From the NCBI GenBank assembly GCA_026874595.1, contig CM049307.1, forward strand, positions 42,042,362 through 42,106,361: a DNA stretch of 64,000 nt, in the 5' to 3' direction. Each line of letters begins with the position of its first letter. Position 1 is the stretch's first letter. Below, one piece after another: positions 1-64,000 of the stretch. This stretch comes from Sipunculus nudus (Eukaryota > Annelida > Sipuncula > Golfingiida > Sipunculidae). The position numbers and the translations under genes are program-made. The notes beneath the pieces are model-generated. The model was not told where the DNA came from and made no database searches. It saw only the letters and a list, made by a program, of their open reading frames with translations.

Positions 1-310
1 AAACCATAAACCCTACGGTTACTACTTGAGGACACAATTGAAAACATCACCGGTACTAAGATTGTGTTTACGAAATATCTGTAGATGCTATAAGGGATAA
101 GGGACACAGGCAATCTCCACAATCACGCACCACATAAGAACATATGGGGAATCACAGTAGGAGATTTTGCATTTGTCCACAAGAATCTGTCCACGCGGGC
201 CTCTCAGACCAGGTACCCCAGTGTTTCATTACTATTCCATTTATTTTACACTGCTTGCAAATGGTAACATTGTTTCCCTCTGAACACGGGGTGGTTCTTC
301 CATTAAACGT
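1..310. other. unique AT-rich sequence
   Basis: No gene, splice-flanked exon or repeat terminus was seen here. The short open frame at 144-395 runs into the tandem duplication that follows and has no recognisable motif. Confidence 0.4.
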
Positions 311-720
311 GCATCACGTACAACTTGTAAAATTGGTTTCTTTGAAATACAGGGGGTTGGTACTTAAAATTGCACAGCATAATTCATGTTTATGACACTT
401 TCCTCCAGTCTCTTAACTGATCCAGATTGACACGGCATATTCAAGCGTTTCTGACCAGGTATATATTGAACTTGGGGCCGGTTGGCTCTTCCATTAACTG
501 TGCATCACGTATAACTAGTAATATAAACTTGTAAAATTGGTTTCTTTGAAATACAGGGGGTTGGTACTTAAAATTGCACAGCATAATTCATGTTTATGAC
601 ACTTTCCTCCAGTCTCTTAACTGATCCAGATTGACACGGCATATTCAAGCGTTTCTGACCAGGTATATATTGAACTTGGGGCCGGTTGGCTCTTCCATTA
701 ACTGTGCATCACGTATAACT
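311..720. repeat. 204-bp tandem duplication, two units
   Basis: Two adjacent units have a constant offset of 204 bp: the segment starting cttgtaaaattgg occurs at 324 and 528, and gttggctcttcc at 481 and 685. The units are almost identical across long stretches, so the duplication looks recent. No terminal inverted repeats or target duplication were seen, so unequal exchange or replication slippage is more likely than transposition. Alternatively it is the edge of a satellite array cut down to two units. Confidence 0.85.
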
Positions 721-1130
721 GGTAATATTGGTACCATCCAAATACGGGGGTATATATATTGGTATGTAACATTTACTGATGGGAATATTCAACTGAATGT
801 ATATTGTCGACAAGAGCAAATACTATAAAATTTTAAGATTATCTCAGGAGCATGGTTTCGATAATGTTGGGGATGCTCTTGAAAGCGCTTCAGAAATGAA
901 AGCAAGGAGCGTAATTTGGCTTGACAGTAGCTCTAAATTGTACAGCTTGACACCATCATTTGTTGTCTCTTACTTCACAAGAAATATGTGCCAAAACTTA
1001 TTTGAACAGTTCTGTTCAACCATTCGTGAGGCAGACACTCATCGTACCAAGTTGTACTGCTTGTGTTAAGCGGTACTAGTTTTACCTAGCTTGACAGCAG
1101 TGATAGTGTTAGCCTTCTTCACTGCTGACG
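721..1130. other. unique sequence with a small inverted repeat
   Basis: A 9-bp perfect inverted repeat, CAGCAGTGA at 1095-1103 and TCACTGCTG at 1119-1127, sits just before the MITE. An open frame at 797-1069 has no recognisable domain and no splice context, so it is not called as a gene. Confidence 0.4.
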
Positions 1131-1132
1131 TA

Positions 1133-1563
1133 CTGTGGTTGGCTTCATATTCGCGAGGCTGAAATTTCGCCATTTCTCCATTTTTAATGTTTCGCGAGGG
1201 TGTCATTTTCGCGATCTCACCAGAACCTATATCAAATCTTTGGTAAAGCCATTGCTGTGTGTATTATAATTTGAGAATAATTCATGAGCTTGAGATATTC
1301 TCCTCATATAAGGATGGGCCCGTACACACAGCACAGGTTCTTTAGTTCAAATTTAGGGAAATGTTTTCCCTATACCTGCATGGATGTAACTTATATTAAG
1401 ATTTCTCACTGTTCTAACCTATTCCCATTCAAGGATTGGCTACACTTAATCAGAAAGACACACTCAATTGGCCAATTATTCCCGAGGGTGTCATTTTCGC
1501 GATTATTTCCCATTCGCGAATATCGCGAAATTAAAACCCTCGCGAACAAAAAGGCAACCACAG
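1133..1563. mobile_element. Tc1/mariner-type MITE with TA target duplication
   Basis: The ends are inverted copies: CTGTGGTTGGCTTCATATTC then GCGAGG on the left, matched by CCTCGCGAAC...GGCAACCACAG on the right. TA dinucleotides flank both ends (1131-1132 and 1564-1565), as expected for Tc1/mariner-type insertion. Length is about 431 bp and it has no transposase. A GAGGGTGTCATTTTCGCGA motif occurs twice inside, near 1196 and 1484, so the terminal region is partly repeated internally. The superfamily is inferred only from the TA duplication and the lack of coding capacity. Confidence 0.75.
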
Positions 1564-1565
1564 TA

Positions 1566-3137
1566 TTTGTGAAGTGTTTACAAGGGTAAGTGATCAGCTT
1601 TAATCATAATGGATGAATCGAGAATATTTGGTGTCCCTTATGGAAACAGGCATGCACGCAAGAAAAACAGAAAGATTAATAAAGGAATTAAACATATTAT
1701 AAACACAAACCAAAATCATACAAAAATCTCTGGTCAGTTTGACTGGTAGTGGTTAATGCACTAGTTATAATGACAGGAAAAGACATTGGGGGGGGGGGGA
1801 ACATGGAAGTTCTCAGACACTTGATCTCTGAACAAGACCGGCGTCTATTTAAGGCCAGCGTTTATTTTTCTGAGACATTGTTTTGCCCCAGCGACTATTT
1901 AAGGCCTGGCGTCTGATCAAGGAAATAAGGTTTAATGGATCATAATAGAACTGAGCTATTAACACGATCTGCACAAAAAGCTGTCATCATCTAAAGTGTG
2001 ATAACAAAAATAAAAAAAATCCATCCATCCATATTAATCTTAATTAAAGTTCTGCAAAATTTTTAGCTCATTCTGAGGGCAATAGCTTAGTTTTTAGGAG
2101 AATTTTGTAAAAGATCTTGGATTGGGTGATTCTTTTTATTGTCTGTTGCTCATTAGGACTTTAATTCTTTTAAATCATTGTGATGTATTTGATAATTGTC
2201 TTCAGTTATTAAGCTCTTGAAATTGAAAGAAGAAGACTGGATTTTCAATAAAACTTGATCAGCCCATCACTAATTATGATTTCTGGATTATCCCTAATGC
2301 TATTGGTATCAAACGTAAATTCCAGAAAGCTTAAACAATACCATGTACACCTTGCCTTTGTATGGCAAACTGCATCCATCCTCTTTAAGTAAACAGTGCC
2401 ACCAACAAACAATAGACCTATCCTGAAAAAAAATTTAGAAAAATAATCTACTTTCTCAAAATTGACAACATGGATTGTCTTGATATTTTCATGCGTGTTC
2501 ATCTTGGCTACCTTTATCACTTAAAGGTGACTAGTTGCACCACCTTTGTGTTCTTGATCTAACGTTATCAAACTTCCAAGATGCTTTCAGTTCATGCCCA
2601 TGATCACAGAATCATGTTCACAGTTGTTCCAAGGAATGTGTTGCAGTTGCATACTGATTATTGATTATCTAAGCCCAAAGAAATTATGATGTTGTTGCAG
2701 TTACAGATATCTTTATCGCCATCATATCATAGCAAAGTTCACTCAGTAATCAGAGGCATAAGACCAGCCAGATGAAATTACATGTTCAAACAGGCCCATG
2801 TCATCTGGCAAAATATGAATTAAATGAGCAGAACTGGTTCTGCAAAACTATTACTGGCAGTAAAAAAAGGTCACTGGTTTGTCCATTTAATAATAAAAAA
2901 ATCATGCTAATGCAGATTCTGAATAATAAATGCCTGAAATCTGCTCACCCACAGTGCTCTGGGGCAGCTTTAAGATTCATGCCATATAAACATCTCAGCT
3001 TTTGTTAACAGAAATGTCCTAGCATTACCCTAGCAGCCATGTATTATCATTCGACTGGAATATACAAATGATCTGCTACAATAAGACATATATCCTTGTC
3101 AGTCTGTCAGAAGTTTAAGCAAATTCAGTCCAACTAA
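1566..3137. other. unique AT-rich sequence with poly-G run
   Basis: A 12-nt poly-G run lies at 1788-1799. At about 1830-1920 the phrase ctatttaaggcc recurs about 60 bp apart with flanking GGCGT/GCGAC, possibly a small degraded repeat. No gene was recognised; the minus-strand frame at 2245-2520 has no motif. Confidence 0.4.
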
Positions 3138-3745
3138 TTGTATCCGCCAATACAAACTATTGGGGATACTATGTTTTTGACCGTGTAGTATGGCGTGTTC
3201 TGCAATCTCCGCAGCAGCCCCTACGGCTTTCATTTTCACAGAACTTCTCTGAGACTCTTGGACCAATCTTCTAGAAACCAGGCAAAGTTAATTGCTCACC
3301 AATGTAGTTGTTCCTAACAAAGACTGGTGGAGCCACCTGCAGTCTTTATTGTGTAGTATGAATCTGGGTGTCTTTTGGATAATGGCCAATATCTCAGGAG
3401 TGGTTTAATATATTGAGCTGAAATTTTGCAAGTCCATAACTCTTGGATCTCTCAATCTTGTACTTGAGACTTGCGGCACCACCTACAAGGATTTTTGCGT
3501 AGGGCCCATCCATGCATTTGCAATCATCTTAGTGATATGTTTAATATTTTGTGCTGAAATTGTGCATGTCCATAGACCTTGGATACCGCCATCTCGTATT
3601 CAAGACTGGTGGCACCATCTGCTATGATTTTCATGTGAGGAGTAATTTGCTGTATGGGCTTGAAATTGTGCATGTCCATAGACTTTGGATACCTCCATCT
3701 CATATTCAAGACTGGTGGCGCCATCTGCAATAATTATGTGTGGCA
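3138..3745 (+). mobile_element. family-3 Helitron-like element, copy A, 3'-truncated
   Basis: It starts TTGTATCCGCC like copies B (14350) and C (43814) and has the same 5' hairpin, GTATCC...GGATAC, degraded. It contains four satellite-type monomers centred on GGTGGCGCCACC-like palindromes at about 3326, 3473, 3608 and 3714. The best-preserved monomers read ...CCATAGACTTTGGATAC... before the palindrome. No GGCGGATACA inverted copy and no CTAG terminus were found downstream, so the 3' end is missing or decayed. This is the most degraded of the three copies. Confidence 0.65.
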
Positions 3746-6700
3746 TCCATCCATATGTTTGCTTGAGGTGAAAAAAAAATTGTCACTGTCAGTTGTAACC
3801 AACATTACAGTGCCATGTGTTATTTCCATAATCTAATTGAATGGGCTAAAATATCAGTGGTCTGGTGGCAGTATTGCTTTAGTGAAACAGTCAATTAATT
3901 TGACTTTTTTGTTCCTCATGTAGAAAAAAAAGCTCCACACATTTTTCCAAATACCTTTTCATCCTTTTACCAGCATATTTGATAGTTTTAAGGGTAGCTG
4001 TAATACCTATATTAAGAATTCTCTATGCCTCCCTAGTTCCTGACTGTGCTAAATGAATATATGGAAGAACATGCTATTATAGGTGAGCATGATGCCTTTG
4101 CTGCCCAGGTTCTATAATTATATTTCTATGCATGGTAGTGAATTTTTTTGGTCAGCCAGCATAGACCATTACCATATATATAACTGCTGAAGATGGGGCT
4201 TTCAGCCAATTAAAGTGTACCATCACCTAAAGGTGCACTTACAGGTAAAGGAAGGTGAAGGTCATTGATTCACTCAGGGAGAGTAATTATAAAATGGCAA
4301 ATACCTCACATCTTACCAGGTGTGCACTGGATGGCCCAGGTAATATGGGTCTAGGGGAGGTTCTCTCCTCCCAGCAAGCCACTTAACAATTATAGCGTTC
4401 CGCTTAGTCTCCTGTGACCATTGTGTACAAATTGTTATTTCTCAATAGTTTGTGGGTTTGATAGCAGCACCGCTAGTACATAAAAGATATGTATTTTTTA
4501 TGGCTTAACGCCAGTGATTTCATTGCACGGGACTAAAAGGGCTGCATTTGTTCTGTTGCAAGGCAACAGCTAAGTGATTATTGTTACTTATGTGCAGACG
4601 TCACCATGTTCACGCATTTTAGCCTGTCCTTTCTGTTACTGCAACCTCTGGTGAACGTAAATTATGGAAAGCTTATAATGACATTTCTTTCACAATAAGT
4701 ATAGTATAACTTAGATTTTAAGGACATGTCCATTTGACTACCTCTTGAATTCAGATAAAGATAATAGTTTGATAAGAATTATATGATATATTTTGTTGTT
4801 AGGAATAATCAAGTTCTCCTAGATTATCTTTAAGACATCAGAGTGAAACAATGAGACTATTCTGAAAAGCCACCAGATTTCCTGAAAAATTACAGAGAGC
4901 ATTGAACCAAGGGATATTCAGCTCAGTTGGTCAGTCCTGAGCAACAAAGCTCCCTCCTATCTATTGTCTGTTCAACTTTATTGAAACAAAATTTATTGAG
5001 TTAATTAGTATCTTTCTGAGAAATATATATATATTTATTTTTTTTTACTTTTTTTTTTAGAATTGGTTATATGTTAAATGACAATCATATAAATGCTAAG
5101 TATATCATATTAAAGAGTATCTTAGACCTTATTATACTCATTATGAATCATGTTTTAGATAACCTTGCCTCCATTGGGGTTGTTAGATGTCATTGGTTCA
5201 GAATTATGAATAATGATGTTGTAGATCTTCTGGTCATCACTCTTAAAAGTGTCACAGAAGACTTGTTCACAGTCTTCTTTGGTGACATTTAACAGTCAGT
5301 GTGTGACAGAAAACATCCCAGGTCGCTACAGCTTTGTTGTAGCAAACGCTGCATGCGGTCATTTTCCCCAGAACCTGTCACTACACACAGATCAAGCCTA
5401 CACTAACATGTTACTTGGCATTCTTCAAGGGCCATGCTCAGTTAACTGTGAAAAAAGCCTGTATGCTCTTGATAATTAAATACCACAACAGTCCTCGTTT
5501 CTAGCAGTGTTCACCGTCCACAAAAGACCTCCCTCTCTGGTATGTATGTGTCATTCTAGGGTCATGTGCTCTCCTTTTGTGTGAAGTGTCGTGGAATCCG
5601 TTTGTGGCCCAAAGGGTTTACAAATTTGTTTATCGGACTGTATTAGTGACGATCATGCATAAAGTCTTGCCGCACATAAAAAGATATTATCCGGTATTGA
5701 TTTAGTGAAGGCTTGCAGCGTATGCGAAGGGTCTGTGTGATTTTGCCCCATTGCTCACAGGTTTACGGTGGGTATTTGTCCTGACAAGATTATCGTAGAC
5801 TGGCGAGGCATAATGGTTTAGTAATGGAAACTGTCCAGAGATCAGGAAGCAGTAATATGTTGATTGAAATGAATTAGTATGTGTAAGGACATGGTGAAAG
5901 CTCTCTAAGTCCTGTAAGTCATCTCCGTAATAGCTGTGATCAGTTTCTTTGAAAGAAAACTTTCATTGCCATGCTTGTCATGGTTTCTGTTCTTTCAACA
6001 ACAACTCTTTGTTTTCTCTGGTCAGCTGATATATGAAGAATGTCTGAACATCCTTCCTTTGTCATGCTGACTTTTAAGCAGATTAGAAATGGGATACTAG
6101 TGAATGAAGCTGTGCCTCAAGTATTTTTGGCTCAGTTGACTTTTAGTCTGGCGTTCTGTATCTATTGCTTCTCTGTTGTGCTGTATATGACTGGAAGCGC
6201 TGTCCCTTAGCGGAACTTGTTTTGTATAGCTTTTCACTTAACAATAACAGGATACCTTTTATACAGAATTCCAATATAGCATCACAGACACGTAAAATCT
6301 TCCATTCCACTGTCATTGGATCTCAGTGATTTCATTTGGAGGTGTGTCAAACTACACAAGGCCAGACTGCACCAAAATCTTGAATTGCCCAACAAAAGTC
6401 GAGAGATTTTATAATGAACATTATCCAACATATGTGCCACCTTCCACACTATAAATGTTTTGAATAAAAACTGTTATTGTAGTATCAATTAAAAAAGGGT
6501 TAGCTTCTAGTTCAGGTGGTACTTAATAATTTACATTTTATTGTCATCTGAGATTACTCACAGCTTTGGCTCTTTACATTTTTTGGAAACACTACCACAC
6601 TGTGATATGTAACAACAGAATCAGTAAATGCTATAGAAGCCGCAAGCCATGGAAATTTTAAACACACACTGTTTTCACCCATTTTCACACAGCTGTACAA

Positions 6701-6812
6701 CAGTCACTTGAAACAACTGCTATATCTGACAAATACTAACAGAAGTGTCTCAGGTTGCCTTCCATGTGTGTGATTTGGTCTTCTCAGAACATTTAATAGC
6801 ATTTCTAAGACA
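3746..6812. other. unique AT-rich sequence
   Basis: No gene, element terminus or RNA gene was recognised. A T-rich/AT stretch lies at about 5022-5060. Open frames at 5071-5292 and 5249-5479 overlap each other, lack domain motifs and look fortuitous. Confidence 0.4.
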
Positions 6813-7467
6813 TTTTTATGCCCCCGCCACAAAGTGGCCGGGGCATATAGTTTTACCCATGTCTGTCCTTCCGTCATTCCGAAATCAAACATTTGTACAG
6901 ACTTTTTTTCGCACTGCCTGCAGATATTGGCCTGATTTTTGGTGTGTGGGCAGATAATGACCAGTTACAGATCGAGTTCGCGTTTCGTCCCGGTTGACCT
7001 ACTTTTGACCGTTTTACGGCTCCTCAAATTAGGGAATTTCATGAAAAATAGAAATTTTCATGACATACACATGTACAGACTTTTTTTCGCAATGACTGCA
7101 GATACGGGCCTGATTTTTGGTGTGTGGGCAGATAATGACCATCTACAGATCAAGTTCTTGTTTTGTCCCAGTTGACCTACGTTTGACCTTGACTGCTCCT
7201 GAATATAGAAAGTTTAATGAAAAATAGAAATTTTCATAACAAATGCATATGTATGGACTTTTTTTCCGCAATGCCTGCACTCGGATACCACCCTGATTTT
7301 TTATGTGTGGGCAGATAATGACCAGTTACAGATCGAGTTCACGTTTCGTCCCCGTTGACCTACTTTTGACCATACGACACCTCCTGAACTTAAAAAATTT
7401 TACAAAATTTAACAAATGTTTCTAATTTGCCCCAGGCAGGGGCATTCGTGTGTTCCGACACATCTAG
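6813..7467 (+). mobile_element. family-5 Helitron-like element with 178-bp internal tandem repeats
   Basis: The 5' end is a hairpin: ATGCCCCCGCCAC, a three-base loop, then GTGGCCGGGGCAT (6818 onward). The same arm, GGGGCAT, returns at 7439-7445 near the 3' end. A second hairpin follows (TGTGT tccg ACACA) and the element ends TCTAG at 7467 followed by T. The interior has about three units of a 178-bp repeat: GTACAGAC at 6895 and 7073 and the variant GTATGGAC at 7251, each followed by the same GATTTTT(G/A)TGTGTGGGCAGATAATGACC-type segment. There is no coding capacity. I read it as a non-autonomous Helitron2/Helentron-type element. Confidence 0.7.
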
Positions 7468-10297
7468 TCTTTAAACTTTTGTATTGCTGCTTGTAAAGTA
7501 TTTTGCACAAACAGGTCATTGCACCAAAATAGACAAATAAATAATGCAATAAATATGGTTTTTGAGGAGTGATCCTGAAGTATTTCTTAAGTATTCAGTG
7601 AATCACAATTTCTTTGTTCACTTTGTGTCAATATTTCACTTAATTGGCATTGAGCTCTGGAGGTCAGAGTTAAATTCAATGCTACCCCACGATGTCTCAT
7701 CCCAAATATCTGTTACTGGGATATTTGTTAATTTGTAGCTATGTGGAGTGGAGTGCTTTAGCCAAATAACAAGTTTAAACTGAGAGTAATGGCCAGTTGG
7801 CTATTAGCTTCACTGTCATGTTTAAATATTCAGGGACATGTAGAAATAAAGCCATTCAGGGTTTTGCATGGTATCACTTTCATCGGATTAATTAGTGCTA
7901 TTGTCATTGCCATCTCAATTAGCTCCTGATTGTTATTTTGTCCTGGCATCAAGGGAACCTGTAACATTATGTGTTTGCCATTACGAGAAATGGCTTGTCA
8001 GCATTTACTTCACAGGAAACATGATAGGTTTTTGTCATAAACACCAAGACCAAGAACACTGATGATAGGGCTGTTAATTAATTAATTAATTAGCAAGGTG
8101 TTGTTTGTCACTTTTTATTCAGGCACGGGTGGTCCCTGACACGGTCCAACATTAACGAGAAATGATCCGTATGAGGAACCTGAACCGTTAAGCGTGATTT
8201 GTGATGATGATTGTGACATCATCATGCTGATAAGGCATGGCAGATTGCCAAATGAAATTGATAAACTGTGTTTACCCAGCAACAGGGAAGACAAGTTAAA
8301 TTGGCACCTGGACTGGACTGATGCATAACTTGTGAAAGCAGTGGGGGTTACCATTAAGAAATGTTTTCTGTGTACCTGTAGTTATGTCAGGGCAACTTGA
8401 GTTCCTTTGCTAGGGATTAATCAACAATGACGTTAAACTTTATTTCAAATTTTAATCAAGTTAAAGGGTTCCTAAACAAAGATTGCAATTGTATTGGCAA
8501 ATACAATATTTAAATTCATAATCATAGTTGAGCTTACCTTTCTGTGTGAAGGACAGCTGAAAACTTTATATATATTTTGATCATTAAATGAGATGTTTGA
8601 AACATTTATTTGGAAGCATTTTTGAAACCAGAAAGATATATTGAATTAGACAAGGCAATGCAATATGTTATAAAGCAGATGGTACAAGGATGGCAATATG
8701 TGCAGGCACTTGTATATCTTTTTGACCTCACTGCCAAACTTATTCTCTTGAAAAAATTTTCTTGCCCCACTTCCTATAATTTCTTACTATTAGAATAAAT
8801 ATTGTACGGTGAGAAAAAATTCTAGGGAGTGGGGCAAAAGAAATATTTTTTTGGTTATGTAATATTTCAAGGGGGATATTATAAAAAAGAAATGTTAAGA
8901 TAATATATATAATATATATTTAGCTATATTTTCTTAACTTTAAGCATGCTGTCTATAAATTAAGAAAAAATATCTAGAGGATTTCTTGTCAACAGAAAAC
9001 TATTTATGGCATTAATGTCCAAAAGCACCCTTCCCAAATAAAATTAAGTTTGTCTTGTAATTGATGAAAGGGAAAGGAGGGGGGGTGTTGAAAAAAAAAA
9101 CTTTATACAAATTTCAGGAAAGTTGGTAAATTTGTGTGAGAACAAAATCAAGAATAATTAAGAAAATATGTAAGAAACATAATAAAAAGGTTTAGCCTGT
9201 CTTAATCTCTCCAGTGAGGGAAGGTTCAAGGGATTATTTTTTAAAACTGAGAAAAAGCAAGAAAAAATCATGAAATTTGACAGTGAACCAAGAGGGGAAA
9301 TTTTAGGATGTTGAGGAGTTGTTGATGGTCTGGTTAATATCTTTCAGTTTTCGGATTAGTTTTTCAAAATTCAGAAAAGAATTGGTGGATGTGATGGGAC
9401 CCAGGAGAATACAAAGTTGTCTCTGGGTAATGACCGTACAACAATACAGCCTGTTACAGCACCGGATAGGGTGAAGAAGTAATGACTGTTATTAGTATTA
9501 AGGAATTGCAGAGGACCAAGGTAGTGCTTTTGTATTTGTATTTTTATAATTCCTTCACAGTAGATAAATCTCTAATAACCCTTGGTGTTCTCCTTTAGTG
9601 TTCACACATCATAGGAGGTTAAGTATTGGGGGGGGGGGGGGAATACATCTGTGGTCTTATAAAATTGAGTTGTATATGTTAATCTCTCATATTAAGAGTT
9701 GATCAGCACAAAAAAATGTTTGGCGGAAGTAAAAACTAGGCACAGCAAAAATATCCAATGGAAATAGAAACCTCAGCACAGCTGAGCAGAACGACTTAAA
9801 AATTTCTTTAGTCTGAAGCTGTGATCAGATGTGCCAAGAGGTCTCCTACTTTTTCCTCCCATCTCTGAGAATATTTCCCATTTGGAAATGAGTAAAGGGT
9901 AGCATGGCCATTTCCATTACACACTTCTTGTCAAGCATTGCTCTTAGTCAATCCTGGATATGTTGCATCTTGAGATGTAGGCAGAAAAACAGTTTCTTTC
10001 ATTTCAGGATTTTCTTTTTGACTGCCAGCTAGGACATACCAGGAGATAAAAAAATATTCCATCTCTGCTGCAGCAGGGGAGTTCCTAGGCATGACTTTTG
10101 ATTGTTTCTTTTCACATCTTTTGTTACCTTAAATATGGTAAAGTGCTTCCAGCATTTCCTTTACACACTCCTGGGAAAATATTGAATTGGATTCTTGGCT
10201 TTTTGATGTTATATACATTTATCCTGTGATGTTTTTATGGCTGACTTTGAACTAGACTTGCTTTATTTTCACCTGTGAATTTTTTTTTATTTTTCAG
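7468..10297. other. unique AT-rich sequence upstream of candidate exon
   Basis: It contains a TTAA microsatellite at 8074-8092, an inverted repeat at 8762-8837 and a 14-nt poly-G run at 9628-9641. Candidate open frames (8115-8354 minus, 8610-8798 plus) show no domain. If 10298-10345 is a real exon, this stretch would be intronic. Confidence 0.4.
8762..8837. repeat. 76-bp inverted repeat (21-bp imperfect stem)
   Basis: TTGCCCCACT at 8762-8771 is matched by AGTGGGGCAA at 8828-8837. The stem continues inward for 11 more positions with about two mismatches, leaving a loop of roughly 34 nt. It could be a minimal palindromic transposon remnant or a hairpin RNA precursor. Stem length and loop size fit a microRNA precursor only loosely, and there is no other evidence for expression. 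Confidence 0.6.
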
Positions 10298-10345
10298 GTT
10301 TCCCAAATGTTCAGCCCAATGTGATCCTTAGACGACCTGACAAAG
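10298..10345 (+). CDS. candidate internal coding exon, 48 nt, unknown product
   Basis: A strong polypyrimidine tract ending in TTTTCAG (to 10297) precedes the segment, and AAAG|GTAAGTG follows it, close to the metazoan donor consensus. Of the three forward frames, two contain stops and one is open throughout: after two leading bases it reads FPNVQPNVILRRPDK. The segment therefore begins and ends in phase 1 and is a multiple of three (48 nt), so it could be skipped without a frameshift. No domain is recognisable in 15 residues and I do not know the protein. No second exon could be paired with it in the window, which would fit a host gene with very long introns. A chance pairing of splice-like sites remains possible. 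Confidence 0.45.
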
Positions 10346-12110
10346 GTAAGTGATGTACTGCATGCTTTTACTGGAACCCTTTTAGACGAAAGAAAACTAG
10401 TCTTTATTTGATGTAGAAGACTGAAGTGATAAAACCAGCACATTGATGTTGTGGTAATACCTTGTATTATTAATAACTCTTCCATTTATTTAGATCAAAT
10501 TTCATTTTAGTGTTCAGATACAAGATATAAGGCATTGTTTAAGTTAGTGCCATGACCTATGTTGAAAAACTTCCTTTTCATTTGGTGTAAAGTGAGTCAG
10601 ATGACCAGTTTAAAGCTGTGTCCATAGCATCAATGCAATTGTGAGTTCAAGTTTTTAATTGCTCCGGGTTGCGATTCAGAGGCCTGTTGCGAGGCAATTG
10701 TGTGGGAATTCCTTAAAATGACATCACAAAGGGAGGGCATTCCTGTGTTTACAGCACTTATATAAAGCAAAGCCAACATGCTGAAGACACAGATTAAGTT
10801 CAGAGATGGTGATGTGGAGAGATTGGTAGGATTTATAAATGGAAGGTGCTATACTGTTTATATGATGCAATCTGTCTCTGTCACAATGACATTTAAATGA
10901 TTAGCAATATGTGACAATGGAAATGCAGGACATAGAGGGAAAATAACTTTAGGGACGTCTTATGACATAGTCTTTATTTTCAGATTAATACAGATTCAAA
11001 CATGCCTTTAATTCTAGAATACTAACTTTGGGGGGAAAAAATTCACCAAATGAAACCAAAATTTCTGCAGTGTAATTGTGCAGAAAAGACTAGAAATCGC
11101 ATGTCTCATCACTTATATGGAAATACATACTATAAACTGTTTGCGACTCATATTGGCATTCGCATTAACAGATTATCATCAATGCTTTCATTCCATGCCT
11201 TTTGCTGTGACGCCTAATGCTTCAAGTTTACAAGGCCCTGCCTTTCATTGCAAAGAAACATTTAATATATGTTCAGTTGATGATATTTAAAAAATGTCAT
11301 GTTGATACAAGGACAGAAAAGACATATAAATAAAACATTCTTGACACTGCTCTAGTTGTTACCACTAAATTATTGAGGATGAAGGTATTGAGATAATGTC
11401 AGTAAATTATCTGGGTGCATTGAAATCATACATACAGACATTGAGGAATTAGGTTACCTTTGCCATAGACATGGGCAAAATATTTACTTTACGCTCGAGA
11501 ACAACCTTACTATGTTGGTGAACTGTTAAATGGCAAAGCAGATTGAAGGTGTGTTATTATGTGCCACTCTCATTTGTGCATTATGATTTGGCAGACAGTC
11601 TGGCAAAGGTCCTTGGATCCAGCTCTTTTATCAAAAGGGAGAGAAAAAAGTCTTCCAGCACACAGTATAAAAGATCATAATTAAAGTCTTTGTGTGGGCT
11701 CAGACAGGATTCTTTGTTTTCAGATTATTTCACATGATTTTGCAGACCATTTTGTATTTTTATCTTCCATCCTACAGACAAAGATTAACTGTGCAGTGTT
11801 GACTCGAGGAATGATTGGCACAAGCCATATGTAATATCGTATCTGTGGTAATCAGCTTCTTGTGAATTGATTTCTTTTACCTAGTCTGTCATGATATCAA
11901 AATCATAAAAAAGAAACCTCTAAAGATTTTCATTTATGTATGGGGACAGATATCTCCTGCCTCCGTAGATGTTTTGTATTAATATTACATTACTATCATT
12001 TGATACTAACATTTTCTAGTATTTTCAGCTGTAGTTACACATGCCTATGTTTATTATGTACATCTACAGCTATTATGTATGTTGAGTTATAACTGTACAA
12101 TTCATCTGTT
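10346..12110. other. unique sequence downstream of candidate exon
   Basis: No further exon or repeat terminus was recognised. The open frame at 11078-11290 lacks motifs. It would be intronic if the 10298 exon is real. Confidence 0.4.
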
Positions 12111-12834
12111 TTTTAGCTCAGCTGACAAAAGTCATCTGAGCTATAGTCGTGGTCCTTTGTCCCTCGTCCATCTGTCTTGTCAGCCATTAACAGGGCATGT
12201 TTTAAAACTGTTGGACCTACAAATCCAAAATTTTGCATACTGTTAGATAACCCCAAAAATCTCCTACTATACCGAAAATTGGGTCACTACAACTTTGTTC
12301 CTTCGAGATATTGAGGAAAAACCTCCGTTTTCCATAAAAAAGCCATTGTTACACTACAAGGCTGCCTAATATCAAAACCACTGATCTGTTTTTGATCATA
12401 TTTGGTATGCATGTTCTTCCATACATTTTCTATTGACTTACAAAAATTAAGGTCAGTTTTGCGTACTGTTTTGAAGTTATTGGCCCAAACATTATGCAAT
12501 TTTTAAAAAATCAGGAAATACATTTACTCACTTAACATGAAAATTGCTGAAGCCGGAGACTTCAGGGATATAAATTTATTTAATCAAGATTCAATTGTTT
12601 ACCAAAAATTAGATCTGAATTTGCAAATGTTTTAATTTATTAGCATAAATAAAAATTGGTACCTTAAATTTTGTCCAACTTTGGCAACCGCCAGTTTTTC
12701 CTGTAAGCACTGTTGATTTAATTTTCACAGCATATATACAAAAGGATTTAATCTTCAAATTCTGAAATTTCAAAGGAATTGATTGAAAAGAGTAGCTTTT
12801 ATTCAAGTTTTCCAACACCAAACCAAAGAAAGTT
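12111..12834 (+). mobile_element. family-1 Helitron-like element, copy 1a, lacking 3' end
   Basis: It starts TTTTAGCTCAGCTGAC followed by the inverse arm GTCATCTGAGCT, forming the 5' hairpin typical of this family. The following GTCCTTTGTCC tract and the blocks 'aatccaaaattttgc' and 'aataaaaattggtacc' align with the full-length copies at 13308 and 57441. Homology runs as far as a 'gattgaaaagagtagcttttattcaagttttccaacacca' segment, then stops where a GC-rich block begins. No CAGCTGAGC/CCCTTG 3' terminus was found for this copy. Confidence 0.8.
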
Positions 12835-13195
12835 TACGCTCGTCGAGCAGCTACAGGTTGCTGTGGTCAAGACCTCAGCCTTGTGCGCTCCTTAAGCATG
12901 TTCTCATGAGCCAACAGACGCAACGCCACACCAAGCCGAGCAAGAGCCGCGAGAGGCCGCCACCGTACACCCCCAGCCGGTGACTTTTGGAAAGCTACAG
13001 CACCCACAGCCGCAAAGGCAGAAGCAACCCGCATTCCCTCCACCGATCCCAGCAGCGGAGACTCAGCCATGCCATTCAAGAGCCGAACTCCATCTTGTGA
13101 ACGACACTGTTTCGAGACCCATCGCCATTGTACTTGCAGTTCCGGCCATTTAGACCGTATTAACTGGGTTACCCAGTTATGCAAGTTTTTTTTGT
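12835..13195. other. GC-rich island of unknown origin between two family-1 copies
   Basis: Base composition changes sharply from AT-rich to clearly GC-rich and back. The minus strand has a 105-codon open frame (12867-13184) that includes alanine- and arginine-rich stretches but no domain I can name. The plus strand also has a short open frame. The block begins where homology of copy 1a stops and ends just before a C-tract. It may be a captured host exon or retroposed fragment, or an inserted foreign piece; I see no splice sites that would settle this. Confidence 0.5.
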
Positions 13196-13203
13196 CATCA
13201 GCT

Positions 13204-13223
13204 CCCCCCCCCCCCCCACCCCC
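13204..13223. repeat. C-tract
   Basis: A run of 14 C at 13204-13217, one A, then five more C. It is one of several long G or C homopolymers in the window. Confidence 0.9.
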
Positions 13224-13307
13224 TGATGGTGCATAATTAAACTAGATGAATGTTATAATTTTCTGCATTTGAGACATTCTTATTCTAGGCTATGCTACAT
13301 TTTAGAT

Positions 13308-16300
13308 TTTTAGCTCAGCTGACTATAAGTCATCTGAGCTATAGTCGTGGTCCATTGTCCGTCGTCCGTCCGTCTGTCCGTCCGTCCGTCCGTCCGTCCG
13401 TAGATGTGGCACGTTTTGAAACCGTAAGACCTAGGAATCCAAAATTCGGCATAATGTTAGATGTCCCCAAGATCTCCTACCAAGCCGAAAAACTGGGTGT
13501 TTGCAACTTCGTTCCTTTGAGAAATAAAGGAAAAACCTCAATTTTTTATTAAAAACCTATTTTCACACTTCAGGACTGTCTAATATCAAAACCACTCATC
13601 TGTTTTACCTCATATTTACCATAAATATTCCTCTATATAGTTCCTATGTACATGCCAGAAATTATGTCTGTATTATTTAATTTAAAAAAGTTATGGGCCC
13701 AAACATAATGCATTTTGTAAAAAATCAGAAAAGATATTTGATCACTTAACACAAAAAATGTTAATGCTATGGACCTTTTTTCCAGTAATATAACTTTAAT
13801 TAATCAAAATTAAATTGTATACCCAAAATTAGATGAAAATCTTTTAAATTTTTTAAAATATTAATAAAAATAAAAAATTGGTACCTTAAATTTTGCCCAA
13901 CTTTGACCATGGCACGTTTTTTTCCTGTTAGTACTGTGGATTTAATTTTCACAGCATGTTTTTGTTAGCATTTCAACTGTAAACACCAAAAATTTGAAAC
14001 CAGTTGATCAAAAACTGTAGATTTTAATCAAGTTTTCAAGCACCATGTAACATATTGTTTACATCAAGCTAGTGTTATGCAGTTTGCAAGAGCTCAGCTC
14101 CCCAGCTTCAGCTCTAAGTTCCTTAAATTCGGCATACAGTTAGATGTCTCCAAAATGCCCTACCATGCCAAGAATTTGGTCACTAGGACATTCGAGATAT
14201 TAATGAAAAACTTTATTTTTCCATTAAAAACCCATTGTTACACTTCAAGACTGCCTAATATCAAAACCACTGATCTGACTTTAATTATAAATAATATACA
14301 TATTTTTCATTCTCTATGCACATGCCAGAATGATGTCAGTATTGTGTAATTGTATCCGCCAAAACAGAGTTTTGCGGATACTATGTTTTCAGCTGGACGC
14401 CGCCGCCGCGGCCGCGTAGGTGTCCGGAGAACTCCTCCGTAACCGCTGGGCGGAATTTTCCGAAACCCGGGATTATGTTCGGTTCACATGTGAACTGCTG
14501 CGCCCCGATTTTGTTATGACCTCTGACCTTTCCTTTGCGCTCTGTGTCCGTTTGTGCGTCTGTTTCCACACATAAACCCACATATCTCGGGAACCGTTTG
14601 ACCGATCAGGAAAATTTTTTTGCACAAATGTAGCCCTCGGAGAGCTTTATAACATACACCAAAAATGGTGGCGCCACCTGCAACCATGTTTGCACAGTGT
14701 CCATCTGTTCGTCTGCCTTGGGTTAAAATTACTCATATCTCTGCAGTGACTTGACTAATTCACCTGAAATTCGGCATGCGTATACATCCTGGATAGCTTT
14801 TCTGATTTTATGACAGGTGGCGCCACCTACATTCACGTTTACGCTGCAGACATCCCAGCTCATATCTCGGGAACCGTTTGACCGATCAGGAAAATTCTTT
14901 TGCACAAATATAGCCCTTGGAGAGCTTTATAACATACACCAAAAATGGTGGCGCTACCTGCAACCATGTTTGCACAGTGTCCTTCTGTTCGTCTGCCTTG
15001 GGTTAAAATCACTCATATCTCTGCAGTGGTTTGACTAAGTCACCTGAAATTCGGCATGCTTATACATCCTGGATAGCTTTTCTGATTTTATGACAGGTGG
15101 CGCCACCTACAATCAAGTTTACGCTGCAGACATCCAAGCTCATATCTAGGGAACCGTTTGACCGATTGGGCCAAAATTTTGCATGTGTATAAATCTCACA
15201 TAGCTCTCTATCATATGCAAAACTGGTGGCGCCACCTGCAGCCATGTTTGCACAGCTCCCATCTGTTTGTCTGCCATGGGATAAAATCACTCATATATCG
15301 GCAGTGGTTTGACATATCTGCCTAAAATTTTGCAAGTTTATACATCCCCGACAGCTCTCTTGATTTTATGACAGGTGGCGCCACCTGCATTCTTGTTTAT
15401 GCAGCAGATATCCAAGCTCATATCTTGGGAACTGTTTGACCGATTGGGCCAAAGTTTTGCGTGTGTATAGAGCTTTCTGGATTTTTTCGTAGGTAGCGCA
15501 ACCTACATACACAATTTGGCTGCAGACAGCCATGCTAATATGCAACACTTCACCCGTTCCACTCTGATTTAGGCGGATACAAGTAGTCGCTTGTCGACTA
15601 CCCGTATTCTAGTTGTTTTAAGTTATGGGCCCAAACATGCACTTTGTAAAAAATCAAGAAATATATTTACTCCCTTAACAGAGCATTGCTGAAGCTAGAG
15701 ATTTTTTTGTCAGGGATGTAACATTATTTAATCAAGATTCAATTGAATACCCAAAATTAGTTCTGAATTTTTCAAATTTTATTTAGTATAAATATAAAAT
15801 TATTACCTTAAATTTTGCCCAACTGTGACCATGGCACATTTGTTTCCCGTGAGCACTGTTGATATAATTTTCATGTCATGCACACATAAGCATTTCAGCT
15901 TTTTAGTTTAGAAAGCTGAAAGAAATCGGCCAAAAATTGTAGCTTTTATTAATGTTTTTTATGAGACCCTGTCAGACTTTGGCTCTCTCCAGCCCCTCTT
16001 GAGTCACCTGTATGTTGACCTTGTTGACCTTTCATCAAATTATGCACGCTTGAGGCGAGGCATACATGGAATCCAGGCAGCTTATGGCAAGCCATAGTTG
16101 ATCCAGGTGTCCAACCCAACTCATCTAGTCGTTTTAACCAAGAACATAACAAAAAACAATAAATTAATAAATTTTTATTGGTTTTTAATAACAAATTAAA
16201 GAAAAATAGAAAAGGAATTTGTTAGTTTATAATAACAGGAAATTAACTTGCAGTTACTGATGATATAAGAATCTTGTATCGATGGGTAGAATGTCATATA

Positions 16301-17182
16301 TTCCAAATAACACCATGCAGTCACCTATGGCATTTTTCAGTTCAATTTTAATGATAAAGAAGTGAATCATATTATTCATTACTAATCATTAGGGATCATA
16401 TGAAGGAAATTAGACAAAGATGCAGTTGATAATATTAATCTAGATTCCTGCTGTGTCTAGTGTGTACATTGATGTGAAATTAGTCCAAAATGAATTTTTT
16501 ACAGTTATTTTTTAATATAAATAAAAGCCATAAAATCAGTTACTTATGATCATTATTTAAATGTGTGAATTTTGTTTATTCTGGATTCTCAACATCATTG
16601 TTTGGTGAAAACTGAATAAATTCCAGACATGGTGCAAATACTTAGTAATTGTATTTAAATACGAATATGATTTTGTACTCCATTATAAAATTTCTTGCAT
16701 AAAGAATGGGAATTCAGGTAAAAATGAAAATATATGAATACTCGTGCAAATACTTTCAAAATGTATTCATGAATGCATTCATGAATATATTCTTTAATAG
16801 TATTTTAATAATCATATCAGTTATATTTCATTTAAAAAAATCATATGATTCTCTTATTATTTTTAATAAAAATTATATTTGGGACAATATTTGTATTTTT
16901 TTAATAAATAGTTAAACTCTTATATTATATATTCTGCTTATAAGTTATATGGCCAAGTCAAAATCTCTGTGACAATAGTACTCCATTTGTTAATAAAATA
17001 AATGAAATCAATCCTCTTCCCTGTCTCCAAAGGTACTATCAAAATCATACATAAGCTAAACAACAACAACTCATAATACAGCTTATATTTATTACCACAC
17101 AAAACCAGCATGTGCCTCATTTCTAAATAATATTTTTTTTATCATATATAACAGCTGAGCGTCGTGACCCATAGGTCCCTTG
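13308..17182 (+). mobile_element. family-1 Helitron-like element, copy 1b, full length, interrupted by copy B
   Basis: The 5' end TTTTTAGCTCAGCTGAC with inverse arm AGTCATCTGAGCT forms a hairpin, followed by a (GTCC)n tract near 13355-13400. The 3' end has CAGCTGAGC at 17152-17160, the inverted copy of the 5' arm, then a GACCCATAGGTC near-palindrome and the terminus CCCTTG at 17182 followed by TTT. It aligns along its length with the copy at 57441-60065, apart from the nested family-3 element at 14350-15612. Without that insert it is about 2.6 kb. There is no significant ORF in either copy, so it is non-autonomous. Confidence 0.85.
14350..15612 (+). mobile_element. family-3 Helitron-like element, copy B, complete, nested in copy 1b
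   Basis: It starts TTGTATCCGCC and the arm is inverted at once (GTTTTGCGGATAC), giving a hairpin of about 13 bp. GGCGGATACA at 15572-15581 is the inverted copy near the 3' end, followed by the hairpin GTAGTCG cttgt CGACTAC, then CCGTATTCTAG ending at 15612. The interior is a tandem array with GGTGGCGCCACC palindromes at 14667, 14816, 14947, 15096, 15225, 15373 and a variant at 15492. The spacing alternates about 149 and 130 bp, so the higher-order unit is about 280 bp. Copy 1c preserves the empty site, which defines the ends. Confidence 0.85.
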
Positions 17183-17919
17183 TTTATTGTACCACCAGGG
17201 TTAGAATGATTAAAGTGCACATTTATTTGTGTCAACAATGTTGTGTATTTCTATATGCAAGTGTGGATGTTCATCAGATAAGGAATTCCTTACTTCAGAA
17301 GAGTAAAAACTTTACCAGGTTTGAAATTGACCATTAATTCCAATAATAAATAATAGCTGAGATAGTTATTAGCACAGTGATATTGTTTGTCCCTCATTCA
17401 ACCAACAGTGTGTACACTTTATTTGAAAAGATGTTTTTATCAAATTAACTTAATCTTATTTTTCAGTGAATAAAATTAAGCATATACTGAAAACTCCAAT
17501 GTACAAAACTTTTTAATAGTGATTCAAGGAATAATCTTGAAGATGCCATGTTGTGGCATTATTTTCTTTTAAATTCAGTTTAAACATTTGTGATTTAAAA
17601 ATAATAAAATATATGTTTATGCTTAATATTACCCAATATGAGCTACGTACACTCTAGAATAATAATGATTGCAACTAAGAACTGATATTTTAACTTATAT
17701 TTTCAGATTTTTTGACTTGTAAATAAAAAAAAATGAATCTGATAAAAACTATTATTGGAAAAAGTGGACATGCTAAAAAATAGGCTTTGGTATAAACTTA
17801 AATGCATTATTCCCATGAAAGTGAAATAAAGGTATCAGCCGATTCTGTCCACTTGCCTGACAATCTATAAATTTTTCATACGCATCACAGTATCTCAAAA
17901 CTTTTACTGTTTTTCTTCA

Positions 17920-18083
17920 TGACACTCTTGTCAGAGTATTAGTTTGAAATCATACATTTAGAACTTAACTAGGGCTTCTCATATGCTTATATATACAACA
18001 AAACATTACAGTACGATATTTTGCATATTTTGCCTTTGTAAAAACTTCAAACTTCAGCTGGGCACTGTGACCCATGGGTCCCT
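17920..18083 (+). mobile_element. family-1 Helitron-like 3' fragment
   Basis: It ends TTCAGCTGGGCACTGTGACCC, then ATGGGTCCCTTG, the family-1 3' terminus. The upstream 'atcatacatttag' and 'catattttgc' blocks match the 3' part of copy 1e near 29150-29303. No 5' terminus was found, so it is a fragment or a strongly deleted copy. Confidence 0.6.
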
Positions 18084-18084
18084 T

Positions 18085-18990
18085 GTTTTATCTGTTATTT
18101 TGTTGTGTCATAACATTATAGATCTCCCGTTATTTTTCCTTTTTAGTCATAACATTACATATCTCCTGCTGTTTTGTTGAGTCATAACAGAACAGATCTC
18201 CCATTATTTGTCTGTTGAGTCTTTACATGACAGGTCTCCTGTTGTTTGTTGAGCCATTACAGCACAGGTCTTCTGTTATTGGTCTTTTGAGTCATAACAG
18301 TACAGGCCTCTTATTATATAATGTTGGTTGAATAATATCAGAACACATCTCCTGTTAGGCAAAAAAAGAGGTTTTGTTGTCAGGCACTTTTTTTCAGAAA
18401 TCTATGCGGGTGGGCTTTTTTTATTTAAATTTTTTTTATGTTTCAATTAAAATGTCAAATGATAAGGGAAAAGTGTGATACTAACAAATTTATTTTGCTA
18501 AACAAGTAAAAGCATTACATAACAAAGGAAATTTTATCAAAATTGTATGATTTTATCTTCTTGAAAGGAAATGTCAGAGTGGCTGTAGCTCAAAATTGGT
18601 AAGTTTCTATTGAAAATCAAAATGTTTGATATGGTGGTTTTAAATTGACGTGGGCCAGTGCCTGAGAACCATACCTTAAATTTTTTGTTGGCCTTATTGG
18701 TCACAACAGAACAAGTGTCCTATTATTTGTCTGTTGAATCATAATAGTTCAGGTCCCTGGTTATTTGTTGGATGAGTCATAACAGTATAGGCCTCCTGTT
18801 ATTTGTTAATTGAGTCATAACAGTACAGGTGTCCTGTTATTTGTTGGTTGACTCATAATAGTAGAGGTCTCTTGTTATTTGTTGAGTAATAACAAAACAG
18901 GCGTCCTCTTATTTGTTGAGTTATAACAGAACAGGCCTCCTGTTATAAGTTAGTTGAGTCATAACAGTACAAACCTCCTGTTTATTTTTA
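18085..18990. repeat. 34-38 bp minisatellite, about 15 units, split by a MITE
   Basis: Units resemble GAGTCATAACAGTACAGG, then TCTCCTGTTATTTGTTG. They recur every 34-38 bp, for example at 18781, 18819, 18857, 18891, 18925 and 18963. Each unit contains a short inverted repeat (ACAGG tct CCTGT) and could fold into a small hairpin. The array is interrupted at 18358-18693 by a Harbinger-like MITE, which dates the array as older than that insertion. Unit length is not a multiple of three and varies, so coding is unlikely. Confidence 0.85.
18358..18693. mobile_element. PIF/Harbinger-like MITE 1 (TTA target duplication)
   Basis: It is flanked by TTA on both sides (18355-18357 and 18694-18696) and begins GGC, ends GGCC. 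The right end carries GTGCCTGAGAACCATACC; the left-end match is weaker here than in MITE 2 at 19112, with which it aligns throughout. Length is 336 bp with no coding capacity. A 3-bp TTA/TAA duplication with GG-starting ends is typical of PIF/Harbinger. Confidence 0.75.
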
Positions 18991-19111
18991 GCACATGGTC
19001 TTACAAGTAAACTGTATAAATATTTCCATAAACCAGAAAAAAGGAAATTTTCATGGTGCTTAGTAGAGCTCTGGCCAGTTCTGCCACATTAAAAAACACT
19101 TTGTTTCGTAA

Positions 19112-19425
19112 GGCAAAAAAAAGTATGGTTCTTAGGCACTTTTTTTTAAGAAATAAGTGCAAGTGGTATTTTATTTTTTTAAATTTTTTTTTACCTTTTT
19201 TGTATGTTTCGATAAAAATGTCATATGATCACAAAAAAGCATGAAAATAACAGAATGTTTTTGCTAAACAGGTAAAAGCAGTACATAACAAGGAAATTTT
19301 ATCAAAATTGCATTATTTTATCTTCTTGAAAGATGAATGTCAAAATAAAAAATTTTTTAGGGGGGGGGGGGGTTAAAATTGACGCGGGCTGTGCCTGAGA
19401 ACCATACCTTTTATTTTGTTTGGCC
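19112..19425. mobile_element. PIF/Harbinger-like MITE 2 (TAA target duplication)
   Basis: It is flanked by TAA (19109-19111 and 19426-19428). The left end GGCAAAAAAAAGTATGGTTC and TTAGGCAC is the inverse of the right end GTGCCTGAGAACCATACC...GGCC. It aligns with MITE 1 over most of its length, including the segment 'acataacaa(a)ggaaattttatcaaaattg'. A 13-nt poly-G run at 19360-19372 lies inside this copy only. Length is 314 bp, non-autonomous. Confidence 0.8.
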
Positions 19426-19428
19426 TAA

Positions 19429-20660
19429 ATAATGTTATGTAAATAATATTATACACCACCCATCTGTATGACCATACACCACTGGTAACTAAACACTCTA
19501 ATTATAAGTTTAGATAAGGTAAACCTTTCACAAGCAATTTATGAATCCAGGGTTTTCTTGTGGTGAAAAATTCCAAACGGGCATGTTGAACATAATTATT
19601 AATCAAAGGTGAAGGTCTAGTGGAGAAATATGTCAATTTATATTGACAACTTTACTCTTAGGTGTAGCTTCCCATTTCACAGAATGCTGTATACCTTCAA
19701 TATTTTTTGGTTACATAAATATCAGATGTGGCATTTTTTCGGTTGATATTTTTACCTGGCCACTGTCCTGCTTCCTCTTTGCCTGACAGGAAGAATGGCT
19801 TTCAGCGCACTTTAATTAACTGATCCTTAGCTGCTACCATGGTTACACTTTTCCTGGTGGTGTGTTACCTCAGTCATTAAATGACAAACACCCCGTTCTT
19901 TATTTATATTTCATGAAATTCACCTGATAAGACCAGGCTCACTGCCTTGTTACCTTTTGTTTTCCCAGGGAATCCCACTGCAAATAATTGCATTCCTTCA
20001 CTGAAAGAAAAAAATTAAGGATCTGGGAGGCCATTAGTGTTGAATGACTTTTAGTGATGCCTTTCTATAAGATGTGTGGCTGTCATTCCAACAATAAAGC
20101 ACAATTTGGAATTCTTAAGCTCCAAACTTCTGCTGAAGGAGTAGCCCAAACAGACAATCAGCACTGTCACTTGTTATGCGAGTGGCTATCTGGAGGATTT
20201 AAAACTTTAATGTGGTTAACCCATAGCAAACCAGGCAGTATAAAAGATTGAACGTGAAATGTTAGTGATGGTGCTGTGTTTCAATTCTATTATTTCCTCT
20301 GTCAAGGAGCACAATATGCCTTTACCCAATTTAATTTAAAATATGACAGTTTTAGAAAAGAGTATGAACCAAACTAAATGCCATGATTGGCTCTGCTTTC
20401 AGACAGCAGAAATTAAATCTTATTGTTGGATCTGAATTCAGATGCAGAATTAAGATTTTTTCTGCTTCAGATCTTTGACCTGCTCCTTCATACCTCAATA
20501 CATCATCTGTACTTAACTATTTTAGTGGCTTCATTGAGTCAAATGTTAACTAGGAACCAGATATCTGTGGTGTGAATCTGAACATTGGAAAATGTTAAGG
20601 ATAAATTTCTTTAACAGTTGATATTTATTATTATATTTTGTATTGTTTTGGATGTACAGG
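19429..20660. other. unique sequence
   Basis: No gene, element end or tandem structure was recognised. The frame at 20054-20251 has no motif or splice context. Confidence 0.4.
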
Positions 20661-20664
20661 CTAA

Positions 20665-22085
20665 ATGTTCATAAAACAAAGTGCTCCAGAAAGAATCCTA
20701 GGATATGTGAACTTTGTAGCAGTGCTCTGGCAAAATCCTGCCTTGCAAATTCTGAATGGAATATTCCTTGCACAAATTTTCCGTAAGCAGATTCCTTCAT
20801 GCAGGAAGTGTCCAGAGCCAATTGTTTTCTGTTTGTTCCACATATAAAATATAGTTTTAGAAGTTTGCTGACAAATTTTCTCCAAAGAAAAATGTTCTTT
20901 GTGGAACTACTTGAACAGATTTTTCTCAAGCAAAATTTCTTTTTGAAAGTACTCAGATTTTTCCCAGGCAGAATGTTATTTGTGGAGGAGATAGACAAAT
21001 TACTCCTGGGGAAAATGTTTTTTGTTTAAGTACTCTGACAATTTTTTCCATGCAAAGTGTTATTAATTAATGAAATATTCCTTCTTATTTTACCTTCCGA
21101 AAATGCTCTTTGTAGAATTACAGTGACAATATTTTCCAGATCCATTTTTTTCAGACTTTTCCAGACCCATTCAATCAGAATTTCCCTGGCCAAAATATTC
21201 TTTTTAGAAGTGCACAGGCAGTTTTTACCTAATTTCAGTGTTTTTATGAAATTTCAGGACAAACATGATCAAAGCAAAATGTTCTTTGCAGAAGCATCAG
21301 GGCGATCTTTGCCAAAGCAAAATATTGTTTAAGGAAGTTACAGGACAATTTTTAGCACAGCAAAATGTTCTTTGTATAAATGAAAGGGCAATTTTTAGCA
21401 CAGCAAAATGTTCTTTGTAGAAATGACAGGGCAAATTTTAGCACAGCAAAATGTTTTAAGAGAAATGACAGGGCAGTTTTTAGCACAGCAAAATATTTTT
21501 TATAGAAATGACAGGGCAATTTTTAGCACAGTAATATATTGTTTCAGGAAGTGACAGTGCAAGTTTTAGCACCACAAAATATTGTTCATGGAAGTGACAG
21601 AGCATATTTTACTAAAGCAAAATATTGTTTATGGAAGTGACAGAGCAAATTTTACTAAAGCAAAATATTGTTTTTTGGGAGTGACAGAGCAAATTTTACT
21701 AAAGCAAAATATTGTTTATGGGAGTGACAGGGCAAACTTTTGCACAACAAAATGTTGTTTTTGGGAGTGACATGGCATATTTTAGCACAGCAAAAGATTC
21801 TTTACAGAAATGACATGGCAAATTTTATCATACTAAAATTTTGTTTTTGGAAGTGACAGAGCAAATTTAAGCTCTTTAAAATGTTGTGTTTGAAGTGACA
21901 TGGCTCATTTTTGCAATGCAAAATATACCAAAGCAAAATATTGTTTTTTGAAGTGACAGGGCAAATTTTAGCACAGCAAAATGTACTTTGCAGAAGTGCT
22001 TAGACAGTAACTCTTTTTGTACAAGCCCTTGTGAAAGTTCCAAATGGATGTTCTCTTGGGAAAATTTTCTTTGTGGCAAACGTCA
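20665..22085. repeat. 43-bp minisatellite, about 30 units, degraded toward both ends
   Basis: The best-preserved units (about 21340-21990) read GAAGTGACAGAGCAAATTTT then A(C/G)(T/C)A(A/C)AGCAAAATATTGTTT, with starts at 21421, 21463, 21592, 21635, 21679 and 21722, a period of 42-44 bp. Diverged units can be followed left to about 20670 (aaaatgttctttgtgga) and right to about 22085. Homogeneity is highest in the middle, as expected when unequal exchange acts centrally. Because 43 is not a multiple of three, each unit shifts the frame, so open frames across the array are repeat artefacts. Confidence 0.85.
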
Positions 22086-22089
22086 TGTG

Positions 22090-22899
22090 TGACTGTTCAG
22101 AGCAAAAATGTTGGGATAGATGATTCCTGGAGGTTGTGCACAACCTTCTGAAGCCTGAAGTTCCATTGCAAATGGTGGCCCAGTAAGTAGAACGTTTCCC
22201 AAACAGTTCTCTCCATGTCCTAAAGAGACTGGGGTCTGAGGTCAATGTATTTAAGAGCTAGATACAGTAGCATTACACCTGGATGGGCAGTGTTTGAACA
22301 AAAGGGATGAAGGCACCAAGAAACCTTTTGCTTAATTACACCAGACTAGGTCCAGGGGTACTGTTTACAGGGAGCACATGGGAGGAGGTGCTATCTGTTG
22401 AGCACCTGTGATTTCTTATCTCTTACAGCATGTGGGGCTGCCAGCCTTACTGCTGCTGGTTGCTGACTAGTGCTGCACCCTAGTGGCTGACAGCAGCGAT
22501 ACGAATGGTGTCTTTATTCAGTGACCAAAGCCAAGTGAATCTGCGTTGATGCTGGAGATCAGCTCAAGGGTGATGCTTCATGCAGACAAACAGCACTTGT
22601 TCAGCATATGCACAAAACAAAGGTTTTGGTATATATATATAAATTAACTAACAGTCTGGAAACAGTCTGTCAATAACACCAAGTTCCTAACAGTTTGAAA
22701 ACTTTTATTATCAACACCACTAGTTCTGCCTCTTATTATCCTTTTGTTCTTATTGTCCTGTTATCACAGTTATCAGGTAATTAGTGTTTTGTAAAGAAAA
22801 TGAAGGCCTGACTCAGGTAATGCTAATGAGATTTAAATAAGAAAGAAGATAAAGATGTGGAGATGCTGACATGCACATGGTGTCAGAAAAAGCTTGTTA
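22090..22899. other. unique sequence
   Basis: No gene or element terminus was recognised; a short AT microsatellite lies at about 22630-22642. Confidence 0.35.
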
Positions 22900-24115
22900 C
22901 AGCTGTTCAGCCATAAAATCGTAGATGCAGGTCATTCTTCACAGTACACTAGGGGACGGTAATTGACTGCCGGCCCCTAGCCAATTTCAGGATTAGCTAT
23001 TCAAGTTAATTCAACCAACAAAAAACGGTCTCACTTGCTGAGTCAGCTTGCTTACACAAAAGCATGACACAGGTGAGGAAAAAGCGGTGATGTATGGGCG
23101 GATAGCAAGGAGGCAATGCTTCTTACCAATACCCCACCACCTTTAAGCTTGTGAAGTTAATATGCTTGGAAGGCATTACTGTTCGGGGTTTTTTTTCTCC
23201 TGATGTTTGTGATCGAGGCAACAGATTTTTGTGTTCTCAAGTCATCCGTCATTTGCTTATTGGAACTGTTTTTCGTCATCTTGCCGGCCTGTCAGGAGTG
23301 ATCATTTTTGCGGCCACGCGCTTAGCAGGGAGATGGATCGTCGATTGGCGATCAGCCTCCTGCCAGCAGCGCTGTGAGAATGGGTTAATCACCTCACTGC
23401 TAATATGCAATCACATTGGGGATAATATATTTATCATGGGTGATATTTGCTTAAGGGAAATAGTCGGCTGTATTGATCAAGAGTAGGTCCTGTATCTAAG
23501 CTGCAGTGGTTACATCGTCAGAGGTACATAGTCGCTGAGTGGGGAGGCTTCATTGATTCCCTATTGTTGCACTGCTGGCAGAATTGCATGTTTGATTTGC
23601 AGTGAGGGTCAGCTCGCTTCTGCCTGTGTTCATCAGTGTGCTGGGAGGGAAGTATCAGCCCATTTGGCTTTTGTGCATCAGTTCCCGCTTATCGTTGTCC
23701 GCAGCACCACTGGCCAAAGATCAATTCGTGGACAAGCTGCTTCATCGCTGATTGAGACACCTTGCGCAGGGACTTCCCAGTAGTTTCACGCCTCTGCAGG
23801 TTAGGCATTTTCCACCTGCCTCCGGTTTGATTATAACCTGTTTTACTGGTTATTTACCAACTAATTGGCAGCGGTAGTATTGGTTCTGTGTGCTCACAAG
23901 ACACTCTGAAATATGCAGGCTGCTATTCCTCCCTCCAAATCTATTAATACATTATTAATGCGGCCAGTTAGTCCGGGCGGCTGCCACCTCTTGGCTGCTG
24001 TAATTGCCTATCTGTGGCCTGTGTTTAGGGCTTGTGTTCACTTTAGAAGTGTGTCATTTATAATTGATAGCATTATGTGTGGTCACCGTTCAGTAGCTTG
24101 ATTTTGCTTTACTCA
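22900..24115. promoter_or_regulatory. candidate conserved non-coding block
   Basis: This stretch has near-balanced composition, higher complexity than its surroundings and no detectable repeat structure. It contains compact homeodomain/POU- and GATA-like words (CTAATATGCAATCAC, GATAATATATTTATCATGG, TTAATCACC). Three modest plus-strand frames (23151-23486, 23553-23783, 23913-24101) occupy it in succession, but they lack domains and splice sites. I infer an enhancer-like conserved element. A decayed transposon or unrecognised exons are alternatives. Confidence 0.3.
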
Positions 24116-27100
24116 TGGATAACGTTATTATACAACAATTGTTTATGGTGCAGACAATATTATTATTTACTTTTGATTTTGACTGGGGATTTTGCTGTTG
24201 TTTTTTTTTCAGGTATTTTGATAATATAACAATTTTTATTTCAGGAATTTTTTTACACTAGGATAGTTAGACTACCAGTGACAGCTGTGTGTAAAATGAG
24301 CATAAAAATAGGTTTTTCTCTCAGTTATTGTACTTCATCTAAGATAACATGGAGAGGTGGCATATATATGTATTATAAACATATAATTAATAATTAACTT
24401 TAAGCTAATATATGGAAAAAAATTTATCTGCCAAAAATAGTTATTGATGTTGATAACGTGAAACATGATTTGAAACCAAAATACTATTATAATTTTATTT
24501 TAAATTATACTTTAATTGAACAAAAAAAATGTGATAAATATGTATATATTTAATTTTATGTATACCCGGGCAGTGTGTAATCAAGTTTGTGAACTGTAAT
24601 TAATACAGTGTGGTTGGTGATTAATGAATTTTTGTAGTAAATCAGACACAGGTATGAGTGTTTGATGTATATTTAATCTCAGCACTTCAGTCTGGCAGGT
24701 TCTGACTATCAGCTGCTGTTAATCCATCATGTTGATCTAGCAGGTCTGTGCAACTGTCACAGGCAGGTTTTTGTCTCTCATACATAATGGTATTAATGAG
24801 ATCTTAATCTGATATTATTGCTGTGACAGTTTTAAAAATTAAAGAAATATTTTTACTTGATTAACCAGGTCTTATCATTGTAATATATTTATATATAAAT
24901 TCTGTAGTAGATTACCAATTATATGGTTGTAGCTTTATGGTTACAAAGAATTTTTCAGAAATGTGATTATGATTTATCATTAGTAAAAATGATTGAAGCC
25001 AAAAAAAAAAAAATTAGAACCTAAAATTTTGAGTAATTCAGTTTCAGACAACAAGTGGTGTGATAAAGAGGTATTACTGTATATTGTTTTAATATGAAAC
25101 ACTCTTCTGCTTAATGTATTCTGTACTTCTAAAGACACACATGAGGGTGCCTTCCATGAGTTTATCCATTGCCCATTCTGTCTTTTGATTATTACATTTT
25201 GATATGATCATGTTTGACATTTGTTTCAGATTATAATTTTCCAGTATCAGTAACTTTTAAAATGAAACATTAACTCATAATATCAGCAGGCTTCTAGATT
25301 GATAGGGCCATGATTATTCATTTGGTTATAAGGTCAAAGGTCATAGGTTACAATATTTAAATTCATGATAGTGCCTGGAGGAAGAATCCTTGTACCAGAA
25401 CCAGGTCAAGTAGCGCAGTTGGTGAGAAGTACTTCATACACCAAGCCACAAATTTGTCACGATCCTTTCAGTCCTTCTGTAGCCCTGTGTTGTATGATGA
25501 TTGACAACCTTGTATGTTTGTTCTGTGTTGGCCTTCTAATGATACAGTATTATTGTTGTATATGGTGCATACTAATCGGATGATATGGTTATCAATATTA
25601 GATTGACACTACATGGGCCCCTTACATTGGGTAGTTACGGCAAAATTCTGCCAACAGACAAACAAACAAACACAGCTGTAAACATTAACTCCCTAATATG
25701 TTATAAAAAGGGGAAAATTTACTAGGTAATTAGTCTTCAGGTGTTTAAACAAAAATTAATCAATGATGAATCACCATGTAAAAAAAAACTGACGAGGAAG
25801 CTAGACTACTAAGGTGTCTCTTAAGCTGAATGTAACCGATTTGTATGATGATAGTTTTACACTTAAAATCCAGTCATCTGTGATGATTCCTGTTCCTTCA
25901 TATTCACTCTGTCAAGTGTGCAAATTTTTGTTAAAAGTACATACATGTACAACCAGTTCTTGATGCAAGATTGTATCAGATTTCTTCTTTTACAATCTGT
26001 TCTCAGGTTCCACACCTACACTTGTTTACCCAGTCTAGTCAGTGTTATTTCAGCCCGAAATATCACAATAATGAGCCACAGATTTTTTTGTTAATTTGTG
26101 ATAATTTGAGTTTTTTATTTGTGACATTATATTACTTCATGCTGGCAGTGAATGGCACTCACTGTGTGGTGTCACTGCATCTTAGTGTCGTTAGCTGGAG
26201 TTTTTCATCCACAGCTAATCATAGGGTTATATTTAAAATCATTTCAGAAATAATTGTGAGGGCATTCACCTTTAAGGATTCCCATGCTTCCTGGAAGGTT
26301 TTAATTCTGATATTTTTACAGGTATCTCTAAAAGGTATTGGAAAATATCAGATTTATACAGTTTCTTCAAATTTTCTTTATTCTTTAAAAAGGCTTGTAT
26401 TTCTTTGAAAACTGATATTAGAACCCTTGTATACAGTTACTGTAAGTGGTTATCTTGTAAAACATACTGTTGTACATGTAATTTTATCATTGAATTTAGA
26501 TAAAGCAAAAAGGCAGAAGACGTTCAGATGACTAAACTATGAAGGAAACAGGACAAGAAGATATTTGTAGAGATTTTCATACTTCATCTTGAGAATCATT
26601 AGTACTTTCACTAAAGTTCAAGATTGATGGATAGTTGACAGAGTTGCAAGGGGTCAGAGAAAAAATTATTCAGTGAAAAATTCATATCAAATCATGGAAA
26701 GTGATGGAAATTTTTTTAAATAGCTTTGGTGCTGGTAGCTGATTTTCAGGTTGAAAGAGTTTTGTGAATGTTTTAAGTCACGGACATGTTGAGTTGATTT
26801 TGAGCTATCTATGGTGAACATAGCTGGTTTTAAAGTTGAGAATTTTTAAAATCCATTGCTGTACAAACCAGCATTCAATCAGTCTTTACTTGATATTCAT
26901 TGTACTTTCAGTTAAGGGTCTGGTGTGTATGCAGATTAATTTGAATTGATTGTTTTCAATCAAATTTGTATTTGTGGCATATTCATGAACAGCTTGGTGG
27001 CCTTGAATGAGGTGACTTGTTTCCTGATTCCTCCGCTAGATGTTATATATTGTGTTAAAACCTGTGGTTGAAAATTTTATAGACTTGCCATGTATGCATT

Positions 27101-27560
27101 AATGATTTACAAATAAAATGCCAAAAAATATATAAATTTGTCCATAGATAAGGCTTAGATTGCAAACAAGTTATTAAAACATAGAAACAATGGTTATACA
27201 GTTAACACTACCATAGTTAAGTTGTATAATCACTGATAAAAGATCATTTATCCCCATGGACCTGTATTGTTATTGATACTATACAAGTTGATGTGTGTTT
27301 GTGTCAAAATAAAATAATAGCGGAGTGAAAACTTGTTTTTTAGTTTTCGTAACCATTTATCACAGGCGTTTACATGTGGTTAAATGAAGGAAGTAAAATA
27401 AACATGCAGGGAGAGGAGGCCACCTTCATTTCCTAAGGTCACACATATAACCAGACCAGATAAAAAAACAGAATGAACAATGTTAATTTGTGATTAAATC
27501 ATGTGATTTATCTTGATTCAATGTTGCCTGAGCCTTCATCTTCCTAGCGGTTTTTGATTT
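24116..27560. other. unique AT-rich sequence
   Basis: The stretch is AT-rich, with the window's longest open frame at 25971-26408 (145 codons). That frame is rich in F, L, S and I codons as expected from AT-rich DNA and shows no domain, so it is not called. A tRNA-like A-box is annotated separately at 25405. Confidence 0.4.
25405..25480 (+). repeat. possible tRNA-derived SINE remnant
   Basis: TAGCGCAGTTGG at about 25411 matches the pol III A-box consensus TRGCNNAGYNGG exactly and is followed by GTGAGAAGTACTTCATACACC, tRNA-like in spacing. No acceptable B-box was found downstream and no tRNA cloverleaf closes, so it is not a functional tRNA. It may be a decayed SINE head or coincidence. Confidence 0.2.
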
Positions 27561-29303
27561 TTAAGCTCAGCTGACTGAAAGTCATCTGAGCTATACTGTA
27601 GACCCTTTGTCCGTCGACAGGCCAGCCAGCAGTCCATTAACAAGGCACAAATCTTAACCACTGGCCCTAGAAGATTCTAAGTAAATACCCAAATAGGTCC
27701 GTAAAAGATCTCTTGGAAACCTGAAATTAGGTCACTGTGACCTATATCATCCAAGCTATGGGGCTCAAAAAGTATCCCTCAGAATAATTAAAAAATTGAT
27801 AAAAAAGCTCCAGTATCTGAATAACTAATTCATTGATTGCCATGATTCTTTACATATTGATTAGTGGTGGGCCGATCATCGAGTTTTACGGAAAGTCAGT
27901 CGGTTTGCTGCCACTTTCAAGCACTCAATTACCAAAGGCAACTATCGATTACATTATAATAATGATTGTTTTCTACCCAGAATGCCTTTATGTTATAGGC
28001 AAAAATGGTTCTTCCATTTTTTACCACATTCCGTGCTTCATATAATGAGTCTGTCTTCCCAGATAACTTCTGTATGTAACTGAGTATGATACGGTAGATG
28101 CGAGAACAGAGGACTTATTAAACTTATTATCTATGAAGTCGCAGGGAGCTGCAGAATTAGCAGAGAATTTTCTAATGAAATGTACATTGCAAAATATGGG
28201 CGGGAAGGCGTTAAAATACTCCATAAATTCTCCAAGTCTGTGCCAATTTTGCGAGATTCTCTTAGAAATAATCTTCTCAACTGATGCCAGGTGCCGCTGT
28301 TTAGGCCGTCCTTAAAAATTTATTTGTTGTGGCTAACCCGGCCGGTCAAGTATTTGGATTTCAGCTGGAAATTTTTGGACTAGTCTGCAATTTTTTTTTT
28401 TTTTTGGTATGAACTGCCCCAAGAGCACCTGGGCCTGTAAACTCTGCCTTCATGTGCTAGAAAAACAGCCCCTTTATAGGCCTAACATTCTTAGATGCTC
28501 TTAAATTCCATTATAAAAGATATTTCCCCATTTGCCAATCGTTAAATTTGATCCTTAGTCTTTATATGTAGAAGGATCATTACTCTCATACGTGAGAGGA
28601 GAATACCTGCAGTTTCACAGATAATTGCATATTTCTTTGATTATTACATACATTTCTCTGAACCGATTAATAATCGATCATCAGTCGGTTTGCTCAAACC
28701 GATGATCGATTATGATAAAGGAACCGACTCCCACCACTAATATTGATCATGCAGTGCTTCATCATTTCTGGAGACTGGTGGCGCCACATGTATTTTTTCT
28801 CTATTTTTGAGACCTTCAAATGAAGTAGTCTGGCTGTTAATAAAGCACAAACCATAACTGTTTGATTGTAACAGTATATCCAGCGAAATCTTGGGCAAAT
28901 CTCCATGGAAACCTAACATTAGGTCATGATGAATTATATTTTGGGAACTTCTGGTTAAAAACATGATTTTAAGCATGTAGGGAGTCAGACAGGGCACAGA
29001 TTGTGTCTGCTAGCTCAAGAATCTTCTGACGTGACATCCGGGGAGGTCCTTGAAAAACCCTCCAGGACACCCATGAAATTAGGTCACTGTGGCCTATGTC
29101 TTCTGTTGTTTTTTTTATGGCAGTTATATCAGAGTAATAGTTTTGCTATCATACATTTAGTCCTTAATAATCACAAAATGGGAGGGCCATTTCTTCAAAT
29201 GCTAAAATAATGTATAAAAACAATAACAATAGAAATAAGCATATTTTGCATTTGCTAAAATCTTACAAAATTCAGCAGGGCACTGTGACCCATGGGTACC
29301 TTG
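27560..29303 (+). mobile_element. family-1 Helitron-like element, copy 1e, split by a hAT MITE
   Basis: The 5' end AGCTCAGCTGACTGAAAGTC with ATCTGAGCT hairpin starts at 27564; the 3' end GACCCATGGGTACCTTG ends at 29303. Removing the hAT insertion leaves about 0.85 kb. It is a diverged subfamily: the interior 'gcacaaatcttaacc...ctggccctagaag' resembles copy 1f (35134) rather than 1b/1c. A GGTGGCGCCACA motif occurs at 28777. No coding capacity. Confidence 0.75.
27862..28739. mobile_element. hAT-type MITE with 8-bp target duplication
   Basis: It begins TAGTGGTGGGCCGATC and ends CCCACCACTA. Flanking sequence ATATTGAT is duplicated exactly at 27854-27861 and 28740-28747, the 8-bp duplication diagnostic of hAT. 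Subterminal regions carry repeated CCGAT/ATCGG and GATCGATTAT motifs in both orientations, typical of transposase-binding arrays. The 878-bp interior has only short frames (28021-28224 minus, 28133-28315 plus) without a recognisable BED finger or dimerisation domain, so it is non-autonomous. Confidence 0.9.
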
Positions 29304-30285
29304 TCTTTTTTTTTTGTAATGTTTTGGTAATATATATGTCAGATTCTAGGAAGAGTAACATCCTTCATTTACTATATAATCTGGGAAGCCCATGTGTAAA
29401 TATATCAGTGTCTTAATGCAAATTTATGCATCCACATGTTGTTTAAATGAATAATTTGTTTATAACATTTCTGAAGTCATGAACAGTCAGTTTGGTCCCA
29501 GCTGGCAGTCTTGAGTTTTTCATAGGATTTTTAGCGAACCTGTGAGCTTATGCGATGATGTGGCGTCGTCTGGCGTCTGTCTTCCGTCTTCTGTACGTTA
29601 ATCCATACTATCTTGAAAACGGCAAGAGTAAGCATCACAAAATTTTATGCAAAAAATTGGTCATCTAAAATAATTTTGCTTAATTTTTGGCTAACTGCAT
29701 TTTCTTAGATTTTATTGGGAAAAAGCTTTAAAAGCTTTAAAAATCTTCTTCTCTGAAACTGTCAAGCCAAATTGTCCAATACTTCACAGAAATGATTCCT
29801 GGAACAATCTTTCTCAAGTTTGTTCGAATGGTTTAAGTTCAGTGATTTTAGGCCAAAAAAGCATATTAAAATTACAATCTCAGAAACGGCTGGAGCTATC
29901 ATCACCAAATTTTATGCCAATGTTGGTCACATGAGTCATATCAGAAATTGAGGTATTGGTGGCGCCACCTGCATCAGCCTTTTTTGTACGGGGATCATCA
30001 GTGCCCGTATCATACTGACGGCTACAAAAAACTTCTTCTCTGAAACCATATGGCCAAAATGTTTAATATCGCACAGAAATGATCCTAGGGTAGTGCTTTC
30101 TGAAGTTTGTTCAAATGGTCTCAGTTCAGTGACTTTGGCTGAGTTATGGGAAGCTGAATTTAGTCATATGTCATAACATCCCATTTTAGCTAAGTGGCTA
30201 CAAAGATCTTCTTCTCAAAAACCACTGGGCCAAATTCTTAAATCTCACACATTAATTATCCTTAGATGTTGATAATTCAAATTTG

Positions 30286-30455
30286 TTCAAATGGTTTTGG
30301 TTCAGTGCTTTTTGGCTGAGTTAAGGGAAGCTGAACTTAGCCATTTTGCTGTATTTTCCCATATGAGTTATTCAAATGGTTTTGGTTCAGTGCTTTTTGG
30401 CTCAGTTAAGGGAAGCTGAACTTAGCCATTTTGCTGTATTTTCCCATATGAGTTA
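30286..30455. repeat. 85-bp tandem duplication inside copy 2a
   Basis: TTCAAATGGTTTTGG starts at 30286 and again at 30371 and the two 85-bp units are nearly identical. Copy 2b has a single unit at the corresponding place, so the duplication arose after the two copies separated. Confidence 0.9.
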
Positions 30456-32115
30456 TAAACCTGTAAAACGTTTTTTGATTGAGGCCACTGAGGCAAATTT
30501 GTTTAATATTTTACAATAATAAACCCCTGAATAATTCTTATAATAATTGCCTTTTATGGTTCCAAAGAATGAATTTCCGCTGAATTATAAAGATTGAATT
30601 GATTTTGCCAATTCAAGATTTTGCCATCAGTGAGATGTATCTGTTTTATAATTTTGCATTCAATATGCATCTGTAGTAATTTTTAGCAAACCTGTGAGCT
30701 TATGCGATACTATTTCAAAAACAACTGGAGCTAGCATCATGAAATTTAATGCAAAAAATTAGCCAACTGAAAAACTCTGCATTTTCTTTGATTTTATAGA
30801 GAAATAGCTAAAAAACCTTTAAAAATCTTCTCCGACGAAACGGTAAAGCCGAATTGTTCAATATTTCACAGAAATAATCTTTTATACCATCTCTCTCAAG
30901 TTTGTTTGAATGGTTCAAGTTCGGTGAATTTTGGCTGAGTTACAGGAAGTTGAACTTAGTCATCTGTCAAAAAAGCATACTAAAATGACAGTCTCAGAAA
31001 CGGCCGGAGCTATCATCACCAAATTTTATGCCAGTGTTGGTCACATGAGTCATATATGAAATTCAGGTATTGGTGGCGCCACCTGCTTTGACCTTTTTTG
31101 TACTGGGGTCATTGGTCATCTGTACATTAACCCATAATTTCTCAGGAATGGCAGGAGCTACCATCCCCAGATTTTATGCAATAATCTGTCACATATCAAA
31201 TGTTGTGGGATTCAGCCTATTTTTTTTGGCTATCTGCGTTTACTTAGATTTTATAGGGAAAAAGCTGAAAAACCTTTAAAAGTCTTCTTCTTGTAAACGG
31301 TCTAGCCAAATTGTTCAATATTTTGCAGAAATGATCCCAGAGGCAAGCCCTCTCTAGTTTGTTCAAATGGTTTGATGAATTTTAGTGGAGTTACATGAAT
31401 TTGAACAGTCATTTGGCCAAGTAAGCATACTGACATAGTAACCTCAGAAATGACAGAAGCTAGCATTACCAAGTCTTGTGCAAATGTTGGTCACATGACT
31501 CATATTTGAAGTTGCAGATTTTGTGGTGCCACCTACATTGACTGGTTTTTTATGGGCAAAAGCATCATAATTTTAGCCTCTTTCAGCTTAAAATGTTTAT
31601 GATGAAACTGTCAAGTTGAATAGTTCAGTTTTTCAAAAGAATTAACCTAGGACATGGTTCTTTCAATCATATCAGAAAAGCTTAAGTTGGTCTTATGGCC
31701 ATTATTATGTCTATTTCAAACTAAGGACTGCAAAACTGTTCTTCTACAAAATTATTGTTTCAATTATAACTTCTGTAACATTGCACAAAAATTATTCTTA
31801 GGTGGCCTTTGTTCAAGTTTACTTGAATGATTTTTGGCAGAATTATTGGACCTTTAACAATGAAAGAACTGCATCTTTTATTATTTTAGATATTTTGATA
31901 AAAAGTTTATGAATATGTCAGCTTAAAAAAAAAAGAATTTTAGCCAAATTCTTTCAGTATGTGTAAACAGATTCACCAACACTCCAAGATTGTGTCTGTA
32001 TCTTTAAATAGGTTGAGAAACTGCCAACTGTTTCAGATTTGGCAACAGATCAAGAGTTCATTCAGTGCAGCCAGATTTAGGTCAAGAGTTCAATCAGTGC
32101 AGCCAAGCACAAGGC

Positions 32116-32203
32116 ATGTGATCAACTCATGGGTGACATGTGAACACCTCATGGGCGACATGTGAACACCTCATGGGCACCATGTGATCACCTTATGGGT
32201 GTC
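32116..32203. repeat. 22-bp minisatellite, four units, inside copy 2a
   Basis: Units of the form ATGTGAACACCTCATGGGCG plus two bases repeat four times. The block is absent from copy 2b, which skips from a 'gaactgcatc' segment directly to the 'gagcttatgc' segment. Confidence 0.85.
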
Positions 32204-33184
32204 ATGCCCCTCAGGGCAGGGCCCCTGCATGAGCTTATGCAATGGTGTGGCTACTATTTCAGCTTGGCAACAGGCTAGAGGTCAGTCTCCATCTATTTAT
32301 AGATTTGGCAGACTGCCAACTGTATCAGATTAGGCAACAGGTCAAGAGTTCACTCAGTGCAGCCAAGTATGGGTCAGGAGTTCACTCAGTGCAGTAGCTG
32401 CATTCTATTTATAGTGTTGGCAGACTGCCCACTGCATCAGATTTGGCACCAAAGTTCAGCCTGGATCTATTTATAGCTTTGGCAGACTGCCAACTGTGTC
32501 AGATTATGCAACAGGTCAAGAGTTCACTCAGTCTAGCCAGGTGCAGGTCATGAGTTCACTCAGTGCAGTAACCTGAGCCAGCAAATTTGTCACAGTTCAC
32601 TCGGGGCAACTGCCTTTCTCACCTAAGCCTGATCAGCCCCATGCATGCATCAGACTCAAAGTAATTTTGATGTATTGGCCTGATATTTTGTCCTGTCTAT
32701 GTGTCTTTGATGGCTTTCTCGTTCACAAGACAGGTGTTGCCACCTACAATGACTTTTGCACAGTGTATGTGCCTGCTTATTTCTGCAAAGGAATTTGATA
32801 TATTAGCCTGAAATTGGGCATATATATACATATCTAATAGCTTTGTCGTATACAAGACTGGTGGTGCCACTTACAATAATTTTTGCACAGTGTGTGTCCA
32901 TGCTTATTTTCAGGAGGGGTTTGATATATCAGTCTGAAATTAGGCATATGTATATATCTCTGATAGCTTTGTTGTATACAAGACTGGTGGTGCCAGCTAC
33001 AATCATTTTTGTGTTGTGTGCACCCATGCCAGAATTTCAGCAGTGATGTTTGTGTAATTGTTTCTTATTCAAAATGTTTAGTACTTGCATTGTTCATATA
33101 CATGAGAAGTAATGGTCCAGCATTGAAGCATTATACCTGGTGTATTTCCCAATGCACAGGTTTGCATTAGGCCTGTAGGCCTTG

Positions 33185-35101
33185 TTTTTTGTTGGGGAGA
33201 TACAACAGTTTCCATACACTTTATTATGGAGAAGAATTTTAGCTTTGAGAATATGTACATATCATATGTCCCAGGGCAAAAGTTAAGATAACGTTAAAGA
33301 AAATCTAAAACATTCATTGCACACACAACTTGGACATTTCTTAGACCTTTAGATGTTGTCATGTGTCGGATTTAATGTATATTTTGCATTACAGCATATT
33401 GCATAGATACAAATTTTGAGATATAAAATGGCTTAAGATTATGATATATTTAGGCTATGCCTGATTGTGCCTTTGGTAATATGGCTCCAACTTCCCTGAC
33501 AAATACTGTTTCAGCTTCAGCATCTATTCTGTAATTGGTTTTGCTACGCTTCTTACACGGCGCTTTACCCATAGGCCAACTACCTATATCGTAAGCGCTG
33601 TTTGTTATGGCCTTGTATCCTGAATCTCTACACCAGAGGGGAGCACTGTATTTTGGTCCAATCAGATGAGACCCTGTGCTGGAAGCAAAACGGTTGACTA
33701 GCTTAGTGAGGAATACACAAAGCCAATGTTGTTCATTTTGTTTTGAGTGACAGCTCATCGCCCCGGCGACCGTTTGAACAGGCCAAAGACTCAAAGAGAA
33801 TTGCCCCGCTCGTGGTTTCTGGGCGGAGCCTGATGCCTGTCGAGTGTTTGTTGACTTGCATTTGGTTGGCTGATAGTCACATCAGCAGTTTCTCAAGCAG
33901 ACAGGCCCATGTGCACAACCTGGTGTTTAAATGCATCATAAACAGTCAAAGCATGCAGCGTGAAAACCAGTAGCTTCTTTAGAAGCGCATGATTTCCGCT
34001 GCCTCGGGGTCGTATGTTTTTGCATGAGGATTGTAAATTAAGAATATACATGTGACTGTGTACCTAATACTTGATGTGTAGTGTCACCTCTCATAGACTG
34101 CTATATACGTTTACATTAAATGTATATTGATTTTAGAATACTGTACTAGGTATGACGTCTCAAGGAAGCAATTGTATCTTTTTATGTAAATCAAGTGTCA
34201 AAACTGTGAAGTTGACTGATACATCACAATGATGGTTTATAACCTGACTTGAGTGTGGTAGAGTGGTCATATTTTTTTACCTTGTAGCGGTAATATGAGG
34301 TGTGTATCATATTCTCTGATAAATGATTCATGGTATCTCCAGCAGACAATGCTCTTGTCTGTCGTGGCATCTGATCAGCCGTCCCACAAAACACAGCCAG
34401 AATTCTAAAAGATGAACAGTACAAGACAGGCAGATAGGGGCTCATGTGGCTTCAATTGACCAAATTCTGAACCAACAGCCATGAAGTTAAATAAGAATAA
34501 AAATATATTTATATAATATTTGTGTATAATCATGTCTTCTCAGCTATTGCGCAGTGGTTGAGGCCTCCAGTTTTTTCAGTCCTCATGTAAGCTATGATTT
34601 GTTATTGTTAATGGTAGGAACCCTATAAAATCATATTTGACAATTGAAAGAAAGTAATCAATGATCATCAATTATTAATAGATTGTTTTATGTATCTTCT
34701 ATATTTCTGTTAAACATGCTATATTATAGGTCAGTATCCACCCAAGGACTCAATAAAAATGTTATCATTTTGGTATTGTTGAGCAGCAGTCATGATGGTA
34801 CAACTATTGCTATGTTTAACTGTAAAATTACTTTTTACACAAATGACTAAATAGACTAATCCAAGGAAACCTCAATCAATAATATTTATTTATTCATGCT
34901 AGAAAAACAGTGGTTATAGCTGATCATATAGCTGTGTATAATTATGCACTTATGTCAAGAGGGAGTATGTTTGGTGTTTGGTTTATAAAGTAAACTCGTG
35001 GTAGTGCATAAAATATCCTGAAGAAATCTACTTTTGTCAAGTTGTTAAATTTATATAGGTGCCTGCCCTGTAGGTGGTGCTGTTGGTTGCTTGAAGATGG
35101 T
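33185..35101. other. unique sequence with an unexplained open region
   Basis: At 33440-34010 composition is more balanced than in the flanks, and two overlapping frames are open on opposite strands (33450-33794 minus, 114 codons; 33743-33973 plus). Neither shows a domain I recognise, and no splice sites frame them. The rest is AT-rich unique DNA. Confidence 0.35.
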
Positions 35102-35123
35102 GATATATATATATATATATTAT
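35102..35123. repeat. AT microsatellite
   Basis: Simple (AT)n run immediately upstream of a family-1 5' end. Confidence 0.9.
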
Positions 35124-35130
35124 AATCAGT

Positions 35131-35500
35131 TTTAGCTCAGCTGACTAAGTCATCTGATGTACAGGTATGGCGCTTTGTCTGTCTGGTCGTATGTTAGCAG
35201 GGCACAAATCGTAACCGCTGAACCTAGAAGCCTGTAAGTAAAAACCTAGGAAGGTCCATAAAGAAATCTCCTTAGATACCTGAAATTAGGTCATTGCGAC
35301 CTATATCCTCCGGGCTATGGGGCTTGTAAGAACCCCCCAAAATAATAAAAAAATTTGATACAAAACCTCCAATAACTTGATAATCAATGCATGGATTGTC
35401 ATGAAACATGCCTTGAATATTAACCATGACTAGTTTTGTCAGCTCCCAAAAAATGGTGGTGCCACCTATATTTTTTCTTATTTTTACGAACATTTTTCTA
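35131..35500 (+). mobile_element. family-1 Helitron-like element, copy 1f, 3' end replaced
   Basis: It starts TTTAGCTCAGCTGACTAAGT (AGCTCAG at 35134) with the 5' hairpin partly eroded. The interior matches copy 1e (ggcacaaatcgtaacc, gaaattaggtcattg, and GGTGGTGCCACC at about 35456). The copy ends exactly where the family-2 element 2b begins, and no family-1 3' terminus is present. Confidence 0.75.
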
Positions 35501-38500
35501 TTTTTAGCGAACCTTTGAGCTTATGCGATGGTGTGGCGTTGTCCATCGTCTGTACGTTAACCCATACTATCTTGAAAACGGCAAGAGTTAGCATCTTGAA
35601 ATTTTATGCAAAAAATTAGTTATCTGAAAAACTCTATCGGATTTTGCTTATTTTTTGTCTAACTCCATTTTCTTAGATTTTATTGGGAAAAAGCTTAAAA
35701 AGCTTCAAAAATCTTCTTCTCAAAAACTGTTCAGCCAAATTGTTCAATATTTCACAGAAATGATTCCTGGAACAATCTTTCGAATGGTTTAAGTTCGGTG
35801 ATTTTTGGCCGAGTTACAGGAAGTTGAACTTAGTCATCTGTCCAAAAAAGCATAGTACAATCTCAGAAGCGGCTGGAGCTATTATCACCAAATTTTTTGC
35901 CAATGTTGGTTACATGAAACATATCTGAAATTGAGGTATTAGTGGTGCCTCTTGCATCGGCCTTTTTTGTACAGGGGTCATCAGTGCCGGTATCATACTG
36001 ACGGCTACAAAAAACTTCTTCTCTGAAACCATATGGCTAAATTGTTTAATATCACACAGAAATGATCCTAGGGTAGTGCTTTCTGAAATTTGTTCAAATG
36101 GTCTCAGTTCAGTGACTTTTGGCCGAGTTATGGGAAGTTGAATTTAGTCATATGCCATAACATCCCATTTTAGCTAAGTGGCTACAAAGATCTTCTTCTC
36201 AAAAACCACTGGGCCAAATTCTTAAATCTCACACATTAATTATCCTTAGATGTTGATAATTCAAGTTTGTTCAAATGATTTTGGTTCAGTGATTTTTGGC
36301 TGAGTTATGAGAAGCTGAACTTAGCCATTTTGCTGTATTTTTCCATATGAGTCATAAACCTGTAAAACGTTTTTTGACTGACGCCACTGAGGCAAATTTG
36401 TTTAATATTTTACAAGAATAATCAACTGAATAATTCTTATTATAATTGTCTTTTATGGTTCCAAAGAATGAATTTTAGCTGAATTATAAAGATTGAATTG
36501 AGTCATTTTACCATATATGTAAGCTATGTGAAGCAAATACATCTAGCCTGGCACCTGTTTATCAGCATCCATTACATCATGCCTCTAGACATTTAGATTT
36601 CAGGTTATCTATGGTTAATATTGACAAGAATGTTTTTTAAAAGCTTTTAAAAAATGTAGATTTATGATTTTAGATATTCCTCATACCAGGTAATGTTTAC
36701 AATCACAGGTATACAGCTCTTTGTGGGTATATAAAGATGGCTGTACATTGATTATAAATAATAGGTATCCATACTCAACTTAATTCAAGATTTTGCCATC
36801 AGTGAGATGTATCTGTATTATAATTTTGCATTCAATATGCATTTGTAGTCATTTTTAGCGAACCTGTGAGCTAATGCGATGGTGTGGTGGCGTCCGCCGT
36901 CTGTATGTTAACCCATACTATTTTGAAAATGACTGGAGCTAGCATCATGAAATTTAATACAAAAAATCAGCCATCTGAAAAACTCTGCATTTTCTTAGAT
37001 TTGGTAGAGAAAAAAGTAAAAAACCTTTAAAAATCTTCTCCTCCGAAACGGTTAAGCCAAATTGTTCAATATTTCACAAATATAATCTTTTATACCATCT
37101 CTCTCAAGTTTGTTTGAAAGGTTCAAGTTCGGTGAATTTTGGCAGAGTTATAGGAAGTTGAACTTAGTCATCTGTCAAAAAAGCATACTAAAATGACAGT
37201 CTCAGAAACGGCCGGGGCTATCATCACCAAATTTTATGCCAGTGTTGGTCACATGAGTCATATATGAAATTCAGGTATTGGTGGTGCCACCTGCATTGAC
37301 CTTTTTTTGTTCGGGGGTCATTGGTCATCTGTACATTAACCCATAATTTCTAAGGAATGGCAGGAGCTACCATCCCCAGATTTTATACAATAATCTGTCA
37401 CATATCAAATGTTGTGGGATTCAGCTTATTTTTTTTGCTATCTGCGTTTACTTAGATTTTATAGGGAAAAAGCTGAAAAACCTTTAAAAGTCTTCTTCTT
37501 GAAACGGTCCAGCCAAATTGTTCAATATTTTGCAGAAATGATCCCAGAGGCAAGCCCTCTCAAGTTTGTTCAAATGGTTTGCATTTGATGAATTTTAGTG
37601 GAGTTACACGAATTTGAACAGTCATTTGGCCAAGTAAGCATACTGACATAGTAACCTCAGAAATGACAGAAGCTAGCAATACCAAGTCTTGTGCAAATGT
37701 TGGTCACATGACTCATATTTGAAGTTGCAGATTTTGTGTTGCCACCTACATTGACTGGTTTTTTATGGGCAAAAGCCTCATAATTTTAGCCTCTTTCAGC
37801 TTAAAATGTTTATGGTGAAACTGTCAAGTTGAATAGTTCAGTTTTTTTCAAAAGAATTATCCTAGGACATGGTTCTTTCAATCACATCAGAAAAGCTTTT
37901 GTTAGTCTTATGGCCATTATTATGTCTATTTCAAACTAAGGACTGCAAAACTGTTAGTTTCTTCTACAAAATTATTGTTTCAATTATAACTTCTGTAACA
38001 TTGCACAAAAATTATTCTTAGGTGGCCTTTGTTCAAGTTTACTTGAATGATTTTTGGCAGAATTATTGGACCTTTAACAATGAAAGAACTGCATCAGGGT
38101 CCCTGCATGAGCTTATGCAATGGTGTGGCTACTATTTCAGACTTGGTAACAGGCTAGAGGTCAGTCTTGATCTATTTATAGCTTTGGCAGACTGCCAACT
38201 GCATCAGATTAGGCAACAGGTCAAGAGTTCACTCAGTGCAGTAGCTGCATTCTATTTATAGTGTTAGCAGACTGCCCACTGCATCAGATTTGGCACCAAA
38301 GTTCAGCCTGGATCTATTTATAGCTTTGGCAGACTGCCAACTGTGCAGTTGGCCCCTTGCATCAGACTCAAGGCAATTTTGATGTATTGGCCTGATATTT
38401 TGACCTGTCTATGTGTCTTTGATGGCTTTCTCATTCACAAGACAGGTGTCGCCACCTACAATTACTTTTGCACAGTGTATGTGCCTGCTTATTTCTACAG

Positions 38501-38896
38501 AGGAATTTGATATATTAGCCTGAAATTGGGCATATATATACATATCGAATAGCTTTGTCGTATACAAGACTGGTGGTGCCACTTACAATAATTTTTGCAC
38601 AGTGTGTGTCCCTGCATATTTTCAGGAGGGGTTTGATATATCAGTCTGAAATTGGGCATATGTATATATCTCTGATAGCTTTGTTGTATACAAGACTGGT
38701 GGTGCCAGCTACAATCATTTTTGTGTTGTGTGCACCCATGCCAGAATTTCAGCAGTGATGTTTGTGTAATTGTTTCTTATTCAAAATGTTTAGTACTTGC
38801 ATTGTTCATATACATGAGAAGTAATGGTCCAGCATTGAAGCATTATACCTGGTGTATTTCCCAATGCACAGGTTCGCATTAGGCCTGTAGGCCTTG
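35501..38896 (+). mobile_element. family-2 Helitron-like composite element, copy 2b
   Basis: The 5' end TTTTTAGCGAACC (35506) and 3' end CACAGGTTCGC (38867-38877), hairpin AGGCC TGTA GGCCT and CTTG at 38896 match copy 2a. It has the same stacked 5' ends: a second at 36857 (AGCGAACCTGTGAGC) and a third at about 38107. Relative to 2a it has about 290 extra bases near 36490-36780, lacks the 85-bp duplication and lacks roughly 330 bp around the 22-bp minisatellite. The paired copies therefore share a composite ancestor. Non-coding. Confidence 0.85.
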
Positions 38897-38930
38897 TTTT
38901 AAATTATAAAATGACAACAATCATATCAGT

Positions 38931-39836
38931 TTCTCAGCTGTGATTCCATCTAGTGTCCCAAAACCTGGTGTGGATGCCATATAGTTATCACCCTGTCTGT
39001 CTGTCTGTTCGTCTGTCTGTCTGTTTGTCCATCCTTTTATCCACAGAAATTTGTTTCCAGATGATAACTCCAGGTTGGATTTTACATATGGATTTCAAAC
39101 ACGACTTAAAATGATCCACCACTAAAGAAAGAACCTGTATGATTTTTTGGTCATTAGGTCAAACGTCAGGGTCACAAAACTCACTTATTTAAAAAAATTA
39201 TGGCTGCATTTTAAGCCAAGCTTTTCATCCCAAACTTTCTGTCTTGCACATTTAGCTGACTTACCAGTATGGGGAGAGCATAAATGAATTTGGGGTCACT
39301 AGGTCAAAGGTCAAGGTCACAGGGGCCATTTGTTCACAAGTTAGTTTCCAGGTGATAACTCAAGTTTAGTTTGACATATTGGTTTCAAACTTAACTTATA
39401 TATGGCTCACAACTAAAGTAAGAACCCTGTTGATTTTGGTGTCCAAAGGTCAAAGATCAAGGTCACAGGACCCATTTCTTTAAAAGGAATGTTTATGCAT
39501 TTCAAACCAAACTTTTCATCACAAACCTTCCATCTTCAAGATATTACTCACCTGCCGATAGGGGACGATTCTTTTCAATTTAGGGTCATAGGGTCAAAGG
39601 TCAAGGTCACAGGGCCCATCAATTCACAAATTAGTTTATGGATGATAATTCTGCCTTGGCTAGAGGGATTGGCTTCAAACTAGATCTATTAATGACCCAC
39701 CACTTAAGTAAGAAACATTTTGATTTTCAGGGTCCTGAGGTCAAAGGTGAAGGTCACAGGATGGTTATTCTGAAAAATGTCTTCAAAATATCCTTATAGA
39801 CAAATACAGCTGATGTGGAAACCCCTGGGTCCCTAG
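38931..39836 (+). mobile_element. family-4 Helitron-like element with arrayed AGGTCA direct repeats
   Basis: The probable 5' end is TTCTCAGCTGTG (TCAGCTGT at 38934). The inverted copy ACAGCTGA at 39806-39813 is followed by a short hairpin (ACCC ct GGGT) and terminus CCCTAG at 39836, then TT. A (CTGT)n tract lies at 38993-39030. The interior has five monomers, each with a core like AGGTCAAAGGTCAAGGTCAC, at 39156, 39301, 39447, 39591 and 39738 (spacing 145, 146, 144, 147 bp). Flanking text alternates between two types, so the true unit is about 290 bp. The 5' boundary is less certain than the 3'. Confidence 0.7.
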
Positions 39837-40601
39837 TTAGCTCAGTTGATGTTAAGTCGTCTGAGCTATAATCATGGTCCTTTGTCTGTCGTCCTGCTGG
39901 CCATTAACAGGTCATGTTTGGAATCGTTGGAACTACAAATCCAAAATTTGGCATACAGTTAGATGTCTCCTACCATACTGAAAATTGGGTCACTAGGACT
40001 TCATTCCTTCGAGATAAAAAGGAAAACCTCAATTTTCGATTAAAAAACCCATTTTTACACTTCAAAACTACTTCAAAACCTACTTTCATAACCACTGATC
40101 TGACTTTGATCATATTTGATATACATATTCTTCTTTGCTATGTACATGCCAGAAATTATGTAAGTATTGCCTAATTTTTTAAGTTACAGGCCCCAACATA
40201 ATGCACTTTGAAAAAAATCAAGAAATATATTTACTTGATTAACATGAGAACTGCTGAAGCGAGAGACTTTTTTTCAGGGTATAACATTATTTAATCAGGA
40301 TTAATTGGATACCCAAAATTAGATCTGAATTTAGGAATTTTATTAGTTATTAGCAAAAATATAAAATCAGTACCTTAAATTTTGCCCAAATTTGGCTATG
40401 GCATGTTTTTTTCCTCCAACTGCTGTGGATTTAATTTTCACAGCATGTTTAAATAAGCTTTCATCTGTTAAAATCTGAAAGCCATTTTCTCTTAGCTTAT
40501 CAAATGCTAATATATATGAAAAACCAAAAGAAATAAGTATATTTTGCATTTGATAAAATTTTCAAAAATTAAGCTGAGCGACATGACCCATGGGTCCCTT
40601 G
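39837..40601 (+). mobile_element. family-1 Helitron-like element, copy 1d, internally deleted
   Basis: It starts TTAGCTCAGTTGATG directly after the family-4 CTAG end. It ends AAGCTGAGCGACATGACCC, ATGGGTCCCTTG at 40601. Both termini are present, but the element is only about 765 bp, so about 1.8 kb of the full-length form is missing. Interior blocks such as 'aatccaaaatttggc' and 'taccttaaattttgcccaa' align with 1b and 1c. Confidence 0.85.
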
Positions 40602-41329
40602 TTTTTAACTTTCTGCATACTAAGTTTTGTTCTGCTTTATAAAAATAATCTTGAAACCTGCTGTAAATACATTACTTAAATGTCATTACATGTTTTATGG
40701 GCAATGTCATAACTTGATGTTAATATAATAGAGCCCAGTCATCACCTGTTATTTGTAAATCAGGGCAAAATCATAACCTGTTAAGAACTAGGTTCATAGT
40801 CTAATGTTAATATAGTAAAACAAAGTCAAAACCGGATGTTAATATACCGGAGCAAATTCAAAACCAGATGCTAATATTTAAGAGCGAAGTCAAAACAGGT
40901 GGCTGTTTTGAGTAAAGTCTAAAGTGCCTGTTTTCTTGAATAGATTACAGTGAAGTCAGAACCTGATATTAAGCCAGTCATTGCCTGTTATTTATATGCT
41001 TTGGTTGCCATTTTGTTTGCGGGTGTTTCAAATTTGCAATTGTAATTTATTATTGGGAAATTATTGCTAAAATTAAACCCTCATCAATAATGTGCCCATC
41101 ATTGAAGGGAAGATGTGATGGAACATTTTAATACATGTATATAAATGATAATAGATCTTGTGTGATGCTCATAAATCAAAGACTGCTATCATAAATGATA
41201 ACAAACCTTTCAAATAATCTGCCGATAATGAACAAGAATTTCCACTTGTTTGATTTTCATCCAGTTTTTTCTTTAGTTATTGAGGAAAAACGACTAATTT
41301 TCAATAAAACATGATGATGACTCGGTCAC
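40602..41329. other. unique sequence with loose internal repetition
   Basis: A phrase like 'taaaacaaagtcaaaaccggatgttaatata' recurs roughly every 50 bp between 40730 and 40990, suggesting a very degraded minisatellite. No gene was recognised. Confidence 0.35.
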
Positions 41330-42520
41330 CATCATTCATTAAAGAAAATAGTGGGAAAGCGTAATGCAGACAGCTATTAATGTAAATAGATGGGTAAGAA
41401 GATTTTGAGTTCATGTTTGCTGTGCTTGGGTTAACAAGCCACTGTCACCAAGGCAGTCATTAATATTACCTGTGCTAAGTATATAATCAATAAATATACC
41501 TTTATTTTTATAATCAAGCATACAGTCAGCATCTAATTAGACATGTTTATTTCATCAAATTAAACAGATTCACTATTTAATAAGCAGATCACAGTAATAT
41601 AATTTTACTTATCAGTATCTGTTATAATAGTCAAAGCATAATTTGTATAATCAATTTAATAAATGAATACTATGGTTAATTTGAGCAAAAAGAATCACAC
41701 AGCTGATAAGGTATTTACATTGAACGCTTGAGTCAAGTGATAGGGAAGTGCTACATTGAATATTGATGGTGAACTACCCTCAGCTTCATGTGTAGTTATG
41801 TGATTAAATGCAGGGTTAGCCTTTGGCTGGTTTGCATCAACATGAATATGAATAACAGATTCATGCCACCATGTAAAGACAGCCGGACATGTGGGGAGCG
41901 GTCAATATGTGTATTTACACGCCAGCCGATATAGAGAGTGCTGCCCCTCCCCAGCGCAAGTCGCTGCGGTGACTCGCTGGTTACCTCCGACAGACAGAAG
42001 GCTGTATTGTGACAGATTAACATTGAATTAAGATTAGTTCTGTGGAAAGGGCCTCCCCGCACGGTGTAGGATAAAGGGGGCGAGCTAACAGAGCAGTCGC
42101 GTAAAACCATGGCAGAATATTGATTCTTCACCCACTGTTGTCATGTGTCATGTTTAATTGAAGATTGCCATTGATTTCAGGCGTCTCCTTGCATCTGATC
42201 AACTCGGCCATATTTGTGCATTTCATAAATGTATTATTTCTGGCCGATGGGAATCTGTAGGCCCAAGCAGATGCATGTGATTGTAACGTTGACAGTGCTA
42301 GTGCCCAGTAGCACCTCGGAAACTCGATAAATGAGCAGCCGCCTGGCTCAGTTCAGTAGCTTTATTAATAATCAATGGCCTAATTACTCTAATGATTGCT
42401 GTGACTACTCCCCCTCTGCATTATGGGTATATTTACAAAGGTAACCGTTTAGTTCCCTTGCTGCTTTGCGCACAAAGTTTTAAACAGCCGTATTATCCTT
42501 GTCCTTGAACAAGCCTTATC
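41330..42520. promoter_or_regulatory. candidate conserved non-coding block with clustered homeodomain-type sites
   Basis: The block is unique and of higher complexity, with a GC rise at about 41880-42100. It contains TTTATTAATAATCAATGG, CTAATTACTCTAATGATTGC and CCATCATTCATTAAAG, dense in TAAT/ATTA cores and PBX-like TGATTG words. The minus frame 41796-42131 has no domain. The pattern resembles enhancers near developmental regulators; the inference is from composition and motif density only. Confidence 0.3.
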
Positions 42521-43135
42521 AAGCAGCATAAAAAAAAAGTAATGAATGTGAAAATTAAAAAATAACTATTTAGCCTATAAAAATTAGGCGACAGGTTTAT
42601 TCATTGTTTATCACGGTTAGTGGAGTTGGAATTATGAAACTTATGGCTGGCTTGAACACTTTTATTTTAAAATAAAATGGAGAAAGGACTTTATTCATTC
42701 AGTGGACTTATTGTCAGAATTACCACACCCTTTAAAATTGCTGTTCTGTAGATGAATTGAAAAGACAAACATTTCAAAGTAATAACTTGTAGTACACTAC
42801 ATGACTTGAGTCAGTGTCAGTCATGCTGAGCTATAGAGGTGGGTTTTTGGCCATCCTGCCATCTGCTAGCATGGCATTCACTATAATTTTTGGAATTCAA
42901 AATTAAAACATTGCACCCTTTTAAAGTTGATATAATTTTTTTAATGAAAGTTCCGATGAGATCAAAGCTACTCAAATTCTGTGAGCAGTAGGGCAAAACA
43001 TGATTTTGAGCACCTTGAAAGTCATTTCTTTTTAGTGTTTGTTGTTGCTTACAAATTATTTTGTTTTGTATCATAACATGAATGTGTATTAATATAGAGA
43101 GTGCCTTCCCACACGGGGATATATAATATATATAT
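42521..43135. other. unique sequence with possible decayed family-1 5' end
   Basis: At about 42806-42833 the text GAGTCAGTGTCAGTCATGCT then GAGCTATAG resembles a worn family-1 5' hairpin. No matching 3' terminus was identified. Nothing else was recognised. Confidence 0.3.
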
Positions 43136-43809
43136 TGTTACGGAACCTAATAACAACAGATCACGAAGTCATGACTAGCATAAATTTTGTTATGGAGATA
43201 AAAAAATCAGATTATGTAACACTAGGCAGCGTGAAATGTCTAGGGGAATGAATAAAGAAGTCAGTGGTTTTTTGTTGACAATTATAATTTATTCTTAAAA
43301 CAACTCTAAATAAATCTTGTCAGAGAATAATAGTCAATTTCAATCCCAAAATCAATCTGTTTTAATCCAAAAGTGAAGTTCTGGTAATAGTCCCAAAGGC
43401 AAACTGAAGACTGTATAAAATCTGTTAAAAATTTCGAAGAATATCTATATAATAATTCTATAATTATCAGAAAGGTCCACAAACTGACTCACACTCTTCT
43501 GTGTCTACTGGAATATTTCTCTCTCTCCTCTCTCGGCTCTAAACTAAGCCCCTATTTATAAATTTTCACCTTAAGCCCAGAACTTTCCATTTCACGAACA
43601 ATCCAAAGAACACAACAAGACGTGCGCTCATAGAGTGCAAACAGCCCAGAAAATTCCAGATTAGCACAAACACTGTGTCTTTACATGCCAGGTCAACCAG
43701 TATGATTACACTGAGTGCCGTGTCTCTACAGGCCATAGCAACGCCCAGGGCTTGAGCCTAACATGAATCAGAATGTCAACAGGGCTCAATAAAAGAGACA
43801 CCTGTAACA
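43136..43809. mobile_element. solo LTR, probably of an LTR retrotransposon
   Basis: The block begins TGTTACGGAAC and ends ACCTGTAACA, the TG...CA inverted termini of an LTR, with the extended TGTTAC/GTAACA form common in Gypsy-type elements. ATAT flanks both sides (43132-43135 and 43810-43813), a plausible short target duplication. Inside are a TATA-like box (CTATTTATAAATT, about 43551) and AATAAA signals (about 43249 and 43789). No internal coding region or second LTR was found. Length is 674 bp. Confidence 0.6.
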
Positions 43810-43813
43810 ATAT

Positions 43814-44398
43814 TTGTATCCGCCAAAACAAAGTTTTTGTTGTTTTTGACTGGGTTCTGCCGCCGCGGCGTTCGTTTCCAGAATAGAACTCGGACACCAC
43901 TGGACAGATTTTCCGAAACTTTACACGATTATCGGGTCACATGTGAACTGGTGCCAAAATATTTTGCGTTGACCTCTGACCTTTCCTCTCTCCAGTGCGT
44001 CCATCTGTGCATCTGTTTTGACACATTAACCCGCATATCCCAGGAACCATTTGACCAATCAGGAAAAAAATTTTGCACAAATGCTTTATAACATACATAA
44101 AAACTGGTGGGGCCACCTGCAACCATTTTTGCACAGCGTCCGTCTGTTTGTCTGCCGTAGGATAAAATCATATATAAGTAGTGGTTTGACTTTTTGCATA
44201 TGTATACAACTTGGACAGCTTTCTGGATTTTGTCGTAGGTGGTGCCACCTACATTCACATTTTGGCTGCAGACATCCATGCTCATAGCTACACGCCTCAC
44301 TCTATTTCCCCTTGCCACTCAATCCATGCCTCACTTCACGTGTCCCACTCTGATTACAGCGGATACACGTAGTTGCTTGTCGACTTCCCGTATTCTAG
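43814..44398 (+). mobile_element. family-3 Helitron-like element, copy C, short
   Basis: It starts TTGTATCCGCCAAAAC directly after the solo LTR. The inverted arm GCGGATACA at 44359-44367, an imperfect hairpin (GTAGTTG cttgt CGACTTC) and CCGTATTCTAG ending at 44398 match copy B. Only two monomers are present, with GGTGGGGCCACC (about 44106) and GGTGGTGCCACC (about 44238). A minus-strand frame (43929-44318) spans it but translates the repeat itself. Confidence 0.8.
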
Positions 44399-44586
44399 TT
44401 TTATATATATATAGCATGCTCAGTTTAAATACAATTTTGCCAAAAATTATTTTTACTTTATACAAAAATTTAATTTTTTTATAACAAATTAATGAGTTGC
44501 CCCTAAAAATTTGGTCAGAAGGAAAGTAAATGTAAGCCACATCTCAGTGATCCTAAGATGAACGTCATGACCCATGGGCCACTTGT
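44399..44586 (+). mobile_element. decayed family-1 3' end fragment
   Basis: AAGATGAACGTCATGACCCA then TGGGCCACTTG at about 44554-44585 matches the family-1 3' terminus with several changes. It probably belongs to an older family-1 copy into which the neighbouring elements inserted, but the matching 5' end is not secure. Confidence 0.5.
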
Positions 44587-45165
44587 TCATAATAAAATGT
44601 TTAATAAATAATTCCACTGATTGGTTTAATCAGGTCGTCAGTTTCTTTCAAATCAGGAAAGAAAAAGATGGGAGAATTGTATTTGTCGGCCTGTGCATGG
44701 CTTCAAAATTGAGGCCTGTTATGACCAATGGATCAATTTCATCAAATTCACATGATTGGAATGTGTAAAAAGAACATCTCATTTCCTGATTTTGTGGGCA
44801 ATGTCTGGAGTGATCTAATCAGGTGATGGTTTTGTTTCAGTTGCATGAGTATTATAACTTGAAATGGTAATACTGGAAAATGCAAAACAGTCCTAAGAGT
44901 CATGTTATCCATAATGTTTCAATATTACAAACTTTTCTGCTTTTGTAAATGCAACATTCTTTTCCTCAAAGGTCATTGTTATAGATCTTAAACAAGAAAA
45001 TGCCATTTCTGCAGAAACATTTTTAAATTCCATAAATTAATTATTTAAAAGAAGGTGATAGGAACATGCTGTTGGCTAAGAATATTCTGGTGACATCCTG
45101 AATGCATACAGATTCGAGGTTACATACCATTTTGTTCACTTCACTACACATGAACAATCCTCCCC
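44587..45165. other. unique sequence
   Basis: AT-rich, no feature recognised. Confidence 0.35.
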
Positions 45166-45169
45166 TTAA

Positions 45170-47444
45170 GGTCTAATCATCGTCTAACAACCTTGGGTAA
45201 ATTTAGCTGTAGAATTCATATTAATAATAATTTTAGACACAGTGATGTATATATATTTAGAATCCTCAGAAAATTCTCTATCAGATGAGGTATATTGAAA
45301 AAGTGTAACAGTGTCCACTTTGAAAATTTAAAACTTGAAATGATTTAAAATAATTTTTTTTTAAATTGGATATATCTCAAAATTGGCATAGGGTATGTGT
45401 GTGGAAATAGTATCATTTGAAACTACATACAAATATCTCCAGGCGTTTTTTTTTGGTTATATATTTAAAGTCTTTTTTTCATAAATTTAAATTTAAAAAA
45501 AAAATGTGTGATGTTTACAATACTTATTTTGTTTAGATAACATATTTCTACTATACTAAAAACGATATAGGAAAAAGAAAAAATCACATTTTAGAATACT
45601 TGTTGATTTACCTATATTCAAAATTTGAAGACTCTATATTTGATGGTTTTTGAGAAATATCGCTCTGAAGACCGTACAGTCTCCTGAAATCCTGTTTTGA
45701 GAAAACGGCCAAAAACTGTTTGGGAAGAGAAATTTCGTTTTGAGTGGTAAACAGGGATATAAGCGCAAGTGACAGTTGTATTTTTTCACTAAATGTTCCG
45801 ATGAGAATAGGTTTCAATATATAAATTATAAAATTTTATGGTTTATCAATGTTAAAAAAGGGATTTTGTTAGGCATCATGACAACTGGAGAACTGTCAAA
45901 CTAAAGCAGGCGGAGCTTACTGGTCCGAGCGGCTGGTCATTGGTAATCAGATCATTGGCTACCGCGCCGGGGCACGCGTCAGGTGTGAAGTGACTGATAA
46001 GAACGATCACTCTGTTTACTCTGCGCTCTCATTCAAACTACCATGCATATGCCCTAATCCAATTAACAACTTGTCTCTCCCTCTCACATTTATATATGAG
46101 ACACTACATAGCTAGCAGCAACACATATCTCTCTCTCATTAGATTTATATACACCATTCATATATACCACATACAAATGCAACCCCTGATACCGTGCAGT
46201 CAGCCGAGTCGTGTTGTCCCCTCAATGATCGTCCTACCTCTGATAGATGTTTGTCGCACACTTCAGTTGTCACTTCAGAGAGTACCTTGGAATGATGTAA
46301 CCAGCTGTTGGATAAAACGGGAGGAGGAATGTTCATAAATGCGCTAAATCGTGCTGCGGCTGCTCTTCCTTACCGATCGCTCTCATAGCTAAGACTCCGG
46401 CGCGGTTCACTTCGCAAAATTTGTTAGCAGGCGACGTGGTGGTGTAACTTGGTGCCGCGTTCCTTTCACAAAATTCATTCGTGCAACGCAGTCCCATATT
46501 GCTGCACCACACTCGGCGTTTATCTACATCCTCCACTAACGATAAATTTCCTTCACGGCATATGGCACACACTGCTGCGGTAGCCAACAACATAGCAAGT
46601 TGGCCGCACTGCCACAGACGGTAGGTAACTGATTCTGGAACTCCGGGTTGTACTGATTCCATGTTTTCGTCACTTGACGACTCAGAATCGTCATCTCTGT
46701 GTAGTTTCGTTACGGACACAGGAACCTTGTGATCAGCTGTATGTGATTGTCACTCGTTCAATTAGCGAATTTTATCTTCGCTCATTCTACTCTTTTTTCT
46801 TCGACCCATGACGTTCAGTTTGAGGATAGTGTATATTATATAAGAAGGAAAGATGTATTCGGTAATTGTTTTGGCGATGTAATGATGGACCCTGGGAGAA
46901 AATGTTATATTGTATAGCAGGGTCAATATTACAGAAATAACAATCGGTAAATTTATATTTCTGGGTATATTCTTGGTGCCAGGACCATTATTGGGTGACA
47001 CTAACATATTTTAGGGCAGTGACAAAGACATTATTCGGGGACTGGAGGAGTACGATGTACAGTTTACTTCTGGGTTAGGCGTATAGGGGGACGTGTTTGT
47101 ATCAATTAGTGCCAATTAGTAAGTGCCGGTAATAAAGATTAGCTCTTTCCCGGCTGACTGACCGCGGCTTCCCCACGCCTGTCAATCAACCATTTGCCTA
47201 ACGCCACGACCGCATGGTTAACCAATAAGCAACTGACACGCTGCTAACTCTCGCCGATCTGACAGTTGGTCCTGTTTGCACCCCACGTGGGGTTGACATC
47301 TGAAATAAAATACTTATTTTTCTAACTGATACAATATAACCCCAGGAACGTGTTTTTGTGAAAAGATAGATATAGCAATCATCTATAAAACCAGATGTTT
47401 TTCAGAAAAACGTAATTTTCATGATTTTTGACGATGATTAGACC
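45170..47444 (-). mobile_element. TTAA-flanked DNA transposon with transposase remnant
   Basis: GGTCTAATCATCGTC at 45170-45184 is exactly inverted at 47430-47444, and TTAA flanks both ends (45166-45169, 47445-47448). The element is 2275 bp and is more GC-rich in its middle than its surroundings. The minus strand carries a broken Mutator-like transposase domain (46145-46809). TTAA duplications are known for piggyBac and Kolobok; the GG-starting ends and this protein domain favour a Kolobok-like element over piggyBac, whose ends usually start CC. The superfamily assignment is inference. No intact gene remains, so this copy is not autonomous. Confidence 0.8.
46145..46809 (-). pseudogene. Mutator-like transposase N-terminal domain, broken
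   Basis: Reading on the minus strand from ATG at 46807-46809, a basic start (MGRRKKSRMSEDKIR) runs into stop codons at 46762-46764 and 46750-46752. The same frame then stays open to 46333. It contains an acidic/serine stretch, then CAIC, SLVEDVDKRR, LRCTNEFC and VNRAGVLAMRAIGK: zinc-ribbon-like CxxC and CxxxxC pairs followed by the conserved 'N...A.RAIGKG' block of the Mutator-like transposase domain found in many invertebrate genomes. Near 46366-46372 the frame shifts; the next frame continues the family pattern with FSAFMNIPPP to about 46215. The catalytic part is absent. Two stops plus a frameshift show it is dead. Confidence 0.75.
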
Positions 47445-47448
47445 TTAA

Positions 47449-47600
47449 GCATATGCTGTAGTACTATAGGAGTAGTGGTGAGTGAAAGCTATACTTGATG
47501 ACATCAGCAAGCTTGTAGTTTCTTTCACCTCTTATCAGTATGAGAGATTAGTTTACCTACACAAAGGCCAGGCAAATTAAGGTGTGCAGAGAATATAAAT
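47449..47600. other. unique sequence
   Basis: Short unique interval between the TTAA element and a family-1 5' fragment; nothing recognised. Confidence 0.4.
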
Positions 47601-47740
47601 TTTTCAGCTCAGCTGACACAGTCATGCTGAGCTATAATGATGAGTCTTTATCCATTGCCTGGCTTGAGGTATACCTGTCTCTGAGTAAGGCACAAATCTT
47701 AAAGATTCAAACCAATTCTTACTCAGCAGAGGAGGGGATA
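47601..47740 (+). mobile_element. family-1 Helitron-like 5' fragment
   Basis: TTTTCAGCTCAGCTGACACA, GTCATGCTGAGCTATAATG at 47601-47640 reproduces the family-1 5' hairpin. 'aaggcacaaatcttaa' further on matches the 1e subfamily. Similarity fades by about 47740 and no 3' end was found. Confidence 0.6.
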
Positions 47741-50199
47741 TAGTGATCTGCTCTGTTTGTTCATCTGTCTGTCTGTACGTTGCTCCATAAAAAATTTCTA
47801 TGTGTATCAATATCTCCAAAAGATTTTCTCAGATCTACTCATGATTAAAATTGATGCTGTATCTTATCGGTCTTCAGGGGTCTTCCTCATAATTTACATC
47901 TAATTAAAATGGCAGGTGTACCTTATGGTTCTCTTAGCCTGATTAGGTTTTGGTCACACTTGAATGATTTTTGGATTTCTGCCCCCCTCTAATTGATATG
48001 GAAAGAGTATCTTATGCCTCTCCTACCCTGATAAACATGTTCAATCTGCTGCACATAAACATGTTCAATCTACTGCACACAAACATGTTTAAGTTTTGCA
48101 AATAATTATGGTTTGCAACTAGAGACCTTTTAATGTTGGCATATATATTTATATGCCAACAGCCAGCTTAGGTTATATGGTTCTTCTGTTTAACAACATG
48201 GATGCAAGTACTGTGTTTACTAACAGCTTGTAGGTAAACAGGCTCGTATATCCTTCACAGTTATGTTATACAAAGCTCTCATACCTATAGTTCATTCATA
48301 TGTATATGGAATGAGCCAAAAATCACAAAATTTGGCACATAAAGCAGCTAAATAACTGGCTAAATTGCTTAATAGCCTTGCCAAATTGTTTTTGATGGTT
48401 TTGAAAATTACAGTTTATTTGAAATACAAGACCGTTGTTGTTACATATATTTCTGTTGCCTCAGTTTGGTGGATTTCAGCACCGCCTTTGTTTGATGAAT
48501 GTATTAAAGATATTTCTGAATTAGAAGGTTTTATGTGATAATACATTTACAGTATGTGATAAATTATATTTAATACATCAGAGAGTCAACGTATCACTAA
48601 GATTATTTGCAGTTACTTGACTCAAAATAGGTGTGATGTTATCAAATAGATTTGTTTACCAGGTTACAGAATACCCTTCGTAAACAGGTTATGCAATACA
48701 AAGAAAAACTCTGGTTACCTTGAATTAGCAGGATAATGCATTTAGGATTAAGACAAATTGAAGGTGACAGTATCATGTTTTACAGCAGACATAGAAGTGT
48801 TGTTCAAGTCCTTAGTAAAAAGGGCTTGCCAGTATAAACTTGTTTAGTGTTTGCTATATTACATTGGTTAAGTGTGGTGAAAAGGAGTAATGGGGCATAG
48901 TAGGGTAGCATTTAGCTGGGACTTCAGTGCTATGTATCACAGCGGGGTCTTTATCCATTTATCTGACACAGTAAGTCATGTTTTTTAGTGTCAGCTCAAT
49001 ATTGGTAAATAAACGTACAGGGTGATCAAAACCCCACCCTGGGCTGGTGTAAGCAGAGATTTATGTACTTGTAAATGATCATTGGTGGTGGCCAATAGGG
49101 AGCTCAAGTGTAATTGTATTGCAAATGTTTCCCCAGTTTCACTTAGTGTTGAAGAGGCACACAAATCTAGGGTCCAACTGTTTACACTTTGCCTGTTCAT
49201 GCCTTTGTAGAGACAGGCCCTCTCCGGCGACTCAGACAAATTTGCTGTGTGCTCTAATAGACACGTTGCGCTTTGGCTTTCATTGTAGGGTAAGGTATCG
49301 CTTCAGTGACACGATAGGCAAAATACTTGTACGTCTTGTGTGTGGTTTCCCTGGGGTCAGACATTCAGCGCAGACTTAGGTGGTAGGGAATCTCTCTCTC
49401 AAGGCCAGCTCATGTATGTATACACTGTGTCCTATCAGACCTGTTTAGTGAGGCTGTCAGCACCAGCCTTTATCAAGAGCAGTGCTTACTCGCTGAAGGT
49501 ATATGGAAAGAGCTGATCACTTAAGCCGGCAGATACTCTGAACTTATTTCACCGCTTGGGGGCCAGCTCAATTGCACCTTATTAGGTGAACTTGTGGTGT
49601 GATAGTATTGAAGCAGAACGTGGGTAAGTAATTAATTCTTTGAAAGGCACGGGTGGGAGAGCACTTGACAATCTGTAGATGGGTGAACAGCTACTATATG
49701 TAAACAGATTTAACACCGGGGGAGCTGTTGGGGGGAGCTACAGAATAATTCATATGGCCCAGCAGTCCGTCGTATCATTTACTTTAAACCATAGCCATAG
49801 GCACTTAGACTCGAAATGACTCGGCCCTGCCCCACTGTAGGCAAGTATCTTGATTTATTGCACTATCTCAGGTCCAGAAACTTTCATAATTTGATAGTCA
49901 TGTTAGTGATGTTACTGTAGTATCCCCACGAGAAGGGAGGCAGCAGGCTATTATTAGCAGGCTGAAAATTGACTTGATGTGGCAGCATAGCAGGCCTGGC
50001 TCTGATGGATAGAGTATGGCAAGTAGCACTGTATGCCCCTCCTCGCCAACAACTCCAGCCTCCAGCTTGGCCTCTCCGGGGAGTTGAGACCTTAAACAAG
50101 GCCACATAAAACAGCAGTAGAACTGGACCTCGACCAGCTGCCTGTCCAATCGTCTTCCTGTGCCTCTCGCCACCTGTCATTATTAATACTCATACATCT
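47741..50199. other. unique sequence, more balanced toward 49000-50170
   Basis: A 'ctgtctgtctgtacgttg' segment at 47768 hints at another degraded repeat. From about 49000 to 50170 the DNA is more complex and less AT-rich, with small overlapping frames on both strands (48991-49239, 49119-49379, 49884-50180) that lack domains. It may be another conserved non-coding stretch. Confidence 0.3.
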
Positions 50200-50600
50200 A
50201 AACAGCAAACCTCAGATCTTCATGGGTACACCAGGTCAAATATTGAAAATGCAAGATTTCTATCAGTGTTTTTTTGTGTGGATTGATATACCGTTCTCTT
50301 TCACGTTTGGATCTGAGCTTAAAGATCCTTCTGCTGGGAAGTGCAGATATTACCGGCGTCTCCTCGCACTCATCATTTGGGTTTTTTTATAAATACATGA
50401 GAAAAACCTAACTTCAGATCTTTTGGTAACACTGGGTCAAAGAATGATAATATAAGATTTCTTATTATAGTTTTTTATGTGGTGTGATATATTGATCCCT
50501 TTCATGTTTTAGATTTAAACGAGAAAATCTTTCATCTTGAAGCACAGAAATATTGGAGCCACCTAGCACTCCATTATTTTTATTTATTTTTTTAACATTT
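50200..50600. repeat. diverged tandem duplication, about 202 bp, two units
   Basis: CAGATCTT...AAGATTT segments at 50213 and 50415 share order and spacing, each followed by a 'tgatata(c/t)' motif, a 'ctttcacgttt/ctttcatgttt' motif and a 'gcactc' end. Divergence is substantial. The second unit ends with TTGGAGCCACCTAGCACTCC, reminiscent of the palindrome in the Helitron-like monomers. Confidence 0.55.
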
Positions 50601-51239
50601 ATGTATATAACATTTTCTCTAGTATGGCTACCATTATACAATTCTGACCCAAAAATTATTCAGTGAATAAAGAATGACAGCTTATATTATCAGCTGTTCG
50701 ATCCATTCAGACTGTGCTTGTAACAGTTACACACATCACTGAGTTATATCGTTCATGAGACCTCAATTTCCTTTTCACAGAAAGTTGTGTATCAGAGGGG
50801 TTATGGTATATTGTGCATTTGATCTGACCGACAGTTATGAGTTTTTGAAGGATTCTTTCATTTGTCTTTTTTTTTTTTATGGACATTAACTATAATAAAA
50901 CTCACTTTGTATTTAAAACAGCATGCTTGAAACATTATATTGTAGAAGAATTTTAATATTGTTTCATTCTCTACTTGTCCGAGCTGAGAAAATAATATAA
51001 TATAAGATAGGCTTTACAGTGTATTATATTTTGTTGGTCTGATTCAGTTGGCAATTTAGTGATCAACTTTTATAGTGTCTGTATATTTTCTGCAGGGGAT
51101 TTAATGTAAATTCTCTTCTTTGCTGAGCTAAGGAAATCATGATGAATTAGGGTAGATTTTTATAATATTAAAAAGGATCACATTGATTTTATGGGTACAT
51201 GGGAAAAATTTAATTCTCTGTATCAGCCATAATTATAGG
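50601..51239. other. unique AT-rich sequence
   Basis: No gene or element terminus recognised. Confidence 0.4.
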
Positions 51240-51480
51240 TTTAAAGCGCCTTATTGATAATGAACAAGAAGAACATAATACTGTTTAGCTCCACGGAACG
51301 TACCATAACAGGGTAGAATCTAAACGGCATCAAACCGATGGTAATTGGTTCTCCGGAGCGTAGGACTGATTGATCTAATAAATTGGCATTCCCCCATGGG
51401 TTAATTATAGCTCCTACTGCATGGCTTGAATTATGCCATGCTGACTAGCACTGGCAGCTCAGTATGCTTGCGTGAAATCT
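51240..51480. promoter_or_regulatory. candidate conserved non-coding element
   Basis: A compact block with homeodomain-type cores (GATGGTAATTGG, GGGTTAATTATAGC, CTTATTGATAATGAACAAG) and near-balanced composition within AT-rich flanks. It lacks repeats, open frames and splice signals. The enhancer reading is inferred from texture alone. Confidence 0.3.
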
Positions 51481-53008
51481 TGTTAATGTTTGATTTTTAC
51501 CTCTTTATAGGTGCATGCAAACTGATGTTTATTAACGCATTGGATATTTGTATACTTTTTCCATGCATTCATTTAAAGAATACATTCATAACTTTATAGT
51601 GATGATATGCAGTTTATAATGAGTTGTTTCAATCGTCATTACCTGCATAGTCACCATAAGTAAAACTTATCAGGAAAAAATTGGAAATGTGAAAAAACTT
51701 TTTGACTGAGCTTAACATTGCGACTTGTTGACACTTCAGAATTTCACAAATGAATTCACCCTTGAAATTATTTCATTGAGGGCACAGTGCATGACGGATG
51801 CAGTTTGCCCCGTATTTGTCTTCACTTCTGTCATATGCAAATAAATGTGAACGGCCACTTGGCATCGCTGATATTTAACGCTAAATCTTTCAGAGAAAGT
51901 CTGTTGTTTTCCCATTATTTTCTCCTCTGCAACTGTCTTTTTTGGTATGGTAATTATTCTGACCAATCTTGGTTGTCTTTCTTGAATCGGACTTACTGAG
52001 GAAATGGTTTTTAATGAGGACTCATGTCCAGTTTATGATTCATGCATCAGTTGTACATTTTGATCACATCAGCAGAGCTGGGGAATGTGAGCAAATACAG
52101 ATTGGAACAGGATTTAGGGGAGAAAATAATTGGGGACAGTAAAATGTGCAAGTGATAAAATCAGTGATTGCCTAATTGAGGAAGGGTTTTCAGCTTGGGT
52201 CCCAGCCTGTTTGTTAATTGTTCAGTTATTGATCAAAATGGAGTCCAGCATGGTGCAGCACCAACGATGCTGCTCCTTGGCTTTGGTTGTTGTCATGAAT
52301 AGTGTTAACACTTTCAGTTTGGGAAGGGTGTGATAACAGAACAAATACATAATACAAGCAACTGGCTCATTTGTCAGTGTACCCATAACAAAACTAGTAT
52401 ATACAAAAACATGTTGCTCCACTATAGTGTTTCTCTAATCCATAATTAATGCAATATTATAATACAAACTATCTATTGCTTTTCAGATTGATGGTTATAA
52501 CAGTGTAACAACTTATGCTGACTGTTTATATTTGCAGTTTTGCAGTCACTATATTTGAAGAGTATAAGCATTACATTATAAGGAGAATCAGTAAATGTCA
52601 TTTATAGATAGGCATAAAATGTCAGGCTGATAATACCCACAAGACTACCCTAATATGTTACTTACCATTTTGTAAAAAAGAAATATAATGATAGCATAAT
52701 AAAAACCTGTAATATGAATTCATAATCATATCCTGAAAGGCAGGAAATGTTAGGTCCACTTTATATATAACTCTCATCTATAGACGGTATGAGAAATAAA
52801 TATGAATTTTATATTTAGCAAAGTATGATAATTTAGATTTTGTGTCAGTCTCTATTTAAAGAGTGATTATATTACAGTGGATGGCTCATAGAATGTTTTC
52901 ATACACAGAATTTGGGTAAACTATCTCAAAAGTGAAGGAAATTTTTTATTTTATTCTAGATTTACTTCCAAACTGTAATTCAAAATATTTTACTTTATCC
53001 CATTCTAA
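51481..53008. other. unique AT-rich sequence
   Basis: Short overlapping frames (51736-51966 minus, 51787-51999 plus, 52130-52333 plus) have no recognisable domain. No element ends seen. Confidence 0.35.
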
Positions 53009-53047
53009 CACCCCCCTCCCCCCCCCCCACCCCCCACCCCCACACAC
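53009..53047. repeat. C-rich/CA tract
   Basis: CACCCCCCTCC-type tract with several runs of five or more C, passing into CACACACA. The complementary strand has G-quadruplex potential. Confidence 0.85.
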
Positions 53048-53439
53048 AGACTCTGAAATAGTCTGTAAATTATTATGACTCACCACAATCAGTATGTTAA
53101 ATTCCATGTGATTATTACATTAAAAAAAAAACCTCCAAATTACTCAACACCGCCAGCTCAACCTACAGGCCAAGGTACCATACCAAACTCTGGTATAAAG
53201 TTAATAAGTAGACTTACCAGGTTATTGATACACAGCCAGCCACACAGTCATGGACACCGTCAGTAGACTGGTAATGAGACAGGCCTGCATCCACTACCAA
53301 GACATCTAAGTTCATGCTGCATGTGCTGCTAGAAGAAAATAAAACCCACATATATGTATATGTTTGGAGAAGAATTAGAAATTTGGAAGACCAAGAGTCT
53401 CCCCATGAAAATAGTTCTTCATTGAACAAAGGGGTATTA

Positions 53440-54560
53440 GTGTTTTCCCTGAAAAAAAATGGGAAGTTAAATTTCTTCTCAACAAACAGAAAATTTTCAT
53501 TCTTCATGGGGATTTTTGAATTCTGTTTCCTCATAGAATATGTGGAAATTCTAAAAACTTATGGAACTTGAGAATTTGATGTCAATTTTCCTCATGGAAT
53601 ATGTGGAAATTTTATATCATCATGGAAGTATTGAGAATTTGATGTCTATAGGAACAATTAAAACAAAATTTACCTTTTCTCAGGACAAATGGCTAGTTAA
53701 TTTCTTCTCAACAAATGAAAATTCTCTTTCTTCATTTGGACAATTTAAATTCTGTTTTTTTCAAGGAATATGTGGTAATTCTAAATGCTCATGGACCTAT
53801 TTAGAATTTGATGTCTTTAGGAACAAATGGAAATTTGTGTTTTCTCAGGACACAAACAGTAAGTTAATTTCTTCTCAAAAACAAATGTGAATTATCATTC
53901 TTCATGGGGACAATTTAAAATCTGTTTCTTCAAGGAATATGTGGAAATTCTAAAGGCTCATGGAACTATTGAGAATTTGATGTCTATAGGAACTATTGAG
54001 ATTTGTGTTTTTCTCAGGACAAACGGCACAATTTCTTCTCATAACAAATTGAAATAATCATTCTTCATGGGGACAATGTAAATTCTGTTTCTTCAAGGAA
54101 TATGTAGAAATTCTAAATGCTCATGGAACTATTGAGAATTTGATATCTATAGGAACTATTGAGATTTGCGTTTTCTCAGCACAAATGGCAAGTTTATTTC
54201 TTCTCAACAAATGAAAATTCTCTTTCTTCATTGGGACAATTTAAATTCTGTTTTTTTTTCAAGGTTTCTTCAAAGAATATGTTGATATTCTAAATCCTCA
54301 TGGAACTATTGAGAATTAGATGTCTGTAGTAACAAATGGAAATTTGTGTTTTCTCTATACGAAGGGCAAGTTAATTTCTTCTCATAACAAATGGAAATAA
54401 TCATTCTTCATGGGGACAATTTAAATTTTGTTTCCTCATGGAATAAGTGGAAATTGTTTCCTCATGGAACCATTGAGAATTTGATGTCTCTTAGGAACAA
54501 ACAGGAATTCTGTTCATTCTTTGAACAAAATGGAACTGTTTTCTGATGCAACAATGTGTA
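53440..54560. repeat. 165-bp tandem array, about six to seven units
   Basis: The phrase GGGACAATTTAAATTCTGTT recurs near 53740, 53905, 54070, 54231 and 54414 (first and third variants), spaced about 160-180 bp. Other shared phrases are 'aaggaatatgtggaaattctaaa', 'catggaactattgagaatttgatgtctataggaac' and 'gtgttttctcagga'. Diverged material with the same words continues to about 54900. Several open frames overlap it but contain only translated repeat. Confidence 0.85.
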
Positions 54561-57440
54561 TTGTTTCTTCAAGGAATAAGTTGAAATTCTGTTTCCTCAT
54601 GGAACAGGGGAATTTGTTGTTTGTATGGAACAAATTGGAATTGGGTTTCTTCATAGAATGAATGGGACTCTGTTTTCTCATTGGACAAATTGGAGGTCTG
54701 TATCTTCATGGAAATCTTAAGAATTACTTTTCTTTATTGAATAAACAGAAATTCTGTTGTCTTTATGGAACAAACAGTTTTTTTTCTAAATGGAAATTAA
54801 TTTCTTTTTGAAACAAATGGCAATTTTATTTCTAAATGGGAATTGGGAATTTATTTATTGAAACAAATCATAATTTTTTAATAATTTGGACAATTGGGAT
54901 TCTGTCCATGACAGTTTAGAATTTAAAAATGTGTATGAAATGTTTCACACAGGAGTTCTGATGCTCCTAATATTCCAACTTCTTGATTTTTTTTTTTTCA
55001 TTGGGGGGGGGGGGGGAGGGATTCTTGATTGCTCAGTTGGACAGGTAACCTTATATGACATATCAGAACAAAAACACTCACTGTGGTGAATGATATGTGC
55101 TGAGGCCATACTCTGAATATAGGTTTACACTATCTCCTCCCTAATGATCAAAGATGTTTTTCTATGATTTTCCAAGTGGCTGAAAAGACCTGTTTTTATC
55201 ATCACTCTATAGATGTTTCCTGTGACCTTTTGCCTACAACTCATTCCCCAGCAAATTTGTTTCCTGTTGCTTTTTTTCTGCAGCCCTGATTGGCAAAAAA
55301 CACACATCAGAAATGTAATTGTAGGAATAGATTATTTAGATTTGAGTCAAGCCAGATTACCTCCTCCACATTGTGGTAATGATATACTAATGCTTGTAAT
55401 TTACTGCGGTAGCCTGTGTGCTCAAACATGGGAGTTTTAATTATATATGTTAATTCAGTTTATTTATTTTATTTTGTGTTGATTTTCTTATAGTGAATCA
55501 AATTACAAAGGATGAATTTCACCTTTGGATCAGAGTTTATTTGATGTTACATCTAAATGGTCTGTATCTGAATATAATTTATTCTGTGAGATTTAGGGTA
55601 ATTAATTTTCCCCAAGATATTTGTAATAGTATCATAAATTCTAGAAGCAAGTATCATTTTAGATTTCAAAAATATGGAAAATATATATTTGTTCTTTTTA
55701 TTTTTAAGTTGTTCAGTATATCATTGCAATTTCTTTTTGTCAAATATTTCTTGTCACTCAAAAAAAGAAAGCTTCAATTTAGGTCAAATCTGAATTTTTA
55801 TGCCCTAAGACATATTTCAGTTCTTGTCAAAATGCCTTTGTCTCTGACTTTAGTGACTGCTAGTTTCATATATAACCACCAGGTGTCTCAATGATAAAAT
55901 ACTAAATAAAAAAAAGAATTGATGAAAACCAATAACACAAGTTTTGAAGTGCAGTTTGTGGAAGTTAAAAAATGCAGTTTTCCACATTTAGGAACTGGGG
56001 ATTGAGTAGAGAGTTAGAATGAGGGATGTGATTCATTGGGTCATCCGCAACAGGAAGCAGACTGTAATGTTGAAAGAGAGCCGAAGTCATCTGAATAGAA
56101 ATGAAGCCATAATAGTCCCTCCATAGTGAAAGTATCTAGTGTGTCTTACTGCTGTGCTAACAAATCAATACGTTTGCTCTGCCAGGAGAACTTTGCCCAC
56201 ACTCCACTAGCTTACCAGATTACGGTACAATGACCAGAAAAACATACCAAGCATACAATAACAGTTGGTCATGTTTAGTGATAAGCGCAGGCCCTGGCCG
56301 TGGCTGCTGTTATTGCGGTGGTTTAGTTTTTTACCCGCATTTTTACACAGTGTTAAGTGAAACACCTCAGTATATGATTGCAGGTGTTCTCTGTCTCGTT
56401 AAAGGTGGTTATCACGGCAAACACTTACGTTGTATGTTTGTCTGGTGTGGAGGTCTGCATATATCTTAACGGGAACCAAGTTGAACACAGTTTACAGTAA
56501 GGGCAGGTCCTACTTTGTGTGAGTGTGGATGTTTCTGTTTCAAGTATATCAAGGGAGCCTCATTGTTTTCCAAGTGCATTATGATAAAGAGTCAACATGG
56601 CATTGAGGGTTATTTCCATTAAGGAAAATTAACGGAGGGAATTTCCTGGTAGGTATAAAGCCAGCACGTATTCATGCTAGCTGTATGATCCATTACTGTT
56701 CTGACTGCCACCCAATTAAAGCAGCCATGTAATTAGTGGTAGTGTAGCAGGGAGGCAGGGCAACTGTAGCCAGCTATTGATTATAACACTAGATGCACAT
56801 CTCCTGGACCTATTATAGCTGAGCATTAAGGCCTCTCCCTCCGCCACAGAACCAGGCTAAGGAGACATATACAAGCAGGCTGAAGCAGTGCTGTCAAATA
56901 GGGAAACAGGCTGATCAAGGACTGTGCAGTGCGGTTTAGCGAATACTGTTAGGTCACTGGTACCCTGACAGTGATTGGATGGTAGGAACGATGATCATTC
57001 TAGGTTGGCAGTTCTTTAATTTCCTGCCTCCTGAAGAAATCACAGTCACAACAGCTGGGGAGGGCATCAGTATTTCACCTCAAATGTCACAAAATTAATT
57101 GCTACTTCTTTTACCGAGCTTTTATCAATCCTGAAACACTTCACTTTCAGCTTATCATTGCCATCTCTCTGTTTACTACATCTTGGCTTTAAGAAATCTA
57201 TCATACCTCCCAGGTTACCTGGTTTGATGTATGCTCTGGTGCTATTAATAGGTCCTTGCAGATAAAATATAGGATCTGTAATAATCATAGATAGATAGGA
57301 CTGGTAAAGTAGCTGATATGGAAATGGTATGGACATGTATGTATATTCACATTCAGTATACCTTAAGCTATAGTCGCATTAAATTGATTGCAAATGCATT
57401 TTCAATCTTTTTGTATATATTCTGCCTTTTATTCTTTCTT
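54561..57440. other. unique sequence with poly-G run and a more complex 3' part
   Basis: A 14-nt poly-G run lies at 55003-55016. The 133-codon frame at 55493-55894 is F/L/I-rich and has no domain. From about 56030 to 57060 the DNA is more balanced and repeat-free, again of possible regulatory type. No exon was supported. Confidence 0.35.
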
Positions 57441-60065
57441 TTTTAGCTCAGCTGACTTTAAGTCATCTGAGCTATAGTTGTGGTCCATTGTCCGTCGTCC
57501 GTCAGTCTGTCTGTCCGTCCGTCTGTCCGTAGATGTGGCACGATTTTGTACTGTAAGACCTAGGAATCCAAAATTTGGCATAGTGTTAGATGTCCCACAG
57601 ATCTCCTACCAAGCCGAAAACTGGGTCTTTGCGACTTTGTTCCTTTGAGAAATTAAGGAAAACCGCAGTTTTTTATTAAAAACCTATTTTCACACTTCAG
57701 GACTGCCTAATATCAAAACCACTCATCTGTTTTTCCTCATATTTACCATAAATAATCCTCTATATAGTTTCTATGTACATGCCAGAAATTAGGTCTGTAT
57801 TATATAATTTAAAAAAGCTATGGGGCCCAAACATAATGCATTTTGTTAAATAATCAGGAAAGAAATTTGATCACTTTTCACAAAACTTGTTAAAGCTAAG
57901 CACTTTTTTTCCAGTAATATAACTTTTATTAATCAAAATTAAATTGTATACCCAAAATTAGATCAAAATCTTTTAAATTTTTTAAAATATTAGCAAAAAT
58001 AAAAAATTGGTACCTTAAATTTTGCCCAACTTTGACCAAGGCACGTTTTTTTCCTGTAACTGCTGTGGATTTAATTTTAAAAGCATGTTTTTGTTAGTAT
58101 GTTAACTGTTAACACAAAAAATTTGAAACCAGTTGATCAAAAACTGTAGATTTTATTCAAGGTTTCAAGCACCATGTCACATATTGTTTACATCAAGCTC
58201 CCCAGCTTCAGCTCTAAGTTCCTTAAATTTGGCATACAATTAGATGTCTCCAAAATCCCCTACCATGCCAAGAATTTGGTCACAAGGACTTAATTCCTTC
58301 GAGATATTAATGAAAAACTTCATTTTTACATTAAAAATTCATTGTTACACTTTATGACTGTCTAATATGAAAACCACTGACCTGACTTTGATCATATATA
58401 ATATACATATTTTTCTATACATTCGCTATGCACATGCCAGAAATGATGTCAGTATTGCCTAATTGTTTTAAGTTATGGGCCCAAACATAATGCACTTTTT
58501 AAAAAATCAAGAAATATATTTACTCCCTTAACAAGAGGATTGCTGAAGCTAGAGATTTTTTGTCAGGGATGTAACATTATTTAATCAAGATTCAATTGAA
58601 TACCCAGAATTAGTTATGAATTTTTCAAATTTTAAAAGTTATTAGTATAAATATTAAATTAGTACCTTTAATTATGCCCAACTTTGACTATGGCACGTTT
58701 GTTTCCTTAGAGCACTGTTGATATAATTTTCATATCATGCACACACAAGGATTTCAGCTTTGTAGTTTAGAAAGCTGAAAGAAATTGGCCAAAAATTGTA
58801 GCTTTTATTGATGTTTTTATGAGACCATGTCAGACCCAGGCTCTACCCAGCCCCTCTTCAGTCACCTGTATGTTGACCTTGTTGACCTTTCAGCAAATTA
58901 TGCACGCTTGAGGCGAGGCATACACTGGGGCAACCAGGCAGCTTATGGCCAGCCACAGTTGATCCAGGTGTCCAACCCAGCTCATCTAGTAGTTGTTTTG
59001 AAAAACAACATAACAATAAACAATAAATTAATAACTTTTTTTGGTTTTTAATAACAAATTAAAGAAAAATTAATAGAAAAGGAATTTTATTAGTTGATGA
59101 GTAACAGGAAATTATCTTGCAGTTACTGATGATAAAATAATCTTGTATGGATGGATAGAATGTCAATGTCAATGTTATTCCAAATAACACCATGCAGTCA
59201 CCTATGGTATTTTTCAGTTCAATTTTAATGATAAAAAAATAAATCATATTATTCATTACTAATCATTAGGGATCATATGAAGGAAATTAATGATAGACAA
59301 AGATGCAGTTGATAATATTAATCTAGATTCCTACTGTGTCTAGTGTGTTGATTGATGTGAAAGTAGTCCAAAGTGAATATATTACATTTTTTTAATATAA
59401 ATAAAAGCCATAAAATCAGGTACTTATGATCATTATTTAAATTTGTGAATTTTGTATATTCTGGATTCTCAACATAATTGTTTGGCTAAAACTGAATAAA
59501 TACTAGACATGGTGCGAATGCTTTGCAAATGTATTTGAATATGAATATGAATATGTACTGTATTAAAAAATTTCTTGCATAAGAATGGGAATTTAGGTAA
59601 AAATGAAAGTATTTGAATACCAGTGCAGATACTTTCAAAATGTATTCATGAATGCATTCATGAATATATTCTATAATATTATTTCAATAATCATATCAGT
59701 TATATTTTATTTTTTAAAAATCATATGATTTTCTTATTATTTTTTTTAATAAAAATTATATTGGCACAATATTTGTTATTAAATTTTAATAAATAGTTAA
59801 ACTCTTCTATTATATGTGCTGCTTATAAGTTATATGGCCAAGTCAAAATCTGTGTGACAATAGCACTCCATTTTTTAATAAAATAAATGAAATCAATCCT
59901 CTTCCCTGTCTCCAAAGATACTATCAAAATCATACATAAGCTAAACACCAACAACTGATAATACAACTTATATTTATTACCACACAAAACCAGCATGTGC
60001 CTCATTCCCAAATCATATTTTTTATCATATATAACAGCTGAACGCCGTGACCCATGGGTCCCTTG
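57441..60065 (+). mobile_element. family-1 Helitron-like element, copy 1c, full length
   Basis: The 5' end TTTTAGCTCAGCTGACTTTA and AGTCATCTGAGCT starts at 57441; a (GTCC/GTCT)n tract follows at about 57490-57530. The 3' end ACAGCTGAACGCCGTGACCC, ATGGGTCCCTTG ends at 60065. It is 2.62 kb and is near-identical in long stretches to copy 1b. At 58461-58470 it carries the uninterrupted site (AATTGTTTTA) where copy 1b holds the family-3 insertion. No frame longer than about 80 codons is present. Confidence 0.9.
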
Positions 60066-63000
60066 TTTCATTTTTTTTTTATCATATTCCTTTTAATATT
60101 TCTGGTTTTTTTTTAGTATTTATTATTCTATTATTGACAGCTGTTAATATGTCCCAGTAATGCACAAAACATAAACTAGAATGAATTTAGACATCACAAA
60201 AAATTGCCTTCCATATATCAATGTCTGTAACCACCACAACATCATTAAACTTTACAGAGCATGCAGGTTTGAAACTTGTGAAACAATCATATATAAAAGG
60301 GAACATTGGAAATAAATTGAAAATATTATCTCTTAGGTGTATGAAAACAAGCTAAGTGTCCAGGGTTGTCAGAGTAATAATGTTTTCATACTGTGATATT
60401 TTGTGAAAACCTGCTGGAGTTTAAAATTCTGCTTTAAGGTCTGATTTGTTTGTGTTACAGTATCATGAATACCAAGAGAAAGATGAGAGCCTCCCTGTAA
60501 TATGGACCAGCTGTTGACAAAACAATTTGTTCTATTTCAAGCCTTATGTGTTATATATTTTTAAAAGAAAATAACAGTAAAACAGTTTGGTAATGCAGAC
60601 TGACTGACATGAATACCCTGAAGCAAGGCATCATGGGAGAAACATTAGGAGGTTTATATTCTAACAGCTGTAACAGTCACAAAAGAATTGGGCCTGCACA
60701 GTTATAACTTGAGCTTACATATATGTAACCTGTCTGATAAATCAGACTGTGCATAGTGCATACAAGCTTGTACAAATACAGAGAACGAAATAAGCACACT
60801 TCACTAGAGCTCACATGATTGGCTCCATTATAAAATGTGTAATGCTTTTTTTTTGCGTCACTTGGCAAGGCATTGGTGTGATTTTACACGATGATTTACC
60901 AGATTATATATTGTGCAAAGGGGGACAAACGAGGTAGCAATCCCTTAGAGTGAGACATCAAATATTTGAACATATGCACAAGTATATGGCTTATAGTGTC
61001 TTTGTTTGACCATGTGAAGTCAGTCTTAATGGTTAGAATGAAGGTTGTGCATGCTTAAGTAGCAATCATGTGACAGTTTAGACTAGTGTAAAGTGCTAGA
61101 TAAGGGTGGTGCCACTTGGCACTGGTTAATGAACACAGGGAGACTAAAACAAAAGTCATGCATATTGACCATATATTGTAAAAATGCGGGGTTTACATAG
61201 CCGGCATGGGTCCTAAGTTCAGCTTCTTACAAGATCAGTAAATTCATAGGGATCGTATAGGGTTTGTATTTATGTTTGTGTATCAGGTTGCCAAGCCTAT
61301 GTATGTTACGACACTGTTGTTTCCAGACCTGCTTTCCATAAAAGCTAATATAAGGCATGTCTCACTTGGCAAGGAATATCCTAGTCATAACCCGTGTAAA
61401 TTGCTGCGCTGGTTAATTATGTGTGGTCCACTAAGTAATTATTGTGCTGCTCGACTGGTGCTATCAGGTACACTGTGAATAGGTAATTCGTTCTGGTAAA
61501 TATATGGGTTTACATGCATAGTAAGTCTGTTTTCTTTAAGATGCAGTCAAGCTTTTTGTAATGCTGATTATTGAATCATGTCTGTAAAAGCTGGTGAAAT
61601 GGATGTATTATGATTATTCAGTTGTTAATGTATGGAATTCTGTAAGTATGCTAGCATAGTGAATTGGGTAATATACCACTTGAGTTTGTAAAGATGTTTG
61701 CCTCAGCGGCTCACAGCTTAACCTCTTAAATCAGTTTATCTCCAGCTTGGAAATCACAAGTTACTTTGGTCAATTATTTCGCCTTTATGATCATTGATCA
61801 TCCCCGTATCTAGACAGTCGTAAATATTCTGTTACCTTATTGTACGGCAAAAGTTTTTTGTGTGTTGTACAAGCTTCTGTCACCGTAATACAGGCCACTT
61901 TAAAAGAAGTGTAAGTAAGTGCCAGTCGTCACTTCAGTATGATAAACTGATTAATAGTAACGTCAGGTTCATGGAGGCGGGCATTACCAGCATGAGGCTC
62001 CATAATCAGCATTTTACACCATAGAACCAGTAGCAATGGTCATTCAGCCCACCGGCAGCAGTCATTCATGAAATTCCCTATTTGATGGCCTTATCACGGT
62101 AATTGCACAGATAATAATCGCATATTTTGAGTGCATTAGGACAAATTTGATTAATAGTCATTGTTAATCAAAATTGGGTTGGCTTTAAGGAGAGTAATCT
62201 GCTGAAGCACAAGGCAAGTTACAGTATTTGTTTATATAACGGCTAAAGAGTATCTCATGGTGCATTCACAAGTACATGTATCTTGTACCTATTATCAGTG
62301 GCTGCTTGTGCTATTGCAAGTACAGGTAAGCCATTCATATAATAATTAGTATTATTTTGATGTTGTTCCTACAGCATTAGCTATATTTTACAAACAAGGT
62401 AATTCAGAGTTTAACCGGTGCATTTATGATTATTTAATAAACGTTTTAAATTTTGTTGGTAAAAATGATTGTATTTTATAAATTATATTATGGATTAATT
62501 GTTTCCTGATGGGATATTAGTTAAAATTGTTTATGAAAATCTTAGGTAAATAATAGCATATATGAAGAAGAAAATCAAGGGTTTTATGCAGTATTTATTG
62601 ATTTTCCATTCTGTACAGTTAAATAGGTTTTAATTTATTATTTGCAACAAATTTTATGAATAATTGGGCATTTATCATTTGATTGTAATATTGTTTCTTT
62701 GAAAAGTCTGTAGACTGGTTGCATTTGGTTGCACAAAAATCATGTTAACTGTATCAGGGACAGTGATATGGAGAGGGCACGGTGAGTTATAGTTGTTCTG
62801 TTTAATACACACAAGAAATAAATAAAGATATTTAATTTGTAAGGCTGGAAATGGCAGTTAGGGAAAAAGTGTTGATCAATGTTGGTAGTTAAGGGTTTAT
62901 ACTGCTGTGTAGAGATGTCTCATTATGATGGCCACCCAGCTGACATGACCACCTTGATATGATAACAACTGTTTATGGGCCCAGAAAGTATACCATGGCT

Positions 63001-64000
63001 TGAACTAACCATCCAACACAACCGTCCTGTTAACTTTACAGCCTTGCAATATGACCACACCTGTTTCTGGTCCCTGAAGAACTTGCATTGTCTGCATGAG
63101 CTACCCCGCCTGCTAATTAATGGTGCATTGACTGGGAGTGGTCATGTGTGTGGGTTTTACCGACTGTCATAAAAGGTTATATAAGAACAGATTTATTTAA
63201 ACAATCAGAGCACTATACAGCCCCATTGATTTATCAGTAGCTTCTGCAGGTCATCTGTTAATATCAGTAGCACCTTACTGTGGGGAAAAGGTAACAGCTG
63301 TAAGTGTAAGCATTTGTCAAGTGACTGTATTAATATTGACTTATGCTGAATGCAGGAAGCAAGAGCCGTATACAGCAGTTATTGACCGGGCAAAGCTCTG
63401 CACGTACATGATGCATATTCTTCTCCAACAAGTGTCAACTCATAATAGAATCGCTATTGATCTCCGTCCTTGTCCAGGCTTCCCGATGATGATTACTCGC
63501 AGCTTAAATGTATGTATAGTCAACAGACGGAGAGCACTGGCCACAAGACCGATGTTTGTGATCTGTCGAGGCTTGCCAAGTTTACCAGGCACCATGATTA
63601 ATTCATGTTCATGATACTAGCTCAAGGTGTGCGAGCAGAAGACATCCCCACGTAGCGTTGTTTTATTAGCTATATAAAATCTGTGTTGTAGCATCAAGAA
63701 ACTTGGAAAAACAGTATCTGGGTTGGTTTACCCAGCTCTTAGTAGAGATATCAGTACAATGCCCAGAACTCTGGTAATCCATGCTCTATAAATGAACATT
63801 CAGTATTAACTAGTCATTATATTGTACATGTGTGTGAAGCCCACCGTCTCTAGCATAGAATTTTCTTGTAGTAAATATTGTTCTTCTGTATTTGTATATC
63901 ATTAATGTTCATTAATAATGATGGGAAATTATGACATGGAATATAGATATGTATGTATTATGTAAATCAGGTTTAGTTTAACCCTTTGAATTAAAATAAG
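60066..64000. other. unique sequence to window end
   Basis: No element termini, arrays or convincing exons were found. From about 61050 to 63850 the DNA is relatively complex, with short frames (62975-63172, 63321-63614) lacking domains and splice context. A potential acceptor-led open stretch at 60461 was considered and rejected. Confidence 0.4.

Follow-up and report, generated by a model that had tools for sequence, protein, structure and literature searches.

Helentron-like repeats of Sipunculus nudus share a local orientation that follows genes in the regions sampled

In the genome of Sipunculus nudus, repeats of five families that are almost certainly non-autonomous Helentrons (HINEs) point the same way as nearby members of the other families, orientation being set by place and not by family in the matches sampled, and they lie in sense near most of the genes that were checked. 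As a pattern in the regions sampled, this gene-following local orientation is well supported, and to our knowledge it is new. HINEs themselves are a published class, of which the elements described here are new members; the new part is the shared, gene-linked orientation, and among the open-licence PMC papers listed in our searches we saw none on how Helitrons are oriented with respect to genes or to replication. The elements were defined in a window of 64,000 nucleotides (the whole stretch of DNA analysed, C2:42042362–42106361) and were searched for in a genome of 1.4265 Gb in 153 contigs.

Five families in the window and their class

Eleven pieces of elements taken from the window itself were used as a library, which masks about 31% of it, self-matches being counted. 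Read from left to right, always on the + strand, the window holds an F5 element (6818–7467) with a 5′ hairpin ATGCCCC..GGGGCAT, 178-bp central repeats in 2.7 copies and a 3′ end made of GGGGCAT, a hairpin and CTAG; the 5′ part of an F1 element (12115–13311), with no 3′ end before the next F1 start; and a second F1 element (13312–17182, by library match) split by a nested F3 element (14351–15612). The two parts of the split copy, 13312–14353 and 15604–17183, match positions 1–1022 and 1008–2622 of F1 57445–60066 with 88–89% identity, and the uninterrupted counterpart of the insertion lies near 58430–58510. The nested F3 displays a 5′ hairpin, 280-bp repeats in 3.1 copies and a 3′ end consisting of GGCGGATACA, a hairpin and CTAG. 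Next come an F1-type 3′ portion ending in GACCCATGGGTCCCTTG (17232–18085, its left limit set by an 84% match over 775 bp to the C1 piece L001), an F1-type 5′ end (27564–28400, by motif and library match, with an arbitrary right limit) and an F2 element ending in AGGCCTGTAGGCCTTG (29534–33184, by motif and library match). An F1-type 5′ end (35134–35506, by motif and library match) directly precedes an F2 copy represented by its 5′ part (35507–36501, by library match), and is followed by a full-length F2 element with 126-bp repeats (36858–38896, by motif, repeats and library match), by the F4 element (38934–39836), which its 3′ end marks as related to F1 and whose 5′ limit comes from one copy, and, head-to-tail 2 bp further on, by an F1-type element (39839–40601) with a 3′ end placed by motif. 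The remainder comprises a diverged F3-type element (43815–44397, 72% over 520 bp), an F1-type 5′ end (47606–48400) whose right limit is arbitrary and whose later part may be another repeat, and the full-length F1 reference copy (57445–60065, by motif and library match).

The first-pass annotation had ascribed to all five families one architecture, in which the 5′ terminal motif reappears inverted about 25–40 bp from the 3′ end and is followed by a hairpin. A motif scan recovered the quoted terminal motifs of every family in the window; the inverted motif starts 29–41 bases from the end, and all five families have a subterminal inverted repeat at the 5′ end that is inverted again near the 3′ end. 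In F1, the inverted motif of the reference copy (57445–60065) is CAGCTGAAC, the exact CAGCTGAGC being found in the copy that ends at 17182. Complementary 3′ arms are seen in F1, F2, F3 and F5, which fold at best modestly better than shuffled sequences (z 0.4, −1.8, −2.3 and −1.3, respectively); the short hairpin attributed to F4 is unstable on folding (z +1.3). Strong 5′ hairpins, unremarked in the annotation, appeared in the three families whose 5′ ends were folded (z −4.2 for F1, −5.0 for F5 and −7.2 for F3). Thus, the shared architecture stands for F1, F2, F3 and F5 and was overstated for F4, which has no stable 3′ hairpin and a 5′ end known from one copy, and which is a relative of F1. The ends had also been called unrelated between families, which fails for the 3′ ends of F4 and F1, since they share CAGCTG and GGGTCCCT. 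Because of this resemblance, and because the central repeats of F2 match those of F3 (64–67% over 208–311 bp), the five families are not all independent. Note that among the distinct 29-base variants of the F3 hairpin, 292 of 329 cells are paired; five of seven double changes keep the pair, four of them at CpG sites, and we do not claim covariation, because decay alone at CpG sites gives the same result.

In the F3 and F1 cases examined, the target is TT or T-rich, and at the F3 site it is not duplicated. Comparison of the F3 insertion at 14351–15612 with the uninterrupted F1 copy at 57445–60065, which provides one empty site, places the insertion at TT without duplication, and F1 ends are followed on the right by T-rich sequence: of about 10,677 ends reading CCTTGT, none continues with GAC and 6 continue with TGAC. 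The canonical Helitron1 (5′ TC, 3′ CTRR, insertion between A and T) was considered and rejected, as the 5′ ends read AGCTC, GCGAAC, TGTATC and ATGCC, F4 alone starting with TC; the 3′ ends are CTTG in F1 and F2 and CTAG, which fits CTRR, in F3–F5; and F3 is inserted at TT.

Ends, hairpins and central repeats uphold the proposed Helitron2/Helentron-like reading for F1, F2, F3 and F5, and F4 fits as a relative of F1. HINEs have been described in the Pacific oyster (Cg_HINE; PMC7492417) and, as HINE/DINE-1, in a mite, Culex and Drosophila (PMC4067079). In the excerpts of these reports used here, they resemble the window families in having two modules, subterminal inverted repeats, a 3′ palindrome, central satellite-like repeats, a T-rich or TT target and no target duplication, the comparison being of architecture as described. 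Whereas the oyster elements could not be related to the 10 autonomous ones reported in the same excerpts (PMC7492417), two autonomous elements share the 3′ end of F1 here. As outlined in PMC5148889 and PMC4067079, Helitron2 likewise has asymmetric terminal inverted repeats and hairpins at both ends, a comparison that for the 5′ hairpin concerns F1, F3 and F5; its proteins are outlined there as devoid of endonuclease, whereas two of the Rep-helicase elements described below (L047 and L048) have one, a third (L049) has a sub-cut-off match and in the fourth (L050) none was detected. The last two being the partners of F1, these fall between the definitions of Helentron, whose autonomous protein has a C-terminal AP endonuclease domain, and Helitron2. 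Helraiser, a bat Helitron1, is portrayed in extracts of PMC4778049 and PMC5876387 as a Rep-helicase element with one-strand transposition and no target duplication, as here, and in the former also as preferring expressed genes; it differs in inserting at AT and in combining 5′ TC with 3′ CTAG.

Other searches of the window were negative within their scope: no Rfam match reached the gathering score, ARAGORN returned no tRNA gene, Pfam gave one sub-cut-off match and identified no gene among 10 of the 162 unmasked reading frames of at least 55 amino acids, and one frame compared with the PDB had no match.

Genome-wide abundance and autonomous partners

The 3′ ends of all five families, and the 5′ end of F1, were counted across the genome, a variable gap being allowed in the F1, F3 and F5 patterns. 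The F1 3′ end gave 10,677 matches (5348 forward, 5329 reverse) and the F1 5′ end, inverted arm included, 25,960 (12764/13196); the F2 3′ end was found at 7,360 exact places (3737/3623), and the F3 and F5 3′ ends gave 8,043 (4067/3976) and 3,628 (1794/1834) matches. The F4 3′ end is rarer, with 159 exact places (82/77). Given that the reversed-pattern controls yielded 1/0 for F3 and 0/0 for each of the other patterns, the terminal-motif matches are not chance. Strand totals are balanced genome-wide for F1, F2, F3 and F5. At least two of the 100 F3 places listed are without the F3 hairpin.

The Helitron Rep domain gave at least 143 exon-level matches genome-wide, 150 of 195 candidates having been scored, and four Rep-helicase elements with long open frames (L047–L050) were read. 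Two of them, L050 on C7 and L049 on C17, encode Rep and PIF1-type helicase domains and carry the F1 3′ terminus about 0.9–1.0 kb beyond the open frame in the same orientation, exactly in L050 (at 6677) and with one mismatch in L049; the match concerns the 3′ end, the 5′ ends of both elements lying outside the stretches. A stop codon close to its end divides the L050 frame into 1658 and 170 amino acids. The similarity of L050 to F1 is confined to the final 32 bases of F1, which means that L050 is more than a helicase gene with an F1 HINE next to it. L047 and L048 have endonuclease matches above the cut-off (Exo_endo_phos, 40.0 bits, and Exo_endo_phos_2, 32.9 bits, respectively), the corresponding score in L049 being 20.5 bits against a cut-off of 24.5; none of the five 3′ ends has a counterpart in the stretches read for L047 and L048. 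The expectation of an autonomous element with matching 3′ termini was therefore borne out for F1, in two of the four elements, and not for F2–F5, none of whose 3′ ends occurs in the four stretches. Judging from these termini, mobilisation of F1 by such a Rep-helicase element is supported, and the idea that one Rep-helicase mobilises all five families in trans is not supported by the four stretches read.

Orientation by place and relative to genes

In the excerpts of PMC7492417 used here, oyster HINEs are said to integrate in both orientations; these and those of PMC4067079 include no local or gene-linked orientation test, and the extracts on Helraiser (PMC4778049, PMC5876387) no orientation analysis. 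In the window, all 161 library matches are on the + strand, self-matches included and the library having been taken from the window. This same-way pointing of the window elements had gone unremarked in the annotation.

For the 3′-end patterns of F1, F2, F3 and F5 the first 100 matches were listed, all on C1, reaching 5.7 Mb for F1, 11.2 Mb for F2, 12.9 Mb for F3 and 24.5 Mb for F5. Before 1.231 Mb, all 92 listed 3′ ends are on the − strand (41 F1, 28 F2, 13 F3, one of these without the F3 hairpin, and 10 F5), as are 60 of the 61 listed F1 5′ ends. The F1–F3 ends then alternate in runs: + at 1.233–1.473 Mb (14/14), − at 1.491–1.551 Mb (8/8), + at 1.610–1.677 Mb (6/6) and − at 1.703–2.227 Mb (10/10). 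As exceptions, the first run contains an F5 end and an F1 5′ end that are both on −, and the last contains two F1 5′ ends, at 2.068 Mb and 2.225 Mb, that are on +. Beyond 2.2 Mb the runs are shorter, and many are broken by single opposite elements.

Outside the first block, that is beyond 1.231 Mb, neighbours of different families agree in 20 of 24 pairs at 1–5 kb, 19 of 24 at 5–10 kb, 52 of 57 at 10–20 kb, 86 of 116 at 20–40 kb, 134 of 224 at 40–80 kb and 207 of 367 at 80–160 kb, agreement being lower at 1–10 kb (39/48) than at 10–20 kb. With shuffled labels the mean agreement is 0.50, and none of 1000 shuffles matched the 10–20 kb value. Agreement within families is similar (45/48 at 10–20 kb), and 35 of 39 F1 5′ ends in the same region have the orientation shown by at least two of the three 3′ ends closest to them. 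As a control we used a MITE-like repeat drawn from the window and the gene pieces (2,066 places), the lack of a window tRNA gene having closed the tRNA route to a SINE control. At distances of 2–20 kb, 162 of 185 HINE pairs beyond 1.231 Mb agree, against 3 of 10 MITE-like pairs (Fisher P = 9e-5, the pairs being non-independent). At other distances the MITE-like pairs agree in 2/2 (below 2 kb), 4/9 (20–50 kb), 11/15 (50–100 kb) and 9/27 (100–200 kb) cases; the places listed for this repeat, at 1.7–50.8 Mb, form few pairs, and most of them fall outside the part of C1 that the HINE lists span.

For the comparison with genes, RhoGEF exons (37 matches, grouped into 26 loci) and kinesin exons (126 matches, 13 loci) served as landmarks; 18 stretches upstream of RhoGEF exons, the weakest matches being omitted, and eight stretches in the middle of kinesin introns were chosen. 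The pieces number 65 in total; L001 and L002 (no gene) and L047–L050 (the autonomous elements) had been set aside before genes were counted. Nineteen of the 65 pieces have library matches, and 42 of the 44 matches are in sense, several of which may belong to one element. Counted by gene and by hand, with L014 and L036 taken as one, 16 of 18 genes have sense matches only and two have antisense matches only (binomial P = 0.0013). The antisense cases are L037, where the match (66% over 194 bp) is to a segment of doubtful identity, and L069 (81% over 47 bp). When these are set aside together with L022, whose sole library match is to the same uncertain segment as in L037, all 15 remaining genes are in sense (P = 6e-5, after a post hoc exclusion). 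The eight kinesin mid-introns contain two clear HINEs, both in sense (L067 and L068), the weakly antisense L069 and five pieces with no match; intron position is certain only for pieces between kinesin exons, and the gene sample is small, with two gene families. The MITE-like repeat lies both ways in the gene pieces (2 sense vs 3 opposite).

End motifs in the 65 pieces were also read. For 3′ ends, 10 point with the gene and 0 against it (8 places after removal of double readings). For 5′ ends, F1 gives 6 same and 3 opposite, F3 3 same and 4 opposite, and F2 1 same. Of the seven opposite motifs, two come from the inverted arm belonging to the same F1 end, another is the 3′ motif of F3 itself, and two are a single 3-mismatch site read twice; those in L004 (1 mismatch) and L037 (3 mismatches) stand alone. 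Other repeats are common to the gene pieces: some lie one way and may be HINEs outside the library, and others lie both ways.

How the orientation may be set

A strong strand preference that follows genes makes it possible to test, by sequence alone and in any Helentron-rich genome, how Helitrons choose their targets and whether they need a single-stranded one. It would also allow an abundant repeat class to be read, strand by strand, as a trace of the germline transcription or the fork direction of the past. The best explanation of the whole, to which we give about an even chance, is that these HINEs are moved by a Rep-helicase and insert into the single-stranded, T-rich coding strand of transcribed genes. 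A resident Rep-helicase Helentron would nick one strand and peel it off, and the peeled strand would enter a T-rich target without target duplication, in a direction fixed by the target region and common to the families. The HUH nuclease would need a target that is both single-stranded and T-rich, which genes transcribed in the germline could provide in the form of their displaced coding (non-template) strand; insertion would therefore be in sense and independent of family. That the target is single-stranded, that transcription is its source and that insertion rather than survival sets the orientation are points that we infer. As presented in the parts of the literature cited here, HUH nucleases act on ssDNA substrates with a conserved polarity (PMC5876387), and Helraiser insertions show a 2.1-fold enrichment in gene bodies for the 500 genes with the highest expression (PMC4778049). 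An excerpt of PMC5717806 similarly links the direction of human L1 insertion to transcription, via transcription-coupled repair; L1, however, is a retrotransposon biased against sense, whereas the elements here are rolling-circle DNA elements lying mostly in sense.

Agreement extends over tens of kb, a scale that fits genes. The 1.23-Mb block of C1 is unlike a single gene, being much longer than usual, and would fit either forks that run towards a chromosome end or a transcription domain of an unusual kind. It is a tentative and rather doubtful extension that the orientation of HINEs preserves, like a fossil, the pattern of germline transcription, marking transcription units and their direction, with the C1 block as one very long germline transcription domain such as a unistrand piRNA-like cluster.

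If replication forks set the orientation instead, Helentrons would enter the single-stranded lagging-strand template and would lie in sense where forks and genes run together. IS608, also an HUH element, is described in part of PMC5876387 as depending on replication for ssDNA, and the one-way C1 block would have the expected sign were it a chromosome end with outward forks, as may be supposed. However, cross-family agreement outside the block drops from 52/57 at 10–20 kb to 134/224 at 40–80 kb, which to us indicates a gene-like rather than a replicon-like scale, and 15 sense orientations in 15 clear genes exceed what we would expect from a loose co-orientation. Rare F1 patterns sought as a check on chromosome ends gave 0 and 6 matches, too few to decide; two of the six lie near contig ends, at C1:109.99 Mb of 110.9 Mb (+) and C2:0.17 Mb (+), one fitting the fork model and one against it. 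On this evidence we regard fork direction as unlikely.

Selection could act on insertions of random direction if antisense copies in introns damaged transcripts, for instance through cryptic splicing or polyadenylation, and were lost for that reason. Selection is a published explanation for the orientation bias that TE sequences and ERVs show within human introns, in the portions of PMC3517506 and PMC1794541 used here, and the T-rich sense strand of HINEs would give A-rich signals in antisense. Selection should strengthen the bias with age, whereas F3 ends at the consensus are no less ordered (49/56) than those with one difference (15/21) or with two or more (34/46), as judged from other-family neighbours at 1–40 kb, a 29-base age proxy and non-independent pairs; moreover, the bias is near complete and extends over 1.23 Mb. 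Selection accordingly appears quite improbable.

It is very improbable that the clusters merely grew one way, by HINEs entering HINEs in a fixed orientation or by the copying of blocks with their elements: nested and head-to-tail copies do occur (F3 in F1, F1 after F4, and F3 in F2 in the piece L063), and F2 and F3 3′ ends lie 189–218 bp apart at at least seven C1 places among the matches listed and read by hand, but cross-family agreement continues at 10–40 kb with pairs below 1 kb omitted, and such growth by itself leaves the match to gene direction unexplained.

Base skew, which we keep apart from the orientation evidence, favours G over C (+0.059) and T over A (+0.041) in the non-HINE DNA of the window. 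In 44 gene pieces, read on their sense strand, it is +0.045 for G over C and +0.007, not significant, for T over A, and in 26 flank or intron pieces it is +0.022 for G over C (P = 0.04). The G–C skew is opposite in L001, from the one-way block (−0.125), and is +0.019 in L002.

Orientation of HINEs at the start of C1

The start of contig C1 carries a block dense in non-autonomous Helentrons (HINEs) that run one way (C1:64037-1229180, 1.2 Mb): among the matches listed, 92 of 92 HINE 3' ends and 60 of the 61 5' ends of family F1 lie on the minus strand. The control for orientation was a MITE-like repeat, present in the window at 18355-18685 and 19105-19341 with the terminal inverted sequences GGTTCTCAGGCAC / GTGCCTGAGAACC, whose core motif occurs at 2,066 places genome-wide and which shows no clear orientation bias. 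Exact matches to the control motif are absent from the block itself, the first on C1 lying at 1.675 Mb.

Composite F2/F3 units

In one genomic stretch (L063), the F2 element at 1801-3227 is interrupted by an F3 copy, which lies about 170-200 bp upstream of the F2 3' end. Since a comparable F2/F3 spacing, 189-218 bp, recurs at seven places on C1 among the matches listed, such composites may spread jointly, as single units.

Other open frames and tandem repeats

A 138-aa open frame on the minus strand of the window (46336-46749), which we take to be similar to mollusc transposase-like proteins, gave no Pfam match. Two tandem arrays in the window, of 43 bp (14 copies, 21316-21926) and 163 bp (5.4 copies, 53587-54501), stand outside the HINE library. 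Tandem units of 63 bp, each with CAGCTGACAAA, also occur in the autonomous Rep-helicase element L049 (1-480, reverse complement), within the open frame and upstream of the Rep domain.
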